NCBI GenBank assembly: GCA_032622095.1 | Contig: CP136068.1 | Location: forward strand, 62,332,025-62,396,024 | Direction of reading: 5' to 3' | Source of the DNA: Siphonodentalium dalli | Lineage: Eukaryota; Mollusca; Scaphopoda; Gadilida; Siphonodentaliidae | Length of the DNA stretch: 64,000 nucleotides | Part shown: one piece after another, positions 1-64,000 of the stretch | How positions within the stretch are numbered: position 1 is the stretch's first letter | How the letters are laid out: every line of letters begins with the position of its first letter | The notes under the pieces: generated by a model | Told to the model about the DNA's origin: nothing | Seen by the model: the letters and a program-made list of their open reading frames with translations, nothing else | Databases searched by the model: none | Position numbers and translations under genes: made by a program

Positions 1-3000
1 TGCCTGCCACTCTTATATGAGTTCATCCATGTCCACTATTATATGAGTTGCTGACTGTCCACTCTTATATGAGTTGCTGCATGTCCACTCTTATATGAAT
101 TCATCCTTGTCCACTCTTATATGAGTTCCTCCCTGTCCACTCTTATATGACTTCCTTCCTGTCCACTCTTATATGAATTCCTCCTTGTCCACTCTTATAT
201 GAGTTCATCCCTGTCCACTCTTATATGAGTTCCTCACAGTCCACTCTTATATGAGTTCCTCGTTGTCCACTCTTATATGAGTCCCTCATTGTCCACTCTT
301 ATATGAGTTGCTGCCTGTCCACTCGTATATGAGTTCCCCCCTGTCCACTCTTGTGAGTTCCCCATTGTCCACTCGAATATGAGTTGCTGCCTGTCCACTA
401 TTATATGAGTTCCAGTCTGTCCACTCTTATATGAGTTCCTCATTTTCCACTCTTATATGAGTTCCTCATTTTCCACTCTAATATGAGTTCCTCCCAGTCC
501 ACTCTTATATGAGTTGCTGCCTGTCCACTATTATATGAGTCCCAGCCTGTCCACTCTTGTGTGAATTCCTGCATGTCCACTCTTATATGAGTTCTTCCCT
601 GTCCACTCTTATATGAGTTCCTCCCTGTCCACTCTTATATGAGTTCCTCCCTGTCCACTCTTATATGAGTTCCTCCCTGTCCACTCTTATATGAGTACCT
701 CCCTGTCCACTCTTATATGAGTTCCTCCCTGTCCACTCTTATATGAGTTCCTCCCTGTCCACTCTTATATTAGTTCCTCCCTGTACACTCATATATTAGT
801 TTCTCCCTGTCCTCTCTTATATGAGTTCCTCCCTGTCCACTCTTATATGAGTTGCTGCCTGTCCACTCGTATATGAGTTCCAGCCTGTTCACTCTTATGA
901 GTTCCTCCATGTCCACTCTTATGAGTTCCTCCCAGTCCACTCTTATATGATTTCCTGCCTGTCCACTCTTATGAGTTCCAGCCTGTCCACTCTTATGAGT
1001 TCCAGCCTGTCCACTCTTATATGAGTTCCTCCCTGTCCACTCTTATATTAGTTCCTCCCTGTCCACTCTTATATTAGTTCCTCCCTGTCCACTCTTATAT
1101 TAGTTCCTCCCTGTCCACTCATATATTAGTTCCTCCCTGTCCACTCTTATATTAGTTCCTCCCTGTCCACTCTTATATTAGTTCCTCCATGTACACTCAT
1201 ATATTAGTTCCTCCCTGTCCTCTCTTATGAGTTCCTCCCTGTCCACTATTATATGAGTTGCTGCCTGTCCACTCTTATATGAGTTCCTGCCTGTCCACTC
1301 TTATATGAGTTCCTGCCTGTCCACTCTTATGAGTTCCTCCATGTCCACTCTTATGAGTTCCTCACTGTCCACTCTTATGAGTTCCTCCCTGTCCACTCTT
1401 ATATGAGTTTTTTGCCTGTCCACTCTTATATGAGTTCCAGCCTGTCCACTCTTATATGAGTTCCTGCCTGTCCACTCTTACATGAGTTCCTCCCTGTCCA
1501 CTTTATATGAGTTCCTCCCTGTCCACTCTTATATGGGTTCCTGCCTGTCCACTCTTATATGAGTTCCCCCTTGTCCACTCTTATATGAGTTGCTCCCTGT
1601 CCATTCTTTAATGAGTTTCTCCCTGTCCACTCAAATATGAGTTCCTCCCTGACCACTCTTATATGTGTTCCTGCCTGTCCACTCTTATATGAGTTCCTCC
1701 CAGTCCACTCTTATGAGTTCCTCCCTGTCCACTCTTATATGAGTTTCTCCATGTCCACTCTTATATGAGTTCCTCCCTGACCACTCTTTTATGAGTTCCT
1801 GCCTGTCCACTCTTATATGAGTTCCCCCTGTCTACTATTATGAGTTCCTCCCTGTCCACTCTTATATGAGTTCCCCCTGTCCACTCTTATATGAGTTCCT
1901 CCATGTCCACTCTTATATGAGTTCCTCCATGTCCACCCTTATATGAGTTCCTCCGTGTCCAATCTTATATGAGTTGCTGCCTGCCACTCTTATATGAGTT
2001 CATCCATGTCCACTCTTATATTAGTTCCTCCCTGTCCACTCTTATATGAGTTGCTGCCTGCCACTAGTATATGAGTTCATCCATGTCCACTCTTATATGA
2101 GTTGCTGTCTGTCCACTCTTATATGAGTTCCTCCTGTCCACTCTTATATGAGTTGGACCTGTATACTCTTATATGAGTTCCTCCCTGTCCACTCTTATAT
2201 GAGTTGCTGAATGTCCACTCTTATTTGAGTTGCTGCATGTCCACTCTTATATGAATTCATCCTTGTCCACTCTTATATGAGTTCCTCCCTGTCCACTCTT
2301 ATATGACTTCCTGCCTGTCCACTCTTATATGAATTCCTCCTTGTCCACTCTTATATGAGTTCATCCCTGTCCACTCTTATATGAGTTCCTCACAGTCCAC
2401 TCTTATATGAGTTCCTCATTGTCCACTCTTATATGAGTCCCTCATTGTCCACTCTTATATGAGTTGCTGCCTGTCCACTCGTATATGAGTTCCCCCTGTC
2501 CACTCTTGTGAGTTCCCCATTGTCCACTCGAATATGAGTTGCTGCCTGTCCACTATTATATGAGTTCCAGTCTGTCCACTCTTATATGAGTTCCTCATTT
2601 TCCACTCTTATATGAGTTCCTCATTTTCCACTCTTATATGAGTTCCTCCCAGTCCACTCTTATATGAGTTGCTGCCTGTCCACTATTATATGAGTCCCAG
2701 CCTGTCCACTCTTGTGTGAATTCCTGCATGTCCACTCTTATATGAGTTCTTCCCTGTCCACTCTTATATGAGTTCCTCCCTGTCCACTCTTATATGAGTT
2801 CCTCCCTGTCCACTCTTATATGAGTTCCTCCCTGTCCACTCTTATATGAGTTCCTCCCTGTCCACTCTTATATGAGTTCCTCCCTGTCCACTCTTATATG
2901 AGTTACTCCCTGTCCACTCTTATATTAGTTCCTCCCTGTACACTCATATATTAGTTTCTCCCTGTCCTCTCTTATATGAGTTCCTCCCTGTCCACTCTTA

Positions 3001-6000
3001 TATGAGTTGCTGCCTGTCCACTCGTATATGAGTTCCAGCCTGTCCACTCTTATGAGTTCCTCCATGTCCACTCTTATGAGTTCCTCCTTGTCCACTCTTA
3101 TATGAGTTGCTGACTGTCCACTCTTATATGAGTTGCTGCATGTCCACTCTTATATGAATTCATCCTTGTCCACTCTTATATGAGTTCCTCCCTGTCCACT
3201 CTTATATGACTTCCTGCCTGTCCACTCTTATATGAATTCCTCCTTGTCCACTCTTATATGAGTTCATCCCTGTCCACTCTTAAATGAGTTCCTCACAGTC
3301 CACTCTTATATGAGTTCCTTATTGTCCATTCTTATATGAGTCCCTCATTGTCCACTCTTATATGAGTTGCTGCCTTTCCACTCGTATATGAGTTCCCCCC
3401 TGTCCACTCTTGTGAGTTCCCCATTGTCCACTCGAATATGAGTTGCTGCCTGTCCACTATTATATGAGTTCCAGTCTGTCCACTCTTATATGAGTTCCTC
3501 ATTTTCCACTCTTATATGAGTTCCTCATTTTCCACTCTTATATGAGTTCCTCCCAGTCCACTCTTATATGAGTTGCTGCCTGTCCACTATTATATGAGTC
3601 CCAGCCTGTCCACTCTTGTGTGAATTCCTGCATGTCCACTCTTATATGAGTTCTTCCCTGTCCACTCTTATATGAGTTCCTCCCTGTCCACTCTTATATG
3701 AGTTCCTCCCTTTCCACTCTAATATGAGTTCCTCCCTGTTCACTCTTATATGAGTTCCTCCCTGTCCACTCTTATATGAGTTCCTCCCTGTCCACTCTTA
3801 TATTAGTTCCTCCCTGTACACTCATATATTAGTTACTCCCTGTCCTCTCTTATATGAGTTCCTCCCTGTCCACTCTTATATGAGTTCCAGCCTGTCCACT
3901 CTTATGAGTTCCTCCATGTCCACTCTTATGAGTTCCTCCCTGTCCACTCTTATATGAGTTCCTGCCTGTCCACTCTTATGAGTTCCAGCCTGTCCACTTA
4001 TTGAGTTCCAGCCTGTCCACTCTTATATGAGTTCCTCCCTGTCCACTCTTATATTAGTTCCTCCCTGTCCACTCTTATATTAGTTCCTCCCTGTCCACTC
4101 TTATATTAGTTCCTCCCTGTCCACTCTTATATTAGTTCCTCCCTGTCCACTCTTATATTAGTTCCTCCCTGTCCACTCTTATTTTAGTTCCTCCATGTAC
4201 ACTCATATATTAGTTCCTCCCTGTCCTCTCTTATGAGTTCCTCCCTGTCCACTATTATATGAGTTGCTGCCTGTCCACTCGTATATGAGTTCCAGCCTGT
4301 CCACTCTTATATGAGTTCCTGCCTGTCCACTCTTATATGAGTTCCTGCCTGTCCACTCTTATGAGTTCCTCCATGTCCACTCTTATGAGTTCCTCACTGT
4401 CCACTCTTATGAGTTCCTCACTGTCCACTCTTATATGAGTTCCTGCCTGTCCACTCTTATATGAGTTCCAGCCTGTCCACTCTAATATGAGTTCCTGCCT
4501 GTCCACTCTTACATGAGTTCCTCCCTGTCCACTTTATATGAGTTCCTCCCTGTCCACTCTTATATGGGTTCCTGCATGTCCACTCTTATATGAGTTCCCC
4601 CTTGTCCACTCTTATATGAGTTGCTCCCTGTCCATTCATTAATGAGTTTCTCCCTGTCCACTCAAATATGAGGTCCTCCCTGACCACTCTTATATGTGTT
4701 CCTGCCTGTCCACTCTTATATGAGTTCCTCCCAGTCCACTCTTATGAGTTCCTCCCTGTCCACTCTTATATGAGTTTCTCCATGTCCACTCTTATATGAG
4801 TTCCTCCCTGACCACTCTTATAAGAGTTCCTGCCTGTCCACTCTTATATGAGTTCCCCCTGTCTACTCTTATGAGTTCCCCCCTGTCCACTCTTATATGA
4901 GTTCCCCCTGTCCACTCTTATATGAGTTGCTCCATGTCAACTCTTATATGAGTTCCTCCATGTCCACCCTTTAATATATGAGTTCCTCCCTGTCCAATCT
5001 TATATGAGTTGCTGCCTGCCACTCTTATATGAGTTCATCCATGTCCACTCTTATATGAGTTCCTCCCTGTCCACTCTTATATGAGTTGCTGCCTGCCACT
5101 AGTATATGAGTTCATCCATGTCCACTCTTATATGAGTTGCTGTCTGTCCACTCTTATATGAGTTCCTCCTGTCCACTCTTATATGAGTTGAACCTGTATA
5201 CTCTTATATGAGTTCCTCACTGTCCACTCTTATATGAGTTGCTGACTGTCCACTCTTATATGAGTTGCTGCATGTCCACTCTTATATGAATTCATCCTTG
5301 TCCACTCTTATATGAGTTCCTCCCTGTCCACTCTTATATGACTTCCTGCCTGTCCACTCTTATATGAATTCCTCCTTGTCCACTCTTATATGAGTTCATC
5401 CCTGTCCACTCTTATATGAGTTCCTCACAGTCCACTCTTATATGAGTTCCTCATTGTCCACTCTTATATGAGTCCCTCATTGTCCACTCTTATATGAGTT
5501 GCTGCCTGTCCACTCGTATATGAGTTCCCCCCTGTCCACTCTTGTGAGTTCCCCATTGTCCACTCGAAAATGAGTTGCTGCCTGTCCACTATTATATGAG
5601 TTCCAATCTGTCCACTCTTATATGAGTTCCTCATTTTCCACTCTTATATGAGTTCCTCATTTTCCACTCTTATATGAGTTCCTCCCAGTCCACTCTTATA
5701 TGAGTTGCTGCCTGTCCACTATTATATGAGTCCCAGCCTGTCCACTCTTGTGTGAATTCCTGCATGTCCACTCTTATATGAGTTCTTCCCGGTCCACTCT
5801 TATATGAGTTCCTCCCTGTCCACTCTTATATGAGTTCCTCCCTGTCCACTCTTATATGAGTTCCTGCCTGTCCACTCTTATATGAGTTGCTGCCTGTCCA
5901 CTCTTATATAAGTTCTTCCCTGTCCACTCTTATATTAGTTCCTCCCTGCCCACTCTTATATTAGTTCCTCCCTGTCCACTCATATATTAGTTCCTCCCTG

Positions 6001-8743
6001 TCCTCTCTTATATGAGATCCTCCCTGTCCACTCTTATATGAGTTGGACCTGTATACTCTTATATGATTTCCTCCCTGTCCATTCTTATGAGTTGCTAACT
6101 GTCAACTCTACTATGAGTTCCTCCTTGTCCACTCTTATATGAGTTGCTGCCTGCCACTATTATATGAGTTCATCCATGTCCACTCTTATATGAGTTTCTG
6201 TCTGTACACTCTTATATGAGTTCCTCCCTGTCCACTCTTATATGAGTTCCTGCCTGTCCACTCTTATATGAGTTGCTGCCTGTCCACTCTTATATAAGTT
6301 CTTCCCTGTCCACTCTTATATTAGTTCCTCCCTGCCCACTCTTATATTAGTTCCTCCCTGTCCACTCATATATTAGTTCCTCCCTGTTCTCTCTTATATG
6401 AGATCCTCCCTGTCCACTCTTATATATATATCTTTATTTCGTCCAATTCAGTTCCTCCCTGTCCACTCTTATGAGTTGCTGACTGTCCACTCTTATATGA
6501 GTTCCTCCTTGTCCACTCTTATATGAGTTGCTGCCTGCCACTATTATATGAGTTTATCCATGTCCACTCTTATATGAGTTTCTGTCTGTACACTCTTATA
6601 TGAGTTCCTCCCTGTCCACTCTTATATGAGTTGCTGAGTGTCCACTCTTATATCAGTTCCTGTCTGTCCACTCTTATATGAGTTCCTCCCTGTCCACTCT
6701 TATATGAGTTGCTGCCTGCCACTATTATATGAGTTCCTCCCTATCCACTCTTATATGAGTTCCTGCATGTCCACTCTTATATGAGTCCCAGCCTGTCCAC
6801 TCTTATATGAATTCCTGCATGTCCACTCTTATATGAGTTCTTCCCTGTCCACTCTTATATGAGTTCCTCCCTGTCAACTCTTATGAGTTCCTCCCTGTAC
6901 ACTGTTATATGAGTACCTGCCTGTCCACTCTTATATGAGTTGCAGCCTGTCTACTCTTATATGAATTACTCCCTGTCCACTCTTATATGAGTTCCCCCCT
7001 GTCCACTCTTATATTAGTTCCTCCCTGTTCTCTCTTATATTAGTTCCTCCCTGTACACTCATATATTAATTCCTCCCTGTCCTCTCTTATATGAGTTCCT
7101 GCCTGTCCACTCTTATATGAGTTCCTGCCTGTCCACTCTTATGAGTTCCTCCATGTCCACTCTTATGAGTTCCTCACTGTCCACTCTTATGAGTTCCTCC
7201 CTGTGCACTCTTATATGAGTTCCTGCCTGTCCACTCTTATATGAGTTCCAGCCTGTCCACTCTTATATGAGTTCCTGCCTGTCCACTCTTACATGAGTTC
7301 CTCCCTGTCCACTTTATATGAGTTCCTCCTTGTCCACTCTTATATGGGTTCCTGCCTGTCCACTCTTATATGAGTTCCCCCTTGTCCACTCTTATATGAG
7401 TTGCTCCCTGTCCATTCTTTAATGAGTTTCTCCCTGTCCACTCAAATATGAGTTCCTCCCTGACCACTCTTATATGTGTTCCTGCCTGTCCACTCTTATA
7501 TGAGTTCCTCCCAGTCCACTCTTATGAGTTCCTCCCTGTCCACTCTTATATGAGTTCCTCCCTGACCACTCTTATAAGAGTTCCTGCCTGTCCACTCTTA
7601 TATGAGTTCCCCATGTCTACTCTTATGAGTTCCTCCCTGTCCACTCTTATATGAGTTCTCCCTGTCCACTCTTATATGAGTTCCTCCATGTCAACTCTTA
7701 TATGAGTTCCTCCATGTCCACCCTTTAATATATGAGTTCTTCCCTGTCCAATCTTATATGAGTTGCTGCCTGCCACTCTTATATGAGTTCATCCATGTCC
7801 ACTCTTATATGAGTTCCTCCCTGTCCACTCTTATATGAGTTGCTGCCTGCCACTAGTATATGAGTTCATCCATGTCCACTCTTATATGAGATGCTGTCTG
7901 TCCACTCTTATTTGAGTTCCTCCTGTCCACTCTTATATGAGTTGGACCTGTATACTCTTATATGAGTTCCTCACTGTCCACTCTTATATGAGTTGCTGAC
8001 TGTCCACTCTTATATGAGCTGCTGCATGTCCACTCTCATATGAATTCATCCTTGTCCACTCTTATATGAGTTCCTCCCTGTCCACTCTTATATTAGTTCC
8101 TCCCTGTCCACTCTTATATTAGTTCCTCCCTGTACACTCATATATTAATTCCTCACTGTCCACTCTTATATGAGTTCCTGCCTGTCCACTCTTATATGAG
8201 TTCCAGCCTGTCCACTCGTATATGAGTTCCTGCCTGTCCACTCTTACATGAGTTCCTCCCTGTCCACTTTATATGAGTTCCTCCCTGTCCTCTCTTATAT
8301 GGGTTCCTGCCTGTCCACTCTTATATGAGTTCCCCCTTGTCCACTCTTATAAGAGTTGCTCCCTGTCCATTCTTTAATGAGTTTCTCCCTGTCCACTCAA
8401 ATATGAGTTCCTCCCTGACCACTCTTATATGTGTTCCTGCCTGTCCACTCTTATATGAGTTCCTCCCAGTCCACTCTTATGAGTTCCTCCCTGTCCACTC
8501 TTATATGAGTTTCTCCATGTCCACTCTTATATGAGTTCCTCCCTGACCACCCTTATATGAGTTCCTGCCTGTCCACTCTTATATGAGTTCCCCCTGTCTA
8601 CTCTTATGAGTTCCTCCCTGTCCACTCTTATATGAGTTCCCCCTGTCCACTCTTGTATGAGTTCCTCCATGTCCACTCTTATATGAGTTCCTCCATGTCC
8701 ACCCTTATATGAGTTCCTCCCTGTCCAATCTTATATGAGTTGC
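1..8743. repeat. ~8 kb super-repeat, copy 1
   Basis: This stretch is copied downstream with its rare variants in the same order. Positions 1-1697 match 8744-10440 at an offset of 8743: the GTCCACTATT unit at 31 recurs at 8774, and the rare TATGATTTCC unit at 949 recurs at 9692. Positions 2491-7100 match 10438-15072 at offsets of 7946-7972, including the unique non-satellite scrap at 6426. About 0.8 kb (1698-2490) has no counterpart in copy 2. Internally, 2100-3080 also resembles 1-900, so copy 1 is itself built from older duplications. Confidence 0.85.
6426..6450 (-). mobile_element. ~25-bp retroposon 3'-end scrap (copy 1)
   Basis: Between a normal CACTCTTATAT and GTTCCTCCC the array is broken by about 25 bp of unrelated sequence. 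Read on the minus strand it is GAATTGGACGAAATAAAG followed by (AT)n running into the satellite. This looks like the extreme 3' end of a retroposon, with a polyadenylation-like AATAAA and an AT tail, truncated almost to nothing. Its last ~20 nt resemble the left edge of the insertion at 38283 (GGAGGAATAAAG plus (AT)n). The family is not identified. Confidence 0.5.
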
Positions 8744-11700
8744 TGCCTGCCACTCTTATATGAGTTCATCCATGTCCACTATTATATGAGTTGCTGACTG
8801 TCCACTCTTATATGAGTTCCTCCCTGTCCACTCTTATATGACTTCCTTCCTGTCCACTCTTATATGAATTCCTCCTTGTCCACTCTTATATGAGTTCATC
8901 CCTGTCCACTCTTATATGAGTTCCTCACAGTCCACTCTTATATGAGTTCCTCGTTGTCCACTCTTATATGAGTTCCTCATTGTCCACTCTTATATGAGTT
9001 GCTGCCTGTCCACTCGTATATGAGTTCCCCCCTGTCCACTCTTGTGAGTTCCCCATTGTCCACTCGAATATGAGTTGCTGCCTGTCCACTATTATATGAG
9101 TTCCAGTCTGTCCACTCGAATATGAGTTGCTGCCTGTCCACTATTATATGAGTTCCAGTCTGTCCACTCTTATATGAGTTCCTCATTTTCCACTCTTATA
9201 TGAGTTCCTCATTTTCCACTCTAATATGAGTTCCTCCCAGTCCACTCTTATATGAGTTGCTGCCTGTCCACTATTATATGAGTCCCAGCCTGTCCACTCT
9301 TGTGTGAATTCCTGCATGTCCACTCTTATATGAGTTCTTCCCTGTCCACTCTTATATGAGTTCCTCCCTGTCCACTCTTATATGAGTTCCTCCCTGTCCA
9401 CTCTTATATGAGTTCCTCCCTGTCCACTCTTATATGAGTACCTCCCTGTCCACTCTTATATGAGTTCCTCCCTGTCCACTCTTATATGAGTTCCTCCCTG
9501 TCCACTCTTATATTAGTTCCTCCCTGTACACTCATATATTAGTTTCTCCCTGTCCTCTCTTATATGAGTTCCTCCCTGTCCACTCTTATATGAGTTGCTG
9601 CCTGTCCACTCGTATATGAGTTCCAGCCTGTCCACTCTTATGAGTTCCTCCATGTCCACTCTTATGAGTTCCTCCCAGTCCACTCTTATATGATTTCCTG
9701 CCTGTCCACTCTTATGAGTTCCAGCCTGTCCACTCTTATGAGTTCCAGCCTGTCCACTCTTATATGAGTTCCTCCCTGTCCACTCTTATATTAGTTCCTC
9801 CCTGTCCACTCTTATATTAGTTCCTCCCTGTCCACTCTTATATTAGTTCCTCCCTGTCCACTCATATATTAGTTCCTCCCTGTCCACTCTTATATTAGTT
9901 CCTCCCTGTCCACTCTTATATTAGTTCCTCCATGTACACTCATATATTAGTTCCTCCCTGTCCTCTCTTATGAGTTCCTCCCTGTCCACTATTATATGAG
10001 TTGCTGCCTGTCCACTCTTATATGAGTTCCTGCCTGTCCACTCTTATATGAGTTCCTGCCTGTCCACTCTTATGAGTTCCTCCATGTCCACTCTTATGAG
10101 TTCCTCACTGTCCACTCTTATGAGTTCCTCCCTGTCCACTCTTATATGAGTTTTTTGCCTGTCCACTCTTATATGAGTTCCAGCCTGTCCACTCTTATAT
10201 GAGTTCCTGCCTGTCCACTCTTACATGAGTTCCTCCCTGTCCACTTTATATGAGTTCCTCCCTGTCCACTCTTATATGGGTTCCTGCCTGTCCACTCTTA
10301 TATGAGTTCCCCCTTGTCCACTCTTATATGAGTTGCTCCCTGTCCATTCTTTAATGAGTTTCTCCCTGTCCACTCAAATATGAGTTCCTCCCTGACCACT
10401 CTTATATGTGTTCCTGCCTGTCCACTCTTATATGAGTTCCCCCTGTCCACTCTTGTGAGTTCCCCATTGTCCACTCGAATATGAGTTGCTGCCTGTCCAC
10501 TATTATATGAGTTCCAGTCTGTCCACTCTTATATGAGTTCCTCATTTTCACTCTTATATGAGTTCCTCATTTTCCACTCTTATATGAGTTCCTCCCAGTC
10601 CACTCTTATATGAGTTGCTGCCTGTCCACTATTATATGAGTCCCAGCCTGTCCACTCTTGTGTGAATTCCTGCATGTCCACTCTTATATGAGTTCTTCCC
10701 TGTCCACTCTTATATGAGTTCCTCCCTGTCCACTCTTATATGAGTTCCTCCCTGTCCACTCTTATATGAGTTCCTCCCTGTCCACTCTTATATGAGTTCC
10801 TCCCTGTCCACTCTTATATGAGTTCCTCCCTGTCCACTCTTATATGAGTTCCTCCCTGTCCACTCTTATATTAGTTCCTCCCTGTACACTCATATATTAG
10901 TTTCTCCCTGTCCTCTCTTATATGAGTTCCTCCCTGTCCACTCTTATATGAGTTGCTGCCTGTCCACTCGTATATGAGTTCCAGCCTGTCCACTCTTATG
11001 AGTTCCTCCATGTCCACTCTTATGAGTTCCTCCTTGTCCACTCTTATATGAGTTGCTGACTGTCCACTCTTATATGAGTTGCTGCATGTCCACTCTTATA
11101 TGAATTCATCCTTGTCCACTCTTATATGAGTTCCTCCCTGTCCACTCTTATATGACTTCCTGCCTGTCCACTCTTATATGAATTCCTCCTTGTCCACTCT
11201 TATATGAGTTCATCCCTGTCCATTCTTATATGAGTTCCTCACAGTCCACTCTTATATGAGTTCCTCATTGTCCATTCTTATATGAGTCCCTCATTGTCCA
11301 CTCTTATATGAGTTGCTGCATTTCCACTCGTATATGAGTTCCCCCCTGTCCACTCTTGTGAGTTCCCCATTGTCCACTCGAATATGAGTTGCTGCCTGTC
11401 CACTATTATATGAGTTCCAGTCTGTCCACTCTTATATGAGTTCCTCATTTTCCACTCTTATATGAGTTCCTCATTTTCCACTCTTATATGAGTTCCTCCC
11501 AGTCCACTCTTATATGAGTTGCTGCCTGTCCACTATTATATGAGTCCCAGCCTGTCCACTCTTGTGTGAATTCCTGCATGTCCACTCTTATATGAGTTCT
11601 TCCCTGTCCACTCTTATATGAGTTCCTCCCTGTCCACTCTTATATGAGTTCCTCCCTTTCCACTCTAATATGAGTTCCTCCCTGTTCACTCTTATATGAG

Positions 11701-14700
11701 TTCCTCCCTGTCCACTCTTATATGAGTTCCTCCCTGTCCACTCTTATATTAGTTCCTCCCTGTACACTCATATATTAGTTACTCCCTGTCCTCTCTTATA
11801 TGAGTTCCTCCCTGTCCACACTTATATGAGTTGCTGCCTGTCCACTCGTATATGAGTTCCAGCCTGTCCACTCTTATGAGTTCCTCCATGTCCACTCTTA
11901 TGAGTTCCTCCCTGTCCACTCTTATATGAGTTCCTGCCTGTCCACTCTTATGAGTTCCAGCCTGTCCACTTATTGAGTTCCAGCCTGTCCACTCTTATAT
12001 GAGTTCCTCCCTGTCCACTCTTATATTAGTTCCTCCCTGTCCACTCTTATATTAGTTCCTCCCTGTCCTCTCTTATATTAGTTCCTCCCTGTCCACTCTT
12101 ATATTAGTTCCTCCCTGTCCACTCTTATATTAGTTCCTCCCTGTCCACTCTTATTTTAGTTCCTCCATGTACACTCATATATTAGTTCCTCCCTGTCCTC
12201 TCTTATGAGTTCCTCCCTGTCCACTATTATATGAGTTGCTGCCTGTCCACTCGTATATGAGTTCCAGCCTGTCCACTCTTATATGAGTTCCTGCCTGTCC
12301 ACTCTTATATGAGTTCCTGCCTGTCCACTCTTATGAGTTCCTCCATGTCCACTCTTATGAGTTCCTCACTGTCCACTCTTATGAGTTCCTCACTGTCCAC
12401 TCTTATATGAGTTCCTGCCTGTCCACTCTTATATGAGTTCCAGCCTGTCCACTCTAATATGAGTTCCTGCCTGTCCACTCTTACATGAGTTCCTCCCTGT
12501 CCACTTTATATGAGTTCCTCCCTGTCCACTCTTATATGGGTTCCTGCATGTCCACTCTTATATGAGTTCCCCCTTGTCCACTCTTATATGAGTTGCTCCC
12601 TGTCCATTCATTAATGAGTTTCTCCCTGTCCACTCAAATATGAGGTCCTCCCTGACCACTCTTATATGTGTTCCTGCCTGTCCACTCTTATATGAGTTCC
12701 TCCCAGTCCACTCTTATGAGTTCCTCCCTGTCCACTCTTATATGAGTTTCTCCATGTCCACTCTTATATGAGTTCCCCCCTGACCACTCTTATAAGAGTT
12801 CCTGCCTGTCCACTCTTATATGAGTTCCCCCTGTCTACTCTTATGAGTTCCCCCCTGTCCACTCTTATATGAGTTCCCCCTGTCCACTCTTATATGAGTT
12901 CCTCCATGTCAACTCTTATATGAGTTCCTCCATGTCCACCCTTTAATATATGAGTTCCTCCCTGTCCAATCTTATATGAGTTGCTGCCTGCCACTCTTAT
13001 ATGAGTTCATCCATGTCCACTCTTATATGAGTTCCTCCCTGTCCACTCTTATATGAGTTGCTGCCTGCCACTAGTATATGAGTTCATCCATGTCCACTCT
13101 TATATGAGTTGCTGTCTGTCCACTCTTATATGAGTTCCTCCTGTCCACTCTTATATGAGTTGAACCTGTATACTCTTATATGAGTTCCTCACTGTCCACT
13201 CTTATATGAGTTGCTGACTGTCCACTCTTATATGAGTTGCTGCATGTCCACTCTTATATGAATTCATCCTTGTCCACTCTTATATGAGTTCCTCCCTGTC
13301 CACTCTTATATGACTTCCTGCCTGTCCACTCTTATATGAATTCCTCCTTGTCCACTCTTATATGAGTTCATCCCTGTCCACTCTTATATGAGTTCCTCAC
13401 AGTCCACTCTTATATGAGTTCCTCATTGTCCACTCTTATATGAGTCCCTCATTGTCCACTCTTATATGAGTTGCTGCCTGTCCACTCGTATATGAGTTCC
13501 CCCCTGTCCACTCTTGTGAGTTCCCCATTGTCCACTCGAAAATGAGTTGCTGCCTGTCCACTATTATATGAGTTCCAATCTGTCCACTCTTATATGAGTT
13601 CCTCATTTTCCACTCTTATATGAGTTCCTCATTTTCCACTCTTATATGAGTTCCTCCCAGTCCACTCTTATATGAGTTGCTGCCTGTCCACTATTATATG
13701 AGTCCCAGCCTGTCCACTCTTGTGTGAATTCCTGCATGTCCACTCTTATATGAGTTCTTCCCGGTCCACTCTTATATGAGTTCCTCCCTGTCCACTCTTA
13801 TATGAGTTCCTCCCTGTCCACTCTTATATGAGTTCCTGCCTGTCCACTCTTATATGAGTTGCTGCCTGTCCACTCTTATATAAGTTCTTCCCTGTCCACT
13901 CTTATATTAGTTCCTCCCTGCCCACTCTTATATTAGTTCCTCCCTGTCCACTCATATATTAGTTCCTCCCTGTCCTCTCTTATATGAGATCCTCCCTGTC
14001 CACTCTTATATGAGTTGGACCTGTATACTCTTATATGATTTCCTCCCTGTCCATTCTTATGAGTTGCTAACTGTCAACTCTACTATGAGTTCCTCCTTGT
14101 CCACTCTTATATGAGTTGCTGCCTGCCACTATTATATGAGTTCATCCATGTCCACTCTTATATGAGTTTCTGTCTGTACACACTTATATGAGTTCCTCCC
14201 TGTCCACTCTTATATGAGTTCCTGCCTGTCCACTCTTATATGAGTTGCTGCCTGTCCACTCTTATATAAGTTCTTCCCTGTCCACTCTTATATTAGTTCC
14301 TCCCTGCCCACTCTTATATTAGTTCCTCCCTGTCCACTCATATATTAGTTCCTCCCTGTTCTCTCTTATATGAGATCCTCCCTGTCCACTCTTATATATA
14401 TATCTTTATTTCGTCCAATTCAGTTCCTCCCTGTCCACTCTTATGAGTTGCTGACTGTCCACTCTTATATGAGTTCCTCCTTGTCCACTCTTATATGAGT
14501 TGCTGCCTGCCACTATTATATGAGTTTATCCATGTCCACTCTTATATGAGTTTCTGTCTGTACACTCTTATATGAGTTCCTCCCTGTCCACTCTTATATG
14601 AGTTGCTGAGTGTCCACTCTTATATCAGTTCCTGTCTGTCCACTCTTATATGAGTTCCTCCCTGTCCACTCTTATATGAGTTGCTGCCTGCCACTATTAT

Positions 14701-15072
14701 ATGAGTTCCTCCCTATCCACTCTTATATGAGTTCCTGCATGTCCACTCTTATATGAGTCCCAGCCTGTCCACTCTTATATGAATTCCTGCATGTCCACTC
14801 TTATATGAGTTCTTCCATGTCCACTCTTATATGAGTTCCTCCCTGTCAACTCTTATGGGTTCCTCCCTGTACACTGTTATATGAGTACCTGCCTGTCCAC
14901 TCTTATATGAGTTGCAGCCTGTCTACTCTTATATGAATTACTCCCTGTCCACTCTTATATGAGTTCCCCCCTGTCCACTCTTATATTAGTTCCTCCCTGT
15001 TCTCTCTTATATTAGTTCCTCCCTGTACACTCATATATTAATTCCTCCCTGTCCTCTCTTATATGAGTTCCT
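8744..15072. repeat. ~8 kb super-repeat, copy 2 (one internal deletion)
   Basis: Second copy of 1-7100. Relative to copy 1 it lacks about 0.8 kb at the 10438 junction. It has lost two units (52 bp) near 8820 and gained a two-unit duplication near 9060-9165. The offset moves 8743, 8691, then back to 8743, which is exactly 52 each way. There is a 1-bp loss near 10548 (TTTTCACTC). Similarity stops at 15073, where position 7101 carries G and position 15073 carries C, and the following units differ. The indels fall mainly in whole units, as expected from unequal exchange or slippage. Confidence 0.85.
14398..14422 (-). mobile_element. ~25-bp retroposon 3'-end scrap (copy 2)
   Basis: Same sequence and same flanking units as the scrap at 6426, exactly 7972 bp downstream. 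It was carried by the ~8 kb satellite duplication and is not a second insertion. Confidence 0.5.
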
Positions 15073-17373
15073 CCCTGTCCACTCTTATATGAGTTGCTGC
15101 CTGTCCACTCGTATATGAGTTTCAGCCTGTCCACTCTTATGAGTTCCTCCATGTCCACTCTTATGAGTTCCTCCCTGTCCACTCTTATATGAGTTCCTGC
15201 CTGTCCACTCTTATGAGTTCCAGCCTGTCCACTATTATGAGTTCCAGCCTGTCCACTCTTATATGAGTTCCTCCCTGTCCACTCTTATATTAGTTCCTCC
15301 CTGTCCACTCTTATATTAGTTCCTCCCTGTGCACTCTTATATTAGTTCCTCCCTGTCCACTCTTATATTAGTTCCTCCCTGTCCACTCTTATATTAGTTC
15401 CTCCATGTACACTCATATATTAGTTCCTCCCTGTCCTCTCTTATGAGTTCCTCCCTGTCCACTATTATATGAGTTGCTGCCTGTCCACTCGTATATGAGT
15501 TCCAGCCTGTCCACTCGTGTATGAGTTCCTGCCTGTCCACTCTTATGAGTTCCTCCATGTCCACTCTTATGAGCTCCTCCCTGTCCACTCTTATGAGTTC
15601 CTCCCTGTCCACTATTATATGAGTTCCTGCCTGTCCCTTCTTATATGAGTTCCAGCCTGTCCACTCTTATATGAGTTCCTGCCTGTCCACTCTTATATGA
15701 GTTCCTCCCTGTCCACTTTATATGAGTTCATCCCTGTCCACTCTTATATGAGTTCCTGCCTGTCCACTCTTATATGAGTTCCTCCTTGTCCACTCTTATG
15801 AGTTCCTCCCTGTCCACTCTTATATGAGTTTCTCCATGTCCACTCTTATATGAGTTCTTCCCTGACCACTCTTATATGAGTTCCTGCCTGTCCACTCTTA
15901 TATGAGTTCCCCCTGTCTACTCTTATGAGTTCCTCCCTGTCCACTCTTATATGATTTCCCCTGTCCACTCTTATATGAGTTCCTCATTTCCACTCTTATA
16001 TGAGTTCCTCCCAGTCCACTCTTATATGAGTTGCTGCCTGTCCACTATTATATGAGTCCCAGCCTGTCCACTCTTGAGTGAATTCCTGCATGTCCACTCT
16101 TATATGAGTTCTTCCCTGTCCACTCTTATATGAGTTCCTCCCTGTCCACTCTTATATGAGTTCCTCCCTGTCCACTCTTATATGAGTTGCTGCCTGTCCA
16201 CTATTATATGAGTTCCAGTATGTCCACTCTTATATGAGTTCCTCATTTTCCACTCTTATATGAGTTCCTCATTTTCCACTCCTATATGAGTTCCTCCCAG
16301 TTCACTCATATATGAGTTGCTGCCTGTCCACTATTATATGAGTCCCAGCCTGTCCACTCTTGTGTGAATTCCTGCATGTCCACTCTTATATGAGTTCTTC
16401 CCTGTCCACTCTTATATGAGTTCCTCCCTGTCCACTCTTATATGAGTTCCTCCCTGTCCACTCTTATATGAGTTGCTGCCTTCCACTCTTATATAAGTTC
16501 CTCCCTGTCCACTCTTATATTAGTTCCTCCCTGCCCACTCTTATATTAGTTCCTCCCTGTCCACTCATATATTAGTTCCTCCCTGTCCTCTCTTATATGA
16601 GATCCTCCCTGTCCACTCTTATATGAGTTGGACCTGTATACTCTTATATGAGTTCCTCCCTGTCCATTCTTATGAGTTGCTGACTGTCAACTCTTATATG
16701 AGTTCCTCCTTGTCCACCCTTATATGAGTTGCTGCCTGCCACTATTATATGAGTTCATCCATGTCCACTCTTATATGAGTTTCTGTCTGTACACTCTTAT
16801 ATGAGTTCTTCCCTGTCCACTCTTATATGAGTTGCTGAGTGTCCACTCTTATATCAGTTCCTGCCTGTCCACTCTTATATGAGTTCCTCCCTGTCCACTC
16901 TTATATGAGTTGCTGCCTGCCACTATTATATGAGTTCATCCATGTCCACTCTTATATGAGATGCTGTCTGTCCACTCTTATATGAGTTCCTCCCTGTCCA
17001 CTCTTATATGAGTTGGACCTGTATACTCTTATATGAGTTCCTCCCTGTCCACTCTTATATGAGTTCCTGCATGTCCACTCTTATATGAGTCCCAGCCTGT
17101 CACTCTTATATGAATTCCTGCATGTCCACTCTTATATGAGTTCTTCCCTGTCCACTCTTATATGAGTTCCTCCCTGTCAACTCTTATGAGTTCCTCCCTG
17201 TACACTGTTATATGAGTTCCTGCCTGTCCACTCTTATATGAGTTGCTGCCTGTCCACCCTTATATGAGTTCCTCCCTGTCCACTCTTATATGAGTTCCTC
17301 CCTGTCCACTCTTATATTAGTTCCTCCCTGTCCACTCTTATATTAGTTCCTCCCTGTACACTCATATATTAAT
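15043..17373. repeat. ~2.3 kb higher-order repeat, copy 1
   Basis: Marked by the rare TATATTAAT unit, which ends at 15042, 17373 and 19681, giving spacings of 2331 and 2308. Each marker is followed by the same run: a CCTCTC unit, a plain unit, a GCTGCCT unit, then ACTCGTATATG. The rare CTCTTGAGTG unit at 16071 recurs near 18558. Variant order is shared but differs locally by insertions and losses of whole units. Confidence 0.7.
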
Positions 17374-19681
17374 TCCTCCCCGTCCTCTCTTATATGAGTT
17401 CCTCCCTGTCCACTCTTATATGAGTTGCTGCCTGTCCACTCGTATATGAGTTCCAGCCTGTCCACTCTTATGAGTTCCTCCATGTCCACTCTTATGAGTT
17501 CCTCCCTGTCCACTCTTATATGAGTTCCTGCCTGTCCACTCTTATGAGTTCCAGCTTGTCCACTCTTATGAGTTCCAGCCTGTCCACTCTTATATGAGTT
17601 CCTCCCTGTCCACTCTTATATTAGTTCCTCCCTGTCCACTCTTATATTAGTTCCTCCCTGTCCACTCTTATATTAGTTCCTCCCTGTCCACTCTTATATT
17701 AGTTCCTCCCTGTCCACTCTTATATTAGTTCCTCCCTGTCCACTCTTATATTAGTTCCTCCATGTACACTCATATATTAGTTCCTCCCTGTCCTCTCTTA
17801 TGAGTTCCTCCCTGTCCACAATTATATGAGTTGCTGCCTGTCCACTCGTATATGAGTTCCAGCCTGTCCACTCGTATATGAGTTCCAGCCTGTCCACTCT
17901 TGTATGAGTTCCTGCCTGTCCACTCTTATGAGTTCCTCCATGTCCACTCTTATGAGTTCCTCCCTGTCCACTCTTATGAGTTCCTCCCTGTCCACTCTTA
18001 TATGAGTTCCTGCCTGTCCCTTCTTATATGAGTTCCAGCCTGTCCACTCTTATGTGAGTTCCTGCCTGTCCACTCTTATATGAGTTCCTCCCTGTCCACT
18101 TTATATGAGTTCCTCCCTGTCCACTCTTATATGAGTTCCTCCTTGTCCACTCTTATAAGAGTTGCTCCCTGTCCATTCTTTTATGAGTTTCTCCCTGTCC
18201 ACTCAAATATGAGTTCCTCCCTGACCACTCTTATATGTGTTCCTGCCTGTCCACTCTTATATGAGTTCTTCCCAGTCCACTCTTATGAGATCCTCCCTGT
18301 CCACTCTTATATGAGTTTCTCCATGTCCACTCTTATATGAGTTCCTCCCTGACCAATCTTATATGAGTTCCTGCCTGTCCACTCTTATATGAGTTCCCCC
18401 TGTCTACTCTTATGAGTTCCACCCTGTCCACTCTTATATGAGTTCCCCTGTCCACTCTTATATGAGTTCCTCATTTCCACTCTTATATGAGTTCCTCCCA
18501 GTCCACTCTTATATGAGTTGCTGCCTGTCCACTATTATATGAGTCCCAGCCTGTCCACTCTTGAGTGAATTCCTGCATGTCCACTCTTATATGAGTTCTT
18601 CCCTGTCCACTCTTATATGAGTTCCTCCCTGTCCACTCTTATATGAGTTCCTCCCTGTCCACTCTTATATGAGTTGCTGCCTGTCCACTATTATATGAGT
18701 TCCAGTCTGTCCACTCTTATATGAGTTCCTCATTGTCCACTCTTATATGAGTTCCTCATTGTCCACTCTTATATGAGTTCCTCCCATTCCACTCTTATAT
18801 GAGTTGCTGCCTGTCCACTATTATATGAGTCCCAGCCTGTCCACTCTTGTGTGAATTCCTGCATGTCCACTCTTATATGAGTTCTTCCCTGTCCACTCTT
18901 ATATGAGTTCCTCCCTGTCCACTCTTATATGAGTTCCTCCCTGTCCACTCTTATATGAGTTCCTGCCTGTCCACTCTTATATGAGTTGCTGCCTGTCCAC
19001 TCTTATATAAGTTCCTCCCTATCCACTCTTATATTAGTTCCTCCCTGCCCACTCTTATATTAGTTCCTCCCTGTCCACTCATATATTAGTTCCTCCCTGT
19101 CCTCTCTTATATGAGATCCTCCCTGTCCACTCTTATATCAGTTGGACCTGTATACTCTTATATGAGTTCCTCCCTGTCCACTCTTATGAGTTGCTGACTG
19201 TCAACTCTTATATGAGTTCCTCCTTGTCCACTCTTATATGAGTTGCTGCCTGCCACTATTATATGAGTTCATCCATGTCCACTCTTATATGAGTTTCTGT
19301 CTGTACACTCTTATATGAGTTCCTCCCTGTCCACTCTTATATGAGTTGCTGAGTGTCCACTCTTATATCAGTTCCTGCCTGTCCACTCTTATATCAGTTC
19401 CTGCCTGTCCACTCTTATATGAGTTCCTGCATGTCCACTCTTATATGAGTCCCAGTCTGTCACACTTATATGAGTTCTTCCCTGTCCACTCTTATGAGTT
19501 CCTCCCTGTACACTGTTATATGAGTTCCTGCCTGTCCACTCTTATATGAGTTGCTTCCTGTCCACCATTATATGAGTTCCTCCCTGTCCACTCTTATATG
19601 AGTTCCTCCCTGTCCACTCTTATATTAGTTCCTCCCTGTCCACTCTTATATTAGTTCCTCCCTGTACACTCATATATTAAT
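17374..19681. repeat. ~2.3 kb higher-order repeat, copy 2
   Basis: Second copy of the block at 15043. A shorter, more divergent relative follows, with TATATTAAT markers ending at 21112 and 22480 (spacings 1431 and 1368). Near 17600-17760 it contains a run of consecutive nearly identical CTTATATTAG units, a locally homogenised subfamily also seen at about 4033-4200, 9770-9930, 22780-22890 and 31390-31550. Confidence 0.7.
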
Positions 19682-21899
19682 TCCTCCCTGTCCTCTCTTA
19701 TATGAGTTCCTCCCTGTCCACTCTTATATGAGTTGCTGCCTGTCCACTCGTATATGAGTTCCAGCCTGTCCACTCTTATGAGTTCCTCCATGTCCACTCT
19801 TATGAGTTCCTCCCTGTCCACTCTTATATTAGTTCCTGCCTGTCCACTCTTATGAGTTCCAGCCTGTCCACTCTTATGAGTTCCAGCCTGTCCACTCTTA
19901 TATGAGTTCCCCCCTGTCCACTCTTATATTAGTTCCTCCCTATCCACTCTTATATTAGTTCCTCCCTGTCCACTCTTATATTAGTTCCTCCCTGTCCACT
20001 CTTATATTAGTTCCTCCCTGTCCACTCTTATATTAGTTCCTCCATGTACACTCATATATTAGTTCCTCCCTGTCCTCTCTTATGAGTTCCTCCCTGTACA
20101 CTATTATATGAGTTGCTGCCTGTCCACTCGTATATGAGTTCCAGCCTGTCCACTCGTATATGAGTTCCAGCCTGTCCACTCTTATATGAGTTCCTGCCTG
20201 TCCACTATTATGAGTTCCTCCATGTCCACTCTTATGAGTTCCTACCTGTCCACTCTTATGAGTTCCTCCCTGTCCACTCTTATATGAGTTCCTGCCTGTC
20301 CACTCTTATATGAGTTCCAGCCTGTCCGCTCTTATATGAGTTCCTGCCTGTCCACTCTTATATGAGTTCCCCCCTGTCCACTTTATATGAGTTCCTCCCT
20401 GTCCACTCTTATGTGAGTTCCTGCCTGTCCACTCTTATATGAGTTCCTCCCTGTCCACTCTTATATGAGTTGGACCTGTATACTCTTATATGAGTTCCTC
20501 CCTGTCCACTCTTATGAGTTGCTGACTGTCAACTCTTATATGAGTTACTCCCTGTCCACTCTTATATGAGTTGCTGCCTGCCACTATTATATGAGTTCAT
20601 CCATGTCCACTCTTATATGAGTTTCTGTCTGTACACTCTTATATGAGTTCCTCCCTGTCCACTCTTATATGAGTTGCTGAGTGTCCACTCTTATATCAGT
20701 TCCTGCCTGTCCACTCTTATATGAGTTCCTCCCTGTCCACTCTTATATGAGTTGGACCTGTATACTCTTATATGAGTTCCTCCCTGTCCACTCTTATATG
20801 AGTTGCTGCATGTCCACTCTTATATCAGTCCCAGCCTGTCACTCTTATATGAATTCCTGCATGTCCACTCTTATATGAGTTCTTCCCTGTCCACTCTTAT
20901 ATGAGTTCCTCCCTGTCAACTCGTATGAGTTCCTCCCTGTACACTGTTATACGAGTTCCTGCCTGTCCACTCTTATATGAGTTGCTGCCTGTCCACCCTT
21001 ATATGAGTTCCTCCCTGTTCACTCTTATATGAGTTCCTTCCTGTCCACTCTTATATAAGTTCCTCCCTGTCCACTCTTATATTAGTTCCTCCCTGTACAC
21101 TCATATATTAATTCCTCCCTGTCCTCTCTTATATGAGTTCCTCCCTGTCCACTCTTATATGAGTTGCTGCCTGTCCACTCGTATATGAGTACCAGCCTGT
21201 CCACTCTTTTATGAGTTCCTGCCTGTCCACTCTTATATGAGTTCCTCCCTGTCCACTTTATATGAGTTCCTCCCTGTCCACTCTTATGTGAGTTCCTGCC
21301 TGTCCACTCTTATATGAGTTCCTCCTTGTCCACTCTTATATGAGTTGCTCCCTGTCCATTCTTTTATGAGTTTCTCCCTGTCCACTCAAATATGAGTTCC
21401 TCCCTGACCACTCTTATATGTGTTCCTGCCTGTCCACTCTTATATGAGTTGCTCCCTGTCCATTCTTTTATGAGTTTCTCCCTGTCCACTCAAATATGAG
21501 TTCCTCCCTGACCACTCTTATATGAGTTCCTCCCTGACCACTCTTATGTATTCCTGCCTGTCCACTCTTATATGAGTTCTTGCCTGTCCACTCTTATATG
21601 AGTTCCTGCCTGTCCACTCTTATATGGGTTCCTCCCTGTCCACTCTTATATGAGTTCCTCCCTGTCCACTCTTATATGAGTTCCTCCCTGTCCACTCTTA
21701 TATGAGTTCCTCCCTGTCCACTCTTATGAGTTCCTCCCTGTCCACTCTAATATGAGTTCCTCCCTGTCCATCTTATATGAGTTCCTCCCTGTCCACTCTA
21801 ATATGAGTTCCTCCCTGTTCACTCTTATATGAGTTCCTGCCTGTCCACTCTTATATTAGTTCCTCTCTGTCCACTCTTATATGAGTTCCTCCCTGTCCA

Positions 21900-24764
21900 C
21901 TCTTATATGAGTTCCTCCCTGTCCACTCGTATATGAGTTCCTGCGTGTCCACTCTTATATGAGTTCCTGCGTGTCCCCTCTTATATGAGTTGCTCCCTGT
22001 CCACTCTTATATGAGTTCCTCCCTGACCACTCTTTTATGAGTTGCTCCCTGTCCACTCTTTTATGAGTTGCTCCCTGTCCACTCTTTTATGTGTTCCTCC
22101 CTGTCCACTCTTATATGAGTTGGACCTGTATACTCTTATATGAGTTCCTCCCTGTCCACTCTTATATGAGTTCCTGCATGTCCACACTTATATGAGTCCC
22201 AGCCTGTCACTCTTATATGAATTCCTGCATGTCCAATCTTATATGAGTTCTTCCCTGTCCACTCTTATATGAGTTCCTCCCTGTCAACTCTTATGAGTTC
22301 CTCCCTGTAAACTGTTATATGAGTTCCTGCCTGTCCACTCTTATATGAGTTGCTGCCTGTCCACTCTTATATGAGATCCTCCCTGTCCACTCTTATATGA
22401 GTTCCTCCCTGTCCACTCTTATATTACTTCCTCCCTGTCCACTCTTATATTAGTTCCTCCCTGTACACTCATATATTAATTTCTCCATGTCCTCTCTTAT
22501 ATGAGTTCCTCCCTGTCCACTCTTATATGAGTTGCTGCCTGTCCACTCGTATATGAGATCCAGCCTGTCCACTCTTATGAGTTCCTCCATGTCCATTCTT
22601 ATGAGTTCCTCCCGGTCCACTCTTATATGAGTTCCTGCCTGTCCACTCTTATGAGTTCCAGCCTGTCCACTCTTATGAGTTCCAGCCTGTCCACTCTTAT
22701 ATGAGTTCCACCCTGTCCACTCTTATATTAGTTCCAGCCTGTCCACTCTTATATGAGTTCCACCCTGTCCACTCTTATATTAGTTCCTCCCTGTCCACTC
22801 TTATATTAGTTCCTCCCTGTCCACTCTTATATTAGTTCCTCCCTGTCCACTCTTATATTAGTTCCTCCCTGTCCACTCTTATATTAGTTCCTCCATGTAC
22901 ACTCATATATTAGTTCCTCCCTGTCCTCTCTTATGAGTTCCTCCCTGTCCACTATTATATGAGTTGCTGCCTGTCCACTCGTATATGAGTTCCAGCCTGT
23001 CCACTCGTATATGAGTTCCAGCCTGTCCACTCTTATATGAGTTCCTGCCTGTCCACTCTTAAGAGTTCCTCCATGTCCACTCCTATGAGTTCCTCCCTGT
23101 CCACTCTTATGAGTTCCTCCCTGTCCACTCTTATATGAGTTCTTCCCTGTCCACTCTTATATGAGTTCCTCACTGTCAACTCTTATGAGTTCCTCCCTGT
23201 ACACTGCTATTTGAGTTCCTGCCTGTCCACTCTTATATGAGTTCCTGCCTGTCCACTCTTATGTGAGTTCCTGCATGTCCACTCTTATATGAGTTCTTCC
23301 CTGTCCACTCTGATATGAGTTCCTCACTGTCAACTCTTATGAGTTCCTCCCTGTACACGGCTATATGAGTTCCTGCCTGTCCACTCTTATATGAGTTCCT
23401 GCCTGTCCACTCTTATATGAGTTCCTGCCTGTCCACTCTTATATGGGTTCCTCCCTGTCCACTCTTATATGAGATCCTCCCTGTCCACTCTTATATGAGT
23501 TCCTCCCTGTCCACTCTTATATGAGTTCCTCCCTGTCCACTCTTATTTGAGTTCTTCCCTGTCCACTCTTATATTATTTCCTCCCTGTCCTCTCTTATAT
23601 TATTTCCTCCCTGTCCTCTCTTATATGAGTTCCTCCCTGTCCACTCTTATATGAGAAGCTGCCTGTCCATTCGTATATGATTTCCAGCCTGTCCACTCTT
23701 ATGAGTTCCTCCATGTCCACTCTTATGAGTTCCAGCCTGTCCACTCTTATATGAGTTCCTGACTGTCCACTCTTATGAGTTCCAGCCTGTCCACTCTTAT
23801 GAGTTCCAGCCTGTCCACTCTTATAAGAGTTCCTCCCTGTCCACTCTTATATTAGTTTCTCCCTGTCCTCTCTTATATTAGTTCCTCCCTGTCCACTCTT
23901 ATATTAGTTCCTCCCTGTCCACTCTTATATTAGTTCCTCCCTGTCCACTCTTATATTAGTTCCTCCCTGTCCACTCTTATGTTAGTTCCTCCATGTACAC
24001 TCATATATTAGTTCCTCCCTGTCCTCTCTTATGAGTTCCTCCCTGTCCACTATTATATGAGTTGCTGCCTGTCCACTCGTATATGAGTTCCAGCCTGTCC
24101 ACTCGTATATGAGTTCCAGCCTGTTCACTCTTATATGAGTTCCTGCCTGTCCACTCGTATATGAGTTCCTGCCTGTCCACTCTTATGAGTTTCTCCATGT
24201 CCACTCTTATGAGTTCCTCCCAGTCCACTCTTATGAGTTCCTCCCTGTCCACTCTTATATGAGTTCCTGCCTGTCCACTCTTATATGAGTTCCAGCCTGT
24301 CCACTCTTATATGAGTTCCTGCCTGTCCACTCTTATATGAGTTCCTCCCTGTCCACTTTATATGAGTTCCTCCCTGTCCACTCTTATATGGGTTCCTGCC
24401 TGTCCTCTCTTATATGAGTTCCCCCTTGTCCACTCTTATATGAGTTGCTCCCTGTCAATTCTTTTATGAGTTTCTCCCTGTCCACTCAAATATCAGTTCC
24501 TCCCTGACCACTCTTATATGTGTTCCTGCCTGTCCACTCTTATATGAGTTCCTGCCAGTCCACTCTTATGAGTTCCTCCCTGTCCACTCTTATATGAGTT
24601 TCTCAATGTCCACTCTTATATGAGTTCCTGCCTGTCCACTCTTATATGAGTTCCCCCTGTCTACTCTTATAAGTTCCTCCCTGTCCAATCTTATATGAGT
24701 TCCCCCTGTCCACTCTTATATGAGTTCGTCCATGTCCACTCTTATATGAGTTCCTCCATGTCCA
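21900..24764. repeat. 2.86 kb higher-order repeat, copy 1
   Basis: Tandem duplication with a fixed offset of 2865 bp over its first part. The rare CTGCGTGTCCCCTC unit at 21968 recurs at 24833, TTTATGTGTTCC at 22088 recurs at 24953, and AGCCTGTCACTC at 22201 recurs at 25066. Later in the copy the offset falls to 2839, one unit less. Few substitutions separate the copies, which suggests a recent event. Boundaries are judged from where variant order stops agreeing and are good to about one unit. Confidence 0.82.
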
Positions 24765-27603
24765 CTCTTATATGAGTTCCTCCCTGTCCACTCGTATATG
24801 AGTTCCTGCGTGTCCACTCTTATATGAGTTCCTGCGTGTCCCCTCTTATATGAGTTGCTCCCTGTCCACTCTTATATGAGTTCCTCCCTGACCACTCTTT
24901 TATGAGTTGCTCCCTGTCCACTCTTTTATGAGTTGCTCCCTGTCCACTCTTTTATGTGTTCCTCCCTGTCCACTCTTATATGAGTTGGACCTGTATACTC
25001 TTATATGAGTTCCTCCCTGTCCACTCTTATATGAGTTCCTGCATGTCCACACTTATATGAGTCCCAGCCTGTCACTCTTATATGAATTCCTGCATGTCCA
25101 CTCTTATATGAGTTCTTCCCTGTCCACTCTTATATGAGTTCCTCCCTGTCAACTCTTATGAGTTCCTCCCTGTAAACTGTTATATGAGTTCCTGCCTGTC
25201 CACTCTTATATGAGTTGCTGCCTGTCCACTCTTATATGAGATCCTCCCTGTCCACTCTTATATGAGTTCCTCCCTGTCCACTCTTATATTAGTACCTCCC
25301 TGTCCACTCTTATATTAGTTCCTCCCTGTACACTCATATATTAATTTCTCCATGTCCTCTCTTATATGAGTTCCTCCCTGTCCACTCTTATATGAGTTGC
25401 TGCCTGTCCACTCGTATATGAGATCCAGCCTGTCCACTCTTATGAGTTCCTCCATGTCCACTCTTATGAGTTCCTCCCTGTCCACTCTTATATGAGTTCC
25501 TGCCTGTCCACTCTTATGAGTTCCAGCCTGTCCACTCTTATGAGTTCCAGCCTGTCCACTCTTATATGAGTTCCACCCTGTCCACTCTTATATTAGTTCC
25601 AGCCTGTCCACTCTTATATGAGTTCCACCCTGTCCACTCTTATATTAGTTCCTCCCTGTCCACTCTTATATTAGTTCCTCCCTGTCCACTCTTATATTAG
25701 TTCCTCCCTGTCCACTCTTATATTAGTTCCTCCCTGTCCACTCTTATATTAGTTCCTCCATGTACACTCATATATTAGTTCCTCCCTGTCCTCTCTTATG
25801 AGTTCCTCCCTGTCCACTATTATATGAGTTGCTGCCTGTCCACTCGTATATGAGTTCCAGCCTGTCCACTCGTATATGAGTTCCAGCCTGTCCACTCTTA
25901 TATGAGTTCCTGCCTGTCCACTCTTAAGAGTTCCTCCATGTCCACTCCTATGAGTTCCTCCCTGTCCACTCTTATGAGTTCCTCCCTGTCCACTCTTATA
26001 TGAGTTCTTCCCTGTCCACTCTTATATGAGTTCCTCACTGTCAACTCTTATGAGTTCCTCCCTGTACACTGCTATTTGAGTTCCTGCCTGTCCACTCTTA
26101 TATGAGTTCCTGCCTGTCCACTCTTATGTGAGTTCCTGCATGTCCACTCTTATATGAGTTCTTCACTGTCCACTCTGATATGAGTTCCTCACTGTCAACT
26201 CTTATGAGTTCCTCCCTGTACACTGCTATATGAGTTCCTGCCTGTCCACTCTTATATGAGTTCCTGCCTGTCCACTCTTATATGAGTTCCTGCCTGTCCA
26301 CTCTTATATGGGTTCCTCCCTGTCCACTCTTATATGAGATCCTCCCTGTCCACTCTTATATGAGTTCCTCCCTGTCCACTCTTATATGAGTTCCTCCCTG
26401 TCCACTCTTATATGAGTTCTTCCCTGTCCACTCTTATATTATTTCCTCCCTGTCCTCTCTTATATGAGTTCCTCCCTGTCCACTCTTATATGAGATGCTG
26501 CCTGTCCACTCGTATATGATTTCCAGCCTGTCCACTCTTATGAGTTCCTCCATGTCCATTCTTATGAGTTCCAGCCTGTCCACTCTTATATGAGTTCCTG
26601 ACTGTCCACTCTTATGAGTTCCAGCCTGTCCACTCTTATGAGTTCCAGCCTGTCCACTCTTATAAGAGTTCCTCCCTGTCCACTCTTATATTAGTTTCTC
26701 CCTGTCCTCTCTTATATTAGTTCCTCCCTGTCCACTCTTATATTAGTTCCAACCTGTCCACTCTTATATTAGTTCCTCCCTGTCCACTCTAATATTAGTT
26801 CCTCCCTGTCCACTCTTATATTAGTTCCTCCATGTACACTCATATATTAGTTCCTCCCTGTCCTCTCTTATGAGTTCCTCCCTGTCCACTATTATATGAG
26901 TTGCTGCCTGTCCACTCGTATATGAGTTCCAGCCTGTCCACTCGTATATGAGTTCCAGCCTGTCCACTCTTATATGAGTTCCTGCCTGTCCACTCGTATA
27001 TGAGTTCCTGCCTGTCCACTCTTATGAGTTTCTCCATGTCCACTCTTATGAGTTCCTCCCAGTCCACTCTTATGAGTTCCTCCCTGTCCACTCTTATATG
27101 AGTTCCTGCCTGTCCACTCTTATATGAGTTCCAGCCTGTCCACTCTTATATGAGTTCCTGCCTGTCCACTCTTATATGAGTTCCTCCCTGTCCACTTTAT
27201 ATGAGTTCCTCCCTGTCCACTCTTATATGGGTTCCTGCCTGTCCTCTCTTATATGAGTTCCCCCTTGTCCACTCTTATATGAGTTGCTCCCTGTCCATTC
27301 TTTTATGAGTTTCTCCCTGTCCACTCAAATATCAGTTCCTCCCTGACCACTCTTATATGTGTTCCTGCCTGTCCACTCTTATATGAGTTCCTGCCAGTCC
27401 ACTCTTATGAGTTCCTCCCTGTCCACTCTTATATGAGTTTCTCCATGTCCACTCTTATATGAGTTCCTGCCTGTCCACTCTTATATGAGTTCCCCCTGTC
27501 TACTCTTATAAGTTCCTCCCTGTCCAATCTTATATGAGTTCCCCCTGTCCACTCTTATATGAGTTCGTCCATGTCCACTCTTATATGAGTTCCTCCATGT
27601 CCA
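24765..27603. repeat. 2.86 kb higher-order repeat, copy 2
   Basis: Second copy of 21900-24764, one 26-bp unit shorter. It ends where the unit ATGAGAACCTCC and a CCAATC unit begin near 27604. Confidence 0.82.
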
Positions 27604-27689
27604 CCCTTATATGAGAACCTCCCTGTCCAATCTTATATGAGTTGCTGCCTGCCACTCTTATGAGTTCATCCATGTCCACTCTTATATGA

Positions 27690-29830
27690 GTTCCTCCCTG
27701 TCCACTCTTATATGAGTTCCTGCGTGTCCCCTCTTATATGAGTTGCTCCCTGTACACTCTTATATGAGTTCCTCCCTGTCCACTCTTTTATGAGTTGCTC
27801 CCTGTCCACTCTTTTATGAGTTGCTCCCTGTCCACTCTTATATTAGTTCCTCCCTGTCCACCCATATATTAGTTCCTCCCTGTCCACTCTTATATTAGTT
27901 CCTCCCTGTCCACTCTTATATTAGTTCCTCCATGTACACTCATATATTAGTTCCTCCCTGTCCTCTCTTATGAGTTCCTCCCTGTCCACTATTATATGAG
28001 TTGCTGCCTGTCCACTCGTATGTGAGTTCCAGCCTGTCCACTCGTATATGAGTTCCAGCCTGTCCACTCTTATATGAGTTCCTGCCTGTCCACTCTTAAG
28101 AGTTCCTCCATGTCCACTCCTATGAGTTCCTCCCTGTCCACTCTTATGAGTTCCTCCCTGTCCACTCTTATATGAGTTCCTCCCTGTCCACTCTTATATG
28201 AATTCCTGCATGTCCACTCTTATATGAGTTCTTCCCTGTCCACTCTTATATGAGTTCCTCACTGTCAACTCTTATTAGTTCCTCCCTGTACACTGCTATT
28301 TGGGTTCCTGCCTGTCCACTCTTATATGAGTTCCTGCCTGTCCACTCTTATGTGAGTTCCTGCATGTCCACTCTTATATGGGTTCTTCCCTGTCCACTCT
28401 GATATGAGTTCCTCACTGTCAACTCTTATGAGTTCCTCCCTGTACATTGCTATATGAGTTCCTGCCTGTCCACTCTTATATGAGTTCCTGCCTGTCCACT
28501 CTTATATGAGTTCCTGCCTGTCCACTCTTATATGGGTTCCTCCCTGTCCACTCTTACATGAGATCCTCCCTGTCCACTCATATATGAGTTCCTCCCTGTC
28601 CACTCTTATATGAGTTCCTCCCTGTCCACTCTTATATGAGTTCTTCCCTGTCCACTCTTATATTATTTCCTCCCTGTCCTCTCTTATATGAGTTCCTCCC
28701 TGTCCACTCTTATATGAGATGCTGCCTGTCCACTCGTATATGAGTTCCAGCCTGTCCACTCTTATGAGTTCCTCCATGTCCACTCTTATGAGTTCCAGCC
28801 TGTCCACTCTTATATGAGTTCCTGACTGTCCACTCTTATGAGTTCCAGCCTGTCCACTCTTATGAGTTCCAGCCTGTCCACTCTTATAAGAGTTCCTCCC
28901 TGTCCACTCTTATATTAGTTCCTCCCTGTCCACTCTTATATTAGTTCCTCCCTGTCCACTCTTATATTATTTCCTCCCTGTCCACTCTTATATTAGTTCC
29001 TCCCTGTCCACTCTTATATTAGTTCCTCCCTGTCCACTCTTATATTAGTTCCTCCATGTACACTCATATATTAGTTCCTCCCTGTCCTCTCTTATGAGTT
29101 CCTCCCTGTCCACTATTATATGAGTTGCTGCCTGTCCACTCGTATATGAGTTCCAGCCTGTCCACTCGTATATGAGTTCCAGCCTGTCCACTCTTATATG
29201 AGTTCCTGCCTGTCCACTCGTATATGAGTTCCTGCCTGTCCACACTCTTATGAGTTTCTCCATGTCCACTCTTATGAGTTCCTCCCTGTCCACTCTTATG
29301 AGTTCCTCCCTGTCCACTCTTATATGAGTTCCAGCCTGTTCACTCTTATATGAGTTCCTGCCTGTCCACTCTTATATGAGTTCCTCCCTGTCCACTTTAT
29401 ATGAGTTCCTCCCTGTCCACTCTTATATGGGTTCCTGCCTGTCCACTCTTATATGAGTTCCCCCTTGTCCACTCTTATATGAGTTGCTCCCTGTCCATTC
29501 TTTTATGAGTTTCTCCCTGTCCACTCAAATATCAGTTCCTCCCTGACCACTCTTATATGTGTTCCTGCCTGTCCACTCTAATATGAGTTCCTCCCAGTCC
29601 ACTCTTATGAGTTCCTCCCTGTCCACTCTTATATGAGTTTCTCCATGTCCACTCTTATATGAGTTCCTGCCTGTCCACTCTTATATGAGTTCCCCCTGTC
29701 TACTCTTATGAGTTCCTCCCTGTCCAATCTTATATGAGTTCCCCCTGTCCACTCTTATATGAGTTCCTCCATGTCCACTCTTATATGAGTTCCTCCATGT
29801 CCACCCTTATATGAGTTCCTCCCTGTCTAA
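27690..29830. repeat. Truncated third copy of the 2.86 kb repeat
   Basis: Starts with the same GCGTGTCCCCTC unit (near 27722) and the TTTTATGAGTTGCTCC pair. It then jumps at about 27840 straight to the part of the copy that carries runs of CTTATATTAG units, so roughly 0.7 kb is missing. From there it follows copies 1 and 2 to about 29830, with more unit-level differences. Confidence 0.65.
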
Positions 29831-32285
29831 TCTTATATGAGTTGCTGCCTGCCACTCTTATGAGTTCATCCATGTCCACTCTTATATGAGTTCCTCCCTG
29901 TCCACTCTTATATGAGTTCCTCCCTGTCCACTCTTATATGGGTTGCTGCCTGCCACTAGTATATGAGTTCATCCATGTCCACTCTTATATGAGTTGCTGT
30001 CTGTCCACTCTTATGTGAGTTCCTCCCTGTCCACTCTTATATGAGTTGGACCTGTATACTCTTATATGAGTTCCTCCCTGTCCACTCTTATATGAGTTGC
30101 TGACTGTCCACTCTTATATGAGTTGCTGCATGTCCACTCTTATATGAATTCATCCTTGTCCACTCTTATATGAGTTCCTCCCTGTCCACTCTTATATGAC
30201 TTCCTGCCTGTCCACTCTTATATGAGTTCCTGCCTGTCCCTTCTTATATGAGTTCCAGCCTGTCCACTCTTATATGAGTTCCTGCCTGTCCACTCTTATA
30301 TGAGTTTATCCCTGTCGACTTTATATGAGTTCCTCCCTGTCCACTCTTATATGAGTTCCTGCCTGTCCACTCTTATATGAGTTCCTCCTTGTCCACTCTT
30401 ATAAGAGTTGCTCCCTGTCCATTCTTTTATGAGTTTCTCCCTGTCCACTCAAATATGAGTTCCTCCCTGACCACTCTTATATGTGTTCCTGCCTGTCCAC
30501 TCTTATATGAGTTCCTCCCAGTCCACTCTTATGAGTTCCTCACTGTCCACTCTTATATGAGTTTCTCCATGTCCACTCTTATATGAGTTCCTCCCTGACC
30601 ACTCTTATATGAGTTCCTGCCTGTCCACTCTTATATGAGTTCCCCCTGTCTACTCTTATGAGTTCCTGCCTGTCCACTCTTATATGAGTTCCCCTGTCCA
30701 CTCTTATATGAGTTCCTCATTTCCACTCTTATATGAGTTCCTCCCAGTCCACTCTTATGTGAGTTGCTGCCTGTCCACTATTATATGAGTCCCAGCCTGT
30801 CCACTCTTATATGAATTCCTGCATGTCCACTCTTATATGAGTTCTTCCCTGTCCACTCTTATATGAGTTCCTCCCTGTCAACTCTTATGAGTTCCTCCCT
30901 GTACACTGCTATATGAGTTCCTGCCTGTCCACTCGTATATGAGTTCCTGCCTGTCCACTCTTATATGAGTTCCTGCCTGTCCACTCTTATATGGGTTCCT
31001 CCCTGTCCACTCTTATATGAGTTCCTCCCTGTCCACTCTTATATGAGTTCCTCCCTGTCCACTCTTATATGAGTTCCTCCCTGTCCACTCTTATATGAGT
31101 TCCTCCCTGTCCACTCTTATATTAGTTCCTCCCTGTACACTCATATATTAGTTCCGCCATGTCCTCTCTTATATGAGTTCCTCCCTGTCCACTCTTATAT
31201 GAGTTGCTGCCTGTCCACTCGTATATGAGTTCCAGCCTGTCCACTCTTATGAGTTCCTCCATGTCCACTCTTATGAGTTCCTCCCTGTCCACTCTTATAT
31301 GAGTTCCTGCCTGTCCACTCGTATGAGTTCCAGCCTGTCCACTCTTATGAGTTCCAGCCTGTCCACTCTTATATGAGTTCCTCCCTGTCCACTCTTATAT
31401 TAGTTCCTCCCTGTCCACTCTTATATTAGTTCCTCCCTGTCCACTCTTATATTAGTTCCTCCCTGTCCACTCTTATATTAGTTCCTCCCTGTCCACTCTT
31501 ATATTAGTTCCTCCCTGTCCACTCTTATATTAGTTCCTCCATGTACACTCATATATTAGTTCCTCCCTGTCCTCTCTTATGAGTTCCTCCCTGTCCACTA
31601 TTATGTGAGTTGCTGCCTGTCCACTCGTATATGAGTTCCAGCCTGTCCACTCGTATATGAGTTCCAGCCTGTCCACTCTTATATGAGTTCCTGCCTGTCC
31701 ACTCTTATATGAGTTCCTGCCTGTCCACTATTATGAGTTCCTCCATGTCCACTCTTATGAGTACCTCCCTGTCCACTTTTATGAGTTCCTCCCTGTCCAC
31801 TCTTATATGAGTTCCTGCCTGTCCACTCTTATATGAGTTCCAGCCTGTCCACTCTTATATGAGTTCCTGCCTGTCCACTCTTATATGAGTTCCTCCCTGT
31901 CCACTTTATATGAGTTCCTCCCTGTCCACTCTTATATGAGTTCCTGCCTGTCCACTCTTATATGAGTTCCCCCTTGTCCACTCTTATATGAGTTCCCCCT
32001 TGTCCACTCTTATATGAGTTGCTCCCTGTCCATTCTTTTATGAGTTCCTCCCTGACCACTCTTATATGTGTTCCTGCCTGTCCACTCTTATATGAGTTCC
32101 TCCCAGTCCACTCTTATGAGTTCCTCCCTGTCCACTCTTATATGAGTTTCTCCATGTCCACTCTTATATGAGTTCCTCCCTGACCACTCTTATATGAGTT
32201 CCTGCCTGTCCACTCTTATATGAGTTCCCCCTGTCTACTCTTATGAGTTCCTCCCTGTCCACTCTTATGTGAGTTCCCCCTGTCC

Positions 32286-32290
32286 ACTCT
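32286..32290. repeat. Candidate target-site duplication, left (ACTCT)
   Basis: ACTCT ends the satellite immediately before the LINE and is repeated at 36415-36419, where the satellite resumes. Removing one copy and the element recreates a normal unit. The 3' copy also continues the element's own TAAAC-type tail, so part of this match could be tail microhomology. Confidence 0.5.
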
Positions 32291-32749
32291 CCAGTTTGGT
32301 CCTATCCAGATTTATTTTACTATGATTAGGCATTCAATTTGATGAATTCTTGCTCTGGTCAATTAAATACCGTACTTCGTCCACTCTTTTTACCGTTAAA
32401 AAAAAGGTAACAATATTACAGACGTCTTGGTTCGTAACTGCATGTCAATAGCATACATGTGCCGTTACATGGGATTGTTTTTTGTTTTTTTTTACTTTTT
32501 CGATATCTTGTCCCCCAGTTTTGGTGATAGTTCCAAGTAGGAACATGCCAGATTACATGTTTGTATATGTTTTTTTCAACGAACAGCTTCTTTCTTCTTG
32601 TGACTATCTGTTCCTTATGCTTCTTTCTCAGACCAAAACAAAATATTATGAGTATTACTTTGTTCGCATGATTGTTGAAATAATTCATTCGATAGTTGTG
32701 TATTGTGCAGTTCCTTGCCTCCTGTTTGTCCTATTATGTAATTTGAATT
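32291..32749 (+). other. LINE 5' leader, no recognised gene
   Basis: AT-rich sequence before the ORF2 start, with A8 (32398-32406) and T-rich (about 32477-32500) tracts. A 94-codon open frame at 32482-32766 has no ATG start (TTG only, in frame with TAG at 32449). It is mostly hydrophobic and phenylalanine-rich from the T tracts and matches nothing I know of ORF1 proteins (no zinc knuckle, esterase or coiled coil). I read this as 5' UTR or the remains of a 5'-truncated ORF1 region. Confidence 0.5.
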
Positions 32750-32905
32750 ATGAGTATAGATATTAGTCAGTACAGGCAGGCAGTGGGACTGTTCAGTGCG
32801 CAATTGGGAGTGAGTTTTCAACGACTTAATGACTCAAATCATAAATCAGTTTTTGTGTATTTTATGGCTATACGGTTGATTATTCTACTTATTTTAATGT
32901 CTGGA

Positions 32906-32929
32906 AATGTGAAACCGAACCCAGGACCT
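32906..32929 (+). other. Degenerate 2A-like NPGP motif
   Basis: Codons 53-60 read NVKPNPGP directly after a hydrophobic run (MAIRLIILLILMSG, codons 39-52). 2A ribosome-skipping peptides have the consensus D-V/I-E-x-N-P-G-P, and 2A-like sequences are known near the N termini of APE-type LINE proteins. Here NPGP is intact, but the D and E positions are N and K, so skipping is doubtful. The motif supports CR1/L2-type affinity whether or not it is active. Confidence 0.6.
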
Positions 32930-33397
32930 AATTCGTATCAGTCTGAAATATCCACGGTGTCCATATTTCATTATAACATAAGAAGTATTAGGAATAAACT
33001 AGATTCCATTAAAGAAGACGTTGAGGATCACGATATTGTTTGTTTTAGTGAGACACACTTAGACGCTAATTTTCCAAACGATAAATTACTAATACCTAAC
33101 TTCTTTTCACCAGTAAGGCATGATTTTAGCAGCCACGGGGGAGGCATATGTGTATACTTTGAAAGAAATATGTATCATAAACAATTGCGTGACTTTAATT
33201 CAGATGATGATATTCTATGGTTTGAGGTAGGAGTTAAGGAAAAATGTATCCTTTGTGTGGCATATAGATCGCAGCGAGAGAGTAGTGATGGTTTCTGGAA
33301 ATGTTTGGATGAAAGCATTGAAAAAGCATTAGATATTAATCCATCTTTAGTAATAGTAGGCGACCTCAATTGTAACCTTCTAAAAAATGGCACCCTT

Positions 33398-33400
33398 TAG
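33398..33400 (+). other. Premature TAG in LINE ORF2
   Basis: In-frame amber codon at codon 217, inside the endonuclease just after GDLN. The same frame continues with QLMSKYSLRN and reaches the SDH motif, so this is a point nonsense change and not a domain boundary. Confidence 0.9.
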
Positions 33401-34150
33401 CAATTAATGAGCAAATATTCATTAAGGAACGTTATAGAAGAACCAACCAGAATAACTAGAACAACTGCAACCCTGATTGACCCAATTATAGTTAGCGATA
33501 CTGTAAGTGTAGCTAATTGGTCAACCCATGATCTTGGTGTTTCTGATCATCTTAGTACCTTAGCAGAAATAACTTTGAAACGCAGTAAAAATTCAAATGG
33601 TAAGCTCCAAGTTTGGAATTATAACAAAGCTGATTTCAATAGAATGAATCGGGAACTACTCCAACTAGATTGGGATTATTTACTTGGGGAATCGACTGAT
33701 ATTAACGAGGCAGTCAAAATATTTACAACAAAGTTCATGCTCATCGCTAGATCATCTATCCCAAATTATAACATAACTGTAAGAAATAATGACAAACCAT
33801 GGTTTAATAGCGAGCTCAGAAGACACTGTAGGATTAGAGATCGATTGAGAGCAAAAGCTCTCAAACAAAAAACACCCCATGCTTGGGCCAGATTCAAAAC
33901 TGCCAGAAATAAGGTCAACAATATGAAAAAAACAGCGAAACGTGCCTTCATGAAATCACTTGATACAATCTTGACATTGAATCATAATCCTAAAAAAATT
34001 TGGAAGGTCACTAAGCAACTACTGAACAATTTCGCGACAGTTCGGGGCATACCTAACTTAGAATATAATGGAACTATTGCAGAGAGTGATGGGGATAAGG
34101 CCGAAATAATAAATAAAGTATTTGTTCAAAACAGCTTTCTTGACGACTCA

Positions 34151-34153
34151 TGA
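34151..34153 (+). other. Premature TGA in LINE ORF2
   Basis: In-frame opal codon at codon 468, between endonuclease and RT. Coding-like sequence resumes immediately in the same frame and leads into the RT region (KKLPINKACGHDGI). An apparent RT start at 34235 is only a TTG codon within this frame and not a real initiation site. Confidence 0.9.
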
Positions 34154-36335
34154 CACGCTCTGCCTCTTTTTCAACCAAAAACATCCAATTACATAGGATC
34201 GTTAACCACCACCGAGGATGAGGTCATCGCAATTTTGAAAAAATTACCAATTAATAAAGCATGTGGACATGATGGAATAACAAATAGGATGATCAAAGAG
34301 ACGAGTTCTGGAATATGTAAACCTCTTTGTAAAATTATTAATATGTCACTTAAATCAGGTCAATTTCCTGACCTATGGAAGAAGGCTGATGTGATACCAA
34401 TTTTTAAGAAAGGTAGCCCATATGAAGTGAACAATTATAGACCAGTATCACTTTTATGTTGTCTCAGTAAGGTACTGGAGAAAATAGTATTCAAAGAAGT
34501 ATATTCCCATTTGAATAATAATAACCTTATTTATGGATACCAATCGGGGTTCCTACCTAATCATAGCACGGAATCTCAACTTATTGAACTAGTACATGAT
34601 ATTACCCAGTCCTTCGATAAAGGTCTTACCACATGTGGTATCTTTTGTGATATATCAAAGGCATTTGATAAAGTTTGGCACAAAGGTCTTCTTTTTAAAT
34701 TGGAACGCTATGGTATAGTTGGAAACTTACTTGAGTGGTTTAGAAGCTATATTCACCAACGTCAACAAAGGACAAGAGTTGGATCGTCTAACTCTTCGTA
34801 CAAATATGTGGAATCTGGAGTGCCTCAAGGATATATTCTTGGACCCATTATGTTTCTTATATACATAAATGATATCGCAGATGGTATATCATCAGCTACA
34901 AGATTATTTGCAGATGATACCTGTTTGACCTTTAGTGATAAAGACATATCTAATATTGAAAATGTAATGAATAATGACTTAAGTAGGATTGATGATTGGG
35001 CAAAAAAATGGTTAGTGACCTTTAATAGTAGTAAGACTGAAACAATGCTCTATGCTCACTCAAAAAGTCCATTGAAACCATCACTTATCTTTGGTAATGA
35101 TATTCTCGATTTTTCTAAGTCACATAAACATTTAGGTCTTGAATTTTATGACAACTACTCATGGGACATCTATATCGACTCGGTTTGTAAAAAAGCATAT
35201 GGTAGGTTATCCCAGATGAGGAAATTAAAATTTACACTAAATAGACAAACTCTTGAAATCATGTATCTAACTTATATCCGACCATTGCTCGAGTATGCAA
35301 GTCCAGTGTGGTTTGGGGCACCAAAATACATCTTAGATAAACTTGACGATGTGCAATATGACGCGGCTAGGATTGTTACAGGCTGCACCAGGTCAACATC
35401 GAAAATAAAACTTTTGTTTGAATTGGGTTGGGATTTACTTTCGGACAGAAGATATGTGAGAAGAATGTGCTTATTCCATAAGATCTATAACGATAAAAAA
35501 CCAAAATTCTTATATGAAACAATTCCCCCTCGAATTGAAGAAATAACAGATCATGATGTTAGGAACAAGAGGGACTTGGCCACATTGGGGGGTTTCACAT
35601 CAACATTTAAAGCTACCTTCTTTCCTCGATGCGTCACTGATTGGAATAAAATAAAGCATGATATTCGCTCAAAACCATTACCAGCCTTTAGAGATAGTAT
35701 AAAACTTAAAATTTATAAGCCACCTGGATATTTTTATTATGGAAATAGGAAACTTAATATATTACACTGTCGAATACGTTGTGGTTGTAGTGAATTGCGC
35801 AGTGATATGCATCATAACCATATCTCCCCAACCCCAACTTGTGATTGTGGATACGCCAAAGAAGATGCCTTTCATTACTTTTTTGTATGTCCACTATATC
35901 AGCAAGCTAGGATAAAACTAACCGAGGCCCTGGCAAAATATGAAAATGTTTCAGCTTTCACATTGCTTTTTGGCAATCCTAACTTACCATATGAAGAAAA
36001 TGTTAATATTTACATGAGAGCTCAAGATTTCATACGCACCTCAGGACTGTTCAACTAAGTATAAATACACAATCACAATTCGCTCCGTATACCAAGACGT
36101 TGGCATGTTTCGGCAATCATGTGAACAAGGGATGGATGTAATGGTCTTCTTCTTCTTATTCTCTCCTATTTCTCCTCTCTCCTATCTCCTGTCTACTACC
36201 CTGCCTCCTTCACCTACTGTCTCATCTTTGGTTTTTTCAATTTATCTGGCTGTTTCCCTTTAATATTTAGTTACTACTTATTTTGTATGCTTATGTTATT
36301 TTGTTTGTCATGTGTTACGTTACTTTGTTTGGAGA

Positions 36336-36371
36336 GGAGGGAATATTAAGTGCCTTGCGCACTTGTCCTCC
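36336..36371 (+). other. Conserved-type 3' stem-loop of the LINE
   Basis: Two nested pairings: AAGTGC (36348-36353) with GCACTT (36359-36364) around the loop CTTGC, enclosed by GGAGG (36336-36340) with CCTCC (36367-36371). It lies about 45 bp from the 3' end, where CR1/L2-group elements carry an RT-recognition hairpin. Function is inferred from position and shape only. Confidence 0.6.
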
Positions 36372-36394
36372 AATCCATTTGCTATGTTTAGAGC

Positions 36395-36400
36395 AATAAA
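36395..36400 (+). terminator. Polyadenylation signal AATAAA of the LINE
   Basis: Canonical AATAAA 14 bp before the end of the element, in sense orientation. Confidence 0.65.
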
Positions 36401-36414
36401 ATATGTTAAACTAA

Positions 36415-36419
36415 ACTCT
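36415..36419. repeat. Candidate target-site duplication, right (ACTCT)
   Basis: Pairs with ACTCT at 32286-32290. The satellite continues from here as ACTCTTATATGAG in normal phase. Confidence 0.5.
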
Positions 36420-38282
36420 TATATGAGTTCCTCCATGTCCACTCTTATATGAGTTCCTCCATGTCCCCCCTTATATGAGTTCCTCCCTGTCCAATCTTAT
36501 ATGAGTTGCTGCCTGCCACTCGTATATGAGTTCATCCATGTCCACTCTTATATGAGTTGATGTCTGTCCACACTTATATGAGTTCCTCCCTGTCCACTCT
36601 TATGAATTGCTGACTGTCCACTCTTATATGAGTTCCTTGTCCACTCTTATATGAGTTCCTCCCTGTCAACTCAAATATGAGTTCCTCCCTGACCACTCTT
36701 ATATGTGTTCCTGCCTGTCCACTCTTATATGAGTTCCTCCCAGTCCACTCTTATGAGTTCCTCCCTGTCCACTCTTATATGAGTTTCTCCATGTCCACTC
36801 TTATATGAGTTCCTCCCTGACCACTATTATATGAGTTCCTGCCAGTCCACTCTTATATGAGTTCCCCTTGTCTACTCTTATGAGTTCCTCCCTGTCCACT
36901 CTTATATGAGTTCCCCTGTCCACTCGTATATGAGTTCCTCATTTCCACTCTTATATGAGTTCCTCCCAGTCCACTCTTATATGAGGTGCTCACTGTCCAC
37001 TATTATATGAGTCCCAGCCTGTCCACTCTTATATGAATTCCTGCATGTCCACTCTTATATGAGTTCTTCCCTGTCCACTCTTATATGAGTTCCTCCCTGT
37101 CAACTCTTATAAGTTCCTCCCTGTACACTGCTATATGAGTTCCTGCCTGTCCACTCTTATTTGAGTTCCTGCCTGTCCACTCTTATATGAGTTCCTGCCT
37201 GTCCACTCTTATATGGGTTCCTCCCTGTCCACTCTTATATGAGTTCCCCCCTGTCCACTCTTATATGAGTTCCTCCCTGTCCACTCTTATATGAGTTCCT
37301 CCCTGTCCACTCTTATATTAGTTCCTCCGTGTCCACTCTTATATTAGTTCCTCCCTGTACACTCATATATTAGTTCCTCCCTGTCCTCTCTTATATGAGT
37401 TCCTCCCTGTCCACTCTTATATGAGATGCTGCCTGTCCACTCGTATATGAGTTCCAGCCTGTCCACTCTTATGAGTTCCTCCATGTCCACTCTTATGAGT
37501 TCCTCCCTGTCCACTCTTATATGAGTTCATGCCTGTCCACTCTTATGAGTTCCAGCCTGTCCACTCTTATATGAGTTCCTCATTTCCACTCTTATATGAG
37601 TTCCTCCCAGTCCACTCTTATATGAGTTGCTGCCTGTCCACTATTATATGAGTCCCAGCCTGTCCACTCTTATATGAATTCCTGCATGTCCACTCTTATA
37701 TGAGTTCTTCCCTGTCCACTCTTATATGAGTTCCTCCCTGTCAACTCTTATGAGTTCCTCCCTGTACACTGCTATATGAGTTCCTGCCTGTCCACTCTTA
37801 TATGAGTTCCTGCCTGTCCACTCTTATATGAGTTCCTGCCTGTCCACTCTAATATGAGTTCCTGCCTGTCCACTCTTATGAGTTCCTCCATGTCCACTCT
37901 TATGAGTACCTCCCTGTCCACTCTTATGAGTTCCTCCCTGTCCACTCTTATATGAGTTCCTGCCTGTCCACTCTTATATGAGTTCCAGCCTGTCCACTCT
38001 TATATGAGTTCCTGCCTGTCCACTCTTATATGAGTTCCTCCCTGTCCACTTTATATGAGTTCCTCCCTGTCCACTCTTATATGTGTTCCTGCCTGTCCAC
38101 TCTTATATGAGTTCTTCCCAGTCCACTCTTATGAGTTCCTCCCTGTCCACTCTTATATGAGTTTCTCCATGTCCACTCTTATATGAGTTCCTCCCTGACC
38201 AATCTTATATGAGTTCATGCCTGTCCACTCTTATATAAGTTCCCCCTGTCTACTCTTGTGAGTTCCTCCCTGTCCACTTTTA
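36415..38282. repeat. 26-bp satellite array between LINE and AT-rich insertion
   Basis: Same unit and orientation as the left block, with a comparable mix of 26- and 24-bp units. It includes the GATGTCTG unit (36557) and the CATTTCC unit (36942, 37580) that also mark the right half, so this part is closer in variant content to 44-63 kb than to 1-15 kb. I see no gene. Confidence 0.96.
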
Positions 38283-38291
38283 TATATATAT

Positions 38292-38298
38292 CTTTATT
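38292..38298 (-). terminator. AATAAAG polyadenylation-like signal (minus strand)
   Basis: CTTTATT on + reads AATAAAG on the minus strand, directly followed by (AT)n at the edge of the insertion. The same arrangement occurs in the scraps at 6426 and 14398. Confidence 0.4.
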
Positions 38299-38504
38299 CC
38301 TCCATATAATGAAGAGCATATATATAAACATTATAAATAAATTGAGAACACAAATACATCCTGCATGCAGGAATTTGGCTATACAATATATAGGGTTATA
38401 TAATTTGACTGACAAAGACAAATACGAACATATTTGAGGGCATATAAGTATGTATACCCTCACGAGCACCGGCACGATCACACATCCGCACATTCACATA
38501 CACG

Positions 38505-38600
38505 CCCACCCTCACATACATACATACACATAGATACACACATACATACATATACATACACATGTATATACTCATATATACATATATATACGAAAATATA
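38505..38600. repeat. CA/TA-rich microsatellite
   Basis: Imperfect tandem ACAT/ACAC tetranucleotides grading into TATATACA, inside the 828-bp insertion. This low-complexity sequence explains the overlapping open frames in several frames here. Confidence 0.8.
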
Positions 38601-39035
38601 CATGAAAACACATATAAATGCGCGCGAGAGCGCAAATGCACGTACACAGCCGCGCCAGAACTCGTGACTATATGCATGGTTATATACATATATATAAATG
38701 TTCATTTACATATATATGCTTATATTCATATACATACATTCACGTAGACATACACACACCAACACACACATATATGAATACATATGTAACGGTCAGGTAC
38801 CTATATATGCACGTTTATATGTGCATGTATATCTGATTAAATATTCACCAAGGCATATATGGAACATGGCTGTAAGATGAAGTAAAGGAAAATGGAATAA
38901 TTCGCATTGAGCTGAAGGGGGACGTTTTATGCTGTGTTAAAGAAAGGTTATGCTTTGTTAAGACGGTTATCTGAAGTGCAAGCGAGATAACTCCAAAGTT
39001 TGGATAATTGCGAAAGTTATATGGCATGAATATAC

Positions 39036-39058
39036 ATATATATATATATATATATATA
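39036..39058. repeat. (TA)n dinucleotide tract
   Basis: About eleven uninterrupted AT dinucleotides near the right edge of the insertion. Another short TA tract (39101-39114) forms the right junction with the satellite core. Confidence 0.85.
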
Positions 39059-39110
39059 GCCACATGCATATGTATATATACACCTATACACCTATACACA
39101 TGTATATATA

Positions 39111-42100
39111 TATATGAGTTCCTCCCAGTCCACTCTTATATGAGTTGCTGCCTGTCCACTATTATATGAGTCCCAGCCTGTCCACTTTTGTGTGAATTCC
39201 TGCATGTCCACTCTTATATGAGTTCTTCCCTGTCCACTCTTATATGAGTTCCTCCCTGTCCACTCTTATATGGGTTCCTCCCTGTCCACTCTTATATGAG
39301 TTCATGCCTGTCCACTCTTATATGAGTTGCTGCCTGTCCACTCTTATATAATTTCCTCCATGTCCACTCTTATATTAGTTCCTCCCTGCCCACTCTTATA
39401 TTAGTTCCTCCCTGTCCACTCATATATTAGTTCCTCCCTGTCCTCTCTTATATGAGATCCTCCCTGTCCACTCTTATATGAGTTGCTGAGTGTCCACTCT
39501 TATATCAGTTCCTGCCTGTCCACTCTTATATGAGTTCCTGCATGTCCACTCTTATATGAGTCCCAGCCTGTCACTCTTATATGAGTTCTTCCCTGTCCAC
39601 TCTTATATGAGTTCTTCCCTGTCAACTCTTATATGAGTTCCTCCCTGTCAACTCTTATGAGTTCCTCCCTGTACACTGCTATATGAGTTCCTGCCTGTCC
39701 ACTCTTATGAGTTCCTCCATTTCCACTCTTATGAGTTCCTACCTGTCCACTCTTATGAGTTCCTCCCTGTCCACTCTTATATGAGATCCTGCCTGTCCAC
39801 TCTTATATGAGTTCCAGCCTGTCCACTCTTATATGAGTTCCTGCCTGTCCACTCTTATATGAGTTCCTCCCTGTCCACTTTATATGAGTTCCTCCCTGTC
39901 CACTCTTATGTGAGTTCCTGCCTGTCCACTCTTATATGAGTTCCTCCCTGTCCACTCTTATATGAGTTGGACCTGTATACTCTTATATGAGTTCCTCCCT
40001 GTCCACTCTTATGAGTTGCTGACTGTCAACTCTTATATGAGTTCCTCCTTGTCCACTCTTATATGAGTTGCTGCCTGCCACTATTATATGAGTTCATCCA
40101 TGTCCACTCTTATATGAGTTTCTGTCTGTACACTCTTATATGAGTTCCTCCCTGTCCACTCTTATATGAGTTCCTGAGTGTCCACTCTTATATCAGTTCC
40201 TGCCTGTCCACTCTTATATGAGTTCCTCCCTGTCCACTCTTATATGAGTTGGACCTGTATACTCTTATATGAGTCCCAGCCTGTCACTCTTATATGAGTT
40301 CCTGCATGTCCACTCTTATATGAGTCCCAGCCTGTCACTCTTATATGAATTCCTGCATGTCCACTCTTATATAAGTTCTTCCCTGTCCACTCTTATATGA
40401 GTTCCTCCCTGTCAACTCTTATGAGTTCCTCCCCGTACACTGCTATACGAGTTCCTGCCTGTCCACTCTTATATGAGTTGCTGCCTGTCCACCCTTATAT
40501 GAGTTCCTCCCTGTCCACTCTTATATGAGTTCCTCCCTGTCCACTCTTATATAAGTTCCTCCCTGTCCACTCTTATATTAGTTCCTCCCTGTACACTCAT
40601 ATATTAATTCCTCCCTGTCCTCTCTTATATGAGTTCCTCCCTGTCCACTCTTATATGAGTTGCTGCCTGTCCACTCGTATATGAGTTCCAGCCTGTCCAC
40701 TCTTACGAGTTCCTCCATGTCCACTCTTATGAGTTCCTCCCTGTCCACTCTTATATGAGTTCCTGCCTGTCCACTCTTATGAGTTCCAGCCTGTCCACTC
40801 TTATGAGTTCCAGCCTGTCCACTCTTATATGAGTTCCTCCGTGTCCACTCTTATATTAGTTCCTCCCTGTCCACTCTTATATTAGTTTCTCCCTGTCCAC
40901 TCTTATATTAGTTCCTCCCTGTCCACTCTTATATTAGTTCCTCCCTGTCCACTCTTATATTAGTTCCTCCATGTACACTCATATATTAGTTCCTCCCTGT
41001 CCTCTCTTATGAGTTCCTCCCTGTACACTATTATATGAGTTGCTGTCTGTCAACTCGTATATGAGTTCCAGCCTGTCCACTCTTACGAGTTCCTCCATGT
41101 CCACTCTTATGAGTTCCTCCCTGTCCACTCTTATATGAGTTCCTGCCTGTCAACTCTTATGAGTTCCAGCCTGTCCACTCTTATGAGTTCCAGCCTGTCC
41201 ACTCTTATATGAGTTCCTCCCTGTCCACTCTTATATTAGTTCCTCCCTGTCCACTCTTATATTAGTTTCTCCCTGTCCACTCTTATATTAGTTCCTCCCT
41301 GTCCACTCTTATATTAGTTCCTCCCTGTCCACTCTTATATTAGTTCCTCCATGTACACTCATATATTAGTTCCTCCCTGTCCTCTCTTATGAGTTCCTCC
41401 CTGTACACTATTATATGAGTTGCTGTCTGTCAACTCGTATATGAGTTCCAGCCAGTCCACTCGTATATGAGTTCCAGCCTGTCCACTCTTATATGAGTTC
41501 CTGCCTGTCCACTCGTATATGAGTTCCTCCATGTCCACTCTTATGAGTTCCTACCTGTCCACTCTTATGAGTTCCTCCCTGTCCACTCTTATATGAGTTC
41601 CTGCCTGTCCACTCTTATATGATTTCCAGCCTGTCCACTCTTATATGAGTTCCTGCCTGTCCACTCTTATATGAGTTCCTCCCTGTCCACTTTATATGAG
41701 TTCCTCCCTGTCCACTCTTATGTGAGTTCCTGCCTGTCCACTCTTATATGAGTTCCTCCTTGTCCACTCTTATATGAGTTCCTCCCTGTCCATTCTTTTA
41801 TGAGTTTCCCTGTCCACTCAAATATGAGTTCCTCCCTGACCACTCTTATATGTGTTCCTGCCTGTCCACTCTTATATGAGTTGCTCCCTGTCCATTCTTT
41901 TATGAGTTTCTCCCTGTCCACTCAAATACGAGTTCCTCCCTGACCACTCTTATATGAGTTCCTCACTGACCACTCTTATGTGTTCCTGCCTGTCCACTCT
42001 TATATGAGTTCTTGCCTGTCCACTCTTATATGAGTTCCTGCCTGTCCACTGTTATATGGGTTCCTCCCTGTCCACTCATATATGAGTTCCTCCCTGTCCA

Positions 42101-44014
42101 CTCTTATATGAGTTCCTCCCTGTCCACTCTTATATGAGTTCCTCCCTGTCCACTCTTATATGAGTTCCTCCCTGTCCACTCTTATATGAGTTCCTCCCTG
42201 TCCACTCTTATGAGTTCCTCCCTGTCCACTCTAATATGAGTTCCTCCCTGTCCATCTTATATGAGTTCCTCCCTGTCCACTCTAATATGAGTTCCTCCCT
42301 GTCCACTCTAATATGAGTTCCTGCATGTCCACTCGCATATGAGTTCCTGCCTGTTCACTCTTATATGAGTTCCTGCTTGTCCACTCTTATATGAGTTCCT
42401 CTCTGTCCACTCTTATATGAGTTCCTCCCTGTCCACTCTTATATGAGTTCCTCCCTGTCCACTCTTATATGAGTTCCTGCGTGTCCACTCTTATATGAGT
42501 TCATGCGTGTCCACTCTTATATGAGTTGCTGCCTGTCCACTCGTATATGAGATCCAGCCTGTCCACTCTTATGAGTTCCTCCATGTCCACTCTTATGAGT
42601 TCATCCCTGTCCACTCATATATGAGTTCCTGCCTGTCCACTCTTATGAGTTCCAGCCTGTCCACTCTTATGAGTTCCAGCCTGTCCACTCTTATATGAGT
42701 TCCACCCTGTCCACTCTTATATTAGTTCCTCCCTGTCCACTCTTATATTAGTTCCTCCCTGTCCACTCTTATATTAGTTCCTCCCTGTCCACTCTTATAT
42801 TAGTTCCTCCATGTACACTCATATATTAGTTCCTCTCTGTCCTCTCTTATGAGTTCCTCCCTGTCCACTATTATATGAGTTGCTGCCTGTCCACTCGTAT
42901 ATGAGTTCCAGCCTGTCCACTCGTATATGAGTTCCAGCCTGTCCACTCTTATATGAGTTCCTGCCTGTCCACTCTTATGTGGGTTCCTCCCTGTCCACTC
43001 TTATATGAGTTCCTCCCTGTCCACTCTTATATGAGTTCCTCCCTGTCCACTCTTATATGAGTTCCTACCTGTCCACTCTTATATGAGTTCCTCCCTGTCC
43101 ACTCTTATATTAGTTCCTCCCTGTACACTCATATATTAGTTCCTCTATGTCCTCTCTTATATGAGTTCCTCCCTGTCCACTCTTATATGAGTTGCTGCCT
43201 GTCCACTCTTATATTAGTTCCTCCCTGTCCACTCTTATATTAGTTCCTCCCAGTCCACTCTTATATTAGTTCCTCCCTGTCCACTCTTATATTAGTTCCT
43301 CCATGTACACTCATATATTAGTTCCTCCCTGTCCTCTCTTATGAGTTCCTCCCAGTCCACTATTATATGAGTTGCTGCCTGTCCATTCGTATATGAGTTC
43401 CAGCCTGTCCACTCGTATATGAGTTCCAGCCTGTCCACTCTTATATGAGTTCCTGCCTGTCCACTCTTAAGAGTTCCTCCATGTCCACTCCTATGAGTTC
43501 CTCCCTGTCCACTCTTATGAGTACCTCCCTGTCCACTCTTATGAGTTCCTCCCTGTCCACTCTTATATGAGTTCTTCCCTGTCCACTCTTTTATGAGTTC
43601 CTGCCTGTCCACTCTTATATGAGTTCCAGCCTGTCCACTCTTATATGAGTTCCTGCCTGTCCACTCTTATATGAGTTCCTCCCTGTCCACTTTATATGAG
43701 TTCCTCCCTGTCCACTCTTATATGAGTTCCTGCCTGTCCACTCTTATATGAGTTTCCCCTTGTCCACTCTTATATGAGTTGCTCCCTGTCCATTCTTTTA
43801 TGTGTTTCTCCCTGTCCACTCAAATATGAGTTCCTCCCTGACCACTCTTATATGTGTTCCTGCCTGTCCACTCTTATATGAGTTCCTCCCAGTCCACTCT
43901 TATGAGTTCCTCCCTGTCCACTCTTATATGAGTTTCTCCATGTCCACTCTTATATGAGTTCCTCCCTGACCACTCTTATATGAGTTCATGCCTGTCCACT
44001 CTTATATGAGTTCC
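39111..44014. repeat. 26-bp satellite array, 39.1-44.0 kb
   Basis: Same unit and orientation as elsewhere. It contains a local duplication: 40685-41040 and 41080-41430 share the rare CTTACGAG unit, the TTTCTCC unit in the TATTAG run, and GTCTGTCAACTCG, offset about 390 bp. The left part (39120-40700) carries TATATTAAT (40608) and GGACCTGTATAC units like 15-21 kb. I see no gene. Confidence 0.96.
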
Positions 44015-44147
44015 TGGGGGTAGCAGGAAGACAGCCCGATAGGGCTAGGCTAACCCCCAACAATATACAACATTACCTTTTATGTGTTACTTCCATTGTA
44101 TTATTCATGTGTATATTGTAAATAAATTATCCTATCCTATCCTATCC
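44015..44147 (+). mobile_element. 133-bp 5'-truncated retroposon 3' end with (TATCC)4 tail
   Basis: Non-satellite insert between GAGTTCC and CCCTGTCTAC. Other copies of this unit (for example near 47874) give the empty site. It begins with a strong nested hairpin: TGGGGG/CCCCCA outer arms (44015-44020, 44054-44059), TAGC/GCTA (44021-44024, 44049-44052), AGCCC/GGGCT inner arms (44033-44037, 44042-44046). AT-rich sequence, AATAAA (44121-44126) and TATCC repeated four times (44128-44147) follow. A 3' hairpin plus a short tandem tail is typical of LINEs, or SINEs borrowing a LINE tail, inserted by target-primed reverse transcription. Its tail and hairpin differ from those of the 4.1 kb LINE, so it belongs to another family. 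Confidence 0.75.
44121..44126 (+). terminator. AATAAA upstream of the (TATCC)4 tail
   Basis: Sits 1 bp before the tail repeats of the small insertion. It may be a polyadenylation-like signal or simply part of the conserved 3' end. Confidence 0.35.
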
Positions 44148-47100
44148 CCCTGTCTACTCTTATGAGTTCCTCCCTGTCCACTCTTATGAGTTCCCCTGTC
44201 CACTCTTATATGAGTTCCTCCCTGTCCAATCTTATATGAGTTGCTGCCTGCCACTCTTATATGAGTTCATCCATGTCCACTCTTATATGAGTTGATGTCT
44301 GTCCACTCTTATATGAGTTCCTCCCTGTCCTCTCTTATGAGTTGCTGACTGTCCACTCTTTTATGAGTTCCTCCTTGTCCACTCTTATATGAGTTCCTCC
44401 CTGTCAACTCAAATATGAGTTCCTCCCTGACCACTCTTATATGTGTTCCTGACTGTCCACTCTTATATGAGTTCCTCCCAGTCCACTCTTATGAGTTCCT
44501 CCTTGTCCACTCTTATATGAGTTTCTCCATGTCCACTCTTATATGAGTTCCTCCCTGACCACTCTTGTATGAGTTCCTCCCTGTCCACTCTTATATGAGT
44601 TCCCCTGTCCACTCTTGTATGAGTTCCTCCCTGTCCACTCTTATATGAGTTCCCCTGTCCACTCTTATATGAGTTCCTCATTTCCACTCTTATATGAGTT
44701 CCTCCCAGTCCACTCTTATATGAGTTGCTGCCTGTCCACTATTATATGAGTCCCAGCCTGTCCACTCTTATATGAATTCCTGCATGTCCACTCTTATATG
44801 AGTTCTTCCCTGTCCACTCTTATATGAGTTCCTCCCTGTCAACTCGTATGAGTTCCTCCCTGTACACTGCTATATGAGTTCCTGCCTGTCCACTCTTATA
44901 TGAGTTCCTGCCTGTCCACTCTTATATGAGTTCCTGCCTGTCCACTCTTATATGGGTTCCTCCCTGTCCACTCTTATATGAGTTCCTCCCTGTCCACTCT
45001 TATATGAGTTCCTCCCTGTCCACTCTTATATGAGTTACTCCCTGTCCACTCTTATATGAGTTCCTCCCTGTCCACTCTTATGAGTTCCTCCCTGTCCACT
45101 CTTATATGAGTTTCTCCATGTCCACTCTTATATGAGTTACTCCCTGACCACTCTTATATGAGTTCATGCCTGTCCACTCTTATATGAGTTCCCCCTGTCT
45201 ACTCTTATGAGTTCCTCCCTGTCCACTCTTATGAGTTCCCCTGTCCACTCTTATATGAGTTCCTCCCTGTCCAATCTTATATGAGTTGCTGCCTGCCACT
45301 CTTATATGAGTTCATCCATGTCCACTCTTATATGAGTTGATGTCTGTCCACTCTTATATGAGTTCCTCCCTGTCCACTCTTATGAGTTGCTGACTGTCCA
45401 CTCTTATATGAGTTCCTCCTTGTCCACTCTTATATGAGTTCCTCCCTGTCAACTCAAATATGAGTTCCTCCCTGACCACTCTTATATGTGTTCCTGTCTG
45501 TCCACTCTTATATGAGTTCCTCCCAGTCCACTCTTATGAGTTCCTCCTTGTCCACTCTTATATGAGTTTCTCCATGTCCACTCTTATATGAGTTCCTCCC
45601 TGACCACTCTTATATGAGTTCCTCCCTGTCCACTCTTATATGAGTTCCCCTGTCCACTCTTATATGAGTTCCTCCCTGTCCACTCTTATATGAGTTCCCC
45701 TGTCCACTCTTATATGTGTTCCTCATTTCCACTCTTATATGAGTTCCTCCCAGTCCACTCTTATATGAGTTGCTGCCTGTCCACTATTATATGAGTCCCA
45801 GCCTGTCCACTCTTATATGAATTCCTGCATGTCCACTCTTATATGAGTTCTTCCCTGTCCACTCTTATATGAGTTCCTCCCTGTCAACTCGTATGAGTTC
45901 CTCCCTGTACACTGCTATATGAGTTCCTGCCTGTCCACTCTTATATGAGTTCCTGCCTGTCCACTCTTATATGAGTTCATGCCTGTCCACTCTTATATGG
46001 GTTCCTCCCTGTCCACTCTTATATGAGTTCCTCCCTGTCCACTCTTATATGAGTTCCTCCCTGTCCACTCTTATATGAGTTCCTCCCTGTCCACTCTTAT
46101 ATGAGTTCCTCCCAGTCCACTCTTATATTAGTTCCTCCCTGTACACTCATATATTAGTTCCTCCCTGTCCTCTCTTATATGAGTTCCTCCCTGTCCACAC
46201 TTATATGAGTTGCTACCTGTCCACTCGTATATGAGTTCCAGCCTGTCCACTCTTATGAGTTCCTCCATGTCCACTCTTATGAGTTCCTCCCTGTCCACTC
46301 TTATATGAGTTCCTGCCTGTCCACTCTTATGAGTTCCAGCCTGTCCACTCTTATATGAGTTCCTCATTTCCACTGTTATATGAGTTCCTCCCAGTCCACT
46401 CTTATATGAGTTGCTGCCTGTCCACTATTATATGAGTCCCAGCCTGTCCACTCTTATATGAATTCCTGCATGTCCACTCTTATATGAGTTCTTCCCTGTC
46501 CACTCTTATATGAGTTCCTCCCTGTCAACTCTTATGAGTTCCTACCTGTACACTGCTATATGAGTTCCTGCCTGTCCACTCTTATATGAGTTCCTGCCTG
46601 TCCACTCTTATATGAGTTCCTGCCTGTCCACTCTTATATGGGTTCCTCCCTGTCCACTCTTATATGAGTTCCTCCCTGTCCACTCTTATATGAGTTCCTC
46701 CCTGTCCACTCTTATAAGAGTTCCTCCCTGTCCACTCTTATATGAGTTCCTCCCTTTCCACTCTTATATTAGTTCCTCCCTGTACACTCATATATTAGTT
46801 CCTCTATGTCCTCTCTTATATGAGTTCCTCCCTGTCCACTCTTATATGAGTTGCTGCCTGTCCACTCGTATATGAGTTCCAGCCTTCCACTCTTATGAGT
46901 TCCTCCATGTCCACTCTTATGAGTTCCTCCCTGTCCACTCTTATATGAGTTCCTGCCTGTCCAGTCTTATGAGTTCCAGCCTGTCCTCTCTTATGAGTTC
47001 CAGCCTGTCCACTCTTATATGAGTTCCTCCCTGTCCACTCTTATATTAGTTCCTCCCTGTCCACTATTATATTAGTTCCTCCCTGTCCACTCTTATATTA

Positions 47101-48020
47101 GTTCCTCCCTGTCCACTCTTATATTAGTTCCTCCCTGTCCACTCTTATACTAGTTCCTCCCTGTCCACTCTTATATTAGTTCCCCCATGTACACTCATAT
47201 ATTAGTTCCTCCCTGTCCTCTCTTATGAGTTCCTCCCTGTCCACTATTATATGAGTTGCTGCCTGTCCACTCGTATATGAGTTCCAGCCTGTCCACTCGT
47301 ATATGAATTCCAGCCTGTCCACTCTTATATGAGTTCCTGCCTGTCCACTCTTATATGAGTTCCTGCCTGTCCACTCTTGTGAGTTCCTCCATGTCCACTC
47401 TTATGAGTACCTCCCTGTCCACTCTTATGAGTTCCTCCCTGTCCACTCTTATATGAGTTCCTGCCTGTCCATTCTTATATGAATTCCAGCCTGTCCACTC
47501 TTATATGAGTTCCTGCCTGTCCACTCTTATATGAGTTCCTCCCTGTCCACTTTATATGAGTTCCTCCCTGTCCACTCTTATATGAGTTCCTGCCTGTCCA
47601 CTCTTATATGAGTTCCCCCTTGTCCACTCTTATATGAGTTGCTCCCTGTCCATTCTTTTATGAGTTTCTCCCTATCCACTCAAATATGAGTTCCTCCCTG
47701 ACCACTCTTATATGTGTTCCTGCCTGTCCACTCTTATATGAGTTCCTCCCAGTCCACTCTTATGAGTTCCTCCCTGTCCACTCTTATATGAGTTTCTCCA
47801 TGTCCACTCTTATATGAGTTCCTCCCTGACCACTCTTATATGAGTTCCTGCCTGTCCACTCTTATATGAGTTCCCCCTGTCTACTCTTATGAGTTCCTCC
47901 CTGTCCACTCTTATATGAGTTCCCCCTGTCCACTCTTATATGAGTTCCTCCATGTCCACTCTTATATGAGTTCCTCCATGTCCACCCTTATATGAGTTCC
48001 TCCCTGTCCAATCTTATATG

Positions 48021-51000
48021 CGTTGCTGCCTGCCACTCTTATATGAGTTCATCCATGTCCACTCTTATATGAGTTGTTGTCTGTCCACTCTTATATGAGT
48101 TCCTCCCTGTCCACTCTTATATGAGTTCCTCCCTGTCCACTCTTATATGAGTTCCTACCTGTCCACTCTTATGAGTTCCTCCCTGTCCACTCTTATATGA
48201 GTTTCTCCATGTCCACTCTTATATGAGTTCCTCCCTGACCACTCTTATATGAGTTCATGCCTGTCCACTCTTATATGAGTTCCCCCTGTCTACTCTTATG
48301 AGTTCCTCCCTGTCCACTCTTATGAGTTCCCCTGTCCACTCTTATATGATTTCCTCCCTGTCCAATCTTATATGAGTTGCTGCCTGCCACTCTTATATGA
48401 GTTCATCCATGTCCACTCTTATATGAGTTGATGTCTGTCCACTCTTATATGAGTTCCTCCTTGTCCACTCTTATATTAGTTCCTCCCTGTCAACTCAAAT
48501 ATGAGTTCCTCCCTGACCACTCTTATATGTGTTCCTGCCTGTCCACTCTTATATGAGTTCCTCCCAGTCCACTCTTATGAGTTCCTCCTTGTCCACTCTT
48601 ATATGAGTTTCTCCATGTCCACTCTTATATGAGTTCCTCCCTGACCACTCTTATATGAGTTCCTCCCTGTCCACTCTTATATGAGTTCCCCTGTCCACTC
48701 TTATATGAGTTCCCCTGTCCACTCTTATATGAGTTCCTCATTTCCACTCTTATATGAGTTCCTCCCAGTCCACTCTTATATGAGTTGCTGCCTGTCCACT
48801 ATTATATGAGTCCCAGCCTGTCCACTCTTATATGAATTCCTGCATGTCCTCTCTTATATGAGTTCTTCCCTGTCCACTCTTATATGAGTTCCTCCCTGTC
48901 AACTCGTATGAGTTCCTCCCTGTACACTGCTATATGAGTTCCTGCCTGTCCACTCTTATATGAGTTCCTGCCTGTCCACTCTTATATGAGTTCCTGCCTG
49001 TCCACTCTTATATGGGTTCCTCCCTGTCCACTCTTATATGAATTCCTCCCTGTCCACTCTTATATGAGTTCCTCCCTGTCCACTCTTATATGAGTTCCTC
49101 CCCGTCCACTCTTATATGAGTTCCTCCCTGTCCACTCTTATATTAGTTCCTCCCTGTACACTCATATATTAGTTCGTCCCTGTCCTCTCTTATATGAGTT
49201 CCTCCCTGTCCACTCTTATATGAGTTGCTACCTGTCCACTCGTATATGAGTTCCAGCCTGTCCACTCTTATGAGTTCCTCCATGTCCACTCTTATGAGTT
49301 CCTCCCTGTCCACTCTTATATGAGTTCCTGCCTGTCCACTCTTATGAGTTCCAGCCTGTCCACTCTTATATGAGTTCCTCATTTCCACTCTTATATGAGT
49401 TCCTCCCAGTCCACTCTTATATGAGTTGCTGCCTGTCCACTATTATATGAGTCCAAGCCTGTCCACTCTTATATGAATTCCTGCATGTCCACTCTTATAT
49501 GAGTTCTTCCCGGTCCACTCTTATATGAGTTCCTCCCTGTCAACTCTTATGAGTTCCTACCTGTACACTGCTATATGAGTTCCTGCCTGTCCACTATTAT
49601 ATGAGTCCCAGCCTGTCCACTCTTATATGAATTCCTGCATGTCCACTCTTATATGAGTTCTTCCCTGTCCACTCTTATATGAGTTCCTCCCTGTCAACTC
49701 GTATGAGTTCCTCCCTGTACACTGCTATATGAGTTCCTGCCTGTCCACTCTTAAATGAGTTCCTGCCTGTCCACTCTTATATGAGTTCCTGCCTGTCCAC
49801 TCTTATATGGGTTCCTCCCTGTCCACTCTTATATGAGTTCCTCCCTGTCCACTCTTATATGAGTTCCTCCCTGTCCACTCTTATATGAGTTCCTCCCTGT
49901 CCACTCTTATATGAGTTCCTCCCTGTCCACTCTTATATTAGTTCCTCCCTGTACACTCATATATTAGTTCCTCCCTGTCCTCTCTTATATGAGTTCCTCC
50001 CTGTCCACTCTTATATGAGTTGCTACCTGTCCACTCGTATATGAGTTCCAGCCTGTCCACTCTTATAAGTTCCTCCATGTCCACTCTTATGAGTTCCTCC
50101 CTGTCCACTCTTATATGAGTTCCTGCCTGTCCACTCTTATGAGTTCCAGCCTGTCCACTCTTATATGAGTTCCTCATTTCCACTCTTATATGAGTTCCTC
50201 CCAGTCCACTCTTATATGAGTTGCTGCCTGTCCACTATTATATGAGTCCCAGCCTGTCCACTCTTATATGAATTCCTGCATGTCCACTCTTATATGAGTT
50301 CTTCCCTGTCCACTCTTATATGAGTTCCTCCCTGTCAACTCTTATGAGTTCCTACCTGTACACTGCTATATGAGTTCCTGCCTGTCCACTCTTATATGAG
50401 TTCCTGCCTGTCCACTCTTATATGAGTTCCTGCCTGTCCACTCTTATATGAGTTCCTCCCTGTCCACTCTTATATGAGTTCTTCCCTGTCCACTCTTATA
50501 TGAGTTCCTCCCTGTCCACTCTTATATGAGTTCCTCCCTGTCCACTCTTATATGAGTTCCTCCCTGTCCACTCTTATATTAGTTCCTCCCTGTACACTCA
50601 TATATTAGTTCCTCTATGTCCTCTCTTATATGAGTTCCTCCCTGTCCACTCTTATATGAGTTGCTGCCTGTCCACTCGTATATGAGTTCCAGCCTTCCAC
50701 TCTTATGAGTTCCTCCATGTCCACTCTTATGAGTTCCTCCCTGTCCACTCTTATATGAGTTCCTGCCTGTCCAGTCTTATGAGTTCCAGCCTGTCCACTC
50801 TTATGAGTTCCAGCATGTCCACTCTTATATGAGTTCCTCCCTGTCCACTCTTATATTAGTTCCTCCCTGTCCACTATTATATTAGTTCCTCCCTGTCCAC
50901 TCTTATATTAGTTCCTCCCTGTCCACTCTTATATTAGTTCCTCCCTGTTCACTCTTATACTAGTTCCTCCCTGTCCACTCTTATATTAGTTCCTCCATGT

Positions 51001-51804
51001 ACACTCATATATTAGTTCCTCCCTGTCCTCTCTTATGAGTTCCTCCCTGTCCACTATTATATGAGTTGCTGCCTGTCCACTCGTATATGAGTTCCAGCCT
51101 GTCCACTCGTATATGAGATCCAGCCTGTCCACTCTTATATGAGTTCCTGCCTGTCCACTCTTATATGAGTTCCTGCCTGTCCACTCTTGTGAGTTCCTCC
51201 ATGTCCACTCTTATGAGTACCTCCCTGTCCACTCTTATGAGTTCCTGCCTGTCCACTCTTATATGAGTTCCAGCCTGTCCACTCTTATATGAGTTCCTGC
51301 CTGTCCACTCTTATATGAGTTCCTCCCTGTCCACTTTATATGAGTTCCTCCCTGTCCACTCTTATATGAGTTCCTGCCTGTCCACTCTTATATGAGTTCC
51401 CCCTTGTCCACTCTTATATGAGTTGCTCCCTGTCCATTCTTTTATGAGTTTCTCCCTGTCCACTCAAATATGAGTTCCTCCCTGACCACTCTTATATGTG
51501 TTCCTGCCTGTCCACTCTTATATGAGTTCCTCACAGTCCACTCTTATGAGTTCCTCCCTGTCCACTCTTATATGAGTTTCTCCATGTCCACTCTTATATG
51601 AGTTCCTCCCTGACCACTCTTATATGAGTTCCTGCCTGTCCACTCTTATATGAGTTCCCCCTGTCTACTCTTATGAGTTCCTCCCTGTCCACTCTTATAT
51701 GAGTTCCCCCTGTCCACCCTTATATGAGTTCCTCCATGTCCACTCTTATATGAGTTCCTCCATGTCCACCCTTATATGAGTTCCTCCCTGTCCAATCTTA
51801 TATG
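48021..51804. repeat. ~3.8 kb higher-order repeat, copy 1
   Basis: Period set by the TATGCG unit (48021 to 51805, 3784 bp) and confirmed by the GATGTCTG unit (48427 to 52210, 3783 bp). It contains a nested ~795-bp duplication (GCTACC units at 49226 and 50021), which is why it is longer than the next copy. Confidence 0.75.
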
Positions 51805-54800
51805 CGTTGCTGCCTGCCACTCTTATATGAGTTCATCCATGTCCACTCTTATATGAGTTGTTGTCTGTCCACTCTTATATGAGTTCCTCCCTGTCCACTC
51901 TTATATGAGTTCCTCCCTGTCCACTCTTATATGAGTTCCTAACTGTCCACTCTTATGAGTTCCTCCTGTCCACTCTTATATGAGTTTCTCCATGTCCACT
52001 CTTATATGAGTTCCTCCCTGACCACTCTTATATGAGTTCATGCCTGTCCACTCTTATATGAGTTCCCCCTGTCTACTCTTATGAGTTCCTCCCTGTCCAC
52101 TCTTATGAGTTCCCCTGTCCACTCTTATATGAGTTCCTCCCTGTCCAATCTTATATGAGTTGCTGCCTGCCACTCTTATATGAGTTCATCCATGTCCACT
52201 CTTATATGAGTTGATGTCTGTCCACTCTTATATGAGTTCCTCCCTGTCCACTCTTATGAGTTGCTGACTGTCCACTCTTATATGAGTTCCTCCTTGTCCA
52301 CTCTTATATGAGTTCCTCCCTGTCAACTCAAATATGAGTTCCTCCCTGACCACTCTTATATGTGTTCCTGCCTGTCCACTCTTATATGAGTTCCTCCCAG
52401 TCCACTCTTATGAGTTCCTCCTTGTCCACTCTTATATGAGTTTCTCCATGTCCACTCTTATATGAGTTCCTCCCTGACCACTCTTATATGAGTTCCTCCC
52501 TGTCCACTCTTATATGAGTTCCCCTGTCCACTCTTATATGAGTTCCTCCCTGTCCACTCTTATATGAGTTCCCCTGTCCACTCTTATATGATTTCCTCAT
52601 TTCCACTCTTATATGAGTTCCTCCCAGTCCACTCTTATATGAGTTGCTGCCTGTCCACTAGTATATGAGTCCCAGCCTGTCCACTCTTATATGAATTCCT
52701 GCATGTCCACTCTTATATGAGTTCTTCCCTGTCCACTCTTATATGAGTTCCTCCCTGTCAACTCGTATGAGTTCCTCCCTGTACACTGCTATATGAGTTC
52801 CTGCCTGTCAACTCGTATGAGTTCCTGCCTGTCCACTCTTATATGAGTTCCTGCCTGTCCACTCTTATATGGGTTCCTCCCTGTCCAATCTTATATGAAT
52901 TCCTCCCTGTCCACTCTTATATGAGTTCCTCCCTGTCCACTCTTATATGAGTTCCTCCCTGTCCACTCTTATATGAGTTCCTCCCTGTCCACTCTTATAT
53001 TAGTTCCTCCCGGTACACTCATATATTAGTTCCTCCCTGTCCTCTCTTATATGAGTTCCTCCCTGTCCACTCTTATATGAGTTGCTACCTGTCCACTCGT
53101 ATATGAGTTCCAGCCTGTCCACTCTTATGAGTTCCTGCATGTCCACTCTTATGAGTTCCTCCCTGTCCACTCTTATATGAGTTCCTGCCTGTCCACTCTT
53201 ATATGAGTTCCTGCCTGTCCACTCTTATGAGTTCCAGCCTGTCCACTCTTATATGAGTTCCTCATTTCCACTCTTATATGAGTTCCTCCCAGTCCACTCT
53301 TATATGAGTTGCTGCCTGTCCACTATTATATGAGTCCCAGTCTGTCCACTCTTATATGAATTCCTGCATGTCCACTCTTATATGAGTTCTTCCCTGTCCA
53401 CTCTTATATGAGTTCCTCCCTGTCAACTCTTATGAGTTCCTACCTGTACACTGCTATATGAGTTCCTGCCTGTCCACTCTTATATGAGTTCCTGCCTGTC
53501 CACTCTTATATGAGTTACTGCCTGTCCACTCTTATATGAGTTCCTCCCTGTCCACTCTTATATGAGTTCCTCCCTGTCCACTCGTATATGAGTTCCTCCC
53601 TGTCCACTCTTATATGAGTTCCTCCCTGTCCACTCTTATATTAGTTCCTCCCTGTACACTCATATATTAGTTCCTCTATGTCCTCTATGAGTTGTTGCCT
53701 GTCCACTATTATATGAGTCCCAGCCTGTTCACTCTTATATGAATTCCTGCATGTCCACTCTTATATGAGTTCTTCCCTGTCCACTGTTATATGAGTTCCT
53801 CCCTGTCCACTCTTATTTGAGATCCTCCCTGTCCACTATTATATGAGTTCCATCCTGTCCACTCTTATGAGTTCATCCCTGTCCACTCTTATATGAGTTC
53901 CTCCCTGTCCACTCTTATGAGTTCCTCCCTGTCCACTCTAATATGAGTTCCTCCCTGTCCACTCTTATATGAGTTCCTCCCTGTCCACTCTTATATGATT
54001 TCCTCCCTTTCCACTCTTATATGAGTTCCTCCCTGTCCACTCTTATATGAGTTGCTGCCTGTCCACTCGTATATGAGTTCCAGCCTTCCACTCTTATGAG
54101 TTCCTCCATGTCCACTCTTATGAGTTCCTCCCTGTCCACTCTTATATGAGTTCCTGCCTGTCCAGTCTTATGAGTTCCAGCCTGTCCACTCTTATGAGTT
54201 CCAGCCTGTCCACTCTTATATGAGTTCCCCCCTGTCCACTCTTATATTAGTTCCTCCCTGTCCACTATTATATTAGTTCCTCCCTGTCCACTCTTATATT
54301 AGTTCCTCCCTGTCCACTCTTATATTAGTTCCTCCCTGTCCACTCTTATACTAGTTACTCCCTGTCCACTCTTATATTAGTTCCTCCATGTACACTCATA
54401 TATTAGTTCCTCCCTGTCCTCTCTTATGAGTTCCTCCCTGTCCACTATTATATGAGTTGCTGCCTGTCCACTCGTATATGAGTTCCAGCCTGTCCACTCG
54501 TATATGAGTTCCAGCCTGTCCACTCGTATATGAGTTCCAGCCTGTCCACTCTTATATGAGTTCCTGCCTGTCCACTCTTATATGAGTTCCTGTCCGTCCA
54601 CTCTTGTGAGTTCCTCCATGTCCACACTTATGAGTACCTCCCTGTCCACTCTTATGAGTTCCTCCCTGTCCACTCTTATATGAGTTCCTGCCTGTCCACT
54701 CTTATATGAGTTCCAGCCTGTCCACTCTTATATGAGTTCCTGCCTGTCCACTCTTATATGAGTTCCTCCCTGTCCACTTTATATGAGTTCCTCCCTGTCC

Positions 54801-55247
54801 ACTCTTATATGAGTTCCTGCCTGTCCACTCTTATATGAGTTCCCCCTTGTCCACTCTTATATGAGTTGCTCCCTGTCCATTCTTTTATGAGTTTCTCCCT
54901 GTCCACTCAAATATGAGTTCCTCCCTGACCACTCTTATATGTGTTCCTGCCTGTCCACTCTTATATGAGTTCCTCCCAGTCCACTCTTATGAGTTCCTCC
55001 CTGTCCACTCTTATATGAGTTTCTCCATGTCCACTCTTATATGAGTTCCTCCCTGACCACTCTTATATGAGTTCCTGCCTGTCCACTCTTATAAGAGTTC
55101 CCCCTGTCTACTCTTATGAGTTCCTCCCTGTCCACTCTTATATGAGTTCCCCCTGTCCACTCTTATATGAGTTCCTCCATGTCCACTCTTATATGAGTTC
55201 CTCCATGTCCACCCTTATATGAGTTCCTCCCTGTCCAATCTTATATG
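51805..55247. repeat. ~3.4 kb higher-order repeat, copy 2
   Basis: Period of 3443 bp from the TATGCG unit and 3444 bp from the GATGTCTG unit. The segment near 53690-54010 has an unusual order: TCCTCTATGAGTTGTTGCC, then ATCC, CATCC and CTAATATG units. It looks like a local rearrangement not shared with copy 1. Confidence 0.75.
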
Positions 55248-56649
55248 CGTTGCTGCCTGCCACTCTTATATGAGTTCATCCATGTCCACTCTTATATGAG
55301 TTGTTGTCTGTCCACTCTTATATGAGTTCCTCCCTGTCCACTCTTATATGAGTTCCTCCCTGTCCACTCTTATATGAGTTCCTACCTGTCCACTCTTATG
55401 AGTTCCTCCCTGTCCACTCTTATATGAGTTTCTCCATGTCCACTCTTATATGAGTTCCTCCCTGACCACTCTTATATGAGTTCATGCCTGTCCACTCTTA
55501 TATGAGTTCCCCCTGTCCACTCTTATGAGTTCCTCCCTGTCCACTCTTATGAGTTCCCCTGTCCACTCTTATATGAGATCCTCCCTGTTCAATCTTATAT
55601 GAGTTGCTGCCTGCCACTCTTATATGAGTTCATCCATGTCCACTCTTATATGAGTTGATGTCTGTCCACTCTTATATGAGTTCCTCCCTGTCCACTCTTA
55701 TGAGTTGCTGACTGTCCACTCTTATATGAGTTCCTCCTTGTCCACTCTTATATGAGTTCCTCCCTGTCAACTCAAATATGAGTTCCTCCCTGACCACTCT
55801 TATATGTGTTCCTGCCTGTCCACTCTTATATGAGTTCCTCCCAGTCCACTCTTATGAGTTCCTCCTTGTCCACTCTTATATGAGTTTCTCCATGTCCACT
55901 CTTATGTGAGTTCCTCCCTGACCACTCTTATATGAGTTCCTCCCTGTCCACTCTTATATGAGTTCCCCTGTCCACTCTTATATGAGTTCCTCCCTGTCCA
56001 CTCTTATATGAGTTCCCCTGTCCACTCTTATATGATTTCCTCATTTCCACTCTTATATGAGTTCCTCCCAGTGCACTCTTATATGAGTTGCTGCCTGTCC
56101 ACTATTATATGAGTCCCAGCCTGTCCACTCTTATATGAATTACTGCATGTCCACTCTTATATGAGTTCTTCCCTGTCCACTCTTATATGAGTTCCTCCCT
56201 GTCAACTCGTATGAGTTCCTCCCTGTACACTGCTATATGAGTTCCTGCCTGTCCACTCTTATATGAGTTTCTGCCTGTCCACTCTTATATGGGTTCCAGC
56301 CTGTCCACTCTTATATGGGTTCCTCCCTGTCCACTCTTATATGAATTCCTCCCTGTCCACTCTTATATGAGTTCCTCCCTGTCCACTCTTATATGAGTTC
56401 CTCCCTGTCCACTCTTATATGAGTTCCTCCCTGTCCACTCTTATATTAGTTCCTCCCTGTACACTCATATATTAGTTCCTCCCTGTCCTCTCTTATATGA
56501 GTTCCTGCCTGTCCACTCTTATATGAGTTGCTACCTGTCCACTCGTATATGAGTTCCAGCCTGTCCACTCTTATGAGTTCCTGCATGTCCACTCTTATGA
56601 GTTCCTCCCTGTCCACTCTTATATGAGTTCCTGCCTGTCCACTCTTATG

Positions 56650-58714
56650 AGTTCCAGCCTGTCCACTCTTATGAGTTCCAGCCTGTCCACTCTTATATTA
56701 GTTCCTCCCTGTCCACTCTTATATTAGTTCCTCCCTGTCCACTCTTATATTAGTTCCTCTCTGTCCACTCTTATATTAGTTCATCCATGTACACTCATCT
56801 ATTAGTTCCTCCCTGTCCTCTCTTATGAGTTCCTCCCTGTCCACTATTATATGAGTTCCCCCTGTCCACTCTTATATGAGTTGCTCCCTGTCCATTCTTT
56901 TATGAGTTTCTCCCTGTCCACTCAAATATGAGTTCCTCCCTGACCACTCTTATATGTGTTCCTGCCTGTCCACTCTTATATGAGTTCCTCCCAGTCCACT
57001 CTTATGAGTTCCTCCATGTCCACTCTTATATGAGTTTCTCCATGTCCACTCTTAAATGAGTTCCTCCCTGACCACTCTTATATGAGTTCATGCCTGTCCA
57101 CTCTTATATGAGTTCCCCCTGTCTACTCTTATGAGTTCCTCCCTGTCCACTCTTATATGAGTTCCCCCTGTCCACTCTTATATGAGTTTCTCCATGTCCA
57201 CTCTTATATGAGTTCCTCCATGTCCACCCTTATATGAGTTCCTCCCTGTCCAATCTTATATGCGTTGCTGCCTGCCACTCTTATATGAGTTCATCCATGT
57301 CCACTCTTATATGAGTTGATGTCTGTCCACTCTTATATGAGTTCCTCCCTGTCCACTCTTATGAGTTGCTGACTGTCCACTCTTATATGAGTTCCTCCTT
57401 GTCCACTCTTATATGAGTTCCTCCCTGTCAACTCAAATATGAGTTCCTCCCTGACCTCTCTTATATGTGTTCCTGCCTGTCCACTCTTATGAGTTCCTCC
57501 CAGTCCACTCTTATGAGTTCCTCCCTGTCCACTCTTATATGAGTTTCTCCATGTCCACTCTTATATGAGTTCCTCCCTGACCACTCTTATATGAGTTCCT
57601 GCCTGTCCACTCTTATATGAGTTCCCCTGTCCACTCTTATATGAGTTCCTCATTTCCACTCTTATATGAGTTCCTCCCAGTCCACTCTTATATGAGTTGC
57701 TGCCTGTCCACTATTATATGAGTCCCAGCCTGTCCACTCTTATATGAATTCCTGCATGTCCACTCTTATATGAGTTCTTCCCTGTCCACTCTTATATGAG
57801 TTCCTCCCTGTCAACTCTTATGAGTTCCTCCCTGTACACTGCTATATGAGTTCCTGCCTGTCCACTCTTATATGAGTTCCTGCCTGTCCACTCTTATATG
57901 AGTTCATGCCTGTCCACTCTTATATGGGTTCCTCCCTGTCCACTCTTATATGAGTTCCTCCCTGTCCACTCTTATATGAGTTCCTGCCTGTCCACTCTTA
58001 TATGAGTTCCTCCCTGTCCACTCTTATATGAGTTCCTCCCTGTCCACTCTTATATTAGTTCCTCCCTGTCCTCTCTTATATGAGTTCATCCCTGTCCACT
58101 CTTATATGAGTTGCTGCCTGTCCACTCGTATATGAGTTCCGGCCTGTCCACTCTTATGAGTTCCTCCATGTCCACTATTATGAGTTCCTCCCTGTCCACT
58201 CTTATATGAGTTCCTGCCTGTCCACTCTTATGAGTTCCAGCCTGTCCACTCTTATAAGATCCAGCCTGTCCACTCTTATATGAGTTCCTCCCTGTCCACT
58301 CTTATGAGTTCCAGCCTGTCCACTCTTATGATTTCCAGCCTGTCCACTCTTATATTAGTTCCTCCCTGTCCACTCTTATATTAGTTCCTCCCTGTCCACT
58401 CTTATATTAGTTCCTCTCTGTCCACTCTTATATTAGTTCCTCCATGTACACTCATATATTAGTTCCTCTCTGTCCTCTCTTATGAGTTCCTCCCTGTCCA
58501 CTATTATATGAGTTGCTGCCTGTCCACTCGTATATGAGTTCCAGCCTGTCCACTCTTATATGAGTTCCTGCCTGTCCACTCTTATATGAGTTCCTGCCTG
58601 TCCACTCTTATGAGTTCCTCCATGTCCACTCTTATGAGTACCTGCCTGTCCACTCTTATGACTTCCTCCCTGTCCACTCTTATATGAGTTCCTGCCTGTC
58701 CACTCTTATATGAG
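56650..58714. repeat. 2.06 kb block copied 5286 bp downstream (copy 1)
   Basis: Matches 61936-64000 at a constant offset of 5286 bp. Checked pairs: the CATCTATTAG unit (TACACTC at 56790 and 62076), the TTCCGGCC unit (58141 and 63427) and the TATGACTTCC unit (58661 and 63947). No indel was found between these points and substitutions are few, for example TTAAATGAG at 57052 against TTATATGAG. The copy reaches the window end and probably continues. Confidence 0.88.
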
Positions 58715-59660
58715 TTCCAGCCTGTCCACTCTTATATGAGTTCCTGCCTGTCCACTCTTATATGAGTTCTTCCCTGTCCACTTTATATGAGTTCCTCCAT
58801 GTCCACTCTTATATGAGTTCCTGCCTGTCCACTCTTATATGAGTTCCCCTTTGTCCACTCTTATATGAGTTGCTCACTGTCCATTCTTTTATGAGTTTCT
58901 CCCTGTCCACTCAAATATGAGTTCCTCCCTGACCACTCTTATATGTGTTCCTGCCTGTCCACTCTTATATGAGTTCCTCCCAGTCCACTCTTATGAGTTC
59001 CTCCATGTCCACTCTTATATGAGTTTCTCCATGTCCACTCTTATATGAGTTCCTCCATGTCCACTCTTATATGAGTTCCTCCATGTCCACCCTTATATGA
59101 GTTCCTTCCTGTCCAATCTTATATGCGTTGCTGCCTGCCACTCTTATATGAGTTCATCCATGTCCACTCTTATATGAGTTGATGTCTGTCCACTCTTATA
59201 TGAGCTCCTCCCTGTCCACTCTTATGAGTTGCTGACTGTCCACTCTTATATGAGTTCCTCCTTGTCCACTCTTATATGAGTTCCTCCCTGTCAACTCAAA
59301 TATGAGTTCCTCCCTGACCTCTCTTATATGTGTTCCTGCCTGTCCACTCTTATATGAGTTCCTCCCAGTCCACTCTTATGAGTTCCTCCCTGTCCACTCT
59401 TATGTGAGTTTCTCCATGTCCACTCTTATATGAGTTGCTGCCTGTCCACTCGTATATGAGTTCCAGCCTGTCCACTCGTATATGAGTTCCAGCCTGTCCA
59501 CTCTTATATGAGTTCCTGCCTGTCCACTCTTATGAGTACCTCCCTGTCCACTCTTATGAGTTCCTCCCTGTCCACTCTTATATGAGTTCCTGCCTGTCCA
59601 CTCTTATATGAGTTCCAGCCTGTCCACTCTTATATGAGTTCCTGCCTGTCCACTCTTATA

Positions 59661-61345
59661 TGAGTTCCTCCCTGTCCACTTTATATGAGTTCCTCCCTGT
59701 CCACTCTTATATGAGTTCCTGCCTGTCCACTCTTATATGAGTTCCCCCTTGTCCACTCTTATATGAGTGGCTCCCTGTCCATTCTTTTATGAGTTTCTCC
59801 CTGTCCACTCAAATATGAGTTCCTCCCTGACCACTCTTATATGTGTTCCTGCCTGTCCACTCTTATATGAGTTCCTCCCAGTCCACTCTTTTGAGTTCCT
59901 CCATGTCCACTCTTATATGAGTTTCTCCATGTCCACTCTTATATGAGTTCCTCCCTGACCACTCTTATATGAGTTCCTGCCTGTCCACTCTTATATGAGT
60001 TCCCCCTGTCTACTCTTATGAGTTCCTCCCTGTCCACTCTTATATGAGTTCCCCCTGTCCACTCTTATATGAGTTTCTCCATGTCCACTCTTATATGAGT
60101 TCCTCCATGTCCACCCTTATATGAGTTCCTCCCTGTCCAATCTTATATGCGTTGCTGCCTGCCAATCTTATATGAGTTCATCCATGTCCACTCTTATATG
60201 AGTTGATGTCTGTCCACTCTTATATGAGTTCCTCCCTGTCCACTCATATGAGTTCCAGCCTGTCCACTCTTATGAGTTCCAGCCTGTCCACTCTTATATT
60301 AGTTCCTCCCTGTCCACTCTTATATTAGTTCCTCCCTGTCCACTCTTATATTAGTTCCTCTCTGTCCACTCTTATATTAGTTCATCCATGTACACTCATC
60401 TATTAGTTCCTCCCTGTCCTCTCTTATGAGTTCCTCCCTGTCCACTATTATATGAGTTCCCCCTGTCCACTCTTATATGAGTTGCTCCCTGTCCATTCTT
60501 TTATGAGTTTCTCCCTGTCCACTCAAATATGAGTTCCTCCCTGACCACTCTTATATGTGTTCCTGCCTGTCCACTCTTATATGAGTTCCTCCCAGTCCAC
60601 TCTTATGAGTTCCTCCATGTCCACTCTTATATGAGTTTCTCCATGTCCACTCTTATATGAGTTCCTCCCTGACCACTCTTATATGAGTTCCTGCCTGTCC
60701 ACTCTTATATGAGTTCCCCCTGTCTACTCTTATGAGTTCCTCCCTGTCCACTCTTATATGAGTTCCCCCTGTCCACTCTTATATGAGTTTCTCCATGTCC
60801 ACTCTTATATGAGTTCCTCCATGTCCACCCTTATATGAGTTCCTCCCTGTCCAATCTTATATGCGTTGCTGCCTGCCACTCTTATATGAGTTCATCCATG
60901 TCCACTCTTATATGAGTTGATGTCTGTCCACTCTTATATGAGTTCCTCCCTGTCCACTCTTATGAGTTGCTGACTGTCCACTCTTATATGAGTTCCTCCT
61001 TGTCCACTCTTATATGAGTTCCTCCCTGTCAACTCAAATATGAGTTCCTCCCTGACCTCTCTTATATGTGTTCCTGCCTGTCCACTCTTATGAGTTCCTC
61101 CCAGTCCACTCTTATGAGTTCCTCCCTGTCCACTCTTATATGAGTTTCTCCATGTCCACTCTTATATGAGTTCCTCCCTGACCACTCTTATATGAGTTCC
61201 TGCCTGTCCACTCTTATATGAGTTCCCCTGTCCACTCTTATATGAGTTCCTCATTTCCAGTCTTATATGAGTTCCTCCCAGTCCACTCTTATATGAGTTG
61301 CTGCCTGTCCACTATTATATGAGTCCCAGCCTGTCCACTCTTATA
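59661..61345. repeat. 1685-bp tandem duplication, copy 1
   Basis: Exact offset of 1685 bp at every marker tested: CCACTTTATA 59676 and 61361, GAGTGGCTCC 59765 and 61450, TATGCG 60150 and 61835, TACACTCATC 60391 and 62076, TATGCG 60864 and 62549. Direct tandem, so this is the cleanest and probably youngest duplication in the window. Confidence 0.92.
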
Positions 61346-63030
61346 TGAGTTCCTCCCTGTCCACTTTATATGAGTTCCTCCCTGTCCACTCTTATATGAG
61401 TTCCTGCCTGTCCACTCTTATATGAGTTCCCCCTTGTCCACTCTTATATGAGTGGCTCCCTGTCCATTCTTTTATGAGTTTCTCCCTGTCCACTCAAATA
61501 TGAGTTCCTCCCTGACCACTCTTATATGTGTTCCTGCCTGTCCACTCTTATATGAGTTCCTCCCAGTCCACTCTTTTGAGTTCCTCCATGTCCACTCTTA
61601 TATGAGTTTCTCCATGTCCACTCTTATATGAGTTCCTCCCTGACCACTCTTATATGAGTTCCTGCCTGTCCACTCTTATATGAGTTCCCCCTGTCTACTC
61701 TTATGAGTTCCTCCCTGTCCACTCTTATATGAGTTCCCCCTGTCCACTCTTATATGAGTTTCTCCATGTCCACTCTTATATGAGTTCCTCCATGTCCACC
61801 CTTATATGAGTTCCTCCCTGTCCAATCTTATATGCGTTGCTGCCTGCCAATCTTATATGAGTTCATCCATGTCCACTCTTATATGAGTTGATGTCTGTCC
61901 ACTCTTATATGAGTTCCTCCATGTCCACTCATATGAGTTCCAGCCTGTCCACTCTTATGAGTTCCAGCCTGTCCACTCTTATATTAGTTCCTCCCTGTCC
62001 ACTCTTATATTAGTTCCTCCCTGTCCACTCTTATATTAGTTCCTCTCTGTCCACTCTTATATTAGTTCATCCATGTACACTCATCTATTAGTTCCTCCCT
62101 GTCCTCTCTTATGAGTTCCTCCCTGTCCACTATTATATGAGTTCCCCCTGTCCACTCTTATATGAGTTGCTCCCTGTCCATTCTTTTATGAGTTTCTCCC
62201 TGTCCACTCAAATATGAGTTCCTCCCTGACCACTCTTATATGTGTTCCTGCCTGTCCACTCTTATATGAGTTCCTCCCAGTCCACTCTTATGAGTTCCTC
62301 CATGTCCACTCTTATATGAGTTTCTCCATGTCCACTCTTATATGAGTTCCTCCCTGACCACTCTTATATGAGTTCCTGCCTGTCCACTCTTATATGAGTT
62401 CCCCCTGTCTACTCTTATGAGTTCCTCCCTGTCCACTCTTATATGAGTTCCCCCTGTCCACTCTTATATGAGTTTCTCCATGTCCACTCTTATATGAGTT
62501 CCTCCATGTCCACCCTTATATGAGTTCCTCCCTGTCCAATCTTATATGCGTTGCTGCCTGCCACTCTTATATGAGTTCATCCATGTCCACTCTTATATGA
62601 GTTGATGTCTGTCCACTCTTATATGAGTTCCTCCCTGTCCACTCTTATGAGTTGCTGACTGTCCACTCTTATATGAGTTCCTCCTTGTCCACTCTTATAT
62701 GAGTTCCTCCCTGTCAACTCAAATATGAGTTCCTCCCTGACCTCTCTTATATGTGTTCCTGCCTGTCCACTCTTATGAGTTCCTCCCAGTCCACTCTTAT
62801 GAGTTCCTCCCTGTCCACTCTTATATGAGTTTCTCCATGTCCACTCTTATATGAGTTCCTCCCTGACCACTCTTATATGAGTTCCTGCCTGTCCACTCTT
62901 ATATGAGTTCCCCTGTCCACTCTTATATGAGTTCCTCATTTCCACTCTTATATGAGTTCCTCCCAGTCCACTCTTATATGAGTTGCTGCCTGTCCACTAT
63001 TATATGAGTCCCAGCCTGTCCACTCTTATA
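61346..63030. repeat. 1685-bp tandem duplication, copy 2
   Basis: Second copy, ending where GTCCACTCTTATATGA continues with ATTCC (63030) and not with GTTCC as at 61345. Differences are single bases, for example TTTCCAGTC at 61257 against TTTCCACTC at 62942, and CTCCCTG near 60236 against CTCCATG near 61921. Confidence 0.92.
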
Positions 63031-64000
63031 TGAATTCCTGCATGTCCACTCTTATATGAGTTCTTCCCTGTCCACTCTTATATGAGTTCCTCCCTGTCAA
63101 CTCTTATGAGTTCCTCCCTGTACACTGCTATATGAGTTCCTGCCTGTCCACTCTTATATGAGTTCCTGCCTGTCCACTCTTATATGAGTTCATGCCTGTC
63201 CACTCTTATATGGGTTCCTCCCTGTCCACTCTTATATGAGTTCCTCCCTGTCCACTCTTATATGAGTTCCTGCCTGTCCACTCTTATATGAGTTCCTCCC
63301 TGTCCACTCTTATATGAGTTCCTCCCTGTCCACTCTTATATTAGTTCCTCCCTGTCCTCTCTTATATGAGTTCATCCCTGTCCACTCTTATATGAGTTGC
63401 TGCCTGTCCACTCGTATATGAGTTCCGGCCTGTCCACTCTTATGAGTTCCTCCATGTCCACTATTATGAGTTCCTCCCTGTCCACTCTTATATGAGTTCC
63501 TGCCTGTCCACTCTTATGAGTTCCAGCCTGTCCACTCTTATAAGATCCAGCCTGTCCACTCTTATATGAGTTCCTCCCTGTCCACTCTTATGAGTTCCAG
63601 CCTGTCCACTCTTATGATTTCCAGCCTGTCCACTCTTATATTAGTTCCTCCCTGTCCACTCTTATATTAGTTCCTCCCTGTCCACTCTTATATTAGTTCC
63701 TCTCTGTCCACTCTTATATTAGTTCCTCCATGTACACTCATATATTAGTTCCTCTCTGTCCTCTCTTATGAGTTCCTCCCTGTCCACTATTATATGAGTT
63801 GCTGCCTGTCCACTCGTATATGAGTTCCAGCCTGTCCACTCTTATATGAGTTCCTGCCTGTCCACTCTTATATGAGTTCCTGCCTGTCCACTCTTATGAG
63901 TTCCTCCATGTCCACTCTTATGAGTACCTGCCTGTCCACTCTTATGACTTCCTCCCTGTCCACTCTTATATGAGTTCCTGCCTGTCCACTCTTATATGAG
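61936..64000. repeat. 2.06 kb block copied from 5286 bp upstream (copy 2)
   Basis: Counterpart of 56650-58714, cut off by the window end. Its first part overlaps the 1685-bp tandem copy, so the two duplications are nested. Confidence 0.88.

What the first reader, a model, noticed from the sequence alone, without database searches (positions are those of the whole stretch)
1..64000. A >59 kb, single-orientation 26-bp satellite running off both ends
About 92% of the window is one minisatellite with no inversion and no change of unit. The consensus lacks CpG, is about 73% pyrimidine on one strand and has C far above G. Arrays this long are usually centromeric, pericentromeric, subtelomeric or heterochromatic. 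A 26-bp period is short for a classic centromeric satellite. Which of these it is cannot be told from sequence alone.
Basis: partly seen in the sequence, partly recalled or inferred. Interest (0 to 1): 0.6.

Follow-up and report, generated by a model that had tools for sequence, protein, structure and literature searches.

The report
Megabase inverted satellite, probably a centromere region
The window is a slice of a 1.3-million-base block of one 26-letter repeat, in the interior of one chromosome of a mollusc- or worm-like animal, that flips direction once near its middle; it is probably centromeric or next-to-centromere satellite DNA, a known kind of sequence in an unusual arrangement.

Summary
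In detail: 58,925 of 64,000 bases (92.1%) are one 26-bp satellite ("A"), on one strand, running off both ends. Three insertions interrupt it: a young CR1/L2-type LINE, an 824-bp AT-rich piece and a 129-bp LINE- or SINE-like tail. Two statements do not survive outside the window. The block does invert: on contig C8 it runs minus from about 61.47-61.49 to 61.9078 Mb and plus from there to about 62.76 Mb, meeting head-to-head at a gapless junction. The unit also changes: an unlike 25-bp satellite ("B") adjoins it at 61.11-61.44 Mb, and a further minus-strand A block lies at about 60.4-60.75 Mb. Subtelomeric is excluded, since C8 is 189.9 Mb long. Major A arrays were found only on C8 and, diverged, on C7; B is on C1, C2 and C8. 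Homogenisation is local. Hox genes show the animal is a lophotrochozoan; the species was not identified. Most likely this is the (peri)centromeric satellite of chromosome C8, kept uniform by local amplification, with a "macro-dyad" layout like that described in Tribolium. CENP-A binding was not testable. It is a new satellite family of a known kind; the two-satellite dyad layout is the interesting part.

The parts
1..32291 (+). 26-bp satellite A, uninterrupted segment; contains near-identical tandem duplications of about 7,972, 8,743 and 2,865 bp
32292..36413 (+). Inserted non-LTR retrotransposon, CR1/L2-like by inspection (endonuclease + reverse transcriptase in one ORF, 3' tail without poly-A); likely target duplication CTCT on both sides. 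ORF about 32864-36058 with two in-frame stops (33398-33400 and 34151-34153)
32897..32929 (+). SGNVKPNPGP near the start of the LINE ORF, resembling a 2A-like translational recoding peptide
   Evidence: translation; reading as 2A-like is from own knowledge
36414..38285 (+). 26-bp satellite A segment
38286..39109 (.). 824-bp AT-rich insertion with TA/ACAT microsatellites, inside the TATAT part of a unit; origin unknown
39110..44016 (+). 26-bp satellite A segment
44017..44145 (+). 129-bp insertion ending in (TCCTA)n, like a truncated LINE or SINE 3' end
44146..64000 (+). 26-bp satellite A segment with near-identical duplications at 1,685, 3,601 and 5,286 bp; continues past the window to about C8:62.76 Mb

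Best explanation
The window is part of the (peri)centromeric satellite region of chromosome C8 of a lophotrochozoan. Shown: a ~1.3-Mb block of one 26-bp unit made of two head-to-head arms (about 0.42 Mb minus, 0.85 Mb plus), next to ~0.33 Mb of an unrelated or very distantly related 25-bp satellite that also switches strand, and ~0.25-0.4 Mb more of A; recent local tandem duplication keeps neighbours 98-100% alike; young retrotransposons have inserted. Inferred: the block works by bulk and layout rather than by coding. The repeats package heterochromatin and offer many short-dyad, CpG-free sites on which centromeric or heterochromatic chromatin is kept. The inverted arms arose by an old inversion or inverted duplication and are maintained by amplification within each arm.
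For: Interior Mb-scale block at about 0.32 of C8. Exact 143-bp A matches are confined to C8, at 60.48-60.57 and 61.49-62.63 Mb (complete list). A's second array is interior too, at 0.31 of C7. B forms Mb-scale blocks at 0.61 of C1 and 0.17 of C2, a smaller one at 0.36 of C2, and lies beside A on C8. Homogenisation is local: best identity of 500-bp pieces is 98.6% within the window, 92-95% to other C8 blocks, 86-90% to C7 and C5. The orientation junction is gapless and folds as a strong hairpin. Each unit carries the dyad ACTC-TTATAT-GAGT. Young LINE in the array. A comparable two-satellite macro-dyad layout in putative (peri)centromeres of Tribolium (PMC13081366).
Against: No CENP-A, H3K9me3 or cytogenetic data. 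A is not found in quantity on C1-C6, so it is not a genome-wide centromere satellite; centromeric arrays of C3-C6 and C9 were not found. B also lies 0.2-0.6 Mb from the left end of C8 and at two places on C2, so such blocks are not only centromeric. Period 26 bp is unusual for a centromere satellite.
Confidence: 0.55

Rival explanations
1. Non-centromeric constitutive heterochromatin: a minisatellite that expanded by unequal exchange or replication slippage at an interior site of C8 and persists neutrally, with no centromere role.
For: Chromosome-restricted distribution. B blocks occur at more than one place per chromosome, including near an end. Stepwise local duplications are what unequal exchange gives.
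Against: One satellite complex per A-bearing chromosome, at a plausible submetacentric position, with two unlike satellites side by side and repeated strand switches, more than a single neutral expansion needs.
Confidence: 0.35
2. Assembly artefact: array length or the strand switch produced by mis-joined or mis-collapsed reads.
For: Satellites are hard to assemble. TTAGGG repeats in inverted orientation about 0.6 Mb from the right end of C1 suggest at least one mis-oriented scaffold piece.
Against: No N in any sampled piece of the region, including 10 kb across the junction. The arms are not mirror copies (47% ungapped identity over 500 bp from the axis; best offset alignment 91.8%), so the switch is not a fold-back read artefact. 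The B switch point recurs three times with small differences. Insertions and local variant patterns differ along the array.
Confidence: 0.07
3. The arms are the two sides of an old chromosome-fusion or inversion breakpoint that captured a satellite, i.e. a rearrangement scar rather than a functional region.
For: Head-to-head arms with shared but diverged register (91.8% at an offset of 819 bp); n = 9 is low for a lophotrochozoan, so fusions are likely (own knowledge).
Against: No telomeric repeat at the junction; B shows several strand switches at other loci, so switching is a recurrent habit of these satellites.
Confidence: 0.1

Closest known systems
Tribolium madens TmSat1/TmSat2 (macro-dyad (peri)centromeric satellites, PMC13081366)
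   Same: Two satellites in one Mb-scale region; subarrays in inverted orientation; switch points with strong hairpin potential; at least for B, a conserved switch point copied several times.
   Different: Unit 25-26 bp versus 110-bp derived; one giant 1.3-Mb A dyad versus thousands of dyads of a few to 75 kb; two chromosomes for A versus all chromosomes; sequences appear unrelated (not aligned here).
Primate alpha-satellite HOR arrays with inversions (e.g. 3.2-Mb inversion on orangutan chromosome 20, PMC11062924)
   Same: Mb-scale arrays, local homogenisation, large inverted blocks, chromosome-specific variants.
   Different: 171-bp unit (own knowledge), CENP-B boxes, present on all chromosomes, proven CENP-A.
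Drosophila short-period centromeric satellites (AAGAG, AATAT; PMC8122249)
   Same: Short, asymmetric-strand units in large blocks with islands of other sequence and transposons.
   Different: 5-10 bp units; proven centromere function; sequence unrelated.

Membership tests
Satellite DNA (long tandem array) | Head-to-tail repeats over at least 100 kb, non-coding | tested here: met
Satellite DNA (long tandem array) | Concerted evolution (neighbours more alike than distant copies) | tested here: met
   98.6% within the window, 92-95% elsewhere on C8, 86-90% on C5 and C7
Centromeric satellite | Occupied by CENP-A/CenH3 nucleosomes | not testable with these tools
   no chromatin data
Centromeric satellite | One major block per chromosome at an interior site | tested here: inconclusive
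   A: one complex on C8, one on C7; B on C1, two places on C2, two on C8; nothing found on C3, C4, C6, C9
Centromeric satellite with CENP-B box | CENP-B box-like CpG motif in the unit | tested here: not met
   consensus has no CpG
Subtelomeric satellite | Lies near a chromosome end | tested here: not met
   C8:62.3 Mb of 189.9 Mb
Macro-dyad satellite organisation (Tribolium type) | Direct and inverted subarrays meeting at a switch point | tested here: met
Macro-dyad satellite organisation (Tribolium type) | Conserved, recurrent switch-point sequence | tested here: inconclusive
   met for B (three copies); only one switch point seen for A
Macro-dyad satellite organisation (Tribolium type) | Present at all (peri)centromeres | not tested
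   centromeres of this genome are not mapped

The most novel reading that the evidence does not exclude
Lophotrochozoan centromeres of this species are built from unlike 25-26-bp satellites that share only a layout: short units with an internal dyad, arranged in Mb-scale head-to-head arms around amplified hairpin switch points. Layout rather than sequence would mark the centromere, a second independent case of what is claimed so far only for Tribolium.
Probability: 0.17. Interest if true: 0.65.

Novelty: new member of a known kind. Interest (0 to 1): 0.4.

Why it matters
Centromere sequences of lophotrochozoans are hardly known (own knowledge; two literature searches found nothing on this satellite). 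This region gives two candidate satellites with exact coordinates and a gapless strand-switch junction, so FISH and CENP-A mapping could be done directly. If centromeric, it would test whether inverted-arm layout is a general feature of centromere-competent satellites. If not, it is still a clean case of chromosome-restricted satellite growth.

Tried and rejected
(1) Species: Hadrurus arizonensis (2.23 Gb, nine chromosomes) was considered because the totals match, and rejected. The mollusc hemocyanin test was uninformative. Chitons and limpets remain untested candidates. (2) Rfam SSU search of the genome failed twice; no Rfam family matches the window. (3) A recent palindrome at the junction: rejected, the arms are offset and about 8% diverged. 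(4) Common origin of A and B: best cyclic alignment gives p = 0.026-0.043 against shuffles, too weak to claim. (5) Coding repeat: rejected. (6) G-quadruplex or i-motif pattern: none in 32 kb.

Full report
WHAT IS IN THE WINDOW. The window is contig C8:62,332,025-62,396,024 of a 2,226,750,531-base genome in nine contigs; C8 is 189.87 Mb long. TRF finds one array, period 26, consensus CCTGTCCACTCTTATATGAGTTCCTC, 2495.8 copies, 82% matches, spanning 3-64000. Satellite covers 58,925 bp, 92.1%. Orientation is uniform: 948 forward and 0 reverse copies of a 16-bp core. Most units are 26 bp; 278 of 1,971 counted are 24 bp, lacking one TA of the TATA step. CpG observed/expected is 0.06. Open frames do not exceed 124 codons because 26 is not a multiple of three. 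The most variable columns are in CCTCCC; TGTCCACTCTTATA is 87-99% conserved per column in the window, and the same variable column recurs on C7 (the first six columns are biased by the anchor used). Each unit holds the inverted repeat ACTC-TTATAT-GAGT; three units fold slightly better than shuffles (z -3.2 and -2.0 on the two strands).

INTERRUPTIONS. (a) 32292-36413: a LINE. Pfam hits are Exo_endo_phos (4e-11) and RVT_1 (1.3e-33), and the RT domain matches LINE-1 ORF2 structures. By reading, it has a CR1/L2-like arrangement with no poly-A. The frame 32747-36058 is broken by two stops only. Its 3' end has many relatives on C1-C9, the best 98% identical, so it belongs to a recently mobile, dispersed family, not a centromere-specific one. 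(b) 38286-39109: AT-rich piece with microsatellites. (c) 44017-44145: short piece ending in TCCTATCCTATCCTATCC.

RECENT LOCAL DUPLICATION. Exact 200-mers recur at 7,972, 8,743 and 2,865 bp in the first 32 kb and at 1,685, 5,286 and 3,601 bp in the last 25 kb. The best match of a 500-bp piece elsewhere in the window has median identity 98.6% (up to 100%). Against other C8 blocks it is 91.7-94.6%, against C7 88.5%, against C5 86.5-89.6%. Amounts sampled differ between groups, so these are approximate, but the order is clear: homogenisation is local.

THE BLOCK BEYOND THE WINDOW. Samples along C8 and a complete list of exact 143-bp matches give: A minus between 60.40/60.45 and 60.70/60.80 Mb; satellite B (TGTGGTGGGGATACCTATATATGTG, 25 bp) 61.11-61.44 Mb, plus then minus; A minus from 61.45/61.49 to 61.9078 Mb; A plus from there to 62.75/62.77 Mb. 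Single samples at 61.80 and 62.20 Mb fell in non-satellite insertions. The switch reads ...GGACAGGGAGGAACTAATATCTTATATGAGTTCCTCCCTGTCC... with 15-bp perfect arms and a 13-base loop, and 141 bases around it fold at -64.6 kcal/mol (z -17). The arms are not a fresh palindrome: the best alignment is offset by 819 bp at 91.8%. So 'no inversion' is true of the window but false of the array.

ELSEWHERE IN THE GENOME. A is on C7 at about 66.535-66.82 Mb (minus, more diverged), and in small arrays on C5 at 134.08 and 11.27 Mb. The pattern lists are truncated in contig order, forward strand before reverse (inferred from comparing), so near-exact A dimers appear absent from C1-C4 and C6; C9 is covered only by the 143-bp exact search, with no match. 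B is on C1 (167.72-167.76 plus; 169.88-171.00 minus), C2 (39.89-40.70 minus; 84.39-84.44, minus then plus) and C8 (0.21-0.59 and 61.11-61.44 Mb). Inside the C8 B block the same minus-to-plus switch occurs three times within about 14 kb, with a 20-bp perfect-arm hairpin in each and 95% mean column identity over about 360 bp: a switch point that was itself copied.

WHAT ANIMAL. A Hox cluster lies on C7 at 77.3-78.8 Mb. Its genes include one with the Lox5 parapeptide KLTGP and several with Lox2/Lox4-type ends, which marks a lophotrochozoan (own knowledge of these signatures). Telomeric TTAGGG is abundant. Species not identified.

HOW IT MOST LIKELY WORKS. Shown: size, layout, local homogenisation, insertions. 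Inferred: this is the (peri)centromeric region of C8. Its bulk comes from repeated tandem duplication of kb-sized segments; the two arms came from an inversion or inverted duplication old enough to have diverged by several percent near the axis. Short-unit, CpG-free repeats with an internal dyad give many equivalent sites for nucleosomes. Dyad symmetry and inverted repeats are listed features of satellites (PMC8122249), and large inverted blocks are known in primate centromeres (PMC11062924). The closest layout is Tribolium, where major and minor satellites form macro-dyads in putative (peri)centromeres, which its authors say is documented only in that genus (PMC13081366). I do not file this block as a centromere: CENP-A occupancy is untested and A is not on all chromosomes. 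It is a satellite DNA family, new as far as two literature searches show, of a known kind.

LIMITS. Five of nine chromosomes have no known large satellite block here, which shows only that it was not found.

Noticed in passing
L175, L176, L177 (C8:61286980-61287340, 61292566-61292950, 61301147-61301507): The strand-switch point of 25-bp satellite B is conserved and present three times within about 14 kb, each with a 20-bp perfect-arm hairpin: an inversion junction that was itself amplified.
   Followed up: yes
C8:213169-590118: B also forms a block 0.2-0.6 Mb from the left end of C8, the same chromosome that carries it at 61.1-61.4 Mb.
   Followed up: no
window 32864-32929: The LINE's ORF begins MAIRLIILLILMSGNVKPNPGP: a hydrophobic stretch followed by a 2A-like NPGP motif, as reported for some non-LTR elements (own knowledge).
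   Followed up: no
C1:276277300-276278132: CCCTAA-oriented telomeric repeats lie about 0.6 Mb inside the right end of C1, the wrong way round for a right-hand telomere; possibly a mis-oriented terminal scaffold piece.
   Followed up: no
C7:77673389-77673568 and 77720567-77720746: Two Hox homeodomain exons in the C7 cluster have identical score and open-frame length (80% to the query, 86 aa), about 47 kb apart: a tandem Hox gene duplication or an uncollapsed haplotype.
   Followed up: no
window 38286-39109: 824-bp AT-rich insertion sits within the TATAT of a satellite unit; it has no clear terminal inverted repeats, and its source is unknown.
   Followed up: partly
L066 (C8:61450000-61450600): The spacer between the B block and the A minus arm is non-satellite and contains an almost perfect 44-bp tandem pair.
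   Followed up: no
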